From Serinicoccus kebangsaanensis (GTDB lineage Bacteria; Actinomycetota; Actinomycetes; Actinomycetales; Dermatophilaceae): DNA of 64,000 nt. The translations under genes were made by a program, and so were the position numbers. Below, in pieces: positions 1 to 64,000 of the stretch. The first letter of the stretch is position 1; every line of letters starts with the position of its first letter. The stretch lies in contig NZ_VSLG01000008.1 of the NCBI RefSeq assembly GCF_008919445.1, positions 1 through 64,000 on the forward strand, read 5' to 3'. The notes beneath the pieces are model-generated. The model made no database searches. It worked only from the letters and a program-made list of their open reading frames with translations, and was not told the DNA's origin.

Positions 1-63
1 CTCACCACCGACGCCCATCACCACAACACCGTCCAGCCGATGCGCCAACCAGCCGCGGCTTGA
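1..63 (+). CDS. possible C-terminal end of an upstream gene (partial)
   Basis: Frame 1 is open from the left edge to a TGA at 61-63 and would encode about twenty residues with a short His-rich stretch (Asp-Ala-His-His-His-Asn). It stops 14 nt before the recC start, which fits the end of an upstream plus-strand gene. Too little is visible to name it, and a chance open frame is possible. Confidence 0.3.
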   Translation, partial: LTTDAHHHNTVQPMRQPAAA

Positions 64-77
64 CATAGGAGAAACGC

Positions 78-3000
78 GTGGCGTTGGTCGTGCATCGGGA
101 CGTGAGCACCGCGGCGTTGGCCGACGGGCTCGCCGGGCTGCTGTCCGAGCCGCTGCCCGATCCGTTCGCCGAGGAGGTCGTCGCGGTGCCGGCCAGGGGG
201 GTCGAGCGCTGGCTGGCCCAACGCCTGTCGCACACGCTGGGTGCGGGCCAGGGTCATGACGGGGTCTGCGCCGGGATCCGCTTCCTCAACCCGCACTCGC
301 TGGTGTCCATGGTGCTCGGGATCGAGCGGGACGACCCGTGGCACCCGGACCTGCTGGTGTGGCCGGTGCTGGAGGCGATCGACGCCAGCCTGGAGCAGGA
401 GTGGGCGCGGACGCTGGCCGTGCACCTCGGTCGGGGCGCGACCGGCGACGAGGCACAGCTGCGGCGCGGCCGCCGGTATGCCGTCGCCCGCCGGCTCGCC
501 GGTCTCTTCGCCGCGTATGCCGCCTCCCGCCCTGCCATGGTCACCGACTGGCGCGAGGGGGGTGACGGGGACGGCCTGGGTGGTCGGGTCGACGACGACC
601 TGGCCTGGCAGCCGGAGCTGTGGCGACGGGTGCTCGAGCAGGTCCCCGCCGAGCCGCCGGACGTGCGGCACGCGCGGGTCGTCGAGGCACTGCGCTCCGG
701 CGACCAGGAGCCGAGCCTGCCCGACGTCCAGCTGCCGGGTCGGCTCTCGCTCTTCGGGCATACCCGGATCGCGCGCAGCGAGGTCGAGGTCCTCTCCGCG
801 CTCGCCCGGCACCGGGACGTGCACCTGTGGCTGCCGCAGGCCTCCCCCGCCGCCTGGGAGACGCTCGCCGCCGACGAGGGCGTCGCGGCCGGTCCGGTGC
901 CCCGCGACGAGGACGCCTCCGCCCTCCTGGTCGACCACCCGCTCCTCGCCAGCCTGGGCCGCGACGCCCGGGAGCTGCAGCGGACCCTGACCCTGGCACC
1001 GCACACGGAGACCACGACACGCCCCGCCCGTGCCGCTGCCGCACCGCCCCCTTCGTTGCTGCACCTGCTCCAGGGCGACCTCGCCGCCGACGCCGTGCCC
1101 GGCCCCGACGAGCTGGCACGGCGCACCGTCCCGGCGGACGACCGGAGCATCCAGGTGCACGCCTGCCACGGCCAGGCGCGCCAGATCGACGTGCTGCGCG
1201 ACGTGCTCGCCGACCTGCTGCAGCAGGACCCCACCCTCGAGCCGCGCGACATCCTCGTGATGTGCCCGGACATCGACACGCTGGCGCCCCTCGTGCACGC
1301 CGGGTTCGGGCTCGGTGAGGTGGTGCACGACGGCGGTGCACACGGCCCGGACCGCGAGGCGGCGTCGACCCACCCCGCCCACCTGATGCGCGTCCGCCTG
1401 GCCGACCGGGCACCCGTCCAGGCGAACCCGCTGCTGGCCCTGGCCGCCCGGCTGGTCGAGCTCGCCGGCGGGCGGCTCACCGCGGGCGAGGTGCTCGACC
1501 TGGCGCGCAGCGGGCCGGTGCGACGGCGCTTCGGGCTCGACGACGACGACCTCGAGCGGCTGGGCGACTGGGTGGGTTCGGTGGCGGTGCGCTGGGGGTT
1601 GGACGAGGAGCACCGGGCGGACTACGCGCTCACCGGCCTGACCCAGAACACCTGGCAGGCCGGTCTGGCCCGGGTCCTGGTCGGTGCCGCGGTCGACGGG
1701 GAGGAGCTCGACCACCTGGGGACCACGCTCGGCCTCGACGACCTGGACAGCGGCGACCTGGACCTGGCCGGGCGGTTGGCCGAGCTGGTGGCTCGCCTCG
1801 GGCGCACGCTGCGGGCACTGCGGACGGCCGAGGAGGTCGACGCCTGGGTCGAGGCGTTGACCGACGGCGTGCTGGGTCTGGCCGACGTCACCCCGTCGGA
1901 CGCCTGGCAGGTCACCCAGCTGCGCCGGGAGCTGGACCTCGTGGCCGCGCACGCCGGCGCACGATCACCCGACGGCGCGGGCCTGAGCCTGTCGCTGTCC
2001 GACGTGCACGCCCTGCTGGCCGAGCAGGCCGCCGGCCGGGCGACCCGCTCCAACTTCCGCACCGGCACGCTCACCGTGTGCACCATGGTCCCGATGCGCT
2101 CGGTGCCGCACCGGGTGGTGGCCCTCGTGGGGCTGGACGACGGCGTCTTCCCCCGCACCACCGCCGCGGACGGTGACGACGCGACCGCGCGGCGGCCGGT
2201 CACCGGCGAGCGCGACCCCCGCAGCGAGGACCGCCAGCTGCTGCTGGACGCGATCACGGCCGCGAGCGACGCCCTGGTCATCACCTACACCGGCTTCGAC
2301 GAGCACACCGGCGCCGCCCGCCCACCCGCCGTGCCGCTCGGCGAGCTGCTCGACGCGGTCCGGCACACCGCCGCGCCGACCTCCCCCGGTGTCGGGCGGG
2401 TGCTCACCCACCATCCGCTGCAGCCCTTCGACCCGCGCAACCTGGGGGCGACGCGGGAGGGTATGCCGTCGCTGCTGCCGGAGGGGCGCCCATTCAGCTA
2501 CGACCCGGCGGCCCTCGCGGGCGGGCGTGCGGCCGTCGGCGAGCGGGAGCCGCGTCCCCGGCCGGTGGATGCCGCGCTCGGGGCGCCGGCGACCGACCAG
2601 GAGGACGGCGGAGGGGTCGAGCTGGAGGCGCTGCTGCGCTTCTTCGACAACCCGGCCCGCGCCTACCTGCGCGACCGGCTCGGCCTGCTCCTCCCCCAGG
2701 TCCCGGAGGAGGCCGGCGAGGGCATCCCCATCGACCTGGGCGGGCTGGACAGGTGGGCGATCGGCGACCGGGTGCTGCAGGCGGTGCTCGACGGGCGCGA
2801 CCCGGGGGCCACCGTCGACGCCGAGCTGTGGCGCGGCGAGCTGCCACCCGGTGCGCTGGGCACGGCGGTGATGCGCGAGGTGACCCAGCAGGCGCAGCTC
2901 GTGGCCGAGGGCACCTGGGCGGCGGTCGGCCAGGGCGGCTGGGGGGTGCCGCTGGAGCGGGACACCCTGGACATCGACCTCGTCCTGCCGAGCGGGCGTC

Positions 3001-3593
3001 GGCTCACCGGGACCGTGATCGGTCTCGTGGGTGGGCGAGCGGTGACCGCGACCTACTCGACCGTGAAGGCCAGGCAGCGGCTCCGGTCCTGGATCACCTC
3101 CCTCGTGCTGGCCGCCACGCTGGACGGCGAGGCCACCAGCCACGTGCTCGGACGGCAGAGCTGGGGGCGGCGCAAGGGTGGCGTGCACTACACCCACGGC
3201 CCGCACGAGCGCGACCGGGCGCTCGAGCTCCTGGACCAGCTGGTCGACCTGCGCGCCCGTGGCATGGCCGAGCCGCTGCCGCTGCCGGTCCAGACCTCGA
3301 TGCGGTGGGCACAGGCATACCTCTCCGGCCCGGGCGACGAGCGGGCCGCGACCCTCGACGCGGTCCGGGAGTGGCGCACCGACGACACCTTCGAGCAGGC
3401 CTTCCCCAAGGAGCAGGACGACCCGAGCCACGCCTACGTCCACGGCGGCTCGGTCCCGCTGCAGCAGATCCTCGGCGTCCCGCGCGAGGACGAGCGCTGG
3501 AGCCCGGGGGTCGAGCACCGGCTCGGGCAGCTCGCGCTGCGTGTCTGGGGTCCGGTGCTCACCGGCGGGGCCGAGCGCAAGGAGCGGGTATGA
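78..3593 (+). CDS. recC: exodeoxyribonuclease V gamma subunit RecC
   Basis: RecC is the subunit of the RecBCD helicase-nuclease that holds the split DNA strands and, in the enterobacterial enzyme, reads the Chi sequence. The protein is 1171 aa, close to E. coli RecC (about 1120). The N-terminus has the family pattern with VPARGVERWLAQRL near residue 35 and IRFLNPHSLV near residue 70; the inactive helicase-like core (HACHGQARQIDVLRD near 360; MRSVPHRVVALVGLDDGVFP near 675) follows. The start is the GTG at 78 with AGGAGA at 67-72, five bases upstream. The last codons overlap the recB start (ATGA at 3590-3593), so the two are translationally coupled. Recognition rests on family-wide similarity and gene order, both strong. 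Confidence 0.93.
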   Translation: MALVVHRDVSTAALADGLAGLLSEPLPDPFAEEVVAVPARGVERWLAQRLSHTLGAGQGHDGVCAGIRFLNPHSLVSMVLGIERDDPWHPDLLVWPVLEAIDASLEQEWARTLAVHLGRGATGDEAQLRRGRRYAVARRLAGLFAAYAASRPAMVTDWREGGDGDGLGGRVDDDLAWQPELWRRVLEQVPAEPPDVRHARVVEALRSGDQEPSLPDVQLPGRLSLFGHTRIARSEVEVLSALARHRDVHLWLPQASPAAWETLAADEGVAAGPVPRDEDASALLVDHPLLASLGRDARELQRTLTLAPHTETTTRPARAAAAPPPSLLHLLQGDLAADAVPGPDELARRTVPADDRSIQVHACHGQARQIDVLRDVLADLLQQDPTLEPRDILVMCPDIDTLAPLVHAGFGLGEVVHDGGAHGPDREAASTHPAHLMRVRLADRAPVQANPLLALAARLVELAGGRLTAGEVLDLARSGPVRRRFGLDDDDLERLGDWVGSVAVRWGLDEEHRADYALTGLTQNTWQAGLARVLVGAAVDGEELDHLGTTLGLDDLDSGDLDLAGRLAELVARLGRTLRALRTAEEVDAWVEALTDGVLGLADVTPSDAWQVTQLRRELDLVAAHAGARSPDGAGLSLSLSDVHALLAEQAAGRATRSNFRTGTLTVCTMVPMRSVPHRVVALVGLDDGVFPRTTAADGDDATARRPVTGERDPRSEDRQLLLDAITAASDALVITYTGFDEHTGAARPPAVPLGELLDAVRHTAAPTSPGVGRVLTHHPLQPFDPRNLGATREGMPSLLPEGRPFSYDPAALAGGRAAVGEREPRPRPVDAALGAPATDQEDGGGVELEALLRFFDNPARAYLRDRLGLLLPQVPEEAGEGIPIDLGGLDRWAIGDRVLQAVLDGRDPGATVDAELWRGELPPGALGTAVMREVTQQAQLVAEGTWAAVGQGGWGVPLERDTLDIDLVLPSGRRLTGTVIGLVGGRAVTATYSTVKARQRLRSWITSLVLAATLDGEATSHVLGRQSWGRRKGGVHYTHGPHERDRALELLDQLVDLRARGMAEPLPLPVQTSMRWAQAYLSGPGDERAATLDAVREWRTDDTFEQAFPKEQDDPSHAYVHGGSVPLQQILGVPREDERWSPGVEHRLGQLALRVWGPVLTGGAERKERV

Positions 3594-6500
3594 CCGCGCT
3601 CCCGCACTTCTCCATCACCGACCCGCTGCCCACCGGCACCGTGCTGCTCGAGGCGAGCGCCGGCACCGGCAAGACCTGGACCATCGCGGCGCTGGTGACC
3701 CGCTACGTCGCCGAGGGCGTCGTGCTGCTGCCGGAGATGCTGGTGGTGACCTTCGGTCGCGCGGCGAGCCAGGAGCTGCGCGCCCGCGTCCGTGAGCAGC
3801 TGGTGGCGGCCGAGCGGGCGCTGGCCGACCCTCCGCCCGAGCAGGAGCGGGACGACCTGGTCGCGCTGCTGCTCGACGTCGACGAGGCCGAGCGGGCGGT
3901 GCGCCGGCGGCGGCTGCGCACGGCGCTGTCCGACATCGACGCCGCCACCATCGCCACCACCCACCAGTTCTGCCAGCAGGTGCTGCGCAGCCTCGGGGTG
4001 GCGGGCACCGCCGATGCCTCCGCCGAGCTGGTCGAGGACCTCGACCGGCTGCTGGTGGAGGTGGTCGACGACCTCTACCTGCGGGCCTTCGCCCAGCGGG
4101 AGGACGAGCCGATCTTCACCCGCCGCGAGGCGCTGCAGATCGCCCGCACGGCCGTCGACGACATCCACGCCGAGCTGGCGCCCACGGGCGCCGAGCCGCG
4201 GTCGGTCCCGGACCGTCGGGTCCGCTTCGCCCGGGCCGTGCGGCACGAGCTGGACCTGCGCAAGCAGCGGCTGCAGGTCATGCACTACAACGACCTGCTC
4301 ACCCAGCTCGCGGACGCGCTGGAGGGCGAGGACTCACCGGCCCGGCTCCGGATGCGGCAGCGGTGGCAGGTGGTGCTCGTCGACGAGTTCCAGGACACCG
4401 ACCCGATCCAGTGGTCGGTGCTGGACCGCGCCTTCAGCGGTCACGCGCGGGCGACGGTCCTCATCGGTGACCCGAAGCAGGCCATCTACGCCTTCCGCGG
4501 CGGCGACGTCCCGACCTACCTCACCGCGGCCGGGACCGCCGACGACCGCCGCACCCTGCCCCGCAACTTCCGCTCCGACCCGGGCCTGACCCAGGCCCTG
4601 GGCTCGATGCTCACCGGGGCCCAGCTCGGCGACGAGGAGATCCTGGTGCACCCGGTCACGGCCCAGCGCGAGGGGACCCGGCTGGAGGGTGCCCCCACCG
4701 CGTCCCCGGTGCGGCTGCGCCAGGTGCTGCTGCGCGACCACCTCGGGGGCGACACCCGGATGCCGACGGTGCGGCCGTGGATCGCGCGCGACCTCGCCCA
4801 CGACGTCGCCGCCCTGCTCGCCTCGGGCGCGACCTTCGAGGGCCGGCCGGTGCAGGCGCGGGACATCGCCGTCCTCGCGCACCGCGGCAAGGACCTGCTG
4901 CAGGCCAGGGACGCCCTCGCCGAGCTGGGCATACCGGCGGTGAGCGCGGGCGGGTCGACCGTGCTGCACAGCCAGGGTGCGCACGACTGGTTGGCCCTGC
5001 TGGAGGCGATGGTCGCGCCGCACCGGCCGATGCTCACCCGGGCGGCCGCGCTCACCGACCTGCTGGGGTATGCCGTCGCCCGGGTCGGGGACCGCGGTGA
5101 GCGGGCGGACGCGGACCTGGAGGACGAGCTGGCGCAGACCTGCCGCGAGCTCGCCGGACTCTACGCCCGGCAGGGGATCGCGGCGGTGCTGGAGCTGCTC
5201 ACCGTGCGCGGTCTGCCGGACCGGGTGCTGCGTCAGGTCGGCGGGGAGCGCTCGCTGACCGACCTGCGGCACGTCGCGCAGCTGCTGCACGAGACCGCCC
5301 GGCGCGACCAGCTCGGGCTCGTCGCGCTGCTGGAGTGGCTGCGGGCCGGGATGGCGCAGGACGCGCCGAGCAGCGCCGGGGCGCGAACGCGGAGGCTGGA
5401 CAGCGACGCCGCCGCGGTCCAGCTCGCCACCATCCACGGCAGCAAGGGGCTGCAGTATCCCGTCGTCTACCTCCCGTCCCTCGGCGACCGGTGGGTCAGC
5501 GACTCCCCCTCGATCCCGCTCTTCCACGGTGACCCGCCGCAGCGGACCCGCTGCCTGGACGTCGGGGGCGACCACCCCGCCAACCCCGGGTGGGCCGAGT
5601 CGGTGCGGCGGCACAAGGAGGAGGACGCGGGCGAGTCGCTGCGCCTGCTCTACGTCGCGCTCACCCGGGCCCAGAGTCAGGTGGTCACCTGGTGGGCGCC
5701 GGTCAACAACGCGAGCAGCTCGGCGCTGCACCGCGTCCTCTTCGGTCGGGAGCCGGGCCAGGGCGAGGTGCCGCAGACGGTGCGGGTGCCGCGGCAGGAC
5801 GACGCCGCCACGCAGCGCCTGCAGCAGTGGGTGGACGAGGGTGCGTTCTCGCTGGAGCGGGCCGACCACGCCACCGATCTCGCGCCGGCGCCGCCCCCGG
5901 AGGTGCCCGACCTGGCGCTGGCGAGGTGGACCCGACGGGTCGACCACGACTGGCGGCGCACGTCGTACACCGCCCTGTCGACACCGGCCGACGGCGCCGT
6001 CGCCGCCGGGGTGGGCAGCGAGCCGGAGGTCGGGCTGACCGGGCGGGAGGACGAGCCGAGCGGGCCCGACCCGGTGCCGGAGACCGCGCCGTCCCTGCCG
6101 GGCCTGGACGCGGTGGCACCTCCAGCGGGCGCTGAGGTGCCGTCGCCGATGGCGGACCTGCCGGTGGGCGCCACCTTCGGCTCCCTCGTGCACGCCGTGC
6201 TGGAGCACGCCGACCCGCAGGCGGCGGACCTGCGGGGCGAGCTGCGGCGGCGCATCGGCGAGCAACGGGTGCTCTGGCCGGTCGACCTCGGCCCGGACGG
6301 CGTGGACACCCTCGCCGACGCCCTGGTCGCCGTGTGCGACACCCCGCTCGGGCCGCTCGCGGGGGCGACCACCCTGCGCGAGATCGGCACCGCGGACCGG
6401 CTCTGCGAGCTCGACTTCGAGCTGCCGCTGGGGGGCGGCGACCTCCGGCGCGACGCCAGGGGCGGGCGCGTCGCGCTGCTGGGCGACCTCGTGCCGTTGC

Positions 6501-7018
6501 TCCGGGAGCACCTGCCGCCGGGCGACCCGGTGCGGGCCTGGGCCGACGTGCTGGAGGCCGCCCCGGACCTCGCCGGCCAGCAGCTGCGCGGCTACCTCAC
6601 CGGCTCGGTGGACGTGGTGCTGCGGGTGCCCCGGGGAGGGGCTGCCGGGGCCGAACCGACCTTCCTCGTGGCCGACTACAAGACCAACTGGCTCGGCAGC
6701 GCCGACGAGCCGCTGACCGCGGCCGACTACCGCCCCGAGCGGCTGGACGAGGCGATGGGGCACTCCTCCTACCCGCTGCAGGCACTCCTCTACGCCGTGG
6801 TCGCCCACCGGTTCCTGCGGTGGCGGCTGCCCGGCTACGACGCCGACCGTCACCTGGGTGGCGTGCTCTACCTCTACCTGCGCGGCATGTGCGGCCCGGA
6901 CACCCCCCTCGTGGACGGTATGCCGTGCGGCGTCTTCTCCTGGCGGCCGCCCGTCGCGCTGGTGCGGGGGATCTCGGACCTGCTGGACGGGGCCACCGAG
7001 GGGGTGGGCCATGGCTGA
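3590..7018 (+). CDS. recB: exodeoxyribonuclease V beta subunit RecB (helicase-nuclease)
   Basis: RecB is the 3'-5' superfamily 1 helicase and the nuclease of RecBCD. The 1142-aa product carries Walker A EASAGTGKT at residues 21-29, motif II VVLVDEFQDTDP, motif III GDPKQAIYAFRGGD, motif V ATIHGSKGLQYPVVYLP and motif VI LLYVALTRAQ in the expected order. The C-terminal nuclease domain has the GSVDVVLR...ADYKTNWLG pattern, including the Asp and the Asp-Tyr-Lys of the active site, so it should be an active nuclease. The ATG at 3590 overlaps the recC stop by four bases, which fixes the start; a much longer upstream in-frame opening inside recC is only frame shadow. Its end overlaps recD by eight bases. 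Confidence 0.95.
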   Translation: MTALPHFSITDPLPTGTVLLEASAGTGKTWTIAALVTRYVAEGVVLLPEMLVVTFGRAASQELRARVREQLVAAERALADPPPEQERDDLVALLLDVDEAERAVRRRRLRTALSDIDAATIATTHQFCQQVLRSLGVAGTADASAELVEDLDRLLVEVVDDLYLRAFAQREDEPIFTRREALQIARTAVDDIHAELAPTGAEPRSVPDRRVRFARAVRHELDLRKQRLQVMHYNDLLTQLADALEGEDSPARLRMRQRWQVVLVDEFQDTDPIQWSVLDRAFSGHARATVLIGDPKQAIYAFRGGDVPTYLTAAGTADDRRTLPRNFRSDPGLTQALGSMLTGAQLGDEEILVHPVTAQREGTRLEGAPTASPVRLRQVLLRDHLGGDTRMPTVRPWIARDLAHDVAALLASGATFEGRPVQARDIAVLAHRGKDLLQARDALAELGIPAVSAGGSTVLHSQGAHDWLALLEAMVAPHRPMLTRAAALTDLLGYAVARVGDRGERADADLEDELAQTCRELAGLYARQGIAAVLELLTVRGLPDRVLRQVGGERSLTDLRHVAQLLHETARRDQLGLVALLEWLRAGMAQDAPSSAGARTRRLDSDAAAVQLATIHGSKGLQYPVVYLPSLGDRWVSDSPSIPLFHGDPPQRTRCLDVGGDHPANPGWAESVRRHKEEDAGESLRLLYVALTRAQSQVVTWWAPVNNASSSALHRVLFGREPGQGEVPQTVRVPRQDDAATQRLQQWVDEGAFSLERADHATDLAPAPPPEVPDLALARWTRRVDHDWRRTSYTALSTPADGAVAAGVGSEPEVGLTGREDEPSGPDPVPETAPSLPGLDAVAPPAGAEVPSPMADLPVGATFGSLVHAVLEHADPQAADLRGELRRRIGEQRVLWPVDLGPDGVDTLADALVAVCDTPLGPLAGATTLREIGTADRLCELDFELPLGGGDLRRDARGGRVALLGDLVPLLREHLPPGDPVRAWADVLEAAPDLAGQQLRGYLTGSVDVVLRVPRGGAAGAEPTFLVADYKTNWLGSADEPLTAADYRPERLDEAMGHSSYPLQALLYAVVAHRFLRWRLPGYDADRHLGGVLYLYLRGMCGPDTPLVDGMPCGVFSWRPPVALVRGISDLLDGATEGVGHG

Positions 7019-8918
7019 GGACGCCGGCGCACCGCCGCCCGCCCCGACGAACCTCCCGGTGCTGGAGCTCTTCGAGCAGGTCGACGAGCACGACCGCCGG
7101 CTCGCGCTCACCGCCACCGGGCTGCTGCGCGAGGTCAACCAGGCCGGGCTGCTCACCGCCGCCGACGTGCACGTGGCGACCGGGCTGGCCCGCGCGGCGC
7201 ACGAGAAGGACCCCGAGGTGGTGCTCGCCGCGGCCGTCGCGACGCGGGCGGTGCGCTCCGGGTCGGTGGCGGTCGACCTGGCCGCGCTGGCCTCCCAGGG
7301 GGCGCAGGCACTGCCCGACCTGGCCTGGCCGGATCCGCAGACGTGGACGGCCGCGGTCGCCGGGAGCCGGTTGGCGACCGAGGGCGGACTCGTCGTCGAG
7401 GAGGCGACCGGGCTGGTCTACCTGCAGCGGTACCACCACCAGGAGGTGCAGGTGGCGGCCGACCTGCGGGCCCGGGCCGAGCTCGGGCCCCCACCGGTGG
7501 ACGAGGAGGTGCTGGCCGCCGGGCTGTCCCGGATCTTCCCTGGGGAGGGGTATGCCGAGCAGCGCGCCGCGGCGGAGGTCGTCGTGCGGTCCCGGACCGG
7601 GGTCATCACCGGCGGCCCGGGGACCGGGAAGACGACGACCGTGGCGGGGGTGCTGACGCTGCTGGCCGAGCAGGCGGCGGCCACGGGGGCGCGTGCTCCC
7701 CGCGTGGGCCTGGCCGCACCGACCGGCAAGGCGGCGGCCCGCGTCAAGGCCGCGGTGGACCGGGCCCTGGACGAGATCGAGGCACGCACCCCCGACGTCG
7801 CCGGCCGGCAGGTGGTGGAGCGGCTGCGGGAGGTAGAGCCGCGCACCGTGCACCGGCTGCTCGGGTGGAGGCCGGGCTCACGCAGCAGGTTCCGGCACCA
7901 CCGCGGCAACCGGCTGCCGCACGACGTGGTGCTGGTCGACGAGGCCTCGATGGTGTCGCTCACCCAGATGGCCCGCCTGCTGGAGGCGCTGCGGCCCACG
8001 GCGCGGCTCATCCTGGTCGGTGACGCCGACCAGCTGGTGTCGGTGGAGGCCGGGGCGGTGCTGGCCGACCTGGTGGCGGCGGTGCCGGAGGCCGCGGTCG
8101 GCGTCGCCCAGCCCGACGGTGACACCCCGGTCGCGGAGGCCACGACCCCGGCGCCGCTCGCGCTCGCCCGGCTGCGCACGGTGCATCGGTTCGGCGAGAC
8201 CATCGGGGCCCTGGCGCAGGCGCTGCGCGTCGGCGACGCGGACGCCGTGGTGGGCGCCCTCTCGGCGGGAGGCGAGGAGGTGCAGTGGGTCCGCGAGGAG
8301 GACCCGGGCGCATACCTGCAGGACGAGCTGACCCGGCAGGCGCTCGACATCCTCGCGGCCGCCCGGGAGGGCGACGACGTCGCCGCCCTCGACGCGCTGC
8401 ACCGGCACCGGCTGCTGTGCGCGCACCGCGACGGCGACCGCGGGGTGCGCCGGTGGAACCACCTGGTCGAGACCTGGCTGGCCGAGGCGACCGGGCTGAC
8501 GTTCTACGACCCGATGTACCTCGGCCGTCCGCTGCTCGTCACCGCGAACGACTACGCCACCGGCGTGCTCAACGGCGACACCGGCGTCGTCGTGGCCTCG
8601 CACACGTCCGCCGGCGTGCCGGTGCGGATGGCCGCGATCGACGGGGCCGGCGGCCGCAGCAGGTATGCCCCCTCCCGCCTCGGCGACGTCGAGACCATGC
8701 ACGCCATGACCATCCACAAGGCCCAGGGCAGCCAGGCCCGGGAGATCACCGTGCTGCTGCCCGAGCTGGACAGCCCGCTGCTGACCCGGGAGCTGTTCTA
8801 CACCGCGGTCACCCGGGCCGAGCGACGGGTGCGGGTGGTGGGCTCCGAGGAGGAGGTGCGGGCCGCCGTGCAGCGGCGCGTCGTCCGGGCCAGCGGTCTG
8901 CGGCAGCGGCTCGGCTGA
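7011..8918 (+). CDS. recD: exodeoxyribonuclease V alpha subunit RecD (5'-3' helicase)
   Basis: RecD is the second motor of RecBCD, moving 5'-3'. The product is 635 aa. Walker A GGPGTGKT is at residues 201-208, followed by the Walker B segment VVLVDEASMV, the VGDADQL motif III and the C-terminal UvrD-type motif MTIHKAQGSQ and FYTAVTRA. The ATG at 7011 lies inside the recB end (8-bp overlap), completing a recC-recB-recD operon with no intergenic space. The approximately 190-residue N-terminal domain is the RecC-binding part in this family. Many actinobacteria rely on AdnAB; this window shows RecBCD but says nothing about whether AdnAB is also present. Confidence 0.95.
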   Translation: MAEDAGAPPPAPTNLPVLELFEQVDEHDRRLALTATGLLREVNQAGLLTAADVHVATGLARAAHEKDPEVVLAAAVATRAVRSGSVAVDLAALASQGAQALPDLAWPDPQTWTAAVAGSRLATEGGLVVEEATGLVYLQRYHHQEVQVAADLRARAELGPPPVDEEVLAAGLSRIFPGEGYAEQRAAAEVVVRSRTGVITGGPGTGKTTTVAGVLTLLAEQAAATGARAPRVGLAAPTGKAAARVKAAVDRALDEIEARTPDVAGRQVVERLREVEPRTVHRLLGWRPGSRSRFRHHRGNRLPHDVVLVDEASMVSLTQMARLLEALRPTARLILVGDADQLVSVEAGAVLADLVAAVPEAAVGVAQPDGDTPVAEATTPAPLALARLRTVHRFGETIGALAQALRVGDADAVVGALSAGGEEVQWVREEDPGAYLQDELTRQALDILAAAREGDDVAALDALHRHRLLCAHRDGDRGVRRWNHLVETWLAEATGLTFYDPMYLGRPLLVTANDYATGVLNGDTGVVVASHTSAGVPVRMAAIDGAGGRSRYAPSRLGDVETMHAMTIHKAQGSQAREITVLLPELDSPLLTRELFYTAVTRAERRVRVVGSEEEVRAAVQRRVVRASGLRQRLG

Positions 8919-8969
8919 GCGCGTGACGTAGGGCAGGCGGAGCGGTCCGGGCTGTGGCACGGTGACCGC

Positions 8970-9818
8970 ATGGCTCGTCCCACGGCGCACCTGGATCGGC
9001 TGACGCGGCGGTTCTGGAAGGTCCGTGGCCGCCCGGTCGACCTGGGCGGCGCCGAGGCGTGGCTCGCGGCACCGATGAGCGAGGGCTCGACCGTGGGGGA
9101 CGCCTGGGTGCGGTCGGCGGCCACCGCCCTCGGCGGGACCGTGGTGGAGGAGGCGGACGGTGCCGGGCTCCTCGCCGACCTGCGGCAGCTGGACGGACCC
9201 GACTTCCGGTCTGCGGACCTGCACCCGCAGATCCGCGACTTCTACGAGCACACCTCCGACTGGCGGATGGAGGTGTGGACCCAGTGGAACCCGATCTTCC
9301 AGCCCGGTGGCGAGCTCGTCTCGCGCCTCTTCGGACGGCGGGTGCAGCAGCTCGCCCTGCCGACGCGTCCGCTCGACGTCGCCCGCGGCATGGACAGCCG
9401 GATCGCCGTCATCCAGGACGCCGAGGGTCACCAGGTGGCGGCGGCCTGGATGCGGACGCTGCGCTCCACCGGCGAGTTCGTCTACAGCGGGTGCTACGCG
9501 ACGCGGTCGCTCCCGGGACGGGACGGGCCGAGTGTCCACGTGACCTTCCCGCTGGAGTCCGGCAACGTGCAGGTCTTCCTCCGACCGCGTGTCCTCCCCG
9601 GTGGCGGGCTGGAGCTGTCCTCCCCCGCGGGCCGGTTCGGCGACGACGGTGCCTACGTCGTCGTGGACGAGGCCGGGACCCACGCGGCGCGGGTGCCGGT
9701 CCACGAGAGCTTCCGGGTCTACCTCGACGAGGAGGGGGTGCTGCGGACCGACCACACGCTGCGCCTGTGGTCCGCCCCCGCCGTCCGGCTCCACTACAAG
9801 CTGACCCGCACCGCGTGA
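8970..9818 (+). CDS. conserved hypothetical protein
   Basis: I do not recognise the family with confidence. The 282-aa product has no signal peptide or membrane segment. It begins with a basic stretch (RLTRRFWKVRG), has a Trp/Tyr-rich middle (FYEHTSDWRMEVWTQWNPIF) followed by ELVSRLFGRRVQQLALPTRPLD, and a beta-rich C-terminal half with SGNVQVFLRPR and EGVLRTDHTLRLW. It looks like a soluble, globular protein. The ATG at 8970 follows a CACGGT hexamer by six bases, a weaker version of the leaderless-promoter geometry seen at many other genes here. It sits 51 bp after recD and ends at a strong hairpin shared with the convergent ABC operon, so a role in DNA repair is not implied. Confidence 0.8.
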   Translation: MARPTAHLDRLTRRFWKVRGRPVDLGGAEAWLAAPMSEGSTVGDAWVRSAATALGGTVVEEADGAGLLADLRQLDGPDFRSADLHPQIRDFYEHTSDWRMEVWTQWNPIFQPGGELVSRLFGRRVQQLALPTRPLDVARGMDSRIAVIQDAEGHQVAAAWMRTLRSTGEFVYSGCYATRSLPGRDGPSVHVTFPLESGNVQVFLRPRVLPGGGLELSSPAGRFGDDGAYVVVDEAGTHAARVPVHESFRVYLDEEGVLRTDHTLRLWSAPAVRLHYKLTRTA

Positions 9819-9828
9819 GGGACGGAGT

Positions 9829-9864
9829 GAGGGCCGGCCGGGTGTCCCGTCCCGGCCGGCCCTC
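9829..9864. terminator. bidirectional hairpin between convergent genes
   Basis: A perfect 14-bp stem, GAGGGCCGGCCGGG (9829-9842) pairing with 9851-9864, with an 8-base loop. It lies just after the hypothetical gene and before the end of the minus-strand permease. There is no T-tract on either side, so it may act as a GC-only terminator or as an mRNA 3' end stabiliser. Confidence 0.6.
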
Positions 9865-9939
9865 GGGGGTCTGCGCCCGCGCCCTGAAGCGGGCGACCCC
9901 GCAAGCGGTGCGGCGAGTCCCTGCGCCGCCCCGCCCGGT

Positions 9940-12429
9940 CTACGCAGCGGCCAACCCCTCCGCCGGGCTCACCCGGGCCGCCCTCCGCGCCGGGAGGACG
10001 CTGGCCAGCACCCCGGCCAGCAGCGCGACGCCGAGGATGATGCCGACCCGTCCCCACGGCACGCTCACGGCCACCGGCGTGTCCTCGGGGAGGATCGTCT
10101 GGATCCCGAGCGCGGCATACCCGACGCCCAGCGCGAGCCCCAGGCCGGCGCTGACCAGGGCCAGCAGCACCCCCTCGGTGAGCAGCATCGACCGCATCTG
10201 GGTCCGGGTCAGCCCCAGCCCGCGCAGCAGCGCGTGCTCGCGGTGCCGCTCGATCACGGACAGCGACAACGTGTTGGCGATGCCGACGAGGGCGATCACC
10301 ACACCGACGCCCAGCAGCGCCGCGGCGATGAGCACCATCACGTCGAGGATCTGCACGACCTGCGCCCGGAGTGCGGCAGCACCGTCCAGGTCGAGGTCCG
10401 CGCCCTCGGCGATGTCGGTGATCTCCCCGAACGCGCCGACCAGGTCGCCGTCCTCGTCCAGCCGGATGAGGAGGGCACCTTCGCGCGCCTCGTCGCCCGC
10501 GAGCCGGGCCAGGTCCCTCGGGTGCACGGTCAGCCGCCCGCCGCCCAGGCCGAGCTCGGTGACGGTCAGCTCGGCGGAGCCACCCGCACCCTCGACCGAC
10601 ATCGTGTCGCCCGGCTCCACTCCGTTGATCACCATCTCCAGGCCGTCCATGCCGAGCATCCCCGGGCGCACCGACGCGACGAGGTCCTCGCTGCGGAGCA
10701 CCTCGCCCGCCGTCCGCCGGTCCAGCGCGAGCGCCGGGCTGGTGACCTGAGACTCACCCACGGTCAGGTATGCCGTCTGTACCGGCACCGCGGACTCGAC
10801 ACCGTCGACCTCCGCGATCCGTCCGGCGTCCTGCGAGGTGATCTCGCCGCTCACCGGACGCTCGCCCGACGCGTCGGCGGCCGGTGCCTGCGCGACGAGG
10901 TCGATCGCATACTCCTTGTCGATCTCGCCCATGGCCGTCTGCTCGCCGGACGCGGCACCGACGGTCGTCATCGTGATCAGGGTGACGCCGACCAGCAGGG
11001 CAGCGCTGGTGCTGGCGGCACGGCCGGGGTTGCGCACGGCGTTGTCGACCGCGAGGCGACCGGGCACCCCGGCGACCCGGGCACCCACGCCCAGGGCGCG
11101 CACCGCCCACGGCACGACCAGGGTGCTCGCCACCAGGACGCCCACGAAGGACACGAGACCGCCCGCGACGCCGAGGAGCACGTCCCGCGAGGTGGCTCCG
11201 AGCAGCATCAGTGCGGTGCCGCCGGCCACCAGCAGCAGACCGAGCCCGACGCGGACCACCCCGGCACGCGTCGGCGACGCGGCCCCGTCCACCGGCCGCA
11301 GGGCCGCGAGCGGTGAGACCCGGGTGGCACGGTGGGCCGGCCACAGCGACGCCAGCACGGTGACCACCACACCGACGAGGAGCGGGACGACCAGCGCCAG
11401 CCAGCCGAGGCTCAGGCCTGTGCCCAGCGGGATGCCGATGTCGACCCGACGGCCGATGGTCAGCAGCAGCGCGGCAGCCCCGATCCCCAGGGCGACCCCG
11501 GCGACCGACGCCACCAGCCCGAGGATGGCGGCCTCGAGCACGACCGACCGGCGCACCTGGGCCCGGGTGGCCCCCACGCAGCGCAGCAGCGCCAGCTCCC
11601 CCGTGCGCTGGGCCAGGGTGATCGTGAACGTGTTGGCGATGACGATCGCGGCGGTCGCCAGGGCCACAGCCCCGAAGCCGAGCAGCATGGCGCCCATGAC
11701 GAGGGTCCCGCCGGTCAGCATGGCGACCCGCGCCTCCGCGGCCTCCGGCCCGGTCATGACGGTGCCGCCGGGGACGGCCTCGACGACCTGCCCACGCACG
11801 GCGGACTCGTCCGCCCCCTCGGCCAGCGCGAGCTGGATGGCCTGGTAGCTCATCAACGGGTCGACCGCCCGCAGCGTCGCGTCGGTGGCGTAGAAGCCCT
11901 CACCGAACATCCCACCCGGCCCCGCGTCGGGGCGCAGGACGCCCACGACCGTGAGCTCGGTGACCGGGCCCGTCTCGCCCCGGGCGTCGATGGAGTGCAC
12001 GCGCAGCTCCTCGCCCACCGCCAGTCCACCCTCGACGGCGGCCGGGTTGAGCGCGATCTCGCCCTGCGCCTCCGGCACCCGACCCTCCAGCAGGGTCGTC
12101 CCGGCGCTCGGGACGGTGAGCCCGGCGACGAAGGACCCGTCGTCGCGCTCGGCCGTGGCGATCCCCTCGCCGACCAGGCCGGTCACGCCGCCGATCCCGG
12201 CCACCGCGTCATACTCCTCGGTGTTCATGGCCAGGCCGTCCTCACCCATGACGACGAGGTCGGCGTCCCGCACCCCGGCGGCGACCGCGTCCTCGAGCGC
12301 GGTCTGGGCCGTCTGCACCACGACGACGCTGGCGGCCAGGAAGGCGACGCCGATGACGATCGCCACCGCGGCGGCGATCAGGCGTCGACCCCGCGAGGCC
12401 AGCCCCGAGGTCAGGTATGCCGCCGCCAT
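9940..12429 (-). CDS. FtsX-like ABC transporter permease
   Basis: An 829-aa permease of the MacB/LolC/FtsX superfamily with two FtsX domains, as in the large actinobacterial forms. The first membrane segment is at the N-terminus (RLIAAAVAIVIGVAFLAASVVVV); a periplasmic-type beta-rich region follows, then a three-helix FtsX block with TFTITLAQRTGELALLRCVG, then a second extracytoplasmic region and a second block with LSVIERHREHALLRGLGLTRTQ and MLLTEGVLLALVSAGLGLALG. The repeated TGELALLR/REHALLRG motifs mark the two cytoplasmic coupling loops. The ATG at 12429 overlaps the ATPase stop by one base (TGATG), so the pair is an operon. Such pairs export peptides, lipids or antibiotics, or work as mechanotransmitters; the substrate cannot be read from sequence. 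Confidence 0.9.
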   Translation of the reverse strand: MAAAYLTSGLASRGRRLIAAAVAIVIGVAFLAASVVVVQTAQTALEDAVAAGVRDADLVVMGEDGLAMNTEEYDAVAGIGGVTGLVGEGIATAERDDGSFVAGLTVPSAGTTLLEGRVPEAQGEIALNPAAVEGGLAVGEELRVHSIDARGETGPVTELTVVGVLRPDAGPGGMFGEGFYATDATLRAVDPLMSYQAIQLALAEGADESAVRGQVVEAVPGGTVMTGPEAAEARVAMLTGGTLVMGAMLLGFGAVALATAAIVIANTFTITLAQRTGELALLRCVGATRAQVRRSVVLEAAILGLVASVAGVALGIGAAALLLTIGRRVDIGIPLGTGLSLGWLALVVPLLVGVVVTVLASLWPAHRATRVSPLAALRPVDGAASPTRAGVVRVGLGLLLVAGGTALMLLGATSRDVLLGVAGGLVSFVGVLVASTLVVPWAVRALGVGARVAGVPGRLAVDNAVRNPGRAASTSAALLVGVTLITMTTVGAASGEQTAMGEIDKEYAIDLVAQAPAADASGERPVSGEITSQDAGRIAEVDGVESAVPVQTAYLTVGESQVTSPALALDRRTAGEVLRSEDLVASVRPGMLGMDGLEMVINGVEPGDTMSVEGAGGSAELTVTELGLGGGRLTVHPRDLARLAGDEAREGALLIRLDEDGDLVGAFGEITDIAEGADLDLDGAAALRAQVVQILDVMVLIAAALLGVGVVIALVGIANTLSLSVIERHREHALLRGLGLTRTQMRSMLLTEGVLLALVSAGLGLALGVGYAALGIQTILPEDTPVAVSVPWGRVGIILGVALLAGVLASVLPARRAARVSPAEGLAAA

Positions 12430-13190
12430 CAGGCCCTCCCGAGGTCGCGCACGGCGGCGAGCACGGCGTCGGCGTCCGGCTCGAGGATCTCCCCGGCGAG
12501 CTGGCCGTCGGCGAGCAGCAGGACCCGGTCGGCGACCGCGGCGGCGTTGGGGTCGTGGGTGACCATGACGACCGTCTGCCCCCAGGCGTCGACCGACCGG
12601 CGCAGCAGGGCCAGCACCTCGGCGCCCGTGGTGGAGTCCAGGGCGCCGGTGGGCTCGTCGGCGAAGATCACCTCCGGGCGGGTCATCAGCGCGCGCGCCA
12701 GGGCGACCCGCTGCTGCTGCCCGCCCGACAGCTGACCGGGCCGGTGCCCGAGCCGGTCGGCGAGCCCGAGGCCGTCGACGACGGTGCGCTCCCACTCCGG
12801 GTCCACCCGGCGCCCGGCGAGCTCCAGGGGCAGCCGGATGTTCTGTCCCGCCGTGAGGGTGGGCAGCAGGTTGAAGGCCTGGAAGACGAAGCCGACCGAG
12901 TCGCGGCGGAGCCGGGTCAGCGCCGCGTCCCGCAGGCCGGTGAGCTCGTGGTCGCCGAGGTAGACGCGGCCCGTCGTGGGGGTGTCGAGCCCGGCGAGCA
13001 GGTGCATGAGCGTCGACTTGCCCGACCCGCTCGGCCCCATGATGGCGGTGAACCGGCGGGCGTCGATCCCGACGGTGATCCCGTCCAGGGCCGTCACCGC
13101 GGCCTCCCCACGGCCGTAGGTCTTGGTCAGGTCCAGGGCGCTGGCCGCGAGAGCGGCGGTCGAGCGCGGTGCTGTGGTCGTCATACCCAT
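12429..13190 (-). CDS. ABC transporter ATP-binding protein (MacB/LolD type)
   Basis: A 253-aa ATPase partner for the FtsX permease that follows it. Walker A GPSGSGKST, Q-loop FVFQAFNLLPTLTAGQN, signature LSGGQQQRVALARAL, Walker B VIFADEPTGALD and the switch His region VVMVTHDPNAA are all intact. The ALD after the Walker B and the NLLPTLTAGQN segment are typical of the MacB/LolD subgroup. Two starts are possible, ATG 13190 and ATG 13184 (MGM at the N-terminus); neither has a convincing ribosome binding site and I keep the longer one. Upstream lies the repeat array, and beyond it a two-component system on the same strand. Such systems often control drug-export pairs of this kind, but no direct evidence of that is visible. 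Confidence 0.92.
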   Translation of the reverse strand: MGMTTTAPRSTAALAASALDLTKTYGRGEAAVTALDGITVGIDARRFTAIMGPSGSGKSTLMHLLAGLDTPTTGRVYLGDHELTGLRDAALTRLRRDSVGFVFQAFNLLPTLTAGQNIRLPLELAGRRVDPEWERTVVDGLGLADRLGHRPGQLSGGQQQRVALARALMTRPEVIFADEPTGALDSTTGAEVLALLRRSVDAWGQTVVMVTHDPNAAAVADRVLLLADGQLAGEILEPDADAVLAAVRDLGRA

Positions 13191-13268
13191 GACGCTATGA
13201 GCCGGCGGTCGTGCGGCACATCAGTCGTCGGTCGCGACCTGGCGCCCCTCACCTCCACCCCAGGTATG

Positions 13269-13519
13269 ACCGAGCGTCGCCTGTGGTTGCCCACGACCCC
13301 ACCGGGCGTCGCCTGTGGTTGGCTGCGAGCCCACCGAGCGTCGCTTGTGGTTGGCGCGCGCCGAGGGCGGCAACCACAAGCGACGCTCGGTGCCACCTGG
13401 GACAACCACAAGCGACGCCTGGTGCCTGCTGGGGCAACCACAAGCGACGCCTGGTGCCTGCTGGGGCAACCACAAGCGACGCTCGGTGACTGCTGGGGCA
13501 ACCACAAGCGACGCTCGGT
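13269..13519. repeat. 32-bp-period repeat array, three units forward then five inverted
   Basis: This fills the 330-bp gap between the ABC ATPase start and the response regulator end. A 21-bp core with consensus ACCGAGCGTCGCYTGTGGTT(G) occurs forward at 13269, 13301 and 13333, and as its reverse complement (CAACCACAAGCGACGCTCGG) at 13371, 13403, 13435, 13467 and 13499. Every step within an orientation is exactly 32 bp: 21 bp of core plus 11 bp of variable spacer. The two blocks face each other across about 17 bp centred near 13362, so the first three inverted units can pair with the forward units as a very long hairpin. The same family recurs at 41318 and 42259. Confidence 0.9.
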
Positions 13520-13521
13520 GG

Positions 13522-14238
13522 CTATTCGGGGCGGCCGACCAGACCCGTCTCGTAGGCGGTGATCACCATCTGGACCCGGTCGCGCAGGCCGAGCTTGTGC
13601 AGCACCCGGCCGATGTGCGTCTTCACGGTCGCCTCGGCGAGGTAGAACTCGGCCGCGATCTCGCTGTTGGTCAGCCCCTTGCCGACCGCCTCGAGCACCT
13701 CACGCTCGCGGTCGGTCAGCACGTCCAGGCGGGCCGTCGCCGCACGGCGCTGCGCGGCCGCGTCCTGCCGGCCCTGCTCGTCCGGCAGGTCGGGGACGAA
13801 GCGCTCCAGCAGCCTCCGGGTGGTCGACGGTGCCATCGCGGCGTCGCCGGCGTGGACGGCGCGGATCGCCGCGAGCAGCTCGGCCGGGCCGGCGTCCTTG
13901 AGCAGGAAGCCGGACGCCCCCGCCTTGAGCGCGGCGAAGACGTACTCGTCCAGGTCGAACGTGGTGAGCACCAGCACCTTGAGCGCAGGGTCGTCCGGCG
14001 TCCGGTCCTGCAGCAGCCGACGCGTGGTCTCGACCCCGTCCATCCGGGGCATCCGGATGTCCATGAGCACGACGTCCGGTCGCGTCTGGGCGATCGCCTC
14101 CACGGCGGCCATCCCGTCGCCGGCCTCACCGACGACGCTCATGTCGTCCTGGGCGTCGAGCACCATCCGGAAGCCGGCGCGCACCAGCTCCTGGTCGTCG
14201 ACGAGGAAGAGTCGGGTGGGCTGGGAGTCGGTGGTCAT
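13522..14238 (-). CDS. NarL/FixJ-family response regulator
   Basis: A 238-aa response regulator. The receiver domain has the acidic pair in FLVDDQ, the phospho-acceptor Asp60 in VVLMDIRMPRMDG, the conserved Thr in VLVLTTFD and the Lys in GFLLKD. A Gln/Ala/Arg-rich linker leads to a C-terminal LuxR-type helix-turn-helix (LTDREREVLEAVGKGLTNSEIA, then ATVKTHIGRVLHKL), the DNA-binding half. The start overlaps the sensor kinase stop by four bases, so kinase and regulator are co-translated. The gene ends directly at the repeat array that separates it from the ABC transporter genes, which are on the same strand. Confidence 0.94.
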   Translation of the reverse strand: MTTDSQPTRLFLVDDQELVRAGFRMVLDAQDDMSVVGEAGDGMAAVEAIAQTRPDVVLMDIRMPRMDGVETTRRLLQDRTPDDPALKVLVLTTFDLDEYVFAALKAGASGFLLKDAGPAELLAAIRAVHAGDAAMAPSTTRRLLERFVPDLPDEQGRQDAAAQRRAATARLDVLTDREREVLEAVGKGLTNSEIAAEFYLAEATVKTHIGRVLHKLGLRDRVQMVITAYETGLVGRPE

Positions 14239-15557
14239 CGGTCCCCTCCAGGTGTATGCGCGGTCTCCGGACTCCCCGACGCGACGTCCAGGTGGTCGGC
14301 GGGCTCGTCGCGGGCGTCGACCGGGAAGGTCGCGACCACCTCCCAGCCCTGCCGTCGCCGCGGCCCGGCGTGCACCGTGCCGCCGAGCACCTCCACCCGC
14401 TCGCGCATCCCGAGCAGCCCGTTGCCCTCTCCGTCGGGCTCCTGGGCGAGCGCACCGCGTCCGTCGTCGGTGACCCGGACCATGAGCACCCCCGGCGTGC
14501 GGAGCACGTCGACGTCGACCGACGCGTCCGGCCCGGCGTGCTTCATCGCGTTGGTCAGCGCCTCCTGCACGACGCGGTATGCCGCCAGGTCCGCCTCGGG
14601 CGAGAGTCCGCCCACCTCGCCGCGGACGTGCGCGTCGACGTCCACGCCGGAGGCCCGGACCCGCTCGACCAGCTCGTCCAGGTGGGCCAGCCCCTGCAGC
14701 GGGGAGTACTCCGCGTCGCTCCCGGCGTCACGGAGCACGCCGACCAGCCGCCGGGTGTCGGTGAGGGAGGCGCGGGCCGTGTCCGCGAGTGTCTCCAACG
14801 TCCCTGCCGCCTGCTCCAGGGCGACCCTGGCCCGGTCCGCGTCGAGGTCGGTGCCCCGGGAGAGCGCCTGGCGCGCGGCATACAGGCCGCCGTCCGCCTG
14901 GACCACGACCACGGCGAGCGAGTGCGCCACGACGTCGTGCATCTCGCGCGCGATGCTGGCGCGCTCGTCCTGCGCGGCGAGCCGCTGCCGCTGGGCCTGG
15001 TCGCGCGCGAGGGCGCGGTTCTGCGCCTGCAGCCGGGCCACGACCTCGCGGCGCCGCCGCATGACATCGCCCAGCGCCCAGGCCACGCCGACGAAGCACG
15101 CCATGAAGACGGCCTGGATCGCCGCGACGGCGAGGTAGTAGCCCAGGCCGCCGTAGATCGAGCCGGCCCAGTCGAGCGCGGCGATCAGCGCTCCCGCCAG
15201 CCCCAGCCCCAGGACCAGCCGGGAGGTGGTGCGGTTGCCGAAGGCCGCCGCGCTGTAGACCGCGATGAGCACGGCGACGTTGGCCGGGACCGGGGAGTCG
15301 ACGAGGAGCACCTGGATCAGGCACCCCGCGGCGATGACGAGCGCCACCGGTAGGGGGTGGCTGCGGCGCCACAGCAGCGGGACGACCAGCAGCAGGCTGA
15401 CGAGGGTGAGCGGGAGCGTCCCGGCACCGACCCCGGTCACCAGCAGGAGGAAGAGGAGCACCGCCACGAGCAGCGCGTCGGGGAGCCAGCTGACGCCCCG
15501 CGCGCGGCTCCACACCTCCGAGGCCTGCTGACGCACGGCCTGCACCCACTCGTTCAC
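14235..15557 (-). CDS. sensor histidine kinase (DesK/NarX-like, HisKA_3)
   Basis: A 440-aa membrane kinase. Residues 25-165 hold about five or six hydrophobic segments with only short loops, so it senses within or near the membrane. A coiled linker (RRREVVARLQAQNRALARDQ) precedes the phospho-acceptor motif IAREMHDVVAHSLAVVVVQA, with His207. The C-terminal ATPase has an N-box-like EALTNAMKHAG, VTDDGRG and GLLGMRERVEVLGG. Start is GTG 15557: an ACCCTA at 15564-15569 (TAGGGT on the coding strand) lies six bases upstream, the leaderless geometry common in this window. It forms an operon with the response regulator. Confidence 0.93.
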   Translation of the reverse strand: MNEWVQAVRQQASEVWSRARGVSWLPDALLVAVLLFLLLVTGVGAGTLPLTLVSLLLVVPLLWRRSHPLPVALVIAAGCLIQVLLVDSPVPANVAVLIAVYSAAAFGNRTTSRLVLGLGLAGALIAALDWAGSIYGGLGYYLAVAAIQAVFMACFVGVAWALGDVMRRRREVVARLQAQNRALARDQAQRQRLAAQDERASIAREMHDVVAHSLAVVVVQADGGLYAARQALSRGTDLDADRARVALEQAAGTLETLADTARASLTDTRRLVGVLRDAGSDAEYSPLQGLAHLDELVERVRASGVDVDAHVRGEVGGLSPEADLAAYRVVQEALTNAMKHAGPDASVDVDVLRTPGVLMVRVTDDGRGALAQEPDGEGNGLLGMRERVEVLGGTVHAGPRRRQGWEVVATFPVDARDEPADHLDVASGSPETAHTPGGDR

Positions 15558-15563
15558 GTGGCG

Positions 15564-15569
15564 ACCCTA
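15564..15569 (-). promoter_or_regulatory. -10 element of the leaderless kinase gene
   Basis: TAGGGT on the minus strand, six bases before GTG 15557. Transcription would start at or next to the start codon, giving an mRNA without a 5' leader. Confidence 0.6.
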
Positions 15570-15612
15570 GACGTTCGGCGGCCAGGGGCGCGTCATACCA
15601 GGGTCGCGTGCT

Positions 15613-15637
15613 GGTCCGCCCACGGTGGGACCGGACC
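15613..15637 (-). terminator. possible terminator after hutI
   Basis: GGTCCG at 15613-15618 pairs with CGGACC at 15632-15637, with a further CCA/TGG pairing inside. It lies directly after the hutI stop. Imperfect and without a T-tract. Confidence 0.35.
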
Positions 15638-16852
15638 TCAGACCTCCAGGGCTCGCACGATCGGCACCCCGACGCGGTAGGGGATGTGCAGGAAGCTGGG
15701 CGCGTCCACGACGGCCAGGTCCGCCCGCTGCCCGACCCGGATCCGCCCGAGATCGTCGCGGCGCAGCGCCCGGGCCCCGCCGACGGTCGCCGCACGCAGT
15801 GCCTGCGCCGGGGTCATCCCCATCTCGCGCACGGCGAGCGCGATCATCAGCGGCATCGAGGAGGAGTTGCAGGTCCCGGGGTTGCAGTCGCTGGCCAGGG
15901 CCACCGAGACCCCGGCGTCCAGGAGACGCCGGGCGTCCGGGTAGGGCTGCCGGGTGGAGAACTCCACACCCGGCAGCAGCGTCGCGACCGTGTCGCTCCC
16001 GGCGAGCGCGGCCACGTCGTCGTCGGAGAGGAAGGTGCAGTGGTCCACGCTGGCCGCGCCGAGCTCGACCGCCAGCTGCACACCGGGGCCGTGCGACAGC
16101 TGGTTGCCGTGCACCCGCAGCTCCAGCCCGGCGGCACGTCCGGCCTCGAGCACCCGCCGCGACTCCTCACCGTCGAAGGCGTGCGCGCTGGCCGGCTCGC
16201 AGAAGACGTCGATCCACCGCGCATACGGGGCACAGGCGTCGAGCATCTCGCCGCACACGAGGTCGAGGTATGCCGCGCGCCCGCCAGCCTGCCTCGCGTC
16301 GGGTGGCACGACGTGGGCTCCGAGGAAGGTGGTCTCGGTGGTGACCTCGCGCGCCAGCCGCAGGGCGCGGACCTCGTGCTCCACGTCCAGGCCGTAGCCG
16401 CTCTTGATCTCGACGGTGGTCGTGCCCTGTGCCCGCATCTCGCCCACTCGGGCGGCGATGAGCGCGCGCAGCTCCGCGTCGCCCGCCTCCCGCGTGGCGG
16501 CCATGGTCACCGCGATGCCACCGCCGTCGTAGGGCTGGCCGGTCATGCGGGCGGCGAACTCGGCGGAGCGGTCCCCGGCGAAGACCAGGTGGGAGTGGCT
16601 GTCCACGAAGCCCGGCAGGACCGCCCGGCCCCCGATATCGATCGACCAGTCCGCGTCCGGCGCCTCGCCGGCAGGCCCGAGCCACTCCACCACGGGGGCC
16701 GAGTCCTCGCCGCCACCACCGATGACGACGGCGGCGTCGCCCACGACGCCCAGGCCCCGGGTCAGGTCCCCCGCACCGGACGGCGCCGCCCGGTCCTCGA
16801 GCGCGTCGTCGCAGGTGACCAGCTCGCTGATGCCGGTGATGAGCATGCTCAT
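15638..16852 (-). CDS. hutI: imidazolonepropionase HutI
   Basis: Hydrolyses 4-imidazolone-5-propionate to N-formimidoyl-L-glutamate, the third step of histidine degradation. The 404-aa product is an amidohydrolase-superfamily enzyme: metal motif [15 protein letters not shown], the HutI-typical [37 protein letters not shown] and the late ASDCNPGTC segment. Start is the ATG at 16852 with GAGAGGA about eight bases upstream; two further in-frame Met codons follow closely. It is the last gene of the minus-strand hut region, downstream of hutF but separated from it by a lipoprotein gene. The upstream steps are encoded by hutH and hutU further along the same strand. Confidence 0.95.
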
Positions 16853-16909
16853 GGGCCTGATCCTCTCGTGTCCTCGGTCAGCCGGGCCGGGTGGCGTCTG
16901 CGGGCACCC

Positions 16910-17686
16910 TCACGGAGCCCAGACGACGGGTGCCTCGTAGTACGGGTTGGCCTCCCAGTCGCCGTCGCCGTCGGCGTTGTCGTTGCCGCCCCACGCCGCC
17001 CCGGTGATCTCCATCCCGGCGTCCGCGAGGGCGACCACGCAGGTGCGCGCGGTGCCGCCGGCCTCCATGCTGTCGAACTCGTCGTTGGTGCACTCGCCGA
17101 TGTCCGCACCGTCAGCCCACACCGTCATCGCGGCAGAGCCGTCCCCGTGGACGGCGCCGAGCTCGGGATACAGGTCCAGCTTCTCGTAGTCGCCGTCGGT
17201 GTCGACGATCTCGTGCTCCGCCCAGACGAGGTAGGGCACCTCGTCCTCGACCGGCGTCGCGAGCTCGATCCCGTCCAGGATGCCCGGGTCCGCCTCGGTG
17301 ATCTCGGTGACGGTCGTGCGCAACCTGAGGTAGCGGTAGTAGTCGTCCTGCGGGTCTGCGACGCTCGCCACCTGGATGACGGCCGGATCACCGAGGGCGA
17401 GCTCCGTGCCGGGAGCCGTCAGCTCGGTGGAGCCACCCTCCGCACCGTCCTCGCCGGCCTCGGTCTCCTCCGCGCCGTCGTCCTCTGTCGTCTCCTCCGC
17501 GCCGTCGTCCTCCGTCGGCTCCTCCGCGGTGTCGTCCTCGGTCGCGGTGTCGTCCTCCGTGGGCGTCGTCTCCTCCACGGCACCGGTCTGCTCCGGTGCA
17601 GCCTCGTCCTCGCCGCACGCGGCCAGGCTCAGGGCCACCCCCAGCGCCACGGCCGCCGTCGCCGTGCGTCGCGTGTTCCTCATCAT
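16910..17686 (-). CDS. acidic lipoprotein of unknown function
   Basis: A 258-aa predicted lipoprotein. The N-terminus RNTRRTATAAVALGVALSLAACG has a basic start, hydrophobic core and lipobox LAAC, so it should be anchored outside the membrane. A low-complexity, very acidic stretch with repeats of EEPTEDD/GAEETTEDD follows (roughly residues 30-85), then a folded domain with two Cys residues, CTNDEFDS and a C-terminal GGNDNADGDGDWEANPYY. Start is ATG 17686, since AGGAG lies seven bases upstream; a longer in-frame start exists but would bury the signal peptide. It sits between hutF and hutI on the same strand. Whether it binds a substrate of the pathway or is an unrelated insertion cannot be told from sequence. 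Confidence 0.85.
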   Translation of the reverse strand: MMRNTRRTATAAVALGVALSLAACGEDEAAPEQTGAVEETTPTEDDTATEDDTAEEPTEDDGAEETTEDDGAEETEAGEDGAEGGSTELTAPGTELALGDPAVIQVASVADPQDDYYRYLRLRTTVTEITEADPGILDGIELATPVEDEVPYLVWAEHEIVDTDGDYEKLDLYPELGAVHGDGSAAMTVWADGADIGECTNDEFDSMEAGGTARTCVVALADAGMEITGAAWGGNDNADGDGDWEANPYYEAPVVWAP

Positions 17687-17781
17687 GCTCTCTCTCCTGT
17701 TCCGGCCCGGACGGGCCACCTGGGCGGGCTCGACCACCCCCCTCGGTGATCCAGCCTGTCACGCGGCATCACCCCCCGTCG

Positions 17782-19125
17782 TCAGCCCAAGGACTCATCC
17801 TGGTGGGGTCTTAAGGCCCGGGCGAGCAGCGTCCCCACGTCGCCCAGCCGGTGCACCCCACCCTCCACGACGGTGCGACCGTCGACGAGGACCGTGTCGA
17901 CGTCGGCCGCCGTCGCGCTCAGCAGGATCTGCGCGGGGTCGGTGCCCGCGGTGCGGACGGTGTCCGTCCGGACGGCCACGAGGTCGGCGCGCGCACCCAC
18001 GGCGATCCGGCCGGCGTCCGGCCAGCCGATGCTGTCGTGCGCGGTCGCGGCGGCGAGCAGGTCGAGAGGCCGCAGCCGCCCACGCTCCAGGCTCGCCAGC
18101 CGCTCGTGCATCTCCAGCGCCCGCGCCTCCTCGACCAGGTCGATGACGGCGTGCTGGTCCGAGCCGAGCGAGAGCCGCGCCCCGGCGTCGCGCAGCGCCC
18201 GGGCCGGGCCGATGCCGTCGGCCAGGTCCCGCTCGGTGGTGGGGCAGAAGCAGGCGTGCGACCGGTGCCGGCCGAGCAGCGCGACGTCCGCCTCGGTGAG
18301 GTGGGTGGCGTGCACGGCGGACAGCTCCGGTCCGAGCACCCCCTCCTGCTCGAGCAGGCCGGTCGGTGTCAGGCCGTGGGCGGCGAGGCAGGCGTCGTTC
18401 TCCGCCGGTTGCTCGGAGAGGTGGACGTGGAGCGGTCGCGTCCCGGCCCACCCTGCGACCGTGGCGAGCTGGTCGCGCGGCACGGCGCGGACCGAGTGGA
18501 TCGCGGCGCCGACCCGGACGTGGGCGGGACCGCCGTCGGTGTGGTCGCGCAGGTCGTCCACCCGCAGGGCCCAGGCCTCGGCGTCCAGGTCGCCGAACCG
18601 CAGCTGCGTCCCCTCCAGCGGGGTGTGCCCGTCCGGCCCGAGCCCGCCGGCGAGGTAGCAGGTGTCCAGCAGGGTGAGCCGGATGCCGGCGTCGGCCGCG
18701 GCGTGGACCAGGGCCTGCCCCATCGCGTTGGGGTCCATGTAGCGCCGAGCCCCCGGGGCGTGGTGCAGGTAGTGGAACTCCCCCACCGCGGTGATCCCGG
18801 CGAGCGCCATCTCGGCGTAGGTCGCCCGGGCCAGCGCCAGGTAGCGGTCCGGGTCGAGGCGGGCGGCCACGGCATACATCGCCTCGCGCCAGGTCCAGAA
18901 GGTCCCGCCGCCGCCGTGCGTCCGCCCACGCAGCGCCCGGTGGAAGGCGTGGCTGTGCGCGTTCGCCAGTCCGGGGAGGACGACGCCGGGGAGGCGGTGG
19001 TCCCCGCCGTCGGCCGGTATGCCCTCCTCCACCGCGGTGATCCGGCCGTCGGCGACGCTGATGCGCACGTCGGCGGCCACGCCGGTGGGCAGGTGGGCGT
19101 GCGCGGCGTGGAAGGTCGTGCTCAC
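17782..19125 (-). CDS. hutF: formimidoylglutamate deiminase HutF
   Basis: Converts N-formimidoyl-L-glutamate to N-formyl-L-glutamate plus ammonia. The 447-aa amidohydrolase-superfamily protein has the metal-binding GLANAHSHAFHRALRGRT segment near residue 55, LHVHLSEQPAENDAC, a HATHL segment, CPTTERDLADGIGPA and LGSDQHAVIDLVEEARALEMHER, all characteristic of HutF rather than the related HutI. The start is GTG 19125, four bases inside the M20 gene stop (GTGA), showing translational coupling with that amidohydrolase. Its presence defines the deiminase branch of the pathway, which needs an N-formylglutamate hydrolase next. Confidence 0.94.
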   Translation of the reverse strand: MSTTFHAAHAHLPTGVAADVRISVADGRITAVEEGIPADGGDHRLPGVVLPGLANAHSHAFHRALRGRTHGGGGTFWTWREAMYAVAARLDPDRYLALARATYAEMALAGITAVGEFHYLHHAPGARRYMDPNAMGQALVHAAADAGIRLTLLDTCYLAGGLGPDGHTPLEGTQLRFGDLDAEAWALRVDDLRDHTDGGPAHVRVGAAIHSVRAVPRDQLATVAGWAGTRPLHVHLSEQPAENDACLAAHGLTPTGLLEQEGVLGPELSAVHATHLTEADVALLGRHRSHACFCPTTERDLADGIGPARALRDAGARLSLGSDQHAVIDLVEEARALEMHERLASLERGRLRPLDLLAAATAHDSIGWPDAGRIAVGARADLVAVRTDTVRTAGTDPAQILLSATAADVDTVLVDGRTVVEGGVHRLGDVGTLLARALRPHQDESLG

Positions 19126-20375
19126 GGCTGGTCGGCCACCAGGTCGGTGAGGCAGGCCGCGAGCGCCTCGACCCCGGCGTGGCAGTCCTGCGTCTCGGCG
19201 TGCTCCACCGGGTTGTGCGAGATCCCGGTGGGGTTGCGCACGAAGAGCATGGCCGTGGGGATCCCGGCACCGGAGAGGATCCCGGCGTCGTGCCCGGCCC
19301 CGGTGCCCAGGACGGGCACGCTGAGCTCGTCGGTGCTGCCCAGGACGCGGCGCAACCGGTCGGCCAGGTCGGTGTCGAAGCGGGTGGTGGGGGTCCACGA
19401 CTCCCGGGTGACGGTGGCGCCGTGCTGCTGCACCCGCGTCTCGAGGTCGTCGACGAGGGCCCGGACCTGTCCCTCGTCGGTGCCACGGGTGTCCAGCCAG
19501 CCGGTGACGTGCGACGGGATGGCGTTGATGCCGCCGGGGGTGACCGCGACCTTGCCGACGGTGGCGACGCAGCCCCGCTCGGCGGCGCCCGCCCGGGCGG
19601 CGAGCACCAGGTCGGCGTAGCCGAGCATCGCGTCCTTCCGGTCCTCCAGACGCGTGGTGCCGGCGTGGTTGGCCTCGCCGGGGAAGTCGAAGCGCCACCG
19701 TCCGTGCGGCCAGATGTCGCTGGCGACGGCGACCGGTGCACCCAGGTCCACCAGCGCGCGACCCTGCTCGACGTGCAGCTCGACGAAGCAGCCCACGCGG
19801 GCGAGGGTCTCCTCGTCCCGGCCCAGCGCCTGCGGGTCGCGCCCGGCCGCGGCGAAGGCGTCGGCATACGTCACGCCGTCGCCGTCGGTGAGTGCCCGTG
19901 CCCGGTCCGCGTCCAGCGCGCCGGTGAGCACGCGGGACCCGGCGCAGGCGATCCCGAACCGGGCGCCCTCCTCGTCGATGAAGTGGGTCACGGCGATCGG
20001 CCGGCCCGGCACCACGCCGCTCGCCCGCAGCGCGTCGACCGCGGCGAACGAGCTCACCACCCCCAGCGGTCCGTCGAAGGCGCCGCCGTCCGGCACGGAG
20101 TCCAGGTGGGAGCCGATGGCGACCCCGGTATGCCCCGCCCGCACCGCGTCGTCGACGGTTCCGGGACCGTCCCACCACCAGGCCCACTGGTTGCCGACCC
20201 GGTCCTCGACGAGGTCGAGCCCGCGGGCGGCCGCCTCCCCGGCGAACCACTCGCGCAGCGCGGCGTCCTCGCGCGTCCACACGAAGCGGCGGTACCCGCC
20301 GCTGGCGACTCGGCCGACGGGGCCGAGGTCGGCCCACATCCGGTCGAAGCTGGCGAGGCTGGCGGCGGTGCTCAC
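19122..20375 (-). CDS. M20-family amidohydrolase (AllC-like), likely N-formylglutamate hydrolase of the hut pathway
   Basis: A 417-aa zinc amidohydrolase of the allantoate amidohydrolase/N-carbamoylase group. Metal ligands are visible: SHLDSVPDGGAFDGPLG, HFIDEEGARFG, ELHVEQG, and the late GAGHDAGIL and SHNPVEH; the dimer-domain segment ANHAGTTRLEDRKDA is also intact. Automatic annotation would name it allantoate amidohydrolase, but it overlaps hutF by four bases and no ureide genes are nearby. HutF makes N-formylglutamate and no classical hutG is in the cluster, so deformylation of that product is the likely job; this is inference. Start is GTG 20375 rather than GTG 20381, because TAGAGT (20383-20388, minus strand) lies seven bases before 20375. 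Confidence 0.85.
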   Translation of the reverse strand: MSTAASLASFDRMWADLGPVGRVASGGYRRFVWTREDAALREWFAGEAAARGLDLVEDRVGNQWAWWWDGPGTVDDAVRAGHTGVAIGSHLDSVPDGGAFDGPLGVVSSFAAVDALRASGVVPGRPIAVTHFIDEEGARFGIACAGSRVLTGALDADRARALTDGDGVTYADAFAAAGRDPQALGRDEETLARVGCFVELHVEQGRALVDLGAPVAVASDIWPHGRWRFDFPGEANHAGTTRLEDRKDAMLGYADLVLAARAGAAERGCVATVGKVAVTPGGINAIPSHVTGWLDTRGTDEGQVRALVDDLETRVQQHGATVTRESWTPTTRFDTDLADRLRRVLGSTDELSVPVLGTGAGHDAGILSGAGIPTAMLFVRNPTGISHNPVEHAETQDCHAGVEALAACLTDLVADQP

Positions 20376-20382
20376 GCCCACG

Positions 20383-20388
20383 ACTCTA
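20383..20388 (-). promoter_or_regulatory. -10 element of the leaderless M20-hutF operon
   Basis: TAGAGT on the minus strand, seven bases before GTG 20375. It decides between two in-frame GTG starts. Confidence 0.55.
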
Positions 20389-20451
20389 GGTCGCGGGTGG
20401 TCCGAGCCGCAGGTGCCGGGCCGGCTTCCTCGTCTCGGATCCCAGACGGCT

Positions 20452-20457
20452 TAGCCT
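20452..20457 (+). promoter_or_regulatory. -10 element of leaderless ybaK
   Basis: TAGCCT followed by six bases and ATG 20464. Confidence 0.6.
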
Positions 20458-20463
20458 GAGCGC

Positions 20464-20931
20464 ATGAGCGAGGAACGAGCCGTCGCGGCTCTCCAGGCGG
20501 CCGGCGTGGAGTATGCCCTCACGCGTCACGGACGGGTCGGCAGCCTGGAGGAGGCGGCCCGGGTGCGCGGCGTCGAGCCGCGCGACATCGTCAAGACGCT
20601 CGTGGTGCGACGGGGCGAGGACGACTACCTCTTCGTGCTGGTCCCGGGCGACCGGGAGATCGCCTGGCCCAAGCTCCGGTCGCTGCTCGGCGTCAGCAGG
20701 CTCTCGATGCCGGATGCCGCCACGGCCAAGGAGGCCACCGGCTACGAGCGCGGCACCATCACGCCGTTCGGCTCGACCCGTGCCTGGCCGGTGGTCGCCG
20801 ACGCCTCGCTGGGCGCCGAGCCCGGGCGGCGCATCTCGCTCGGCGCGGGCGCGCACGGGGTCGCGGTCACGGTGGAGGCCGACGCGGCGCTCGGTGCGCT
20901 GGACGCTCTGGTCGCCGACGTCACCGGCTGA
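20464..20931 (+). CDS. ybaK: YbaK/EbsC-family aminoacyl-tRNA deacylase
   Basis: A 155-aa single-domain editing protein of the YbaK/ProX superfamily, which hydrolyses misacylated tRNA such as Cys-tRNA(Pro). Family features visible are the N-terminal SLEEAARVRGVEPRDIVKTLVV with the conserved Lys, LFVLVPGDREIAWPKL, TGYERGTITPFGS and ISLGAGAHGVAVTV. Length matches free-standing members of the family. It is a lone plus-strand gene inserted among the minus-strand hut genes, with its own leaderless promoter. Whether it edits Cys-tRNA(Pro), Ala-tRNA(Pro) or another species is not decidable from sequence. Confidence 0.88.
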   Translation: MSEERAVAALQAAGVEYALTRHGRVGSLEEAARVRGVEPRDIVKTLVVRRGEDDYLFVLVPGDREIAWPKLRSLLGVSRLSMPDAATAKEATGYERGTITPFGSTRAWPVVADASLGAEPGRRISLGAGAHGVAVTVEADAALGALDALVADVTG

Positions 20932-20948
20932 CCGAGCCCCGACGGCGC

Positions 20949-21244
20949 TCACCGGGTGAGGTCGGAGAGCCGGAAGGACACCTCGAACGGCTCGCGCACC
21001 TCGAAGGTCGCCTCGCCCATGACGACCTCGCCCGATTCGTCGGCGTCACCCACGAGACGGTAGACGCGGATCCCCGGCGTCTGGGGGTCCACGACCCAGT
21101 AGTGCCGGCACCCGAACCGGGCAAGCACGTCCGGCTTGGCGACGAGGTCGGTCCGACGGCTGGAGGGGGAGAGGATCTCGACCGCCAGCACCGGCGGGAC
21201 TAGAACGTGTAGATGCCGACCTCGGGCATGCTCATGCTCTCCAT
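20949..21244 (-). pseudogene. Uma2-family (DUF820) endonuclease, internally deleted
   Basis: Two pieces of one gene are joined out of frame. A strong ribosome binding site (GGGGGAGGGG) precedes ATG 21244, which opens MESMSMPEVGIYTF and then hits TAG at 21200-21202. In another frame, immediately after, the C-terminal half of a Uma2 protein continues to 20949: PPVLAVEILSPSSRRTDLVAKP, then GCRHYWVVDPQTPGIRVYRL and a final beta-rich tail. MPEVGIYT is a typical Uma2 N-terminus, so about 60-90 residues between the two pieces are missing. The remaining half keeps the Glu and Asp of the PD-(D/E)XK-like core but lacks the N-terminal strands, so it is probably dead. Confidence 0.75.
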
Positions 21245-21314
21245 CGTGCCCCTCCCCCGCCATGACGTCCAGCATGGCGGGCCCGGCAGGAACCCTGCCG
21301 GAGCTGTCTACAGG

Positions 21315-21734
21315 TCAGGCTGGCGCGGCCTCCGGGGTCACGAGGATCACGGTGTCGCCGTAGGTCCTGCCCTTGCGGCGCATGACCAGCCTCCCGACCA
21401 GGCGGAACGCCGTCGCCTGCCAGCCGTACCTCGCCCGCACGGCCGCCTGCACCTCGTCGAAGTCGGCACCGCCCTGCACCATCTCCGCGATCCCCTCCAC
21501 CGGCTCCGTCCCGGGCGTCGGGGTGCCCCGGCGCCCGCACGGCTGGACCGTGACCCGGGAGGTGTGCCGCAGCCGCTTGGTCTTGCCGGTGCCCATGGTG
21601 GTGTAGAAGCCGATCCGCTCGCCGTCACGCAATGGCACCACCCACACCGGGGTCGGGACGGCTTCGCCGGTGCGCCGGAAGGTCGTGAAGGAGATGAACT
21701 CCTCGGCGCCGAGCCGTGCTGCTGCCTCAGTCAT
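21315..21734 (-). CDS. PPOX-class (F420-type) oxidoreductase
   Basis: A 139-aa split-barrel protein of the pyridoxamine-phosphate-oxidase superfamily, in the group annotated as PPOX-class F420-dependent oxidoreductases. Recognisable parts are the N-terminal FISFTTFRRTGEAVPTPVW, ERIGFYTTMGTGKTKRLRHTSRVTVQPC (the cofactor-contacting GKxKRLR segment) and a helical C-terminus with VRARYGW. Start is ATG 21734: TACGTT (21741-21746, minus strand) sits six bases upstream, and a longer in-frame start would cross that promoter. It lies between yjiH and the Uma2 remnant but is probably unrelated to histidine use. Cofactor (F420 or FMN) and substrate are unknown. Confidence 0.85.
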   Translation of the reverse strand: MTEAAARLGAEEFISFTTFRRTGEAVPTPVWVVPLRDGERIGFYTTMGTGKTKRLRHTSRVTVQPCGRRGTPTPGTEPVEGIAEMVQGGADFDEVQAAVRARYGWQATAFRLVGRLVMRRKGRTYGDTVILVTPEAAPA

Positions 21735-21740
21735 GGGCCG

Positions 21741-21746
21741 AACGTA
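21741..21746 (-). promoter_or_regulatory. -10 element of the leaderless PPOX gene
   Basis: TACGTT on the minus strand, six bases before ATG 21734. Confidence 0.55.
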
Positions 21747-21770
21747 CCTGCCCGTGCCGGCGCCCACCGG

Positions 21771-23102
21771 TCAGAACAGCAGCAGCCCCACCGGGATCGC
21801 CAGGACCAGGCTCAGGCATACCCGCTCGAACCAGATGACGAGCAGCCTCGGGATGGACACCGGGATCTCGGTGCCCACCAGGGACGGCACCATCGCGGAG
21901 AAGAAGATGATCTGGCTGACGCTCACGACGGCGACGACATACTTCACCGACATGGCGGACTCGGCGACGAGCGCGGCGGGCAGGAACATCTCCGAGACGC
22001 CGAGCGCGGCCGCCTTGGCCACCAGCAGCGGCTCCGGGATCTGCAGCGCCCAGGTGATCGGGTAGAACACGTAGCCCAGCCAGTCGAAGACCGGGGTGAA
22101 CTCGGCCAGCACCAGCCCCAGCAGTCCGATCGACAGGATGCTCGGCAGGATCGCCATGGCCATCTTGAGTCCGTCGAGGAAGGTGGACCAGATCGTCCGC
22201 AGCAGGCCGGGGTCGGCGGCCACGGTATGCCTGGCCTCCCGCCACGCGGTCGCGATCCGCCCGCCCTCGGCCGGCCGCTCGGGCTGGTGCCGGGCGCCCG
22301 GCGCGGTCTCGTCGGGGATGCGGGACAGCGGCGGGATCCACACCGTGATCGCGGTGACGACGAAGGTGATGAGCAGGGTGGACCAGAAGTAGAGGCTCCA
22401 GTGCTGCATCAGGTCGAGCGCGCTGGCGACGACGATCATGAACGTCGCCGAGACGGTGGAGAAGCCGGTGGCGATCACCATCGCCTCGCGCCGGGTGTAC
22501 TTGCCGTCCAGATAGACCCGGTTGGTGATGAGCAGGGCGAGCGAGTAGGAGCCGACGAAGCTCGCGACCGCGTCGATCGCCGAGCGGCCCGGCGTCCGGA
22601 AGACCGGCCGCATCAGGGGTCGGGCGAGGACGCCGATGAACTCCATCAACCCATACCCGACGAGCAGCGCGAGGAAGACGGCGCCGATCGGCACCAGCAG
22701 GCCGACCGGGATGACCAGCGCGTTGAGCAGGAACGGCCCGATGTTGTCGGCGAAGAGCCAGGCCGGGCCGAACCCGAGCACCAGCATCACCCCGACGACC
22801 AGCCCGATCACGCGGGCGACGGCGAAGACCAGGTCGGTGGTGCTGCGCCTCCACGACCCGGTGACCCAGGGGTAGACGGCGCCCGCCGCGATGAGGGCGA
22901 GGGCATACCAGGGCAGCACGCCGGGGATCGCCTCGCGCAGCCACGACACGATGTGGTCCAGCGGGATGGTGCTCCGCTCCCCGATCGTGACCGGCACGAA
23001 GAACATGAAGACGCCGATCGCCGACAGCACCAAGAACTTCCACATCGGCGCGGAGCTGGCCGGCGCGTCGCCGGTCCGGGTGGGGGCGGTCATGTCACTC
23101 AT
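21771..23102 (-). CDS. YjiH-family membrane protein (nucleoside-recognition/Gate domain), putative hut-linked transporter
   Basis: A 443-aa integral membrane protein with about ten hydrophobic segments. The two Gate-type halves are seen as GYGLMEFIGVLARPLMRPVFRTPGRSAIDAVASFVGSYSLALLI and, in the second half, GLVLAEFTPVFDWLGYVFYPITWALQIPEPLLVAKAAALGVSEMFLPA. This is the YjiH family, widely found beside histidine-utilisation genes. It follows hutU by 78 bp on the same strand, so import of histidine or urocanate, or export of a pathway product, is plausible but not shown. Start is ATG 23102, with GAGAGGA just upstream; a second in-frame ATG is at 23093. Confidence 0.85.
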   Translation of the reverse strand: MSDMTAPTRTGDAPASSAPMWKFLVLSAIGVFMFFVPVTIGERSTIPLDHIVSWLREAIPGVLPWYALALIAAGAVYPWVTGSWRRSTTDLVFAVARVIGLVVGVMLVLGFGPAWLFADNIGPFLLNALVIPVGLLVPIGAVFLALLVGYGLMEFIGVLARPLMRPVFRTPGRSAIDAVASFVGSYSLALLITNRVYLDGKYTRREAMVIATGFSTVSATFMIVVASALDLMQHWSLYFWSTLLITFVVTAITVWIPPLSRIPDETAPGARHQPERPAEGGRIATAWREARHTVAADPGLLRTIWSTFLDGLKMAMAILPSILSIGLLGLVLAEFTPVFDWLGYVFYPITWALQIPEPLLVAKAAALGVSEMFLPAALVAESAMSVKYVVAVVSVSQIIFFSAMVPSLVGTEIPVSIPRLLVIWFERVCLSLVLAIPVGLLLF

Positions 23103-23154
23103 CGTCCTCTCTCTGCCCGTTTTCGACTGCTGCTTTCGTCGCCATGGCGAACAT
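23095..23154 (-). CDS. possible 19-residue leader peptide before yjiH
   Basis: An ATG at 23154 opens a 19-codon frame (MFAMATKAAVENGQREDDE) whose TGA at 23095-23097 lies inside the yjiH start region, so the two would be translationally coupled. The stretch is less GC-rich than its surroundings. No good ribosome binding site is visible. It could equally be chance; it has no His-rich run that would suggest attenuation. Confidence 0.2.
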   Translation of the reverse strand: MFAMATKAAVENGQREDDE

Positions 23155-23180
23155 TCCAGAGGTCGAATTCGGGTATACGG

Positions 23181-24839
<1,659 letters not shown>

Positions 24840-24860
24840 GGTGGTCTCCTTCGACTCGAT

Positions 24861-24891
24861 CTCTGGCTCTGGCTCTGTCTCTGGCTCTTCT
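24861..24891 (-). repeat. short purine-rich hexamer repeat in the hutU leader
   Basis: On the coding strand the leader reads as an imperfect tandem of AGAGCC/AGAGAC units directly upstream of the hutU ribosome binding site. It is a microsatellite-like stretch that could change length, and an unstructured purine-rich leader favours ribosome access. Confidence 0.5.
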
Positions 24892-24937
24892 CCCGACCGG
24901 CCGCGCACTCTGCGACGACCGACCGCACGCTCTGCGT

Positions 24938-26545
24938 TCAGTGCAGCGGTCCGGTGACCCGCTCGGCGGCGGCGCGGACGCGGCCGCCGGTGACGAGGTC
25001 GACGACGGTCTCGATCTCCGGGCTGAGGTGGCGGTCGGGGCCGGGGCCCTCGACGCCGGACTCCCGCAGCAGCGCCACGACGGCGGCCGTGGCGGGCGCG
25101 GGGGTGAGCGGGGCGCGCAGGTCCAGCGCACGGGCCGCGGTGAGCACCTCGACCGCCACGACCCGGCCCAGCCCGTCCACCGCACGGCGCAGCTTGCGGG
25201 CGGCGCCCCACCCCATGCTCACGTGGTCCTCCTGCATCGCCGAGGAGGGTATGGAGTCCACGCTGGCCGGGGTGGCGAGCCGCTTGAGCTCGCTGACGAC
25301 GGCCGCCTGGGTGTACTGCGCGATCATGTGCCCGCTGTCGGTCCCGGGGTCGTCGGCGAGGAACGGCGGCAGCCCGTGGCTGCGGGCGACGTCGAGGAAG
25401 CGGTCGGTGCGGCGCTCGCTGATGCTCGCCACGTCCGCCGCCACGATCGCGAGGAAGTCCAGGACGTGGGCGACCGGCGCGCCGTGGAAGTTGCCGTTGC
25501 TCTCGACCCGGCCGTCCGGGGTCACGACCGGGTTGTCGACGGCGGCGGCGAGCTCGCGCATCGCGACGGTGGCGGCATACCCGCAGGTGTCCCGGGCCGA
25601 GCCGTGGACCTGGGGCGAGCAGCGCAGCGAGTAGGCGTCCTGCACCCGGGTGCACTCCTCGGTGCGGTGCGACTCACGGATCGCGCTGTCCCGCATCAGG
25701 GAGCGCAGGTTCGCGGCGGAGTCGGCCTGGCCGGGGTGCGGGCGTAGCTCGTGCAGGTCGGCGGCGAAGACGTCGTCGGTGCCGAGCAGACCCTCCACGC
25801 TCATCGCGGCGGCGACGTCGGCGGTGGTCAGCAGGGTGCCGAGGTCGTGCAGCGCGATCACGAGCATGCCGAGCATGCCGTCGGTGCCGTTGATGAGGGC
25901 CAGGCCCTCCTTCTCCGCCAGCTCGACCGGGGCGATCCCGGCGCGGGCCAGGGCACCCGAGGCGGGCAGCAGCTCCTGCGGCGTCGCCTCCCAGGTCTGC
26001 TCGTCCGCCCCCGCCTCGGCCCCGACCCGGACGGTGCCCTCGCCCATGACGGCCAGCGCGCAGTGCGCCAGCGGGGCCAGGTCCCCGGAGCAGCCGAGGC
26101 TGCCGTGCTCCCGGACGACGGGGGTGATGCCGGCGTTGAGGAGCCGGGCATACGCCTGCGCGGTCTCGACCCGGACCCCGGTGCGGCCGGTGGCCAGGGT
26201 GGAGAGGCGGAGCAGCATCAGCGCCCGGACGACCTCCCGCTCGACCTCGGGCCCGGACCCGGCGGCATGGCTGCGGACCAGGCTGCGCTGCAGCTGGGCC
26301 CGCTTCTCCGGGGGAATGCTCGTGGTGGCGAGCGCGCCGAAGCCGGTGGAGATGCCGTAGTGCGGCTGGCTGTCGTCGGCCAGCTCCTCGATGATCCGGC
26401 GGGTGGCGGCGATGCCCTCGACGGCGTCGTCGGCGATCCGCACGCGGGCGCCGTGCCGCGCCACGGCGACCACCTCGGCGGGCGCCAGGGCGCCGACGGT
26501 CACGACGACCTCGCGCGGGAGGGCGGAGTCGGGAGAGCTGCTCAT
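24938..26545 (-). CDS. hutH: histidine ammonia-lyase HutH
   Basis: Deaminates L-histidine to trans-urocanate, the first and committed step of histidine use. The 535-aa product has the family segments YGISTGFG (residues 63-70), NGTDGML, the SNGNFHGAP segment and the late [13 protein letters not shown]. The MIO-forming tripeptide is Cys152-Ser153-Gly154 ([14 protein letters not shown]) instead of the usual Ala-Ser-Gly; the Ser and Gly needed for cyclisation are kept. Start is uncertain between ATG 26545 and ATG 26554; neither has a clear ribosome binding site. It is the first gene of the minus-strand hut region and divergent from a glycosyltransferase gene across 206 bp. Confidence 0.95.
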
Positions 26546-26631
26546 GACGACCATTGCAGCGGTCCGGCCTGCCGGCGTCACCCCCTCCACGATGCTCGCT
26601 GTCTCGCATCTCAGACGAGCTCTGCGCCCGC

Positions 26632-26652
26632 ACGGGCAGGGAAACCTGCCGT
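26632..26652. promoter_or_regulatory. inverted repeat upstream of hutH, possible operator
   Basis: ACGGGCAGG (26632-26640), loop GAAA, CCTGCCGT (26645-26652): eight paired bases with one bulge and a GNRA-type loop. It lies in the 206-bp gap between hutH and the divergent glycosyltransferase gene. It may be a regulator binding site or an RNA hairpin; no regulator gene is adjacent. Confidence 0.35.
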
Positions 26653-26751
26653 GCTGCAGGGACATATCCCCGCACCGTGACGGTTCTGCCTGCTCATGGT
26701 GGCCGGAGGTGGCGTCGCCGTGTGACGATCAGGCGGGGAGAGGAGGACCTC

Positions 26752-28008
26752 GTGGCGCGAGTCCTGGTCTGCGTCCAGCCGGCCCGCGGGCACGTCGGCC
26801 CGACGGCCCCGATCGTGCGTGCCCTGGTCGAGCGCGGCCACGAGGTGACGGTGATCACCGGGGCGCGCTACCGGCAGACCTTCGACGAGCTCGGTGCCCG
26901 CACCGTCGGCCTGCCACCCGAGGCCGACTTCGACGACACCGACCTCGACGGGTCCATCCCGGGCCGCGCAGGTCTGCGCGGGATGCGGCTCGCCCGCTTC
27001 GACCTCACCCGCTTCGTCGAGGCGATGCCGCACCAGCTGCGGGTGGTGGACGAGCAGCTCGCGCAGCGACCGGTGGACGTCGTGCTGTGCGACCCGCTCC
27101 TGCTCGCCGGTATGCCCCTGGTCCTGCGGCCCCGCGACGCCCGGCCCCGGGTCCTCGCCCTCGGCTTCCTGCCGCTCATGCCTCCGCTGCCGGCCTTCCC
27201 GCCGGCTTCGGGCCCGCTCGCCCGCGCGCGCAACGCCGCCATCCGCATCGTCGCCCACCGCTTCCTGCGCCCGGTCACGGCGCTCGCGCAGCGTCTGGTC
27301 GCCGACCTCGAGGGCATCGAGACCGACCTCGTGCCCTTCGACTGGACGGCGCACAGCGACGGCATCCTGCAGCTGACCTGCCCGGGCTTCGAGTACCCCC
27401 GCCGCAGGGCCGACGTCCCCGCGCCGATCCACTTCATCGGCCCCACGACGACCAGCAGCGCGGCCCAGCACGCCCTGCCCGGGTGGTGGTCCGACCTCGA
27501 CGGCGGCAGACCGGTCGTCCACGTCACCCAGGGCACCATCGCCAACACCGATCTCGGCGAGCTGGTGGAGCCGACGATCCGCGGGCTGGCCGACACGGAG
27601 GCCCTGGTCGTCGTCACCACCTGCGGCGGCACCCTCGGCCTCGACCCGCTGCCGGCCAACGTCCGCGTCGCCGACTTCCTCCCCTACGACGAGCTGCTCC
27701 CCCGCTGCGACGTGATGGTGACGAACGGCGGCTACGGCGGGGTCAACCACGCCCTGCGGTATGCCGTCCCGCTGGTCTGCGTCGGCGCCTCCGAGGACAA
27801 GCGCGACGTCGCGGCGCGGGTCGGCTGGTCCGGCGTCGGCGTGGGGATCGCCCGCCGCTCCATCTCGGCCCGCACCGCCCGGCGCGCGGTCGAGCAGGTG
27901 CTGGGGGACGCGGCATACCGTCGGCGGGCGCGCGAGCTGGCCGACCAGATCGCCGCCGGACCGGACCTGGCCGAGGTCGTCGACCTCATCTGCGCACCGC
28001 CGGGATAG
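26752..28008 (+). CDS. UGT/MGT-type glycosyltransferase
   Basis: A 418-aa GT-B fold glycosyltransferase of family GT1, the group that glycosylates small molecules, macrolides or lipids with NDP-sugars. The N-terminal acceptor domain starts with VLVCVQPARGHVGPTAPIVRALVERGHEVTVITG. The C-terminal donor domain has VVHVTQGTI, then NVRVADFLPYDELLPRCDVMVTNGGYGGVNHALRYAVPLVCVG, the nucleotide-sugar binding segment in which the usual HGG is NGG. The start is GTG 26752, with GAGAGGAGG ending five bases upstream. It stands alone, divergent from hutH. Substrate unknown; similar enzymes often inactivate antibiotics or modify carotenoids and sterols. Confidence 0.88.
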   Translation: MARVLVCVQPARGHVGPTAPIVRALVERGHEVTVITGARYRQTFDELGARTVGLPPEADFDDTDLDGSIPGRAGLRGMRLARFDLTRFVEAMPHQLRVVDEQLAQRPVDVVLCDPLLLAGMPLVLRPRDARPRVLALGFLPLMPPLPAFPPASGPLARARNAAIRIVAHRFLRPVTALAQRLVADLEGIETDLVPFDWTAHSDGILQLTCPGFEYPRRRADVPAPIHFIGPTTTSSAAQHALPGWWSDLDGGRPVVHVTQGTIANTDLGELVEPTIRGLADTEALVVVTTCGGTLGLDPLPANVRVADFLPYDELLPRCDVMVTNGGYGGVNHALRYAVPLVCVGASEDKRDVAARVGWSGVGVGIARRSISARTARRAVEQVLGDAAYRRRARELADQIAAGPDLAEVVDLICAPPG

Positions 28009-28027
28009 CTCGCCGCCTCCCGCCCCT

Positions 28028-28140
28028 CATGAGCAGCGCACCTGTCCTCGATGCAGGGCCAGGACCCGCGTGCGAGGCACGTCCGACTGCTCATGTCGCC
28101 CCGGGCCGGAGAAGCGCCCCGGGCCGGAGAAGCCCGGGGA
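28028..28140. terminator. cruciform-like sequence plus tandem GC hairpins between convergent genes
   Basis: CATGAGCAG (28028-28036) is matched by CTGCTCATG (28087-28095) around a partly self-complementary interior. Next come two copies of CCCCGGGCCGGAGAAG (28099-28114 and 28117-28132) and a third partial one; CCCCGGGC at 28117-28124 pairs with GCCCGGGG at 28132-28139. The segment fills the gap between the convergent glycosyltransferase and amidotransferase genes and probably ends both transcripts. Confidence 0.6.
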
Positions 28141-28141
28141 C

Positions 28142-28876
28142 TCAGTCCGTGCGCGCGGCCGCCAGCTCCACGAAGTTCCGCAGCACCGACCGCACCTGCC
28201 CGAGGTCCACCGACCGCGCCTGCGCCACGATCGGCCCGACCTCCTCCGGCTCGCAGTAGCCGTGCCCGGCGTAGATGTGCAGCCGGTGCTCCAGCGAGCC
28301 CGCGTCCAGCTCCGGGTGGAACTGCGTGGCGTAGACGTGCCGCCCGATCCGGAACATCTGGGTCGGGCAGCCGGCCGACGAGGCGAGCAGCACGGCGCCC
28401 GGCGGCAGCGACGCGCACGCCTCCTTATGACCGACGATCGCATGGAACGGGTCGGGCATCCCCGCCAGCAGCGGGTCCGACCGCCCCTCCGCCGTCAGCG
28501 AGATCCCCACCGCGGCGGGCGCCTCGGCATACCGCCGGTCGACCGTGCCGCCGCAGACCATCCCCAGCAGCCCGATGCCGTAGCAGGCGCCGAGGAAGGG
28601 CACGTCGGCCTCCACCACCCGGCTCACCAGCTCGCCCAGATCCCGCTCCACGCGCAGCTGCACGGCTCCCTTGCGCTCGTCCGACGCGTTGTAGGGGCTG
28701 CCGCCCACGATGATGCCGCTGTAGGCCCCGAGGTCGACCGGCGCGAGCGGCTCGGCCTCGACCCGGACCCGGTGCAGCTGCTCCGCCTGCAGCCCCGAGT
28801 AGCGCAGGAACCCGGCGTACTCGTCGTCCGCCGCGTCGTCCTCGGCGCGCGTGCCGAGCAGCAGGAAGGGCCTCAC
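28142..28876 (-). CDS. class I glutamine amidotransferase (GuaA-N-like)
   Basis: A 244-aa free-standing glutaminase-type protein, start VRPFLLLGTRAED. The catalytic elephant: nucleophile region is FLGACYGIGLLG (Cys in GACYG), the His-Glu pair is in ATQFHPELD, and GIIVGGSPYN forms the oxyanion-side loop. These are the residues of GMP-synthase-like class I amidotransferases, and free-standing members act on varied substrates, some as gamma-glutamyl hydrolases or as partners of other subunits. Start is GTG 28876: TAGGCT on the minus strand (28885-28890) lies eight bases upstream. An in-frame ATG at 28903 is upstream of that promoter and would overlap the divergent ASCH gene. No partner synthetase is adjacent. 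Confidence 0.85.
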   Translation of the reverse strand: MRPFLLLGTRAEDDAADDEYAGFLRYSGLQAEQLHRVRVEAEPLAPVDLGAYSGIIVGGSPYNASDERKGAVQLRVERDLGELVSRVVEADVPFLGACYGIGLLGMVCGGTVDRRYAEAPAAVGISLTAEGRSDPLLAGMPDPFHAIVGHKEACASLPPGAVLLASSAGCPTQMFRIGRHVYATQFHPELDAGSLEHRLHIYAGHGYCEPEEVGPIVAQARSVDLGQVRSVLRNFVELAAARTD

Positions 28877-28884
28877 ACCTGGTG

Positions 28885-28894
28885 AGCCTAGGGT
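28885..28894. promoter_or_regulatory. symmetric bidirectional promoter with shared TA
   Basis: AGCCTAGGGT reads as TAGGGT on the plus strand (28889-28894, seven bases before ATG 28902) and as TAGGCT on the minus strand (28885-28890, eight bases before GTG 28876). The two -10 elements share the central TA, so a single site can fire in both directions, each giving a leaderless mRNA. Confidence 0.6.
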
Positions 28895-28901
28895 GGGGCG
28901 C

Positions 28902-29534
28902 ATGAGCGAGCAGACACCGGCCGGACCGGAGCGCAGCCCGCACGACCTCGCGATCGCCGCGTTCTGGGAGGACGCGCGGATCCGCGGCAAGCTCAACCGC
29001 ATCGAGGTGTATGCCGGTGCCCAGGTGAGCGACACCCTCCCGCCGCCGGCGTGGAGCTTCGGCGAGGACCCGGCGACCGCGGACCGGCTGCTGGGGCTGG
29101 TGCTCGCGGGGCGCAAGACCGCGACCGCGTCCGCCCTCCGGGACTACGAGGAGGACGCACAGGCACGGCACGCCCTGGAGGACGAGCCGCGCGCCGAGGG
29201 CGACACCCTCACCCGCACCGGGACCGACCTCGACCTGGCGCTGCCCGAGCCCGGCCTGCTGTCCATCCTGCTGGACGGCACCGGCCGCCCGCGCGCCCTC
29301 ATCCGGATCACCGACGTGCAGGTCTGCCGGTTCGGCGACGTGGACGACGAGCACGCCCGGCTGGAGGGCGAGGGCAACCGCACGCTGGCCGACTGGCGCG
29401 CGATCCACCGCGACGCCTTCGCGGCCACGGCACCGCAGGCCGAGCCGGTCGACGACGACACCCTCGTCGTGCTGGAGCGCTTCGAGGTGCTCGTGCCCGC
29501 GTCGGCCCGCCGGGCGGCGCGCGCCCTCCACTGA
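28902..29534 (+). CDS. ASCH-domain protein
   Basis: A 210-aa protein with an ASCH domain, a beta-barrel fold related to PUA that binds RNA or nucleosides. The domain shows LGLVLAGRKTATASALRDYE (the G-R-K-T-x-T-A-S motif), RITDVQVCRFGDVDDEHARLEGEGN and TLADWRAIHRDAF, which fit the family consensus. The N-terminal 45 residues (FWEDARIRGKLNRIEVY) are an added helix. Start is ATG 28902, seven bases after TAGGGT. It is divergent from the amidotransferase gene, with overlapping promoters. Some ASCH proteins hydrolyse N4-acetylcytidine; the activity here is unknown. Confidence 0.88.
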   Translation: MSEQTPAGPERSPHDLAIAAFWEDARIRGKLNRIEVYAGAQVSDTLPPPAWSFGEDPATADRLLGLVLAGRKTATASALRDYEEDAQARHALEDEPRAEGDTLTRTGTDLDLALPEPGLLSILLDGTGRPRALIRITDVQVCRFGDVDDEHARLEGEGNRTLADWRAIHRDAFAATAPQAEPVDDDTLVVLERFEVLVPASARRAARALH

Positions 29535-29568
29535 GGCCGCAGGACCGGCGCGATCAGCCGGTGCGCCC

Positions 29569-29574
29569 TACCCT
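29569..29574 (+). promoter_or_regulatory. -10 element of the leaderless VOC gene
   Basis: TACCCT followed by six bases and GTG 29581. Confidence 0.6.
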
Positions 29575-29580
29575 GGGCAC

Positions 29581-30417
29581 GTGGACGACACCGCCGGCCC
29601 GGCCCGGACCTTCCCCCCGGGCGTCAGCAGCTGGATCGACCTCGAGGTGCCCGACGTCGACGCCGCCGCGGCCTTCTACGGCGAGCTGTTCGGGTGGTCG
29701 GTCGCCGACGTGACGCCCCCGGGCGTCCCCGAGCGGTATGCCGTGGCGACACTCGACGGACGCGACGCGGCTGCCATCGCCTGGGGTGAGGGACCGCCCC
29801 GCTGGCGCACCTATGTCGCGACCGACGACGTCGACGCCAGCCTGGCCCGGGCCGTCGAGCTCGGCGGTCAGGTCCTGGCGCCGGCCGCCGATGCCGGGCC
29901 CGGCGGTCGGGGCGCCGCCTTCACCGACCCGTTCGGCAGCGAGCTGCGCCTGTGGCAGGCACGGGCGCGGCTGGGCGCCCAGGTCGCGAACGTCCCGGGA
30001 GCCTGGAACTTCAGCAACCTGCGCACCACCGACGTCGCGGCCTCGGCGCGCTACTACCGCGACCTGTTCGGGTGGGAGCTGGTGGACCAGGGATGGGCGA
30101 CGGCCATCCAGGTCCCCGGCTACGGCGACCACCTCGAGTCCACGGTCGACCCGGACATCCGCACCCGGCAGGCGCACGCACCGGAGGGCTTCGCGGACAC
30201 CATCGGGGCGATGGTGCCGGCGCAGGACCGGGACCCCGGCTGGTACGTCGTCTTCACGGTGGCCGACTGCGAGGCGACGGCTGCCGCTGCCGCACGGCTC
30301 GGGGGCACCGTCGTCGAGTCCCTGTCCACCGACTGGACCCGGGAGGCCGTCCTCCGCGATCCGCAGGGAGCCACCTTCACCGCCAGCCAGTTCACGCCGC
30401 CCTCCGACTGGGACTGA
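29581..30417 (+). CDS. two-domain VOC (glyoxalase/bleomycin-resistance superfamily) protein
   Basis: A 278-aa protein made of two vicinal-oxygen-chelate domains. Domain 1 (about residues 15-130) opens SSWIDLEVPDVDAAAAFYGELFGW and ends AAFTDPFGSELRLWQ; domain 2 (about 140-270) opens WNFSNLRTTDVAASARYYRDLFGW and ends AVLRDPQGATFTASQF. The duplicated FYxxLFGW and DPxG motifs are typical of actinobacterial VOC proteins that resemble SgaA/27-kDa antigen CFP30B. Many members bind a metal between strands, but function ranges from glyoxalases to drug-binding proteins and is not predictable here. Start is GTG 29581, placed by the promoter six bases upstream. Confidence 0.88.
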   Translation: MDDTAGPARTFPPGVSSWIDLEVPDVDAAAAFYGELFGWSVADVTPPGVPERYAVATLDGRDAAAIAWGEGPPRWRTYVATDDVDASLARAVELGGQVLAPAADAGPGGRGAAFTDPFGSELRLWQARARLGAQVANVPGAWNFSNLRTTDVAASARYYRDLFGWELVDQGWATAIQVPGYGDHLESTVDPDIRTRQAHAPEGFADTIGAMVPAQDRDPGWYVVFTVADCEATAAAAARLGGTVVESLSTDWTREAVLRDPQGATFTASQFTPPSDWD

Positions 30418-30460
30418 CCCAGCGCACGCGGGCCTGTCCCCACGCGGGCCCCGGAGGCTC

Positions 30461-30466
30461 TACCCT
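30461..30466 (+). promoter_or_regulatory. possible -10 element for glgP
   Basis: TACCCT about 110 bases before the glgP start, after the stop of the VOC gene. If used, glgP has a leader of about 100 nt, unlike the leaderless genes around it. I see no obvious riboswitch fold in that leader. Confidence 0.4.
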
Positions 30467-30575
30467 GGCGACTTGGGCAACGGCGCCTGCCGACGCGACG
30501 GCATACCTGACGTAGCGTCGGACCGTCCCATCCACCACGCGAGCCTGCTCGACCACACGCATCTGCGAGGCCCCA

Positions 30576-33125
<2,550 letters not shown>

Positions 33126-33150
33126 CCGGCCCGCGGCGCCGCTGCGGGCA

Positions 33151-33156
33151 TACCCT
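33151..33156 (+). promoter_or_regulatory. -10 element of the leaderless IclR gene
   Basis: TACCCT followed by six bases and GTG 33163. Confidence 0.6.
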
Positions 33157-33162
33157 CGGGGA

Positions 33163-33942
33163 GTGACCGGCAACGCGCCCGCCGCGGGGCACGCCCTGGC
33201 GATCCTGACGCTGCTCGCCCGGCACGCCACGCCGGTGGCCGCGGCGACGGTCGCCCGTGAGCTCGGGCTGCCGCGCTCCTCCACATACCACCTGCTGTCG
33301 GTGCTGGTGGAGCAGGGGTATGCCGTGCACCTGCCGGAGGAACGGCGCTACGGGCTGGGCGTCGCCGCCTACGAGCTGGGCTCGGCCTACACGCGCCAGG
33401 CGCCGCTGCAGCGGCTCGCACGACCCCGGCTGACCCGGCTGGCCGACGGGAGCGGGCACAACGCGCACCTGGCGGTGCTGCACGGCCCGGACGTGCTCTA
33501 CGTCATCGAGGAGCGGGTGGCCGGGCGACCCTCGCTCGTCACCGACGTCGGGGTGCGGCTGCCGGCGACCCTGACCGCGAGCGGCCTGGCGATCCTCGCC
33601 GCGCTGCCTCCCGCCCAGGTGCGTGCGCTCTACCCCTCCCGCGCCGCGTTCGTGCAACGGCACGAGCAGGGTCCACGGTCGTTGGTCGAGCTGCGCCGGG
33701 TGCTCTCGGCCACGAGGGCACGGGGGTATGCCGTCGAGGACGGCCTCGTCACGCCGGGTCTGGCCTCGGTCGCCTCGGCGGTGCTCGACCACTCGGGCCA
33801 CCCGGTCGCCGGCGTGGCCGTCACCTACCCGGCGGACGAGGGCCCAGGGGTGGGTGCGGTGGTGCGGCTGGTGCGCGGGACCGCGGACGAGCTGTCGCGG
33901 CGGCTGGGTCACCGGGGCGACGGGCCACCACCGGCGGGGTGA
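33163..33942 (+). CDS. IclR-family transcriptional regulator
   Basis: A 259-aa regulator. The N-terminal winged helix spans LAILTLLARHATPVAAATVARELGLPRSSTYHLLSVLVEQGYAV, the standard IclR recognition region. The C-terminal effector domain has HNAHLAVLHGPDVLYVIEERV, LPATLTASGLAILAALP and GYAVEDGLVTPGLASVASAVLD, and ends GVAVTYP. The usual GYAVDxEE signature is GYAVEDG here. Start is GTG 33163, fixed by a TACCCT six bases upstream. IclR proteins often control catabolic operons; actinobacterial hut operons sometimes have one, but this gene is 6.6 kb from hutH, so the link is weak. It may instead act on glgP or on itself. Confidence 0.9.
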   Translation: MTGNAPAAGHALAILTLLARHATPVAAATVARELGLPRSSTYHLLSVLVEQGYAVHLPEERRYGLGVAAYELGSAYTRQAPLQRLARPRLTRLADGSGHNAHLAVLHGPDVLYVIEERVAGRPSLVTDVGVRLPATLTASGLAILAALPPAQVRALYPSRAAFVQRHEQGPRSLVELRRVLSATRARGYAVEDGLVTPGLASVASAVLDHSGHPVAGVAVTYPADEGPGVGAVVRLVRGTADELSRRLGHRGDGPPPAG

Positions 33943-33951
33943 GGTGTGTGT

Positions 33952-33996
33952 GGTGGTCCCCTGGGAGGCAGGGGGGATATCTCCCAGGGGACCACC
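33952..33996. terminator. 16-bp perfect hairpin after the IclR gene
   Basis: GGTGGTCCCCTGGGAG (33952-33967) pairs perfectly with 33981-33996 across a 13-base loop (which includes a G-run). It begins ten bases after the IclR stop. No T-tract follows. Likely terminator or 3' end stabiliser. Confidence 0.65.
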
Positions 33997-34160
33997 TGCA
34001 GGGCAGGGTCGGCGCGGGCTGATGGGGGGCTGCCCACGCGACTCACACGATCCCTGCGTCGGCCGGAGCCGACCCCTCCACAGTGACACATCGAGCGATG
34101 GATGTCACGTCGCGGGGTGTCGGGGTGCTGCCAATGGCGGGGATCCGTCAGACTGTCCCG

Positions 34161-35177
34161 ATGGACCCACGGCACCCGGTGCGCCTCCACGGCTCGGCCT
34201 ACGAGGAGTTCGTCAGCGGGGTCTTCCGTCGGGCGGTGCGCTTCGGCACCCCCACCCGCGCGGACCTGCTCGAGGAGGGGCTCTCGGAGGAGGAGATCGA
34301 CGACGCCACGGCGGAGCTCTGCGCCCGCGGCTTCCTCCGACCGGGTGACGCGCCGGACACCTGGGTGGTGCTGCCGCCCCGCGCCGCCGTCGCCCGCTAC
34401 GCCGAGGTGACCGAGCACCGGCTGCGGCTGGCCAGGGCGACCGCCGGTGAGCTGGAGCGGGCCTGGCGGCGGGCGGCCGGCGCCACCAGCGTGGACTCGC
34501 TGCCGGGGATGGACCTGCTCGGGGGGATCGACGACATCGTGGGCCGGATCGCGGCGATGCACATCGCGACGACCGAGCGGCTGTGGTGGGCCATGGACGG
34601 CTCCGTCGCGAGCCGGCGGCTGCTGGAGCTCGCCGCCGCCGACCCGTCGCTGCTCGCGGTGCGGGACGGCGTCGACCGCCGGCTGATCCTCGACACCACG
34701 CTCCTGGAGCAGCCCAGCGCCGACCAGGTCATCGAGGCGGCCCTCGAGTCGGGCGCCGCGGTGCGGACCGGCAACGGGGTGCCGGTCAGCGCGGTGGTCT
34801 GCGACGACGACGTGACGCTCATCGACATCAGCCGGTTCGAGCCGAACGGCATGGGCTCCTTCGAGGTGCGGCTGGAGGCGCCGGTGGCCGCCGTGGCGAA
34901 CCTCATCGAGCGCACCTGGATGATGGCCGCGCCGATCCGGCCGATGCGGGAGGCCGCGGCACGCAAGGAGGTCGGCGGGTCCTCGGCCCCGCTGGACGAG
35001 CGCGACCACGCCATCCTCACCATGCTCGCCGGGGGCGCCTCGGACCAGGTGATCGCCCGACGGCACGGTGTCTCCGTGCGCACCGTGGAGCGCCGGGTGC
35101 GCTACGTCATGGAGCACCTGGGCGCGGCGACCCGCTTCCACGCGGGTGCCCAGGCCGTGCGGCGTGGCTGGGTCTGA
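34161..35177 (+). CDS. LuxR-type regulator with TrmB-like N-terminal part
   Basis: A 338-aa regulator. The N-terminal 60 residues resemble a TrmB-type winged helix (VRLHGSAYEEFVSGVFRRAVRFGTPTRADLLEEGLSEEEIDDATAELCARGFL), the middle is a phospholipase-D-like or sensor region with no membrane segment (MDLLGGIDDIVGRIAAMHI, LILDTTLL), and the C-terminus is a LuxR helix-turn-helix (DERDHAILTMLAGGASDQVIARRHGVSVRTVERRVRYVMEHL). This layout is common for actinobacterial regulators near specialised or stress genes. Start ATG 34161 is chosen because CAGACT lies six bases upstream, a variant of the leaderless geometry; in-frame ATGs at 34134, 34098 and 34083 (GTG) are alternatives. Target unknown. Confidence 0.82.
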   Translation: MDPRHPVRLHGSAYEEFVSGVFRRAVRFGTPTRADLLEEGLSEEEIDDATAELCARGFLRPGDAPDTWVVLPPRAAVARYAEVTEHRLRLARATAGELERAWRRAAGATSVDSLPGMDLLGGIDDIVGRIAAMHIATTERLWWAMDGSVASRRLLELAAADPSLLAVRDGVDRRLILDTTLLEQPSADQVIEAALESGAAVRTGNGVPVSAVVCDDDVTLIDISRFEPNGMGSFEVRLEAPVAAVANLIERTWMMAAPIRPMREAAARKEVGGSSAPLDERDHAILTMLAGGASDQVIARRHGVSVRTVERRVRYVMEHLGAATRFHAGAQAVRRGWV

Positions 35178-35187
35178 GCCCCGGACG

Positions 35188-35193
35188 ATAGAC
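35188..35193 (+). promoter_or_regulatory. likely -10 element for helD
   Basis: TAGACT ten bases after the upstream regulator stop. Initiation about seven bases later would place the start of the mRNA right at the hairpin at 35201. No recognisable -35 element. Confidence 0.5.
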
Positions 35194-35200
35194 TGCGGAC

Positions 35201-35231
35201 TTTGCGGGGGTCCGACGTGACCGCCCCCGCA
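35201..35231 (+). promoter_or_regulatory. hairpin at the 5' end of the helD leader
   Basis: TTGCGGGGG (35201-35209) pairs perfectly with CCCCCGCAA (35223-35231) around a 13-base loop. It would form the extreme 5' end of the helD mRNA, followed by a 30-nt spacer with the ribosome binding site. It may protect the mRNA, act in attenuation, or terminate transcripts from upstream. Confidence 0.5.
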
Positions 35232-35263
35232 ACAGCCGTCAGGACCAGATGGAAGGCAGGCGG

Positions 35264-37510
35264 ATGACGGATCTGGTGTCGACCGACCGTGAGGTCGCGG
35301 CCGAGATCGCCGCTGAGCAGGCGCACGTGGACCGGGTCTACGACGAGCTGGGGAAGGCCGCCGCGCGGGTGGAGCTGGTGCACGCCGAGGGGATGGCCCG
35401 GGGGCAGACGGACCGTAGGGGCACCGGGGACCCTCGGGAGGAGGAGCTCGCCGGGCTGTTCGAGCGGGACGCCCTGGTCTACTCCGCCAGCAAGCGCCGG
35501 GCGTCGCTGGAGCACCAGCACGACGGGCTCGTCTTCGGCCGCCTCGACCTCGCGCACGAGGTCGCGGACGAGCACGGCTCGACCCGTGAGGTGCGCTACG
35601 TCGGGCGGCTCGGGGTGCGCGACGACGACTACGAGCCCTTGGTCGTCGACTGGCGCGCTCCCGCAGCCGCGCCCTTCTACCGCGCGACCCCGGTCGACCC
35701 GCAGGGGGTGCTGCGGCGCCGGGTGCTCCGGTGCCGGGGGGAGCAGGTCGTCGGGGTGGAGGACGACCTCATGGTGGCCGAGCCACCCGACGACGTGGTC
35801 GTCGTGGGGGACGGCGCGCTCATGGCCGCCCTGACCCGCAGCCGCGGTGCCCGGATGCGCGACATCGTCGCGACCATCCAGCACCACCAGGACGAGGCGA
35901 TCCGGGCTCCCGCCCGCGGGATCACCGAGATCACCGGCGGCCCGGGCACCGGCAAGACCGTGGTCGCGCTGCACCGCGCCGCCTACCTGCTCTACTCCGA
36001 CCGGCGCCGGTTCGAGGGCGGCGGCGTCCTCGTGGTCGGCCCGTCCGCCGCCTACACGGCATACATCGAGCGGGTGCTGCCCTCGCTCGGCGAGGACTCG
36101 GTGGTGCTGCGCTCCCTCGGTGACGTGCTGGCCGGGATCACCGCCACCCGGCTCGACCCGCCTGCCGTCGCCGCCACCAAGGGGAGCCTGCGGATCCGGC
36201 GGCTGCTGGCCCGGCTGGTGCGCGAGCCGATCCCCGGCGCGCCGCAGCAGCTACGCGTCTTCGTCGGCGGGCACGCGATCCGCCTGGACGCCCCCGCCCT
36301 GGACCGCGCGCGCGGCCAGGTGCTGCGGCACCACCACCGCAACGCCGGCTACGACGCCGCTGTGGAGGCGCTGGCCCACCTCGCGTGGGAGCAGGTCGAG
36401 CAGGGCGAGCGCGAGGAGTTCGTCGACCGGTTCACCGACTCCGGCGACGTGGAGGCCTTCATGCGGCAGTGGTGGGCCCCGGTCGACCCGCGCGAGATGC
36501 TGCTGTGGCTGGCCGACGAGGAGCTCGTGGCCCGGCTCGGTGGGCTGGACGCCGAGGCCGTCGCCGCGCTCGCCCGGTCCTACCGCGAGGCGCTGGAGCT
36601 GGGCACGTGGACCGTGGCGGACGTCGCGCTCGTGGACGACCTGACGGCGAGGCTCGGCCCTCCCGTGGAGCTGCCGAGCGAGGACCGCGGCTTCTTCGAG
36701 ATCGAGGAGCTGGACGACGTCTCGCAGTACGGCGTCTCCGCGCTCCGGGTGGGCCAGGACGGCGAGCCGGAGCGTGCCGCGGCCGGTGGCGAGGCCGGGC
36801 ACCGGGTGGCGACCGACCCGCGCGACCGGTTGCTCGCGGGGCGGGTCGTCGAGGCCGAGGAGTATGCCCACGTGCTGGTGGACGAGGCCCAGGACCTCTC
36901 CCCGATGCAGTGGCGGATGCTCGGTCGTCGGGGTCGCTGGGCGTCCTGGACCGTCGTCGGCGACCTGGCCCAGGCCTCCTGGGACGATCTCGCGGAGGCG
37001 GCCCAGGCGAGGGACGAGGCCTTCGGCACCGCCCCCCGCCAGGCGTTCCACATGGACACCAACTACCGCAACGCCCGCGAGATCTTCGACCTCGCCGCCC
37101 GGGTGATCACCGAGCACGTGCCCGAGGCGGACATCCCGGACGCCGTCCGCGAGACCGGGCACCACCCGCGGGAGCTCTCGGTGCCCACCGCCACGCTGCC
37201 CGACGCGGTGGCCGTGACGCTGGCGGAGCTGCGCGAGGAGGTCGCCGGCCAGGTGGCCGTCATCGCACCGTGGTCCTGGCACGAGCGGCTGGCCCCGCAC
37301 GTGCGGGGCGACCAGGTGGTGCTCATCGACCCGCTGTCCACCAAGGGGCTGGAGTACGACGCCACGGTCGTGGTCGATCCCGATGCCGTCGTTGCCGAGT
37401 CCCCGGGCGGGGTCCGGGCCCTCTACGTCGTGCTCACCAGGGCGGCCCACCGCAGCGCGATCCTGCGCCCTGTGGACGAGGCCTCCTCCGATGTCGCCGG
37501 GGGCCGTTAG
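35264..37510 (+). CDS. helD: HelD-like RNA-polymerase-recycling ATPase (class II)
   Basis: A 748-aa UvrD-like ATPase of the HelD family, which binds RNA polymerase, pushes an arm into the secondary channel and clears stalled complexes. The N-terminal 60 residues are helical (EVAAEIAAEQAHVDRVYDELGKAAARVELVHAEGM), fitting the coiled-coil arm. YVGRLGVRDDDYEPLVVDWRAPAAAPFY marks the family, Walker A GGPGTGKT ends at Lys231-Thr232, motif II is HVLVDEAQDLSPMQW, and VVGDLAQAS, MDTNYRN and LIDPLSTKGLEYDATVVVDP follow. Related HelR proteins confer rifamycin tolerance, but I see no clear rifamycin-associated element here. Start ATG 35264 follows GGAAGGCAGG; an ATG at 35249 is an alternative. The stop codon overlaps the dnaX -10 element. 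Confidence 0.88.
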   Translation: MTDLVSTDREVAAEIAAEQAHVDRVYDELGKAAARVELVHAEGMARGQTDRRGTGDPREEELAGLFERDALVYSASKRRASLEHQHDGLVFGRLDLAHEVADEHGSTREVRYVGRLGVRDDDYEPLVVDWRAPAAAPFYRATPVDPQGVLRRRVLRCRGEQVVGVEDDLMVAEPPDDVVVVGDGALMAALTRSRGARMRDIVATIQHHQDEAIRAPARGITEITGGPGTGKTVVALHRAAYLLYSDRRRFEGGGVLVVGPSAAYTAYIERVLPSLGEDSVVLRSLGDVLAGITATRLDPPAVAATKGSLRIRRLLARLVREPIPGAPQQLRVFVGGHAIRLDAPALDRARGQVLRHHHRNAGYDAAVEALAHLAWEQVEQGEREEFVDRFTDSGDVEAFMRQWWAPVDPREMLLWLADEELVARLGGLDAEAVAALARSYREALELGTWTVADVALVDDLTARLGPPVELPSEDRGFFEIEELDDVSQYGVSALRVGQDGEPERAAAGGEAGHRVATDPRDRLLAGRVVEAEEYAHVLVDEAQDLSPMQWRMLGRRGRWASWTVVGDLAQASWDDLAEAAQARDEAFGTAPRQAFHMDTNYRNAREIFDLAARVITEHVPEADIPDAVRETGHHPRELSVPTATLPDAVAVTLAELREEVAGQVAVIAPWSWHERLAPHVRGDQVVLIDPLSTKGLEYDATVVVDPDAVVAESPGGVRALYVVLTRAAHRSAILRPVDEASSDVAGGR

Positions 37511-37513
37511 GGT
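37508..37513 (+). promoter_or_regulatory. -10 element of leaderless dnaX, overlapping the helD stop
   Basis: TAGGGT, of which TAG is the helD stop codon, followed by seven bases and GTG 37521. It also decides the dnaX start, since longer in-frame openings run back into helD. Confidence 0.6.
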
Positions 37514-37520
37514 CACTGTC

Positions 37521-39821
37521 GTGAGCACCGCCCTGTACCGCCGCTACCGACCCGAGTCCTTCGCCGACGTCATCGGTCAGGAGCACGTCACCGAGCCGCT
37601 CATGCAGGCGCTGCGCGCGGAGCGGGTCAACCACGCCTATCTCTTCTCCGGCCCGCGCGGGTGCGGCAAGACCACCAGCGCCCGCATCCTCGCCCGGTGC
37701 CTGAACTGCGACCAGGGGCCGACCCCGGAGCCGTGCGGCAGCTGCGAGTCGTGCGTCGCCCTGGCGCGCGACGGTGCCGGCTCGGTCGACGTCATCGAGA
37801 TCGACGCCGCCAGCCACGGCCGGGTCGACGACACCCGTGAGCTGCGGGAGCGGGCGGCCTTCGGGCCGGCCACGGCGCGCTACAAGATCTACATCATCGA
37901 CGAGGCCCACATGGTCAGCCGGGAGGGCTTCAACTCCCTGCTCAAGATCGTCGAGGAGCCCCCGCCGCACGTGAAGTTCATCTTCGCCACGACGGAGCCG
38001 GAGAAGGTGCTGGCGACCATCCGCTCCCGGACCCACCACTACCCCTTCCACCTGGTCCCGCCACAGCGGCTCACGGCATACCTCGAGCAGCTGTGCCAGA
38101 CCGAGGGCGTGGCGCTGGAGCCCGGGGTGCTGTCCTTCGTGACCCGCGCGGGCGGGGGGTCGGTCCGGGACTCGCTGTCGGTGCTCGACCAGCTGATCTC
38201 CGGTGCCGCCGAGGGCGGCCTGACCTACGAGCGCACCGCCGCCCTGCTGGGCTTCACCGACGTCGAGCTGCTGGATGCCGTGGTCGAGGGCGTGGCCGCG
38301 CGGGACGCCGCGACCGTCTTCGAGCAGATCGACCGGGTGATGGAGTCGGGGCACGACCCGCGCCGGTTCGTCGAGGACCTGCTGGAGCGCTACCGCGACC
38401 TCATCGTCCTCGCGGCCGCGGGCGACCGGGCCGGCGGCCTGCTGCCCGGCCTGCCCGAGGACCAGGTGGAGCGGATGCGCCGCCAGGCGCAGGGTTACGG
38501 CTCCGCGGGGCTCTCCCGGGCCGGCGACCTGGTCAGCCGCGGCCTGTCCGACATGACCGGCGCGGTGTCCTACCGGCTGATGCTGGAGCTGCTCGCGGCC
38601 CGGCTGCTGCTGCCGGCGGCCCAGGGCGAGGACGGCTTCGGCACCCGGCTGGACCGGATCGAGCGCAGGCTGGGCGCGGGCGGGTCGGCGGAGCGGGAGG
38701 CCGCCCCGCCGAGGTCGAGGTCCGCCGCGGCGCCGGCCGAGGTCCCGCAGGAGGAGTCGACCCCGCCGCCGGCCCCCACCCAGCAGGAGGAGCCGGCCCC
38801 GCAGCCCGCCGACACCCAGCAGCCGGGCCAGCTCGACACCGCTGCCGTGCGGCGCCAGTGGCCGGAGATCATCGCCGCGGTCCGACAGATCAGCCGCCGC
38901 ACCGCCGGGGCGCTGGAGTCCATCCAGGTCGTCGACTACGACGGACGACGGCTGCTGGTCGGTATGCCCGACGAACGGTGGGTCCGTCACTTCATGGGGA
39001 CCTCCAACGAGGAGGCGCTGCGCCAGGGCGTGCTGGACGCGCTGGCCCTGGACACCACGATCGAGGCGACCGTCCTCGGTGGCGATGGCGACGGCGGGCC
39101 GGGCCCTGGCCCGGGTGGTGGTCCAGGGCCGTCGGGTCCGGAGCACTCCGGCCCGGGGCCGTCGGGAGGCGGCCCGGGGCCGTCGGGCGCGGGGTCTGCT
39201 GCGGGCCCTGAGTCCGGGGCAGCCCCTGGGACAGGGGCACACCCCGAGCCGGCAGATCCTGACCCCGGCGCGGATCCCGGGCCGGAGGACGAGCCCGCGC
39301 CGCCCGAGGCGAGCGGGGGCATACCGGAGCAGGTGCCGGACGAGCCGATGCGCGGCCGCATCCGCACCCGGGCCGGCCAGGCGGCGCCCTCGGGCGAGCA
39401 GTCGGCAGCGGCACCGGTGCGGGTGCGGGGTCGTCGCGGCGGCGCCACCGCCCCGCCGGCCGCCGACGAGGCGGGGTCGTCCGGCCCCGAGACGTCGCTC
39501 GCCGAGCAGCTGGGGGCGACGCCGGGTCGCGCCACCGACCGGGGCGACGAGGCTGAGTGGTCGACGCGGGCGTCCGGTGCGGGCGCACCCGCCTGGGCCA
39601 CCGAGGACGTCGCCCCCCAGCCCGACCGACCGCCGGAGGACACCGCCGCAGCCTCGCCCCCGGAGCAGCCCTCGGCCGCGCCGGCCCAGCGCGCTCCTGG
39701 TGGCGACGCCCCGAGCGACGACGACGAGGACCTCGCGACCTCCGGCACGGTGGGGCAGCCGGTGGTCGAGAACGTCCTGGGCGGTACTGTCATCGCCATC
39801 AACGACGATCCCGTGGCGTGA
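37521..39821 (+). CDS. dnaX: DNA polymerase III subunits gamma and tau DnaX
   Basis: The clamp-loader ATPase and organiser of the replicative polymerase. The 766-aa protein starts [22 protein letters not shown]; Walker A is [10 protein letters not shown] with Lys50, the zinc module is the four-Cys cluster at about residues 60-80, and Walker B with sensor is [26 protein letters not shown]. The DnaX core runs to about residue 370. The rest is a very long, Pro/Gly/Ala/Glu-rich tail with repeated GPGPSGG-like units (about residues 510-560), interrupted by a short conserved block ([20 protein letters not shown]...EALRQGV), the tau domain III-V-like polymerase-binding part. No slippery frameshift signal is evident. 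Confidence 0.95.
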
Positions 39822-39834
39822 GGACGGCCCGAGC

Positions 39835-40509
39835 ATGATCTACGAGCTGCTCCATCCCGTGGTGACGCCGCTCGCCACCGCGATCTGGCGCCCGGAGGTG
39901 CTCGGCCGGGAGAACGTCCCCATGGACGGCCCGGTGGTCCTCGCGAGCAACCACCGGTCGTTCATCGACAGCCTGGTCATCCCGCTGACCGCCCCGCGGC
40001 AGGTGGCCTTCCTGGCCAAGTCGGAGTACTTCACCGGCACCGGGGTGCGCGGCTGGATCAGCCGCGAGTGGTTCACCGGCGTCGGCTCCATCCCGGTCGA
40101 CCGGGACGACACCCGCGCCGCGCAGAAGTCGCTGGACCTCGCGCTCGCCCACCTGCGCGGTGGAGGGGCGTTCGGCATCTACCCGGAGGGGACCCGCTCC
40201 CGCGACGGGCGGCTCTACCGCGGCAAGACCGGGGTGGCCTGGCTCGCGCTGGAGGCCGGGTGCCCGATCGTCCCCGTCGGGCTGCAGGGCACCCAGGACA
40301 TCCAGCCGGTCGGCTCACGCCTTCCCCGGCGCGCCAAGGTGCGCGTCGAGTTCGGCGAGCCGATCGAGGTCGTCGGCCGGTTCGACGGCGTGCCGCAGGG
40401 TCGGGCCCGTCGCGAGCTGACCGACGAGGTCATGGAGCGCATCCTGGCGATGTCCGGCCAGGAATGGGCCGGGGAGTATGCCCAGCGCTCCGGCGACGCT
40501 CCGGCCTGA
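39835..40509 (+). CDS. plsC: 1-acyl-sn-glycerol-3-phosphate acyltransferase (PlsC family)
   Basis: Transfers a second acyl chain onto lysophosphatidate on the cytoplasmic face of the membrane. The 224-aa product has motif I NHRSFID (His40-x4-Asp45), motif II region [10 protein letters not shown], motif [16 protein letters not shown] and motif [13 protein letters not shown], so all four acyltransferase blocks are present. A hydrophobic N-terminal stretch ([13 protein letters not shown]) may associate with the membrane. It starts 13 bases after the dnaX stop and is probably in the same transcript; the ATG 39835 has only a weak GAGG upstream. Several paralogues are usual in actinobacteria, so the specific acceptor is uncertain. 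Confidence 0.92.
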
Positions 40510-40527
40510 GCGCGAGCCTCAGCGCCC

Positions 40528-40636
40528 CGTCATCTGGCATCCCTTCCTCGTCTGAGAGCCCCTTCGTCACCTGGCAGCCCCCTCGAGCAGGCTGTCAGTG
40601 GGCGTTCCCGGCTGTCAGTCGACCTCCGGGCTGTGC
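40528..40636. repeat. degenerate short-unit array with opposed halves, plsC-recR gap
   Basis: Three related units on one side (CTGGCATCCC near 40532, CTGAGAGCCC near 40552, CTGGCAGCCC near 40571) face three near-complements on the other (AGGCTGTCAG near 40589, CGGCTGTCAG near 40609, GGGCTGTGCG near 40628), each block with a spacing of about 17-21 bp. CACCTGGCAGCC can pair with GGCTGTCAGTG as a hairpin. It resembles the better-kept arrays elsewhere in layout but not in sequence. Confidence 0.5.
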
Positions 40637-40679
40637 GCCGACCTGGCGTGCCGGGACCGCCGCTGTCGGCGGCACGGCA

Positions 40680-40685
40680 TACAGT
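40680..40685 (+). promoter_or_regulatory. -10 element of leaderless recR
   Basis: TACAGT followed by eight bases and GTG 40694, the start of the protein VYEGVVQDL. Confidence 0.55.
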
Positions 40686-40693
40686 GCCGTGTT

Positions 40694-41308
40694 GTGTATG
40701 AAGGCGTGGTCCAGGACCTGATCGACGAGCTCGGACGGCTCCCCGGTGTCGGCCCCAAGGGCGCCCAGCGGATGGCCTTCCACCTGCTCGCCGCGGACCC
40801 GGAGGACATCACCCGGCTCGCCGAGGCGCTGCTGCAGATCCGCGAGAAGGTCCGCTTCTGCGAGGTCTGCGGCAACGTCGCCGAGGCGGAACGGTGCCGC
40901 ATCTGCCTGGACGACCGCCGAGACCCCAGCATGATCTGCGTCGTGGAGCAGAGCCAGGACGTCGCGGCGATCGAGCGCACCCGCGAGTTCCGTGGCCGCT
41001 ACCACGTGCTCGGCGGCGCCATCAACCCGATCGGTGGCGTCGGCCCGGAGGACCTGCGGGTGCGCGAGCTCGTGGCCCGGCTGGCCGACGGCGAGGTGGC
41101 CGAGGTGATCATCGCGACCGACCCCAACCTGGAGGGAGAGGCCACCGCGACCTACCTCGCGCGGCTGCTGGCCCCCTACGACGGCGTCCGGGTCAGCCGG
41201 CTCGCGTCCGGGCTCCCCGTCGGCGGCGACCTGGAGTATGCCGACGAGGTCACCCTCGGACGCGCCTTCGAGGGTCGCCGGATGATCTCCACCGGTCCGA
41301 CCGGCTGA
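40694..41308 (+). CDS. recR: recombination mediator protein RecR
   Basis: RecR works with RecO (and RecF) to load RecA on single-stranded gaps. The 204-aa product has the helix-hairpin-helix [22 protein letters not shown], the zinc finger with Cys56, Cys59, Cys68 and Cys71, the Toprim segment [17 protein letters not shown]...YHVLGG, and the C-terminal [23 protein letters not shown]. Length is standard. The usual family start MYEGVVQDL corresponds to GTG 40694, which also has a -10 element eight bases upstream; an in-frame opening 32 codons longer is not supported. Its position after dnaX matches many bacteria, here with plsC between. Confidence 0.95.
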
Positions 41309-41317
41309 CCCGACCCC

Positions 41318-41650
41318 ACCGGGCGTCGCCCGTGGTTGCCCCCAACCCCACCGAGCGTCGCCCGTGGTTGCGCCCAGCCCCACCGAGCGTCGCCCGTGGT
41401 TACCCCCAACCCCACCGAGCGCCGCCTGTGGTTACCCCCAGCCCCACCGAGCGTCGCCCGTGGTTACCCCCAACCCCACCGAGCGTCGCCCGTGGTTACC
41501 CCCAACCCCACCGAGCGTCGCCCGTGGTTACCCCCAACCCCACCGAGCGCCGCCTGTGGTTACCCCAACCCCACCGAGCGTCGCCCGTGGTTGCGCCCAG
41601 CCCCACCGGGCGTCGCCTGTGGTTGCTCTCCCATCCCACCGGGTCGTCGC
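41318..41650 (+). repeat. 32-bp-period repeat array, at least ten units, single orientation
   Basis: This occupies the 384-bp gap between recR and the DUF5063 gene. The core ACCGAGCGTCGCCCGTGGTT occurs at 41318, 41350, 41382, 41414, 41446, 41478, 41510, 41542, 41573 and 41605, with a decayed eleventh at 41638. Spacing is 32 bp throughout except one 31-bp step. Spacers are about 11 bp of C-rich sequence (ACCCCCAACCCC and variants). Unit substitutions are mainly GTC to GCC and CC to CT within the core. Same family as 13269 and 42259. Confidence 0.92.
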
Positions 41651-41680
41651 TCGGTCCGGGTGTGTGACCCGATTTGCCCG

Positions 41681-41686
41681 TAGGGT
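41681..41686 (+). promoter_or_regulatory. -10 element of the leaderless DUF5063 gene
   Basis: TAGGGT followed by six bases and ATG 41693, directly downstream of the repeat array. Confidence 0.6.
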
Positions 41687-41692
41687 GGGGGC

Positions 41693-42256
41693 ATGGTCGA
41701 TGACGACTGGGCCCAGCCGGCCCAGGACATGCACGCCGAGGTGGCGGCCTACTTCACCAGCCTCGAGGAGGTGGCCTCCGGGGGCGCGGCGGAGACAGCG
41801 TTGCCGCTGCTGCTGCTGAGCGTGGGCCAGCTCTGCTCGGCCGGCGCCCGACTGGGTGCGTTGGTGGACGTGGTGCCGCGGGAGCGGTTCGAACCGGATG
41901 CCGGCCCGGACGCCGACCTGGAACGGATCCGGGAGAGCCTGCACGGACTGCTGGGCGGCCTGGACGACTACTGCGACCTGGAGGACCCGGTGATCACCGG
42001 CGAGGTCACCCGCGGATCACTCACCGACGACCTCGTCGCCGTGGCCGCCGACCTCGCGCACGGCCAGGAGCACTACCTCGCGGGTCGTCCGACCGAGGCG
42101 ATGTGGTGGTGGCAGTTCAGCTACCTCTCGTCCTGGGGCGAGCGCGCCGCCTCGGCGCTGCGCGTGCTGCATACCCTCCTCGCGCACGTGCGCCTCGACG
42201 CCGACGACGAAGAGGTCATGGAGGCCGAGCTCGCCGCCCTTCACGGCACGACCTGA
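41693..42256 (+). CDS. DUF5063-domain protein
   Basis: A 187-aa soluble, mostly helical, acidic protein of the DUF5063 family, which in many actinobacteria lies next to recR. Recognisable parts are the N-terminal QDMHAEVAAYFTSLEEVASG, ALPLLLLSVGQLCSAGARLGALVDVVP, the acidic middle LDDYCDLEDP and the C-terminal EAMWWWQFSYLSSWGERAASALRVLHTLL. The function is not known. What is special is the setting: array units in the forward orientation stand upstream (41318-41650) and units of the same family in inverted orientation follow directly after the stop (42259-42407). It is transcribed from its own leaderless promoter just after the upstream array. Confidence 0.88.
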   Translation: MVDDDWAQPAQDMHAEVAAYFTSLEEVASGGAAETALPLLLLSVGQLCSAGARLGALVDVVPRERFEPDAGPDADLERIRESLHGLLGGLDDYCDLEDPVITGEVTRGSLTDDLVAVAADLAHGQEHYLAGRPTEAMWWWQFSYLSSWGERAASALRVLHTLLAHVRLDADDEEVMEAELAALHGTT

Positions 42257-42258
42257 GG

Positions 42259-42407
42259 CCACCACAAGCGACGCCCGGTCGCCTCAGGGACAACCACACG
42301 CGACGCCCGGTCGCCTCAGGGACAACCACACGCGACGCTCGGTGGGCTCAAGAGCAACCACACGCGACGCTCGGTGGGGTCAGGGACGACCACAGGCGAC
42401 GCCCGGT
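42259..42407 (-). repeat. 32-bp-period repeat array, five inverted units
   Basis: The inverted core (CAACCACACGCGACGCTCGG and variants) starts at 42259, 42291, 42323, 42355 and 42387, exactly 32 bp apart. It fills the 155 bp between the convergent DUF5063 and mnhG genes, whose stop codons lie within five bases of its ends. Spacers are of the type CGCCTCAGGGA. Confidence 0.92.
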
Positions 42408-42411
42408 GGGG

Positions 42412-42750
42412 TCAGGCGAGGTCGTTCGGGTCGGTCGCCGGGTCCAGCTGCGCACCCGAGCGGTATGCCGCGCGACCCAGCGCGTTGGAGGCGACCGAGC
42501 TCATGATGATGAAGCCGGCGATCGCCACGAACAGCTTGATCAGGTCGACCACGTCGAAGCCGTGCACCCAGACGTGGTGCACGTAGACCCCGGTGACCAT
42601 CCACGGGACACCCATGCCGGTCGCGCCCGAGAGCACGTTGATCCGGGACAGGCCGTCGCGGGCGCGCAGCATGGCCCAGGCGCTGGTCAGCACGAAGAGC
42701 GCACCGCCGATGCACAGCACGCCGATGACGAGGGTCAGCACGATGCTCAT
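42412..42750 (-). CDS. mnhG: Na+/H+ antiporter subunit MnhG/MrpG
   Basis: A 112-aa membrane subunit of the Mrp cation/proton antiporter. Three hydrophobic segments are visible: IVLTLVIGVLCIGGALFVLTSAWAML, GVPWMVTGVYVHHVWV (weak) and LIKLFVAIAGFIIMSSVASNALGRAAYRSG, the last with the family ending. RDGLSRINVLSGATGMG matches the conserved loop with the PDxYxRxH-like region in a modified form. Start ATG 42750 overlaps the mnhF end by four bases. It is the last gene of a six-gene operon that runs from 48208; the transcript ends at the inverted repeat array. Confidence 0.92.
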   Translation of the reverse strand: MSIVLTLVIGVLCIGGALFVLTSAWAMLRARDGLSRINVLSGATGMGVPWMVTGVYVHHVWVHGFDVVDLIKLFVAIAGFIIMSSVASNALGRAAYRSGAQLDPATDPNDLA

Positions 42751-43007
42751 CGGCGCCCCCTGGTGAGGATGCGCGCGAGCGAGACGGTGGCGAGGATGCC
42801 CACGAGGGCCGCCAGGGACGCGACGTCCAGCAGCACGATGGACTCCGCCGCCATCCCGATCATGAGGAAGATCCCGACCGCGCAGAAGTAGACGAGGTCG
42901 CTGACCGCAGCCACCGACGCGTCGTCCCGGGCGGTCATGACCCGGACCAGCCCGAGCACCGCGGCGAGCAGCAGGATCGCGACGGTGGTCCACACGATGA
43001 CGCTCAT
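42747..43007 (-). CDS. mnhF: Na+/H+ antiporter subunit MnhF/MrpF
   Basis: An 86-aa subunit with three membrane helices (VIVWTTVAILLLAAVLGLVRVM, DLVYFCAVGIFLMIGMAAESIVLLDVASLAALVGILATVSLARIL). Length and the ARDDASVAAVSDL loop, a variant of the usual G-P-x-x-x-D-R-V segment, fit MrpF. It overlaps mnhE and mnhG by four bases on each side. MrpF is a small but necessary part of the complex in other bacteria. Confidence 0.92.
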   Translation of the reverse strand: MSVIVWTTVAILLLAAVLGLVRVMTARDDASVAAVSDLVYFCAVGIFLMIGMAAESIVLLDVASLAALVGILATVSLARILTRGRR

Positions 43008-43381
43008 GACGGCTCCACCTCCATCGCACGGTCGCTGCGCTGCCGGCCGCGGGTCATCACCAGCAGCCGTCGCTCCATGTCGCGCAGGTCGGCGACGACC
43101 TCGTCCCGGTCCTGCCCGTAGAGGGCGTGGACGTAGAGCGTCGGCGGCGACTCACCGGTGCGGGGGGCGATGCCGACGGTGATCGTGCCTGGCGTGATGG
43201 TGATCGAGGACGCCATGGTGCTGATCTCCAGGTCCGTCTCGCAGTGCAGCGGCAGCGCGACGATGGCCGGGGACATCCGCAGCCCGGGTGTCACCACGTC
43301 GGCGCCGATGCGGAGCGCCCCACGGACGACCTCGGCGGCCAACCACCCGCCGTAGACGACGGTGCGCACGGGGTTGAGCAT
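43004..43381 (-). CDS. mnhE: Na+/H+ antiporter subunit MnhE/MrpE, short form
   Basis: A 125-aa subunit, shorter than the usual 155-170. It starts at VRTVVYGGWLAAEVVRGALRIGADVVTP, the amphipathic second part of the family, and keeps the cytoplasmic domain with MASSITITPGTITVGI and LYVHALYG. The N-terminal membrane helices found in canonical MrpE are missing, and no upstream in-frame start exists because the gene overlaps mnhD by one base. Since the operon is otherwise intact, the short form is probably normal for this lineage rather than a damaged gene. Confidence 0.9.
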   Translation of the reverse strand: MLNPVRTVVYGGWLAAEVVRGALRIGADVVTPGLRMSPAIVALPLHCETDLEISTMASSITITPGTITVGIAPRTGESPPTLYVHALYGQDRDEVVADLRDMERRLLVMTRGRQRSDRAMEVEPS

Positions 43382-44898
43382 CAGCCGATCACCGCCTCGA
43401 CGTAGGGCGCGAGGTCCACCAGCCCGGCGGCCGCGCGGGAGGTGACCTCCATGATCGGGCCGGCCAGCACGAACATCGTCAGCTGGGTGACCACGAGCAC
43501 GGCCATCGGTGCCATCAGCCGGGGGGTCACCCGGACGTCGTCGGTGAGCGTCGTCTTGGCGCCGCGCCCGGTCTCCGGCGAGTCAGGGAGGTAGTCCTCC
43601 ATGTCCGGGCCCCAGAACACGCCCACCCACAGCCGCTGCATGGCCACCAGCGAGCCCAGCGCCCCGACGCAGATGAGGGTGATGAAGACGGCCTGCCAGG
43701 CTCCCCCGGCCTGGGCCGCCGCCTGCACCAGCCCGACCTTGCCGAAGAAACCCGAGCTCGGGGGCAGCCCGATGAGCGACATCAGCGCGAGGGCATACCC
43801 GATCGTCAGGATCCGGTCCCGCCGGATGATGCCGGACAACCGCTCGTAGCGCCCGGAGCCGTAGGTCTGCTCTATCGCCCCGGCACCCAGGATGAGCGCC
43901 CCCATCGTGATGATGTGGTGGATCATGTAGAAGATGCCCGCCGCCAGCGAGAACTGCGTGAACAGCAGCAGCCCGAGCAGGATGTGCCCGACCCCGGCGA
44001 CCATCTGCCAGGACAGCGCCCGGCGCATCACCCGCTCGCCGAAGGTGCTGTAGGACCCGACGACGAGGGACAGCCCGACGAGCACGGCCAGCACCATGAT
44101 CCACGGCGGCTGCCCCTCGTAGAGCGTCGACGTGATGCGGTAGAGGGCATACAGCGCGACCTTGGTGTGCAGCGCCGAGAAGAGCCCCATCACGGCGGCC
44201 GAGGTGGCGGGGTAGCTGCGCGGCAGCCACGTGTGCATGGGGACCACGGCCGCCTTGATCGACAGCGCCAGCAGCACCACGCCCGAGCTGAGCATGGTGC
44301 GCGGGTCCGTGCCGGCGCCCACGAGCAGCGCCAGGTTCACCGTCTCTGCGGTGGCGTAGACCAGGCCCACGCCGATGAGCAGGATGGTGCTGGTGAGCAG
44401 GTTCACCACGACGAAGGTGCGCCCCACCCCGAGCCGGCGCCAGGTGCCGGTCACCGCGATGAGGGCGTAGCTGGGCAGCAGCATGACCTCGACGAAGACG
44501 AACAGGTTGAACAGGTCCCCGGTGAGGAAGGCGCCGTTCACGCCACCGAGCAGCATGAGCACCAGCGGCGTCACCAGGCGGTAGCGGTTCTCCCCCGTGA
44601 TGGTCATGAAGACCAGGCACATGAGCACGGTGAACGAGGTCACCAGGATCATCAGCGCGCTGAACGTGTCCGACACGAACGGGATCGCGACGCCCGGCAC
44701 GAAGGCACCGACGTTGTCGGCGAGCACGGGCGTCTCGCGGTGCTGCAGCAGCAGGTCCAGCCCGGCGGCACCGGTGAGCACGGGTATGCCCAGGAGCCAG
44801 GCACGCTGCCACACCAGGTTGCGCCACAGCACGGTGGCGGCGGCCGCCGCGATCGGGATCGCGGCCAGCAGCGGGAGCAGGGCTGCGGTCATGATCAT
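43381..44898 (-). CDS. mnhD: Na+/H+ antiporter subunit MnhD/MrpD
   Basis: A 505-aa proton-translocating subunit homologous to complex I NuoN/NuoM. About fourteen hydrophobic segments are spread along it. The key transmembrane Glu in LFVFVEVMLLPSYALIAV and the Lys in ALSIKAAVVPMHTWLP, the latter followed by the family hairpin AYPATSAAVMG-type segment (SYPATSAAVMGLFSALHTKVALYALYR), are present, so proton relay residues are intact. IGLPPSSGFFGKVGLVQAA marks the C-terminal half. Its start overlaps the mnhC stop by four bases. Confidence 0.94.
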   Translation of the reverse strand: MIMTAALLPLLAAIPIAAAAATVLWRNLVWQRAWLLGIPVLTGAAGLDLLLQHRETPVLADNVGAFVPGVAIPFVSDTFSALMILVTSFTVLMCLVFMTITGENRYRLVTPLVLMLLGGVNGAFLTGDLFNLFVFVEVMLLPSYALIAVTGTWRRLGVGRTFVVVNLLTSTILLIGVGLVYATAETVNLALLVGAGTDPRTMLSSGVVLLALSIKAAVVPMHTWLPRSYPATSAAVMGLFSALHTKVALYALYRITSTLYEGQPPWIMVLAVLVGLSLVVGSYSTFGERVMRRALSWQMVAGVGHILLGLLLFTQFSLAAGIFYMIHHIITMGALILGAGAIEQTYGSGRYERLSGIIRRDRILTIGYALALMSLIGLPPSSGFFGKVGLVQAAAQAGGAWQAVFITLICVGALGSLVAMQRLWVGVFWGPDMEDYLPDSPETGRGAKTTLTDDVRVTPRLMAPMAVLVVTQLTMFVLAGPIMEVTSRAAAGLVDLAPYVEAVIG

Positions 44899-45227
44899 CG
44901 GCGGTGCGTCTCCCCGGTCTCGGGCATCCGCTTGGTGTCGTCGTTGTGCCCGATCACGGCCATGGCGAGCATGAGCACGGTGACGGCGAGCGCGATGACG
45001 ATCGCGGTCAGGACGAAGGCCTGCGGCAGCGGGTCGCCGGCGTCCTCCACGCCGGTGCGGCTGGGCAGCGGCTCACCACGCCAGGCGGTCACCCCCGCGG
45101 ACAGGATGAGCAGGTTGGCGGCGTGCGCCAGCAGGGCCAGGCCGAAGATGATCCGGACCATGCCCCGCTGGAGCATGAGGTAGATCGCCCCCGCCGTGAG
45201 GACGCCGATGGTGATGGGCAGGATCAT
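44895..45227 (-). CDS. mnhC: Na+/H+ antiporter subunit MnhC/MrpC
   Basis: A 110-aa, three-helix subunit homologous to NuoK. It has ILPITIGVLTAGAIYLML, RIIFGLALLAHAANLLILSAG and DPLPQAFVLTAIVIALAVTVLMLAMAV, including the DPxxQALVLTAIVI-type signature. The ATG 45227 overlaps the mnhA stop by four bases; a much longer in-frame opening upstream is a shadow of mnhA. Length matches the family. Confidence 0.94.
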   Translation of the reverse strand: MILPITIGVLTAGAIYLMLQRGMVRIIFGLALLAHAANLLILSAGVTAWRGEPLPSRTGVEDAGDPLPQAFVLTAIVIALAVTVLMLAMAVIGHNDDTKRMPETGETHRR

Positions 45228-48208
45228 TCGCGGTCCCCTCCCTTGCGCGGCGGCAGGTCCTGCTGCAGGTAGGTGGACCCGCGCCCGGGGATCCCCAGTC
45301 GGGTCTCGGCATACCGCTCGCCGCGGGAGGTGTCCATCGGGCCGCTGATCTCGCCCTCGACCGCCTCGTCGGCGCGCTCGCGGGTGCTCTCGCCCCCGGT
45401 GGCACCGAGCAGGTTGAAGGCCTCCATGACCAGCCCCAGGACGGCGAGGTAGACGCCGAGGTCGAAGACCATCGAGGTGGTCAGGTGGATGTCGAAGAGG
45501 TAGCCGTGCAGCGGCTCGAGGAAGGAGACGTGGCCGATCATGCCCCAGATGCCGGTGCCGACCGCGATGAGCACGCCCAGGGCGACCAGCCGCAGCGGGA
45601 GCCGGGGCGGCCCCACCATCCGGTCGCGCGAGGTCGCGAGGTAGATGAGCGCGACGATCGAGGACCCCACCAGGGCGGCGATGAAGCCGCCTCCCGGGGA
45701 GTTGTGGCCGCGCAGGAAGAGGATGGCCGAGATGATGGCGAGCAGCGGCGCCGTGACGCGCACCAGCAGCTGCATCGGCACGGCGTTGCCCCAGGCCTCG
45801 GTGACGGCGCGGTATGCCGTCGACCCGCGCTCCCGCAGCGGCACCTCCGGCGGCGGCACGTAGTTGCGGTCGGCCTCGGGTGGCGGGTCGAGGTACTTGT
45901 CGCGGACGGTGGAGACGATGGCGACCATCGCGACGGCTGCCATGCCGAGGACGGTCAGCTCGCCGAAGGTGTCCAGCGCACGGAACTCCACGAGGATCGT
46001 GTTGACGACGTTGTCGCCGCTGGTTTCGACGGGGCCTTCCTCGAGATACCAGATCGCGATCTCGCTGCGGTCCCGGCGGCCGGTCAGGGCCCAGGTGGCC
46101 AGGCCGGCGGACAGGCCACCGACGACCGCGAGCAGCAGCGCGGCCTTGTTGCCCCACCGGGGTGCGCGGCCGAAGACCTGCGGCAGCCGCTGCAGGACGA
46201 GCATGATCATCAGGACGGTCAGCGCTTCGACGAGCAGCTGGGTCATGCCGACGTCGGGAGCGCCGAGCGCGAAGATCTGCACCGTCACGGCGGCACCGAC
46301 GGTGGACAGCGCGACCACGGCGGCCAGGCGGGAGTTGGCCCGGCACAGCACGGCGACGGCGATGGCGATGATGACCAGGACCACGATGTCGATCGGGCTG
46401 ATCAGGCCCTCCTGCACGGGGAGCAGGTGGTCGCCCGCGACCAGGACGCCCACACCGCCGAGGACGAGGGCGCCGAGGGCCAGGAACTGCACCGCCACGT
46501 GGCGGGTGGGGTTGTCCGCACGGACCAGCATGGCCAACGACTTCCCGACGTCGGCAGCGGTGTCGTTGATGACCCGGATGACGTCGGCGCCGTCGAAGGA
46601 GAAGGTGTCGTGCTCGCGGGCCGGGAAGAAGAAGCGGCGGCGCAGGATGACGAAGACGCCGACGACGATGATCGCCAGCGAGGTGAGCAGCTCGAGGTTG
46701 ATCCCGTGCCACAGCGCCAGGTGCGGGTGCGGCTCCTCGGCGTCCGCCGGCAGCATGGCGGCTGCGGCGCGACCCACCGGGGTGTCCAGGATGCCCACGA
46801 CGAAGGCCAGCGGCAGCCCGACGACGATCGGCAGCGCGGCGAAGGTGCCCAGCGCCCACGGCGTCGTGTGCAGCGGGCGGTCCTCGGGCCACTTCGCCTG
46901 TCCGCGGCCGTCGAAGAAGCCGTTGAAGACGATCTTGGCGCAGTAGGCGAAGGTGAGCACCGCGGTCAGGGCGACACCGAGGAAGGCCGCCCAGGCCGCG
47001 ACCGGGCCGCCGGGCGCCTCGTGCATGGCGGTGAGGATGCTCTCCTTGGAGACGAAGCCCAGCATGGGCGGGACGCCGGCCATCGACGCGCAGCCGAGCA
47101 CGGTGACCCAGAAGGCGATCGGCATGGCGCTGGAGAGCACCGGCAGCCGGCGCACGTCCCGGGTCCCGGCCGCGTGGTCGACGACGCCGACCATCATGAA
47201 CAACCCGGACTTGAACAGCGCGTGCGCGATGACGTGCAGGATCGCGGCGGCGAGCGCATACTCCGTGCCGACACCGATCGTGGCCACGATGAGCCCGAGC
47301 TGGCTGACCGTGGAGTAGGCCATGAGCTTCTTCAGGTCGGTCTTCTGCAGCGCGAACCAGCCACCGATGGCGCAGGTGACCAGGCCGGTGGAGATGAGCA
47401 GGACGTTCCACACCGGCACGTCGTGGAAGGCGGGCGAGAAGCGCATCAGCAGGAAGATGCCGGCCTTGACCACCGCGGCGGCGTGCAGGTAGGCGCTCAC
47501 CGGCGTGGCGGCCGCCATGGCGTCCGGCAGCCACACGTGGAAGGGGAACTGGGCCGACTTGGTGAAGGCGGCCAGGATCACCAGCAGGGCGATCGTCGCC
47601 GTGAAGCCCGGGCTGGTGTCCCACACCTCGTGCGCCAGCGCCTCGGACAGGGTGGTCGTCCCGGTGCGCACGACCATCGCGGTCACCGCGGCCAGCAGCC
47701 CCAGCCCGCCGAGGAAGGTGATGAGCAGCGTCCGCATCGACGCGGCCTCACCGGCATACCCCGAGCGCGCGATGAGGAAGAAGCTGGCGAGCGAGGTGAG
47801 CTCCCAGCACAGGAAGAGCAGGATCAGGTCGTCCGCGAGCACCAGCCCCACCATGGAGACGGTGAACATCGCCATGTAGAAGTAGAAGGTGAGGTTGCGA
47901 CCCGGCTTGAGGTATGCCGTGGAGTAGGCGAGCACGACCGCGCCGATGACGAGCGCGATGAAGGTGAAGACCGTCCCCAGCCCGTCGGCGCGCAGCGACA
48001 GCTCCAGCCCGAGGGTGGGCACCCAGGGCATCGACCACTCGACCGTCCCGTGGTGCATGACCTCGCGCGCGGCCGGCCAGTATGCCGCCGCCGCCGCGAG
48101 GTAGAGCGCGGCGATCGGCCACCCGGCGTGCCGACCCAGCAGCTTGGTGAGCGGGAAGGTCGCGACGACGGTCACCGCCGAGATGACCAGCGTCCACAGC
48201 AGGCTCAT
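45224..48208 (-). CDS. mnhA: Na+/H+ antiporter subunit A with fused subunit B (MnhAB/MrpAB)
   Basis: A 994-aa protein that joins two Mrp subunits. Residues 1 to about 790 are MrpA, homologous to NuoL: LFLCWELTSLASFFLIA (Glu), FTKSAQFPFHVWLPDAMAAATPVSAYLHAA (Lys), SGLFMMVGVVDHAAGTRDVRRL, then the MrpA-specific C-terminal part with VGMTQLLVEALTVLMIMLVLQRLP and NTILVEFRALDTFGELTVL. Residues from about 820 on are MrpB: LLRGHNSPGGGFIAALV-type segment (FLRGHNSPGGGFIAAL) and TTSMVFDLGVYLAVLGLVMEAFNLLG. Accordingly no separate mnhB exists in the operon. The operon exports Na+ (or other cations) in exchange for protons, giving tolerance to salt and alkaline pH. Confidence 0.94.
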   Translation of the reverse strand: MSLLWTLVISAVTVVATFPLTKLLGRHAGWPIAALYLAAAAAYWPAAREVMHHGTVEWSMPWVPTLGLELSLRADGLGTVFTFIALVIGAVVLAYSTAYLKPGRNLTFYFYMAMFTVSMVGLVLADDLILLFLCWELTSLASFFLIARSGYAGEAASMRTLLITFLGGLGLLAAVTAMVVRTGTTTLSEALAHEVWDTSPGFTATIALLVILAAFTKSAQFPFHVWLPDAMAAATPVSAYLHAAAVVKAGIFLLMRFSPAFHDVPVWNVLLISTGLVTCAIGGWFALQKTDLKKLMAYSTVSQLGLIVATIGVGTEYALAAAILHVIAHALFKSGLFMMVGVVDHAAGTRDVRRLPVLSSAMPIAFWVTVLGCASMAGVPPMLGFVSKESILTAMHEAPGGPVAAWAAFLGVALTAVLTFAYCAKIVFNGFFDGRGQAKWPEDRPLHTTPWALGTFAALPIVVGLPLAFVVGILDTPVGRAAAAMLPADAEEPHPHLALWHGINLELLTSLAIIVVGVFVILRRRFFFPAREHDTFSFDGADVIRVINDTAADVGKSLAMLVRADNPTRHVAVQFLALGALVLGGVGVLVAGDHLLPVQEGLISPIDIVVLVIIAIAVAVLCRANSRLAAVVALSTVGAAVTVQIFALGAPDVGMTQLLVEALTVLMIMLVLQRLPQVFGRAPRWGNKAALLLAVVGGLSAGLATWALTGRRDRSEIAIWYLEEGPVETSGDNVVNTILVEFRALDTFGELTVLGMAAVAMVAIVSTVRDKYLDPPPEADRNYVPPPEVPLRERGSTAYRAVTEAWGNAVPMQLLVRVTAPLLAIISAILFLRGHNSPGGGFIAALVGSSIVALIYLATSRDRMVGPPRLPLRLVALGVLIAVGTGIWGMIGHVSFLEPLHGYLFDIHLTTSMVFDLGVYLAVLGLVMEAFNLLGATGGESTRERADEAVEGEISGPMDTSRGERYAETRLGIPGRGSTYLQQDLPPRKGGDRE

Positions 48209-48274
48209 CGCAGGGCCGCCCTGGACGCACCGACGCTGCCGTGGCAGCGGGGGGTCGGCCGGGACATGCGGATC

Positions 48275-48303
48275 AGGCTACCAATGCGTGACCCGACGTC
48301 ACC
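48275..48303 (-). promoter_or_regulatory. promoter of the mnh operon
   Basis: Minus strand: GGTGAC (48298-48303), 17 bases, TAGCCT (48275-48280). The TSS would be near 48268, giving a leader of about 60 nt before ATG 48208. One of the few sites here with both -35 and -10 elements. Confidence 0.5.
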
Positions 48304-48370
48304 GCTCGTCTGCGAAGTGCTTGGCCACGGCCGGCCGCCGTGCGCCACGCCACCTCGGTGCGTCACCCGA

Positions 48371-51300
48371 CTAGGACGTGCCGAGGATCTCCCTGATCGT
48401 CGGGTCGTCGGCGTAGTCCGCCGGCACGTTGCCTCGATCATCAGCGGCGTTCGTGACCGCCCCTGCTTCGACAAGGCTCTGGACGACCCCGAGGCAACCG
48501 GCCTGGGCGGCGAAGTGCAGGGGTGTGACGCCCCCGTCGTCTGTGGCCTGCTCGTCAGCGCCGGCGTCCAGCAGCAGGTCGGTGGTGCTCTCATGACAGC
48601 GCTGGGCCGCGAAGTGCAGAGGTCGGGATCCGTCCACGTCAATGGGGTCCAAGTCAGCGCCGGCTCCCACGATCGCCTCGACGGAGTCGTCCTGGCCCCG
48701 GAGCGCAGCCTCGTGGAGAGGGGATCGCGAGCTGGGTGACCCGTCGGGGTCGGCTCCCTCGGCCAGCAGCAAGATCAGGGTGTCCTCGTGTTCGTTGGCG
48801 GCGGCCGCGAACAGGGGTGATGCTCCATCATCATCAGCGCGGTCGATGTCGGCACCGACGTCGAGAAGTAGCTTCACGACATCATTGTTGCCGCGGTTCG
48901 CGGCGGCGAGCAGCGCGGTGGTGCCGTCGGAGAATCTGACGGTGTTCGCGTTCGCTCCTGCACGGATGAGTCGGGCGACGGTCTCAGTTTGGCCGTTGAG
49001 GGACGCCGCCCACAGCGCCGTTGCCCCGTCAGCGATGGGTCTGTCGACCCGAGCACCAGCGTCGAGGAGTTGTCCGACGATGTCGTCGTGGCCCAGCCTG
49101 GCCGCGGTGTAGAGCGGATGAATCGCGTCGTCGTTTAGGGTCGCCATCACGGGCGCCCCTACGCCGAGCAGGATACCGACCACTTCGGTGCAGCCGGAAC
49201 GGGTCGCGACCCACAGCGCGGTCCTGCCGTCGTCATCGCGGGCCTGGACCAACCGTGGATCCTCCCCGATGAAGTCGCGGACGACGTCCGCCTCACAGCC
49301 ACTCGCGGCGTCCAGCAACTGATCGTCGACGCCACCAGTCGACTCGGTCTGCAGTTCCGACGGGATGGGCTCGGTCCCATTGACGACGCCCCCGGTCGCC
49401 GAGTTCGTGGCCTGGTCCGCCCAGTCCTCGTCGGGGTCGGCAAGCATGTCGTAGGTACAGGATTCGAGCAAGGGGCCGGGGGCGACGCCTGAGTCGATGC
49501 ACGCCTTCTCAGCGGCTTCGCGTGCTTCCGGAGGGAAGTCACTGAGCGATGCGAGTTGTCCAGGCAGAGCGGTGAACTCGTCCGTGAGATAGTCGCTGGC
49601 GTCGCCGTCGGCGAACAGCCGCTCCTCTGGTGTCACTCGCCATGACCCCCCGAACCGCCCGTACAAGCCATCGATTGTCCTGAGTTCGGCCACGGACATC
49701 ACTTCGCCGTCGCGCGTGCTTAGGTCGTTCTCGGCGTCACCGTCGGGGCTGCCCAACAACCCTTCCGAGGGGCCGTTGCGGAGCTGCAGCTCGATGTTCT
49801 GGGACACACTGAGGTTCTCGATGCGGATGACGTCACCCGAAGGGGAACCGACGACGATCGTCCTTCCCTGACCACCGCTCTCCAGGCGTGCGAAGCCGCT
49901 GTCGTCGAAGCGCACTCCCCCGCGGCCCAACCGGGTCGGCTCCCCGTCGATGAGGACGGGGATGCCTTCCTCGGTCGTATCGCGACTGTCGTCGTACACG
50001 GTCTGCACCGTGTGGGAACCGACCCGGACGGCCACCGCCTGGTTGGAGGTCGCCCGGCCGGGGTTGCCGAGGAATCTCGCCTGCACCTCGAAGTTCTCGC
50101 GCCGCACCAGCACGAACTCTCCGGCTGCCTGGAAGCTGAGCGACACTCCGTCGAATGTTCGCAGGTGTGGCTCACCTTCTGAGGAGGCCAGGGCAAACAG
50201 CAGAACCAAGCCCGTCGTGGCAAGCACCAACCCAAGTGTCATCAGTCCTACACCGAGGAAGGCCCCCGTGACAGTTGTGGCGGCCTCGACGCCCAAAATC
50301 AGGCGGAGACCACCAAACAGTGTGCTGACGGCCATGATCCAGCGCACCCCCGGCTTCCCACTGATCTCTTCGTAGGGAGTCTGGTCATCGGTATGGTCTG
50401 GCACGATCGGGGCGTTGAGATTCGTGCTGGGCAGAGGAACCTCGCGGCCGCCGGTGAGGACGAGGATCGGATTGCCGTCCTCGTCGTAGCGAACACCTTG
50501 CACCTCCTCCAGTTCGTCGGCGGCGGCGGTGAAGTCGCGAGCAACGGGCTGCGCTCGCAACGGTTGGGGGGTACCCGCAGCGAGAACGAGGCCCGGCCTG
50601 GAAGTCGACGGCTGCTCCCGTTCCGCCGGCGCCGCGCCTGCATGGGAGTCTGTTGAACGAGGAAGCTGCGCGAACACGGCTTCGACCGGGATCCCGCCTC
50701 GCGGGATCGTGTCGAGCGGATCCGCCCCCTCGTCCGTCGACTCAGCCACCATCAGGGCGTTGACTGTCGACCCCTCCGCCTCGACCACTGTCTCGGACGC
50801 GACGTGCTGTACGACGCCGTCGCTGTCCGCCCACGTGGTGCCGATCACGACGGCGTAGCCACCGGGACCGTTCACCCCACCTGCGATCGTCCTGGTCACG
50901 GTGAATTCGACACCGTCCAGCGTGACCTCCTCAGTCGCCACGGACCCGTCGAGGGCATCGATCTCGGTGAAGCCGGACGGCAGCAGGGCAGGCCCGTCGA
51001 CCCGGATCCACGGACCGGCCGCCGAGGTCGACAGCATGGTCACTCCGGCCTGCGTCACAGCATGGGCGGTGGTCCCGTCGGAGAGGTCGGCGACAAGTGA
51101 CGTCACCTCGTCCTCGGGCGCTAGGACGGCCTCGACGTCAGCGACCTTCGCCCAGGGACCACCGTCGACGCTGACAAGGGATCGGCCGCGCCAAAGCTGA
51201 GCCTCCTCGGGGAAGTCAGCTTCGACCACCCGGTCCACGGTGGCTGGCGGCGTCGTAGGAATCTGCAGCGACCGCTGCTCGTCGGGTACCTGGGTGGAGC

Positions 51301-51424
51301 ACGAGGACGCCATGAGGGAGAGCGCGATCGGCAAGACGAGGGCCCCCCTGACCCGCAACCAAGAATCCCGGTTCGCGCGACGGTCGTACTGGGCACACAC
51401 CTGTACCACCAACCTCTGACTCAC
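48371..51424 (-). CDS. secreted or membrane-anchored protein with VWD-like domain and ankyrin repeats
   Basis: A 1017-aa multi-domain protein. Residues 20-42 (LRVRGALVLPIALSLMASSC) form a signal sequence with a weak lipobox ending at Cys42. About residues 45-350 are a beta-rich region without a family I know. Two hydrophobic segments at about 363-413 lead into a von Willebrand type D-like domain (about 417-620): GEPHLRTFDGVSLSFQAAGEFVLVR, then EGLLGSPDGDAENDL and LYGRFGGSWRV. A Cys-containing helical stretch follows, then about nine ankyrin repeats (about 698-1015), such as GTTALLAAANRGNNDVVKLLLDVGADI. GC content and codon use are visibly lower than in neighbours (AT-richer codons, fewer GCC/CTG), suggesting acquisition. 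Start GTG 51424 is uncertain; a TTG just before LRVRG is an alternative. Confidence 0.82.
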   Translation of the reverse strand: MSQRLVVQVCAQYDRRANRDSWLRVRGALVLPIALSLMASSCSTQVPDEQRSLQIPTTPPATVDRVVEADFPEEAQLWRGRSLVSVDGGPWAKVADVEAVLAPEDEVTSLVADLSDGTTAHAVTQAGVTMLSTSAAGPWIRVDGPALLPSGFTEIDALDGSVATEEVTLDGVEFTVTRTIAGGVNGPGGYAVVIGTTWADSDGVVQHVASETVVEAEGSTVNALMVAESTDEGADPLDTIPRGGIPVEAVFAQLPRSTDSHAGAAPAEREQPSTSRPGLVLAAGTPQPLRAQPVARDFTAAADELEEVQGVRYDEDGNPILVLTGGREVPLPSTNLNAPIVPDHTDDQTPYEEISGKPGVRWIMAVSTLFGGLRLILGVEAATTVTGAFLGVGLMTLGLVLATTGLVLLFALASSEGEPHLRTFDGVSLSFQAAGEFVLVRRENFEVQARFLGNPGRATSNQAVAVRVGSHTVQTVYDDSRDTTEEGIPVLIDGEPTRLGRGGVRFDDSGFARLESGGQGRTIVVGSPSGDVIRIENLSVSQNIELQLRNGPSEGLLGSPDGDAENDLSTRDGEVMSVAELRTIDGLYGRFGGSWRVTPEERLFADGDASDYLTDEFTALPGQLASLSDFPPEAREAAEKACIDSGVAPGPLLESCTYDMLADPDEDWADQATNSATGGVVNGTEPIPSELQTESTGGVDDQLLDAASGCEADVVRDFIGEDPRLVQARDDDGRTALWVATRSGCTEVVGILLGVGAPVMATLNDDAIHPLYTAARLGHDDIVGQLLDAGARVDRPIADGATALWAASLNGQTETVARLIRAGANANTVRFSDGTTALLAAANRGNNDVVKLLLDVGADIDRADDDGASPLFAAAANEHEDTLILLLAEGADPDGSPSSRSPLHEAALRGQDDSVEAIVGAGADLDPIDVDGSRPLHFAAQRCHESTTDLLLDAGADEQATDDGGVTPLHFAAQAGCLGVVQSLVEAGAVTNAADDRGNVPADYADDPTIREILGTS

Positions 51425-51536
51425 GGCTCGTCGCCGCGAGCCGCCTCCGAAGTCTAGCGCCGTTGACGGGTGCGTGGCCGGTCCTTGAACCGCGCCGTGC
51501 GACGACGGGCGTGCTCGGGCCTCCGCGTGCGCCAGA

Positions 51537-51542
51537 TAGGCT
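51537..51542 (+). promoter_or_regulatory. -10 element of leaderless purD
   Basis: TAGGCT followed by eight bases and GTG 51551. Confidence 0.55.
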
Positions 51543-51550
51543 GCTGGCCC

Positions 51551-52861
51551 GTGGTGGTCCTCGTCCTCGGCTCCGGTGCGCGTGAGCACGCCCTGGTCCG
51601 TTCCCTGGCCCTCGACCCCGAGGTCGACCGGGTGGTGGCGCTGCCCGGCAACCCGGGGATCGCCGCCCTCGCCGACTGCCTGCCGGGCGACCCCGCCGAC
51701 CCTGACGTCGTCACCGCGGCGGCGCGGGCCGAGGGTGCCGACCTGGTCGTCGTGGGTCCCGAGGCTCCGCTGGTCGCCGGGGTGGCCGACGCCCTCGCGG
51801 ACGAGGGCATACCGTGCTTCGGCCCCTCGGCGCGGGCGGCCGCGCTCGAGGGGAGCAAGGCCTTCGCCAAGGAGGTCATGGCGGCGGCCGGTGTCCCGAC
51901 CGCCGCGGCCCACGTGTGCACGCGGATCGACGAGGTGCAGCACGCGCTGGACGCCACCGGACCGCCCTACGTCGTCAAGGAGGACGGCCTCGCCGCGGGC
52001 AAGGGCGTGGTCGTCACGACGGACCGTGACCAGGCGGTCGAGCACGCGACCGCGTGCCTGACCCGCGGAGAGGGCAGGGTGGTCGTCGAGGACTTCCTCG
52101 ACGGACCCGAGGTCTCCGTCTTCTGCCTCAGCGACGGCCACGACGTCATCGCCCTCGAGCCAGCGCAGGACTTCAAGCGGGTCGGCGCCGGCGACACGGG
52201 CCCCAACACCGGCGGGATGGGGGCATACTCCCCCCTCCCCTGGGCGCCCGAGGACCTCGTGCCGCAGGTGCTCGACACCATCGCCCGGCCCACGATCACG
52301 GAGATGGCCGTCCGCGGTATGCCCTTCGTCGGGGTGCTCTACGTCGGCCTGGCGCTCACCTCGACCGGGCCGCGGGTGGTGGAGTTCAACGCCCGCTTCG
52401 GCGACCCGGAGACGCAGACCGTGCTGGCGCGGCTCCGGACCCCGCTGGGTCGCGTGCTGCGCGCCGCCGCCCGGGGCGAGCTGGGCGGGCTGCCCGCCCT
52501 GGAGTGGTCGCCGCGCACCAGCGTCAACGTCGTCATCGCCGCCGAGCACTACCCCGCAAGCCCGACCACGGGCGACCCGATCAGCGGGATCGAGCAGGCC
52601 GAGCAGGTCGACGGGGTGCACGTCCTGCACGCGGGGACCCGCCCGAGCGACGACGCCGACGGCGATCTCGAGGCGCCCGGTCTCGTCTCGGCCGGCGGCC
52701 GCGTGCTCAGCGTCGTGAGCCTCGCCGACGACCTGCCGCAGGCCCGCGCCCGCGCCTACGCCGCCGCCGGCCGGATCGACCTGCGCGGCAGCCACCACCG
52801 GCCCGACATCGCCCTCGCCGCCGAGCAGGGCCAGGTCGCCGTCCCGACGCAGGAGTCCTGA
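51551..52861 (+). CDS. purD: phosphoribosylamine-glycine ligase PurD
   Basis: Makes glycinamide ribonucleotide in step 2 of purine synthesis. The 436-aa ATP-grasp enzyme starts VLVLGSGAREHALVRSL, with GNPGIA, VVGPEAPLVAGVADAL, CFGPSARAAALEGSKAFAKEVM, YVVKEDGLAAGKGVVV (ATP lysine), NTGGMGAYSPLP and FVGVLYVGLALT...VVEFNARFGDPETQ. Every PurD landmark is in place. Start GTG 51551 (or the adjacent GTG 51554) follows a -10 element; in-frame codons upstream would extend across it. It heads a purD-purC-purL cluster and is divergent from the ankyrin protein gene across 126 bp. Confidence 0.95.
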   Translation: MVVLVLGSGAREHALVRSLALDPEVDRVVALPGNPGIAALADCLPGDPADPDVVTAAARAEGADLVVVGPEAPLVAGVADALADEGIPCFGPSARAAALEGSKAFAKEVMAAAGVPTAAAHVCTRIDEVQHALDATGPPYVVKEDGLAAGKGVVVTTDRDQAVEHATACLTRGEGRVVVEDFLDGPEVSVFCLSDGHDVIALEPAQDFKRVGAGDTGPNTGGMGAYSPLPWAPEDLVPQVLDTIARPTITEMAVRGMPFVGVLYVGLALTSTGPRVVEFNARFGDPETQTVLARLRTPLGRVLRAAARGELGGLPALEWSPRTSVNVVIAAEHYPASPTTGDPISGIEQAEQVDGVHVLHAGTRPSDDADGDLEAPGLVSAGGRVLSVVSLADDLPQARARAYAAAGRIDLRGSHHRPDIALAAEQGQVAVPTQES

Positions 52862-52868
52862 GGTGCCC

Positions 52869-53816
52869 ATGACGCTCCCGCAGCACCAGCTGCTCTACTC
52901 CGGCAAGGTGCGCGAGCTGTATGCCCCGCTGCACGCCGACGGCACCGTCGACGAGTCCCGGCTGCTGCTGGTCGCCTCGGACCGGGTCAGCGCCTACGAC
53001 CACATCCTCGACACCCCGATCCCGGACAAGGGCGCGGTCCTGACCCAGCTCTCGCTGTGGTGGTTCGACCAGTTCGCCGGCCTCGCTCCGCACCACGTCC
53101 TCTCGACCGACGTGCCCGAGCAGGTCGTCGGCCGGGCGGTCTACGTCCGGCGGCTGACGATGCTGCCGGTGGAGTGCGTGGCCCGGGCCTACCTCACCGG
53201 CGGTGGCCTCGCGGAGTATGCCGCGACCGGGTCCGTCTCGGGCGTCCCGCTCCCCCCGGGGCTGGCGGACGGGTCCCGTCTGCCGGAGCCCATCTTCACC
53301 CCGAGCACCAAGGCGCCGGTCGGGCAGCACGACGAGCCGATCAGCCTGGAGCAGGTCGTCGGGCTGGTCGGGCCGCGGCTGGCCGACCGGCTGCGGGCGC
53401 TGACCGTCGACATCCTGGACCGGGGCAACAACATCGCCGCTGGGCGCGGCATCCTCATCGCCGACACCAAGGTGGAGTTCGGCATCGACCCGGCCCAGGT
53501 CCCGCTGAGCGACGACGGCGAGCCGCAGTGGTCCCAGGTCGACCCGGACACGGTCGAGATCACCCTGGCGGACGAGGTGCTCACCCCGGACTCGTCGCGC
53601 TTCTGGCGGGCCGAGGACTGGACGCCCGGCCGGACCCAGACGTCCTACGACAAGCAGGTGCTGCGCGACTGGCTCACCTCGCCCGACAGCGGGTGGGACC
53701 GGGCCGGCGACGCCCTTCCCCCCGCGCTGCCCGGGTCGGTCGTCGAGCTCACGCGCGCCCGTTACGTCGAGGCCTACGAGGCCCTCACCGGGCAGACCTT
53801 CACCCCCGCCCGCTGA
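52869..53816 (+). CDS. purC: phosphoribosylaminoimidazole-succinocarboxamide synthase PurC
   Basis: Joins aspartate to CAIR to form SAICAR. The 315-aa product has [83 protein letters not shown] and LTPDSSRFW, the complete set for the longer bacterial/fungal type of PurC. Start ATG 52869 is preferred to the GTG at 52863 because GAGG of the purD end lies five bases upstream of the ATG. Seven bases separate it from purD, and it is co-transcribed with it. Confidence 0.95.
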
Positions 53817-53839
53817 CCCACGACGGGAGCCGCACCCCC

Positions 53840-56800
53840 ATGGCCCACGACCACGTCCTCACCACCGTGCCGGGTGGGTCCGCCCTCTCCGACTTCCGCG
53901 CCGCCGGTCTGCTCTCGCGCCTGCAGCGGGTCGCGCCGCAGGTCAGCGGCGTCACCGCCCGCCACCTGCACGTCGTCGCCGCCGACCGCGACCCGGGGAC
54001 GGAGCAGCTGGAGGCGCTCCGGGCGATCCTCACCTACGGCGAGCCGTGGCCGGGCGACGAGGGTGAGCACGGGCATACCTCTCGGGTCGTGGTGTCCCCC
54101 CGCCTCGGCACGATCTCGCCGTGGTCGAGCAAGGCGACCGACATCCTGCACAACTGCGGGCTGGACGTGCAGCGGGTCGAGCGGGTGACGGAGTATGTCC
54201 TGCAGCTCGCCGACGGACCGCTGGACCAGGCCGCGTGGACGGCCTGCGCGGCCCTGCTGCACGACCGGATGACCGAGTCCGCGCTGCTGAGCGACGTGGC
54301 CGGGGCGGCGGTGCTCCTCTTCGCCGACCGGGTCGCCGAGCCGATGGAGCTGGTGGACGTGCTCGGGCGCGGCCGGGAGGCCCTGGAGGAGGCGGACGCG
54401 CGGTTCGGCCTGGCCCTGTCCCCGGACGAGATCGACTACCTCGTCGAGTCGTTCACCGGGCTCACGCGCAACCCCACCGACGTCGAGCTGACGATGTTCG
54501 CGCAGGCCAACTCCGAGCACTGCCGGCACAAGATCTTCAACGCCGACTTCGTCATCGACGGCGAGGTGCAGGGCCAGAGCCTCTTCGGCATGATCCGGCA
54601 CACCGAGCAGGTCGCCGGCGCGGGCACGGTCGTGGCCTACAAGGACAACGCGTCGGTCATGGCCGGCGGGCGGGCGCAGCGGTTCCTGCCCGAGGGTCAG
54701 GGCTCCGGCCCGGCGCGGTATGCCCTGCGCGAGGACGACGTGCACGTGCTGATGAAGGTCGAGACTCACAACCACCCCACCGCGATCTCCCCCTTCCCCG
54801 GTGCGGCGACCGGCGCCGGCGGTGAGATCCGGGACGAGGGCGCGACGGGGCGGGGCAGCGCCCCGAAGGCCGGGCTGACGGGCTTCGCCGTGTCGAACCT
54901 GCGGCTGCCCGGCACGCGCGAGCCGTGGGAGGCCGACGAGGCCGCCGGCACGCCCGACCACCTCGCGAGCCCGTTGGACATCATGATCGACGGGCCGCTG
55001 GGGGCGGCCGCCTTCAACAACGAGTTCGGGCGGCCCGGCCTCGGCGGCTTCTTCCGGGTCTACGAGCAGACCGTCGACGGGGTGCGGCGCGGCTACCACA
55101 AGCCGATCATGAGCGCCGGCGGGCTCGGCGCGATCAGCGCCGACCAGACCGAGAAGGTCCGCTTCCCCGCCGGCACCCTGCTGGTCCAGCTCGGCGGCCC
55201 CGGCATGCGGATCGGGATGGGTGGAGGTGCGGCGAGCTCGATGGCCGCCGGCACCAACGCCGCGGACCTCGACTTCGACTCCGTGCAGCGCGGCAACCCG
55301 GAGATGGAGCGTCGGGCCCAGGAGGTCATCAACCACTGCTGGGGCCAGGGTGCGGACAACCCGGTCCTGGCGATCCACGATGTCGGCGCCGGCGGGCTGT
55401 CCAACGCCTTCCCCGAGCTCGTCGACGACGCGGGCCTGGGCGCCCGCTTCGACCTCTCCCAGGTGCCGGTGGCCGAGTCCGGCCTGTCGCCCAAGGAGAT
55501 CTGGTCCAACGAGAGCCAGGAGCGCTACGTGCTGGCGATCGCGCCGGAGTCGCTGGACGGGTTCGCCGCGATCTGCGCCCGCGAGCGCTGCCCGTATGCC
55601 GTCGTCGGCGTCGCGACCGGTGCGGCCGACCTCGTGGTCGCCGACCGCGAGGCTCCCAGTGGCCCACCTATGCCGTCGGAAGGGCCCCGATCCGTCGCCG
55701 AACCGGGCCGCTCGGAGACCCCGGGGGCGGTCGACCCCGTCGACATGCCGATGGAGGTGTTGCTCGGCAAGCCACCCCGGATGACCCGGGACGTGCGCCG
55801 GATGGTGCGCCGCGGTGCCGACCTGGAGCTCGGCGAACTCACCGGCGACGCCCTGCGGGAGACGGCATACGCCGTGCTGCGCCACCCCAGCGTCGCCTCC
55901 AAGCGCTTCCTCATCACCATCGCGGACCGCACCGTCGGCGGCCTGAGCCACCGGGACCAGATGGTCGGCCCCTGGCAGGTGCCGGTGGCCGACGTGGCGG
56001 TGACCCTCACCGATCTCGTCGGGCTGGCGGGGCAGGCGATGTCCTCGGGCGAGCGGATGCCGCTCGCGGCCGTGGACGCGCCGGCCTCGGGGCGGATGGC
56101 CGTCGGCGAGGCGCTCACCAACCTGCTCGCCGCGCCGGTCACGCTGACCGGGGTGAAGCTCTCCTGCAACTGGATGGCCGCCTGCGGCGAGCCCGGGGAG
56201 GACGCCGCCCTCTACGACACCGTCCGCGCCGTCGCGCTGGAGCTGTGCCCCGCACTGGGCATCTCGGTGCCGGTCGGCAAGGACTCGCTGTCGATGCGGA
56301 CCCGGTGGACCGACGGGGCCGGGCAGGAGCAGAGCGTCGTCTCGCCGGTGTCGCTGGTGGTCTCCGCCTTCGCGTCCCTGCCGGACGTGCGCGGCACCTG
56401 GACCCCGCAGCTGGCCGCCGGAGAGGTCCTGCTGCTCGTCGACCTGGCCGGCGGCGAGGACCGGCTGGGCGGCTCGATCCTGGGTCAGGTCCGAGGCGCC
56501 TTCGGCGGCGACGTGCCGGACCTGGACGACCCGGCGCGCCTGGTCGCGCTCGCCGCCGCCCTGGGTGAGCTGCGGGCCGCCGGGCTGGTCACGGCATATC
56601 ACGACCGCTCCGACGGCGGGTTGTGGGCGACCGTGTGCGAGATGGCCTTCGCCGGGGGTGTCGGTGTCGACGTCGCGCTGCCCGACGGCGCCGGGGTCGC
56701 CGGGCTCTTCGCCGAGGAGCTGGGGGTGGTGCTGGGGGTCGCGCCGGACCGGGTGGAGGAGGCCGAGCAGGTCCTGGGGCGCCACCTCGGGGCGGGCGCG

Positions 56801-57823
56801 GTCCACCGGCTGGGTGCGGCGACCGGGGACCGGCGGGTCGTCGTGCGCGGCGACGGGGTGGAGCTGGACGAGCCGGTGCACGAGCTGGCCCGGGCGTGGG
56901 ACGAGGTGTCCTGGCGGATCGCCTCGCTGCGCGACAACCCCGCGTGCGCCGACGAGGAGCACGCGGGGGTCGGTGCAGGCGCCCCGGGCCTGGTGGTGCG
57001 TCCCTCGTTCGACCCCGCCGAGGACGTCAGCGCGCCGTACGTCGGGCGCGCGGTGCGGCCGAGGGTCGCGGTCCTGCGCGAGCAGGGGGTGAACAGCCAC
57101 GTCGAGACCGCCTTCGCCTTCGACCGGGCGGGCTTCGACACCGTCGACGTGCACATGACCGACCTGCAGACCGGGCGCTTCGACCTGGCGGCCGCTGACG
57201 TGGTGGGGCTGGTGGCCGCCGGCGGCTTCTCCTACGGCGACACCCTCGGCGCCGGGGAGGGGTGGGCCCGGTCGGTGCTCTTCGACGCGCGGCTCACCGA
57301 CGCCTTCGCCGGCTTCTTCGCCCGGCCCGACACCTTTGGGCTCGGCATCTGCAACGGGTGCCAGATGTTCGCCGCCCTGGCCGAGCACATCCCGGGGGCG
57401 CAGGCCTGGCCGCGCTTCGTGCGCAACGCGAGCGAGCAGTACGAGGCGCGGCTCTCCCAGGTCGAGGTGCTGGACAGCCCGTCGATCTTCTTCAGCGGTA
57501 TGTCCGGGTCGCTGCTGCCGATCGCCGTCGCCCACGGTGAGGGCCGGGCCGACTTCTCCCGACAGGGTGACGCGGCCGCCAGCCACCCGGCCATGCGCTA
57601 CGTCGACGGCCACGGGGAGGTGGCGACGGCATACCCGGCGAACCCGAACGGCTCGCCGGACGGACTCACCGCGGTCACCACCCCCGACGGCCGGTTCACC
57701 GCGATGATGCCGCACCCGGAGCGGGTGCAGCGCAACGTGCAGCTGTCCTGGACGACCGGCGCGCCGGAGGACCCGAGCCCGTGGCTGCGGATGTTCCGCA
57801 ACGCTCGTGCCTGGGTCGGCTGA
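53840..57823 (+). CDS. purL: phosphoribosylformylglycinamidine synthase, single-chain PurL
   Basis: Converts FGAR to FGAM with glutamine and ATP. The 1327-aa protein is the long, single-chain type: an N-terminal PurS-like domain, a linker with DRMTESAL, the first synthetase half ([61 protein letters not shown]), the second half ([48 protein letters not shown]) and a C-terminal glutaminase with [13 protein letters not shown] (catalytic Cys) and [10 protein letters not shown]. Thus separate purS and purQ are not needed. Most actinobacteria use the three-part PurS-PurQ-PurL; this long form is the one familiar from enterobacteria and eukaryotes. It lies 23 bases after purC. Confidence 0.95.
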
Positions 57824-57842
57824 GGTCGGCGCCGACGATGCT

Positions 57843-57906
57843 GGTGCAGGAACCGTGTGTCACATCCGTCGCGGGGACGACCGATGTGACGCACCGTTCG
57901 CGCACC
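57843..57906. repeat. imperfect 29-bp inverted repeat after purL
   Basis: Left arm 57843-57871 and right arm 57878-57906 around a 6-base loop match at 24 of 29 positions; the longest unbroken part is TCACATC against GATGTGA. It lies 19 bases after the purL stop. Terminator or operator-like. Confidence 0.5.
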
Positions 57907-57956
57907 ACCGCCGACGGGATCGATGAGTCCGGTGACTGGCCCGGGTCGATGGTGAC

Positions 57957-58586
57957 ATGACCTATCTCCTCGTGCCTGGAGCGGGCGGGCAGGCCTGGGA
58001 CTGGCACCGGCTGGTCCCCCTGCTCGACGACGCGGTGGCGGTCGAGCTCCCGGCCGCGGACGACAGTGCGGGCCTGCAGACGTATGCCGACGTGATCGTG
58101 GCCGCCGCCGGGCCCGACCCGGGGCCGGTCACCGTGGTGGCTCACTCGATGGGTGGGCTGTCGGTGCCGCTGGTCTGCGGTCGCCTCGAGGTGCGGCGCC
58201 TGGTGCTGCTCAATGCGATGATCCCCGCACCGGGCGAGAGCGGCTCGAAGTGGTGGGAGGGCTCGGGTCACTCCCAGGTCGACATCGGCGAGTTCGACGA
58301 GGTGGAGCACTTCTACCACGACCTTCCGACCGACGTGCGCGCCGAGGCGCTGGCCCGGCCCGAGGCACGGCAGAGCGAGACCGCCTTCGCCGAGCCGTGG
58401 CCGCTGGCGGGGTGGCCGGACGTGCCGACCGAGGTGCTGGCCGGTGCGGACGACCGGCTGTTCCCCGTGCACTTCCAGCGGCGCCTGGCCCGCGAGCGGC
58501 TGGGTCTGGACGTGCGGGTGGTGCCGGGCGGTCACATGGCGGCGCTCAGCCGCCCCGAGGAGCTCGCCGCCGCGCTGCAGGCCTGA
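57957..58586 (+). CDS. alpha/beta-fold hydrolase
   Basis: A 209-aa hydrolase of the small EstA/salicylate-esterase-like group. It starts MTYLLVPGAGGQAWDWHRLVPLL (oxyanion-hole segment), has the nucleophile elbow VVAHSMGGLSVPLVC with the Ser, an Asp in VLAGADDRLFPVHFQ and a final His in PGGHMAALSRPEELA, so the catalytic triad is complete. The loop with NAMIPAPGESGSKWW forms the lid. Compared with about 230-270 aa for many relatives it is compact. It is alone on the plus strand between the purL hairpin and a repeat array. Substrate unknown. Confidence 0.88.
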   Translation: MTYLLVPGAGGQAWDWHRLVPLLDDAVAVELPAADDSAGLQTYADVIVAAAGPDPGPVTVVAHSMGGLSVPLVCGRLEVRRLVLLNAMIPAPGESGSKWWEGSGHSQVDIGEFDEVEHFYHDLPTDVRAEALARPEARQSETAFAEPWPLAGWPDVPTEVLAGADDRLFPVHFQRRLARERLGLDVRVVPGGHMAALSRPEELAAALQA

Positions 58587-58710
58587 CCGCGGTGGCGAGG
58601 TGCCGCCCCGGCAGCACGAACCCACCGCGGTGGCGAGGTGTCGCCCCGACAGCACGGACCCACCGCGGTGGCGACGTGTCGCCAGGGCAGCAGGAACCCA
58701 CCGCGGTGGC
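58587..58710. repeat. 38-bp tandem array containing a 12-bp palindrome
   Basis: Units beginning CCGCGGTGGC start at 58587, 58625, 58663 and 58701, exactly 38 bp apart; the last is cut short by the VOC stop codon. All but the first are preceded by CCA, which makes the perfect palindrome CCACCGCGGTGG. The array fills the whole space between two convergent genes (stops at 58586 and 58711). Confidence 0.88.
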
Positions 58711-59142
58711 TCAGGTATGCCTGGCCCAGTCGTCCAGGGCGGCCTGCACCTCGGCGTCGTCCATGGTGACGGGCGTCCCCACGATCCACTGGTGGCCGAA
58801 GGGGTCGCGGAAGCGGCCCTGCCGGGAGCCGTAGGGCTGGTCGTCGACCTCGAAGACCACCTCGGCACCCGCCTCGACGGCCGCGGCCATGACCCCGTCC
58901 GGGTCGTCGGTGAGGATGTCGAGGATCACGCCACCCCCGCCCGCCGGGGGCGCCGGGTCCACGTCGTCGGGGTCCTTCACCTGGAGCACCGACCCGCCGG
59001 GCAGGTCGAGCGCGGCGAAGACCACCTGCTCGCCCATGACGTGCCGGGTGGCGAGGCTCGCCCCCAGCACGGATCGGTAAAACGCGATGGCTCGGTCGGC
59101 GCCGTCGACCACCAGCTTCGGGCTCACTCGCAGCTCGCTCAT
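58711..59142 (-). CDS. VOC-family (PhnB-like) protein
   Basis: A 143-aa single-domain vicinal-oxygen-chelate protein. MSELRVSPKLVVDGADRAIAFYRSVLGA is the PhnB/glyoxalase-like start, GSVLQVKDPDDVDPAPP the middle and GRFRDPFGHQWIVG the end with its DPFGH motif, here including the typical His. Start ATG 59142 follows AGGATC. It lies 29 bp downstream of the AraC-type regulator on the same strand and probably forms an operon with it; the regulator might respond to the ligand this protein binds. Function within the family cannot be assigned. Confidence 0.87.
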   Translation of the reverse strand: MSELRVSPKLVVDGADRAIAFYRSVLGASLATRHVMGEQVVFAALDLPGGSVLQVKDPDDVDPAPPAGGGGVILDILTDDPDGVMAAAVEAGAEVVFEVDDQPYGSRQGRFRDPFGHQWIVGTPVTMDDAEVQAALDDWARHT

Positions 59143-59171
59143 GATGTTGATCCTGCCCGCTCCCGCCCGGT

Positions 59172-60017
59172 TCAGGCTTGGACGTTTCGGCGCTCTGATG
59201 CCAGCCACGTCGTCGGCGAGCACCCCACGAGGTCCCGCCACTCGGCATCGAGGTGGGCGAGGTCGGCATGTCCGGTCGCATGCGCGACCTCGGCCAGCGT
59301 GCGCCGGCCGCCGGCCCCGACCTGGGCCGCGGCCCGCTCGAAGCGGGCCAGCCGGGCGAGGTGCTTGGGGCCGACCCCGAGCTCGGCCCGCACCAGCGAC
59401 CGCAGCTGCCGCGGGCTGAGGTGGACGTGCCGGGCCACGTCGCCGATGCGCACCCGGCCGCCACGGCGGCAGATGAGTCGGCACGCGGCCGCCACCTCGG
59501 GTCGCGGTGACGGCGCCGCAGGCCGTCCGCGCACCCACCCCGCGATCAGGTCGGCGGTCGCCGAGGGCCTCGTGGCCAGCTGCTCGGCCAGCCGGCTCAG
59601 CTCGTCCGGCAGCACGGCGTCCGCGGCGACGGTCGTATGCCCGTGCCGTCCCGGGGCGAGCTCGGCTGCGGGCATACCGAGCAACCGCCGTCCCGCGAGC
59701 GGGTCGAGGCCGAGGTGGACCCCCGCCCACACGCCCTGGCGCCGGGTCCACGCCCCGGTCCGCTGCAGGCCGCCGACGAGGGAGGGCAGGGACTGCTGCG
59801 TGCTGGGCGGGCCGTCCGTGCCGCCGCCGACGAGGAACGGGTCGACGGTCCCGATGATGAGCGTCAGTCCCGCGCTGGGCAGACCTCGGTGCCACCCCGG
59901 CCCGGCACCGCCTGGATCGGTGAAGGCCACGGCGGAGAGCACCCCGTCCGCCTCCATCCCCGGCCAGGCGAGCACGGCGTGGCGGGGCCGCGCTCCCGCA
60001 CCCTCGCGCCCGCTCAT
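59172..60017 (-). CDS. AraC-family transcriptional regulator
   Basis: A 281-aa regulator. The N-terminal half is a sensing domain with GLTLIIGTVDPFLVGG and TGAWTRRQGVWAGVHLGLDPLAGRRLLGMPAAELA, similar to regulators that respond to small ligands. The C-terminal AraC double helix-turn-helix is seen as RIGDVARHVHLSPRQLRSLVRAELGVGPKHLARLARFERA and then TLAEVAHATGHADLAHLDAEWRDLVGCSPTTW. The usual GxxDxSHF of the second motif is GHADLAHLD. Start ATG 60017 has a CACGCT six bases upstream, the CANNNT variant of the leaderless geometry, and a weak GGAG. It is the first gene of a pair with the VOC protein. Confidence 0.86.
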   Translation of the reverse strand: MSGREGAGARPRHAVLAWPGMEADGVLSAVAFTDPGGAGPGWHRGLPSAGLTLIIGTVDPFLVGGGTDGPPSTQQSLPSLVGGLQRTGAWTRRQGVWAGVHLGLDPLAGRRLLGMPAAELAPGRHGHTTVAADAVLPDELSRLAEQLATRPSATADLIAGWVRGRPAAPSPRPEVAAACRLICRRGGRVRIGDVARHVHLSPRQLRSLVRAELGVGPKHLARLARFERAAAQVGAGGRRTLAEVAHATGHADLAHLDAEWRDLVGCSPTTWLASERRNVQA

Positions 60018-60086
60018 CGCTCCAGCGTGCCACGGCGGCGGCACGACCGCAGGCGCGCTGCACAGGGGTCTGTGGGTGGTCGGCGC

Positions 60087-60092
60087 TACCGT
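60087..60092 (+). promoter_or_regulatory. -10 element of the leaderless PPOX gene at 60099
   Basis: TACCGT followed by six bases and ATG 60099. Confidence 0.55.
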
Positions 60093-60098
60093 CGGTCC

Positions 60099-60617
60099 AT
60101 GGACTCCCCGAGCAGCCCGCAGCCCGGTCGGCCGACCTTCCCGGACGGCTACGGCGTCCCAGAGACCGCGCAGGGCCAGCTCACCTGGGACCAGGTCGAG
60201 CCGAGGCTGCGCGACGCCCAGCACTACTGGCTGGCCAGCGTGCGACCGGACGGGCGCCCGCACTCCGTGCCCCGCTGGGGCGTGTGGCTGGAGGGCAGGT
60301 TCTGGTACGACGGCGCCCCCACCACCCGGCATACCCGCAACGTGGAGCGCAACCCGGCGGTCACGCTGACCCTGGAGAGCGGCACCGAGGTGGTCATCGT
60401 CGAGGGAGAGTCGCGCGCCACCCGGGCGGACCCCGACGAGCTCGGGGCACGGCTGTCCGAGGCCTTCGGCAAGTATGCCGACTCCGGCTACTCCCCCGGC
60501 CCGGACTCGTGGTCGGGCCAGGACGGGGGTGGACTGCGGGTGATCACGCCGCAGCGGGCGCTGGCGTGGTTCTCCTTCCCCACGGACTGCACCCGCTTCA
60601 CCTTCGGTGGCGACTGA
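60099..60617 (+). CDS. pyridoxamine 5'-phosphate oxidase family protein
   Basis: A 172-aa split-barrel flavin- or F420-binding protein. The core is HYWLASVRPDGRPHSVPRWGVWLEGRFWYDGAPTTRHTRNVERNPAVTLTLE, the usual strand-loop-strand pattern with the phosphate-contacting TRHTRN segment, followed by VVIVEGES and a C-terminal RVITPQRALAWFSF. It is a typical stand-alone stress or xenobiotic-type PPOX protein. Start ATG 60099 is placed by the -10 element six bases upstream. The end overlaps the next gene by eleven bases if that gene begins at GTG 60607. Confidence 0.86.
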   Translation: MDSPSSPQPGRPTFPDGYGVPETAQGQLTWDQVEPRLRDAQHYWLASVRPDGRPHSVPRWGVWLEGRFWYDGAPTTRHTRNVERNPAVTLTLESGTEVVIVEGESRATRADPDELGARLSEAFGKYADSGYSPGPDSWSGQDGGGLRVITPQRALAWFSFPTDCTRFTFGGD

Positions 60618-61281
60618 GGTGGGCCGGCACGAGGGCGGCACCCCGGAGCGGCCGGCCCTCTTCTTCGACGGCCCGGAGGACTTCCGCGCCTGGCTGGAGC
60701 AGCACCACGAGAGCGCCGACGAGCTCTGGATGGGCCTGCGCAAGAAGCACGTCGAGCCGCGCGGGCTCACCTGGGCGGAGGCGGTGCCGCAGGCGCTGTG
60801 CTTCGGGTGGATCGACTCGGTGAGCCAACGGATCGACGAGGACTCCCGCCGACAGCGGTGGACCCCGCGTCGCAGGGGCAGCATCTGGAGCGCGGTCAAC
60901 GTCGCGCACGTGGAGCGGTTGACCGCCGAGGGCCTCATGCGGCCGGCCGGGATCGCCGCCTTCGAGGCGCGCACCCCCGAGCGCACGGGTGTCTACTCCT
61001 TCGAGCAGGGCACCGCGGAGCTGGAGCCCGAGCAGCTGGCCGCGCTGCGCGCCGACCCCGCGGCCTGGGCGTTCTGGGAGGCGGCCACCCCGGGCTACCG
61101 GAAGACCGTCATCAGCTGGCTGACCGGCGCGAAGCGCGAGGCCACCCGAGCCTCCCGGCTGCAGCAGCTGGTCCAGGACTGCGCCGCCGGAGCGCTGGTG
61201 CCGCCGCAGCGCTACGGCGACGCACCGGCCTGGCTGGGCCGGGCGGCGGCAGCGGCCCGCGACGCGGGCTCCCCGCCGTGA
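60607..61281 (+). CDS. YdeI/OmpD-associated family protein
   Basis: A 224-aa protein of the YdeI family (bacteriocin/peptide protection proteins in Salmonella annotation). Recognisable blocks: RAWLEQHHESADELWMGLRKKH, LTWAEAVPQALCFGWIDSVSQRID, RRQRWTPRRRGSIWSAVNVAHVERLTAEGLM and a long C-terminal helix WLTGAKREATRASRLQQLVQDCAAG. The RRRGSIWS segment is the most conserved part of the family. Start is uncertain: GTG 60607 overlaps the previous gene; GTG 60619 does not. It is coupled to the next gene by a GTGA overlap. Confidence 0.85.
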   Translation: MATEVGRHEGGTPERPALFFDGPEDFRAWLEQHHESADELWMGLRKKHVEPRGLTWAEAVPQALCFGWIDSVSQRIDEDSRRQRWTPRRRGSIWSAVNVAHVERLTAEGLMRPAGIAAFEARTPERTGVYSFEQGTAELEPEQLAALRADPAAWAFWEAATPGYRKTVISWLTGAKREATRASRLQQLVQDCAAGALVPPQRYGDAPAWLGRAAAAARDAGSPP

Positions 61282-62372
61282 GCCCCTCCCGCAGGGCTGA
61301 TGCTCGCTGGACCCCCGACGACGTCGCCCGGATGCGGCTGCTGTCGCACCGGCTCGTCGACCCGTTGCCGACACCCACCGACGTGGTCCGCCACCTGACC
61401 TGCGTCCAGGGCCAGGACTACCCCGGATCCACCACGTCGATCGCGCTGCGCACGCAGTCGCGCCGGCTGGACCAGGTCCGTGCCACCTACGACGCGGGCC
61501 AGATCGTGCGGAGCTGGCCGATGCGCGGCACGCTCTTCGTCGTCCCCGCGGAGGACCTCGGCTGGATGCTGGGGCTCACCGGGCCCAAGGTCCTGCGCGA
61601 GACCACGAGGCGTCGGGAGCAGCTGGGCCTGGGCGACCGCGACCTCGCCCGGGCGGAGGCGGTCGCGCTCGACGTGCTGCGCGGCGACGGGCTGACCCGG
61701 GCCGAGCTGCTGGCCGCCTGGGAGCAGGCCGGCCACAGCACGGAGGGCGGACGCGGCTACCACTCGATCTTCCACCTCGCGGTCCGCGGCCTCCTCTGCC
61801 AGGGACCCACGGTGGGCAAGGAGCAGCGCTTCGTGCTCACTGACGAGTGGATCGCCTCGCCGCGTCGGCTGGACCGCGACACCGCGGTGGCCGAGTGGCT
61901 GACCCGGTATGCCCGCAGCCACGGCCCGGTCCCGGTGGCCGACTTCCTGTGGTGGACCAAGCTGCTGAAGCGGGACGTCGCGCCGGTGCTGGACCAGCTG
62001 CGCACGGAGACGGACGTGCTCGAAGCCATCCTGGTCGACGGGACCGAGCACTGGGTCGACCCCGCCGTCCTGGATACCTACGCCGCGGCCCGCCGCGCCA
62101 CCGCGCGGCCGCTCCTCCTGCCGGGGTTCGACGAGCTGGTCCTCGGCTACGGCGACCGTCGCGCCGTGCTCACCCAGGCCGAGGAGGCCGCCGTGGTGCC
62201 GGGTGGCAACGGCGTCTTCCGCGCCACCCTGGTGCGCGCCGGGAAGGCACTCGGGACGTGGAAGCGGCCGGGTCGGGCTGGCGAGAGCGTCGTGGTGGAG
62301 CCCTTCGCCCCTCCCCTGCCCGGGCCGGTGCAGCGCGCCCTGCCCCGCCTGACGGCGGACCTGCCCGCCTGA
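61278..62372 (+). CDS. winged-helix DNA-binding domain protein (HTH_42, AlkZ/YcaQ-related)
   Basis: A 364-aa protein of the HTH_42 family, which includes the AlkZ/YcaQ DNA glycosylases but also shorter relatives of unknown role. Seen are HLTCVQGQDYPGSTTSIALR (region of the catalytic Gln-x-Gln/Asp in AlkZ), PMRGTLFVVPAEDLGWML (typical), GYHSIFHLAVRGLLCQGP and LLLPGFDELVLGYGDRRAVL near the C-terminus. The last two are shared by the family. If it is a glycosylase, it would remove damaged bases or crosslinks; activity is inference. Start GTG 61278 overlaps the YdeI stop. It ends eleven bases before a long palindrome. Confidence 0.85.
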   Translation: MSPSRRADARWTPDDVARMRLLSHRLVDPLPTPTDVVRHLTCVQGQDYPGSTTSIALRTQSRRLDQVRATYDAGQIVRSWPMRGTLFVVPAEDLGWMLGLTGPKVLRETTRRREQLGLGDRDLARAEAVALDVLRGDGLTRAELLAAWEQAGHSTEGGRGYHSIFHLAVRGLLCQGPTVGKEQRFVLTDEWIASPRRLDRDTAVAEWLTRYARSHGPVPVADFLWWTKLLKRDVAPVLDQLRTETDVLEAILVDGTEHWVDPAVLDTYAAARRATARPLLLPGFDELVLGYGDRRAVLTQAEEAAVVPGGNGVFRATLVRAGKALGTWKRPGRAGESVVVEPFAPPLPGPVQRALPRLTADLPA

Positions 62373-62382
62373 CCCAAGGAGC

Positions 62383-62456
62383 GGACCGACGTCGGGATAG
62401 CACGACCCTCATCGGCATACTTCCCGATGAGGGTCGTGCTATCCCGTGGTCGGTCC
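62383..62456. terminator. 33-bp-arm palindrome at a convergent gene junction
   Basis: Left arm 62383-62415 and right arm 62424-62456 pair at 31 of 33 positions (one two-base internal mismatch) around an 8-base loop. The innermost 23 bp are perfect. The stop codon of the minus-strand gene (62439-62441) lies within the right arm. No T-tract. It can act as a bidirectional terminator, but the length is unusual for that. Confidence 0.65.
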
Positions 62457-63110
62457 GTCACCAGGGGGGCCGGCGCCCAGCCGCTCGGCAAGCACCGGCA
62501 GCCCCGCTCCGGTCAGCTCGGGAAGGAAGGCCGGACGCCCGGCCATGGCCATGGTCAGCGCCAGCGTCGAGCCCACCACTTCCGGCCCGTCACCGACGGC
62601 GAGGTCGCTGTCCGTGGCCTCCAGCCGCAGCCCGGCCACGAGGGTCTTGCTCGGGACGGTGAAGTCCCGACCGGCGAAGAACTGCGCCACCTGCGCCACG
62701 GCCGCGGGATCGGGCCGGGTCGCCAGGCCGAGCGGATGGCGGACGTCCTGGCCGTGCACGACCACCTCCCCCAGCCAGGCCGGGGTGTGCCCGGACGCGG
62801 CGGTGGTGCGGGTCCTCACGGCCTGGAACCGCGCCAGGGTGTCGGCCGCACCCGTGCCGAGGTGCTCGGCCAGGCGCCGCCGGTTGTGCAGGTCGAAGTC
62901 GAACCGGGCCGCGAGCACGCTGGTCAGCCAGCGCAGCCGACCGACGCTGGCCGCCGCGGTGAGGTGAGCCACGACCTCGCGGACGGTCCACTCACCGCAC
63001 AGCGACGGGCGGTCCCAGTCCGCCGGCGCCAGCCCGGCCAGGTCGTCGGCCAGCCGAGACCGCTCGGTGGCGACCGCCTTCCACAGCTCGTCGCGCGACC
63101 ACGTCTCCAT
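62439..63110 (-). CDS. maleylpyruvate-isomerase-family (mycothiol-dependent type) protein
   Basis: A 223-aa DinB-fold protein of the MDMPI_N group. METWSRDELWKAVATERSRLADDLAGLAPADWDRPSLCGEWTVREVVAHLTA has the trademark W-D-x-P-S-L-C-x-E-W-T-V-R-E-V-V-A-H segment with metal-binding His, and GEVVVHGQDVRHPLGL supplies the second His pair. Members bind Zn2+ and use mycothiol, the actinobacterial thiol, in isomerisation or transferase reactions; many are of unknown substrate. Start ATG 63110 has GAGG seven bases upstream; ATG 63116 is an alternative. Its last codons lie within the palindrome at 62383-62456. Confidence 0.88.
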   Translation of the reverse strand: METWSRDELWKAVATERSRLADDLAGLAPADWDRPSLCGEWTVREVVAHLTAAASVGRLRWLTSVLAARFDFDLHNRRRLAEHLGTGAADTLARFQAVRTRTTAASGHTPAWLGEVVVHGQDVRHPLGLATRPDPAAVAQVAQFFAGRDFTVPSKTLVAGLRLEATDSDLAVGDGPEVVGSTLALTMAMAGRPAFLPELTGAGLPVLAERLGAGPPGDGPTTG

Positions 63111-63174
63111 GCGCATACCTCGTCCCGGTCGTGTCCTCAGGGGTGGGACCCCCGCCAGCGGCTCCACTCATCGG

Positions 63175-63262
63175 CGCAGACCGTGCGGCCGGTCGACGCA
63201 GACCGTGCGGCCGGTCGACGCAAACCGTGCGGCCGGTCGACGCAAACCGTGCGGCCGGTCGG
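63175..63262. repeat. 22-bp tandem array, four units
   Basis: Units CGCARACCGTGCGGCCGGTC plus GA start at 63175, 63197, 63219 and 63241, exactly 22 bp apart; the last two carry AAACC in place of AGACC. Each unit holds a small inverted repeat, ACCG...CGGT. It lies between the minus-strand SRPBCC and mycothiol-type genes, just after the end of the former. Confidence 0.88.
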
Positions 63263-63281
63263 GGTGTGAGGGCTCACGAGC

Positions 63282-63752
63282 TCACGAGCGGCCCCCGGCC
63301 GCGTCCTGCTCCTCGCGCAGCACCAGCCGCAGCCGCTCCAGGTCGCGGCGCATCGCGCGTTTCATGCCCAGGGTCACGGCCCCGGAGGCGAGGGTGGTCA
63401 TCGCCTTCGGCCGCCCCGCGTTGCGCACGCTCATCCCGGTCCGCGCACGCCCCTCCGCCTCGTCCTCGTCCCACCAGGTGTAGGTCGTCTCCATCGGGAA
63501 CGGCCCGTCGTCGGTGCGCATCACCAGCCGCTCGTCGGGCACCAGGTCGACGATCTCGTAGGTGTAGGCCAGCTCGCGACCGAGGAACCGCGCGACGAAG
63601 TCGACCCGTGCCCCCTCCTCGACGCACGGGTCAGCCTCCCAGCGGACCGAGCGGATGTTGGAGTACCACCGCATCGCCTGGTCCGGGTCGCCCGCCACGG
63701 CGGCCACGAGCGGTCGCGGCGCGTCGAAGATCGTGGCGACCGTCACATCCAT
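63282..63752 (-). CDS. SRPBCC-family (polyketide cyclase/START-like) protein
   Basis: A 156-aa single-domain protein of the START/Bet v 1 fold. MDVTVATIFDAPRPLVAAVAGDPDQAMRWYSNIRSVRWE is the first strand and helices, then FVARFLGRELAYTYEIVDLVPDERLVMRTDDGPFPMETTYTW and the C-terminal long helix SGAVTLGMKRAMRRDLERLRLVLREEQ. Such proteins bind hydrophobic ligands in a deep cavity. Start ATG 63752 is seven bases after TACCCT on the minus strand. It lies next to the purA end on the same strand but is unlikely to be linked to purine synthesis. Confidence 0.86.
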   Translation of the reverse strand: MDVTVATIFDAPRPLVAAVAGDPDQAMRWYSNIRSVRWEADPCVEEGARVDFVARFLGRELAYTYEIVDLVPDERLVMRTDDGPFPMETTYTWWDEDEAEGRARTGMSVRNAGRPKAMTTLASGAVTLGMKRAMRRDLERLRLVLREEQDAAGGRS

Positions 63753-63759
63753 GAGGCAC

Positions 63760-63765
63760 AGGGTA
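63760..63765 (-). promoter_or_regulatory. -10 element of the leaderless SRPBCC gene
   Basis: TACCCT on the minus strand, seven bases before ATG 63752. Confidence 0.55.
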
Positions 63766-63827
63766 TGCCTGGACGCTCCGAGGCGTCAGCGGTGCGACGT
63801 GCCGGTCGCACCCCGTCGCCGGGTGCC

Positions 63828-64000
63828 TCAGGCGACGGCGGCCTCGTCCCGGCCGAGCAGGTCGTGGCGGACGATGACCTCGTCGCGACCGGGGCCGATG
63901 CCGATGACCGAGATCCGGGCGCCGATGAGCTCCTCGAGCCGCTCGACGTAGCGCTGCGCCGCGAGCGGGAGGTCGCTGAACCGTCGCGCACCGGTGATGT
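63828..64000 (-). CDS. purA: adenylosuccinate synthetase PurA, C-terminal end (partial)
   Basis: The right edge cuts the gene; only the last 57 codons and the stop at 63828 are seen. The frame starts two bases in (63998) and reads [21 protein letters not shown] followed by [21 protein letters not shown], which is the typical C-terminus of PurA (the ITGAR...P..AQ.YV...E, and IGxGPGRDxxI motif). PurA makes adenylosuccinate from IMP, aspartate and GTP, the first step to AMP. It lies about 6 kb from purL on the opposite strand, so it is near the purDCL cluster but not in it. Confidence 0.88.

Follow-up and report, generated by a model that had tools for sequence, protein, structure and literature searches.

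Arrays of a 32-bp repeat between the genes of the window

Three intergenic loci of the window, the whole 64-kb stretch of Serinicoccus kebangsaanensis DNA analyzed, carry arrays of one short repeat: beyond the stop codon of a LuxR-type response regulator gene, between recR and a gene for a DUF5063 protein, and between the latter and a convergent gene for an MnhG-like Na+/H+ antiporter subunit (Table 1). The 21-bp core of the repeat unit, ACCGRGCGYCGC NNR TGGTTG, was matched 23 times in the window at up to three mismatches, against 0.04 matches expected from 100 dinucleotide-preserving shuffles, and all three loci that a previous sequence-only reading had assigned to one core family were recovered. 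The strict 32-bp period that it had described was also observed, with a single 31-bp step (41542 to 41573). Its block at 41318-41650 was borne out as far as 41624, with ten forward units, but what follows is only a degenerate partial unit.

Table 1. Repeat arrays and adjacent genes in the window.
Feature	Position	Strand	Basis
ABC transporter ATPase gene, downstream of array	12429..13190	-	PF00005
Forward block of three units, 32-bp step	13269..13352	+	core matching
Junction of 17 bp separating the two blocks; 38 bp start-to-start	13354..13370	.	
Inverted block, 5 units; starts 2 nt past response regulator stop codon	13372..13519	-	core matching
LuxR-type response regulator gene; array at its 3' end	13522..14238	-	PF00072, PF00196
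recR; array begins 9 nt past stop codon	40598..41308	+	Pfam
Forward block of ten units with a single 31-bp step	41318..41624	+	core matching
Degenerate partial unit ending the forward block	41625..41650	+	by eye
DUF5063 protein gene, flanked by two arrays	41693..42256	+	PF16702
Inverted block, 5 units; fills the space between convergent stop codons	42260..42407	-	core matching
MnhG-like Na+/H+ antiporter subunit gene; array begins 4 nt past stop codon	42412..42750	-	Pfam

Core positions 1-12 held about 1.7-1.8 bits per site and positions 16-21 held 1.7-2.0 bits, a conservation that is partly a detection effect because the units were located by their core. Spacer positions 22-29 held only 0.6-0.8 bits, in agreement with the kept core and drifting spacer noted earlier, and the last spacer positions (30-32) were also informative, with 1.1-1.5 bits. 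Spacer identity was 67-84% within arrays and 50-57% between arrays. Since the spacers of an array are near-copies and not unique, CRISPR does not fit, as had already been stated from the sequence.

Distribution, placement and conservation

The repeat family is far larger than the three loci first noticed, and it is restricted to one clade. The search of the genome and its relatives for the core at 32-bp spacing, which the sequence-only reading had proposed, detected about 210 copies in the genome of the window (G000), spread over about 44 gene junctions. Of the 31 genomes of the genus, 10 had arrays; the 155 other genomes of the taxonomic family had none. At up to two mismatches, G000 gave 206 core matches compared with 9 for the reversed control pattern, and 209 units were assigned to 56 blocks (36 extracted stretches). 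The step was exactly 32 bp in 151 of 153 cases in G000, and in 128/139, 72/82 and 33/35 cases in three other species (G011, G028 and G022, respectively); 23 of the 25 deviating steps in these four genomes measured 31 or 33 bp. A core scattered without fixed spacing, which would have spoken against a functional period, was not what was found, the step being kept genome-wide and in other species.

The units lay nearly all outside called genes. Arrays were present at 49 of 104 convergent, 70 of 328 tandem and 12 of 136 divergent junctions (convergent versus divergent, Fisher p = 2e-11). At tandem junctions the array was located a median of 12 nt from the stop codon and 66.5 nt from the next gene, and 27 of the 36 sense blocks of G000 started within 15 nt of the stop codon. 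The first unit shared the A of TGA in 7 of these 36 blocks, and no insertion event was observed. By orientation, the tandem junctions comprised 34 sense-only, 19 antisense-only, 16 forward-inverted and one forward-inverted-forward arrays, the excess of sense-only over antisense-only having a p value of 0.053. Because the arrays do not strictly follow the direction of transcription, they are unlikely to be polar terminators. The earlier suggestion of a spreading nucleoid or silencing protein may hold for the arrays, but the rarity of arrays at divergent (promoter) junctions fits a gene-end role better than silencing.

No functional theme was apparent among the neighbors: 38 flanking or nearby proteins, a subset of the array flanks, had ordinary metabolic, transport and regulatory assignments in Pfam, and 2 of a set of 30 neighbor proteins gave no Pfam match. 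Other tandem repeat families were also found in the same intergenic niche. An apparent strand bias along the G011 chromosome was set aside as a probable artefact, the match list seeming to comprise forward matches and only the reverse matches of highest coordinate.

Arrays were retained at 28 of the 44 array junctions of G000 in at least one of three relatives. Among 61 orthologous array pairs, orientation agreed in 36 of the 39 pairs that were single-oriented on each side, and spacer identity was 0.524 compared with 0.522 for non-orthologous arrays, so that the spacers are randomised. At the same loci, core positions 13-15 read NYG in 47/53 blocks of G000 and AGA in 42/51 blocks of G011, a genome-wide difference as would be expected if the sites follow a changing protein. 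Array copy number differed between species, and some loci were gained or lost. In a scan of 15 other species, the window's recR and mnhG arrays were missing except for single degenerate units, and hence no single array is indispensable. The lack of conservation in relatives that would have weighed against a function was thus seen for these two of the window's three loci, but not for the family.

Helical phase of facing blocks

In composite arrays, the blocks faced each other tail to tail in 33 of 34 cases. The junctions of the 27 close tail-to-tail pairs formed two classes, 15 at 26-29 bp and 12 at 37-38 bp with none at 30-36 bp, and these classes lie one helical turn apart. None of 100,000 uniform simulations was equally phased, in a test that took these 27 pairs and left out six more distant ones by a cut chosen after seeing the data; among those six, a helical repeat of 10.5 bp per turn places only one (70 bp) in phase with the close pairs. 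The earlier proposal that all cores face the same side of the DNA is strengthened by the two junction classes and by the 32-bp step kept across species, although the protein on that side is a putative one.

Explanations and meaning

The motif, its period, the junction phasing, the placement, the conservation of loci and the restriction to one clade point, tentatively and at slightly less than even chance, to arrays of binding sites for a putative protein that would occupy one face of the DNA at gene ends as a roadblock or insulator. Each 21-bp core would be the site of a sequence-specific double-stranded-DNA-binding protein of the clade. With units of 32 bp, or three turns, the protein would lie on one face of the helix, and neighbors could touch because the units share that face, which may make binding cooperative. 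Where two close arrays meet tail to tail, junctions of either class would keep the same face. The assembly would form at the 3' ends of genes, above all convergent ones, most likely as a protein roadblock or topological insulator that would stop or separate transcription from the neighboring genes.

A REP- or MIRU-like dispersed repeat without benefit to the host is also possible, with a chance well below even. An enzyme recognizing the core would copy or amplify the units, which would be tolerated beside stop codons, pass on by vertical inheritance and grow in number through slippage, and the phase would come from the way in which this enzyme makes pairs, for example as a dimer needing a given face. 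The tail-to-tail pairs look like REP dimers, the variable copy number and the gain and loss of loci suit such an element, as do the other tandem families of the niche, and the species-specific core subtypes could reflect a changing master copy. However, PF01797 (Y1 transposase) was detected in none of the 31 genomes of the genus, compared with 5 of 14 control genomes, and a RAYT transposase was rejected as the mobilizer. A phage, plasmid or viral origin was likewise discarded, the recR array having no match in plasmid and phage collections and the paired core none in viral contigs. The low identity of spacers between arrays excludes recent array-to-array copying that includes the spacers, and the persistence of arrays at orthologous junctions despite randomised spacers also argues against this explanation.

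The comparison with known systems was mixed. According to the available part of the source, REPs occupy junctions of convergent and of unidirectional genes, in most cases less than 20 bp from a 3' end, the same placement as that of the arrays, and REP/BIME elements (GTAG and CGTC super-families) share with them a dispersed, intergenic, many-copy, inverted-pair character (PMC3733652). As short (20-40 bp) extragenic repeats in many copies by 3' ends, the arrays are REP-like. By contrast, the unit keeps no stem from unit to unit in place of the conserved imperfect palindrome, the Y1 transposase of the GTAG families is missing, and the arrays are mostly head-to-tail with a fixed step, while most REP families have few head-tail dimers or none (PMC3733652, same part). 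The placement is REP-like and the anatomy is not. BIMEs and REPs have been treated as protein-binding sites (PMC2817692, as far as available).

MIRU/VNTR elements resemble the arrays in being actinobacterial and tandem. Supply and colleagues reportedly described MIRU insertion at TGA stop codons in 1997, and a MIRU unit carries a small ORF that is in frame with its neighbors; the 32-bp unit, not being a multiple of three, maintains no reading frame along an array. The portion of the description available gives units of 40-100 bp, in tandem at 41 locations in Mycobacterium tuberculosis, 12 of them with variable copy number, and mentions neither conservation at orthologous junctions, nor a clade-wide core, nor phased pairs (PMC2734929). 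The TAACTGA direct repeats of marine Beggiatoaceae, for which a post-transcriptional role was proposed, are also abundant, short, intergenic and confined to one bacterial group, but are heptamers (PMC4679880, in part). Among the literature titles listed, none described the present repeat family, and the available portion of the RepRanger main text (PMC12306157) mentions neither Serinicoccus nor Ornithinimicrobium.

An RNA element of 3' untranslated regions, such as a stability element, a C-rich site for Rho loading or a recurring RNA motif bound by a protein, is improbable. It would suit the closeness of sense blocks to stop codons, the excess of sense-only arrays, the composition of sense-strand spacers (59% C, 18% G) and the folding of one typical G000 unit into two 5-bp stems (-8.0 kcal/mol), with a mean z of -1.11 for three-unit RNAs (n = 45); in G011, however, the mean z was +0.56 (n = 38). 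No covariation was detected at eight candidate position pairs within the unit, and pairs outside the invariant GC core were at expectation (23% paired at 5-13, 22% expected; 44% at 4-14, 43% expected). Complementarity across F/R junctions was at shuffle level in four species (p = 0.37, 0.74, 0.08 and 1.0; n = 10, 10, 4 and 4). A hairpin in the RNA, whether inside one unit or spanning the junction, was therefore rejected. No hairpin is preserved across the units, which makes the usual RNA explanations weak, and the transcript with repeated RNA motifs suggested earlier is not supported by these results. Nor would an RNA element account for antisense-only arrays or phased inverted junctions. Rfam gave no match at gathering score in the window, and six weak matches (five miRNA or lncRNA families and FMN) were all below cut-offs. 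RNA hairpins at gene ends had a median of -20.4 kcal/mol with a sense array (n = 94) versus -22.2 without (n = 251; p = 0.03), a slight difference that lends little weight to arrays replacing hairpin terminators.

DNA uptake or recombination sequences, with the species-specific core as a label of own-species DNA, are very improbable: the position at gene ends, the inverted pairs and a core subtype common to most loci within a genome recall the uptake sequences of Neisseria, also paired at gene ends, but known uptake sequences number more than a thousand copies, far more than about 44 clustered junctions, and uptake needs neither a 32-bp tandem period nor helical phasing.

The location of REP-like repeats at gene ends is a long-standing question. 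Here the protein-on-DNA explanation can be tested directly, given the phased geometry, the loci conserved while their spacers are randomised, and a core typical of each species. In its boldest form, which is rather unlikely, a fast-evolving putative DNA-binding protein of Serinicoccus-like actinobacteria would polymerise on the phased arrays as a gene-end chromatin, its target triplet having shifted in step at dozens of conserved loci per species, and this would be a natural record of protein-DNA co-evolution. If the binding-site reading is right, the arrays would represent a boundary system at the ends of bacterial genes, one with dozens of conserved sites in which the co-evolution of specificity has left a visible record.

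The 32-bp unit and its occurrence in the genus

The sequence-only reading had placed a 32-bp-spaced core at three loci of the window. All 23 matches to the 20-bp core (up to 3 mismatches; 0.04 expected) fell in the places it named, and Tandem Repeats Finder reported a period of 32 in all four window blocks, a block being a run of same-strand units. The forward block at 41318 was confirmed in presence but not in its extent to 41650, as it stops at 41624. The RecR of 'Uncultured Serinicoccus sp. 2B2-67' (stretch L051) is 98% identical to that of the window, and its recR junction resembles that of genome G029, which points to Serinicoccus (Ornithinimicrobiaceae) as the probable genus.

In the genome of the window (G000, 3.50 Mb), 206 copies match the core at 2 mismatches or fewer; the reversed control gives 9. 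The 36 stretches sampled around the listed core matches include 203 of the 213 single cores (up to 2 mismatches) of the whole genome, which leaves room for few missed arrays. Their units number 209, in 56 blocks, and 151 of the 153 steps measure 32 bp (one 31, one 33).

Paired cores at 32 bp were detected in 10 of the 31 genomes of the genus and in none of the remaining 155 of the family (in total, 10/186 genomes and 1/53 genera). G000 alone was positive in a class sample of 394 genomes, in which it was the sole species of its genus. Single cores (up to 2 mismatches) were also counted in G011 (360), G028 (177), G030 (168), G018 (155), G029 (136), G022 (115), G004 (54), G012 (47), G007 (18) and G017 (12), and numbered 0–5 in the remaining 20 genomes of the genus, with 0–5 per genome for the reversed control. 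A DUF5063 protein 89–100% identical to that of the window is encoded in G000, G007, G011, G012, G018, G022, G028, G029 and G030; identity is 76% in G004 and 75% in G017, and 82% in G002, which yet has no array.

Over the four species compared (G000, G011, G022 and G028), the consensus core is ACCGRGCGYCGC-NNR-TGGTTG. Information reaches 1.7–1.8 bits per site at positions 1–12, 1.7–2.0 at 16–21 and 0.7–1.5 in the core triplet; in the spacer it is 0.6–0.8 at positions 22–29 and 1.1–1.5 at 30–32. The triplet is species-typical: NYG in 47/53 G000 blocks, AGA in 42/51 G011 blocks, and GAA or GAG in 17/28 G028 and 14/25 G022 blocks. Spacers are 67–84% identical inside one array versus 50–57% between arrays, and therefore the arrays grow locally.

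Placement and conservation of the arrays

Genes were called with our own small codon-based finder, which may miss or misplace genes; 2 of 57 blocks in G000 and 5 of 56 in G011 fell inside its calls. In the stretches of the four species, arrays occupied 49/104 convergent, 70/328 tandem and 12/136 divergent junctions (convergent versus divergent, p = 2e-11; array-free junctions counted from 20 nt upward); these rates are relative, since the stretches were picked for containing arrays. At the tandem junctions, 39 of the 70 arrays are at most 15 nt away from the stop codon, and 6 of the 70 are that close to the next gene. The A of a TGA stop is part of the first unit in 7 of 36 G000 sense blocks.

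Arrays were present in both species in 61 pairs of orthologous junctions, defined by reciprocal best proteins. Each side had a single orientation in 39 pairs (36 agreeing, 3 opposite), while both orientations occurred on both sides in 16 and on one side in 6. At least one of G011, G022 and G028 shared 28 of the 44 G000 array junctions; we estimate chance sharing at about one or two per cent, from 44 junctions in roughly 3000 genes. Conversely, G000 carries an array at 14/22 array junctions of G022, 13/25 of G028 and 15/40 of G011, the others being empty in G000 or outside its stretches. In the orthologous stretches L149 and L211, the two blocks lie on either side of a shared 125-bp segment (86% identity), so the arrays at that locus were inherited, not re-inserted.

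Spacer identity was no higher for orthologous arrays (0.524) than for other arrays (0.522), whereas identity at four-fold degenerate sites was 0.58–0.63 versus 0.45–0.46 at random. Constant core positions are 99% identical between species, a value inflated because the units were found by their core; array persistence and the 32-bp step, unlike core identity, are free of this bias. The two arrays beside the window's DUF5063 gene were absent in 15 other species (16 of 30 fetched loci scanned), bar a lone unit with 2 mismatches in G022 and one match with 4 mismatches each in G028 and G030, and the 13269 locus had no counterpart among the fetched stretches; thus, conservation is seen for none of the window's own arrays.

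Other tandem repeats

A second tandem family has a period of exactly 22 bp (two turns). Its two-unit matches number 46 in G000 and 38 in G007, with none elsewhere in the genus (29 genomes); some start TGACCGG, as though beginning within a stop codon. Further 22-bp-period arrays in G028, of different sequences and outside called genes, suggest that several repeat families exist at gene ends, their periods close to a whole number of helical turns. A 38-bp repeat exactly fills the gap between convergent called genes at 57957–58586 (+) and 58711–59142 (-).

Coordinates of the tandem repeats (L-numbers are individual sequence stretches)
Repeat	Location	Strand	Remarks
32-bp family	window 13269–13519	forward + inverted	
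32-bp family	window 41318–41624	forward	after recR
32-bp family	window 42260–42407	inverted	mnhG side
22-bp family, CGACCGGCCGCACGGTNTGCGT	window 63174–63261	-	
22-bp family, CGACCGGCCGCACGGTNTGCGT	L132 4831–4918		
22-bp family, CGACCGGCCGCACGGTNTGCGT	L142 1925–2034		
22-bp period, G028	L250 5438–5603, 5667–5767		outside called genes
22-bp period, G028	L257 2133–2368		outside called genes
22-bp period, G028	L244 3806–3870		outside called genes
38-bp repeat	window 58586–58710		3.3 copies
52-bp repeat, G011	L225 7495–7997		about 10 copies, outside called genes
19- and 20-bp repeats	window 40528–40634		two, short and imperfect, immediately upstream of recR

Facing blocks and interpretation

Opposite-strand neighbours up to 200 bp apart point toward each other in 33 of 34 cases. 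Among the 27 facing pairs with a start-to-start distance of up to 45 bp, a cut set after inspection of the data, 15 lie at 26–29 bp, 12 at 37–38 and none at 30–36; by eye, their junction sequences are unrelated to one another. The other six lie at 70, 103, 125, 146, 146 and 178 bp, only 70 being in the same phase (10.5 bp per turn), and the single tail-out pair has a distance of 36. Orthologous loci may fall in different classes (26 in L147 versus 38 in L214; 37 in L157 versus 26 in L205). Two junction classes one turn apart are what would be expected of protein arranged along a single face of the helix.

The simplest account is a putative DNA-binding protein that would assemble along the arrays, given the phase, the period, the conserved loci, the free spacers and the genome-wide difference in three letters of the core. 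Close behind is a REP- or MIRU-like repeat maintained by a putative copying enzyme, because a published account (PMC3733652) describes the same gene-end placement for REPs; the 32-bp family differs from these in keeping no palindrome, in the absent Y1 transposase (PF01797 in 0 of 31 genomes of the genus) and in its head-to-tail arrays. No description of the family was found among the literature matches listed. A transcript with repeated RNA motifs, also proposed from the sequence alone, was not borne out: one G000-type unit can fold as two 5-bp stems (-8.0 kcal/mol), but within-unit position pairs gave no covariation (8 pairs, four species), last-forward and first-inverted units no clear complementarity beyond that of shuffled pairings (p at best 0.08, n = 4), three-unit RNAs a mean fold z of opposite sign in G000 (-1.11, 45 blocks) and G011 (+0.56, 38 blocks), and Rfam no family at cut-off within the window.

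As for the putative DNA-binding protein, we infer from the placement of the arrays that its assembly at gene ends may separate transcription units, as a roadblock or as a topological insulator.
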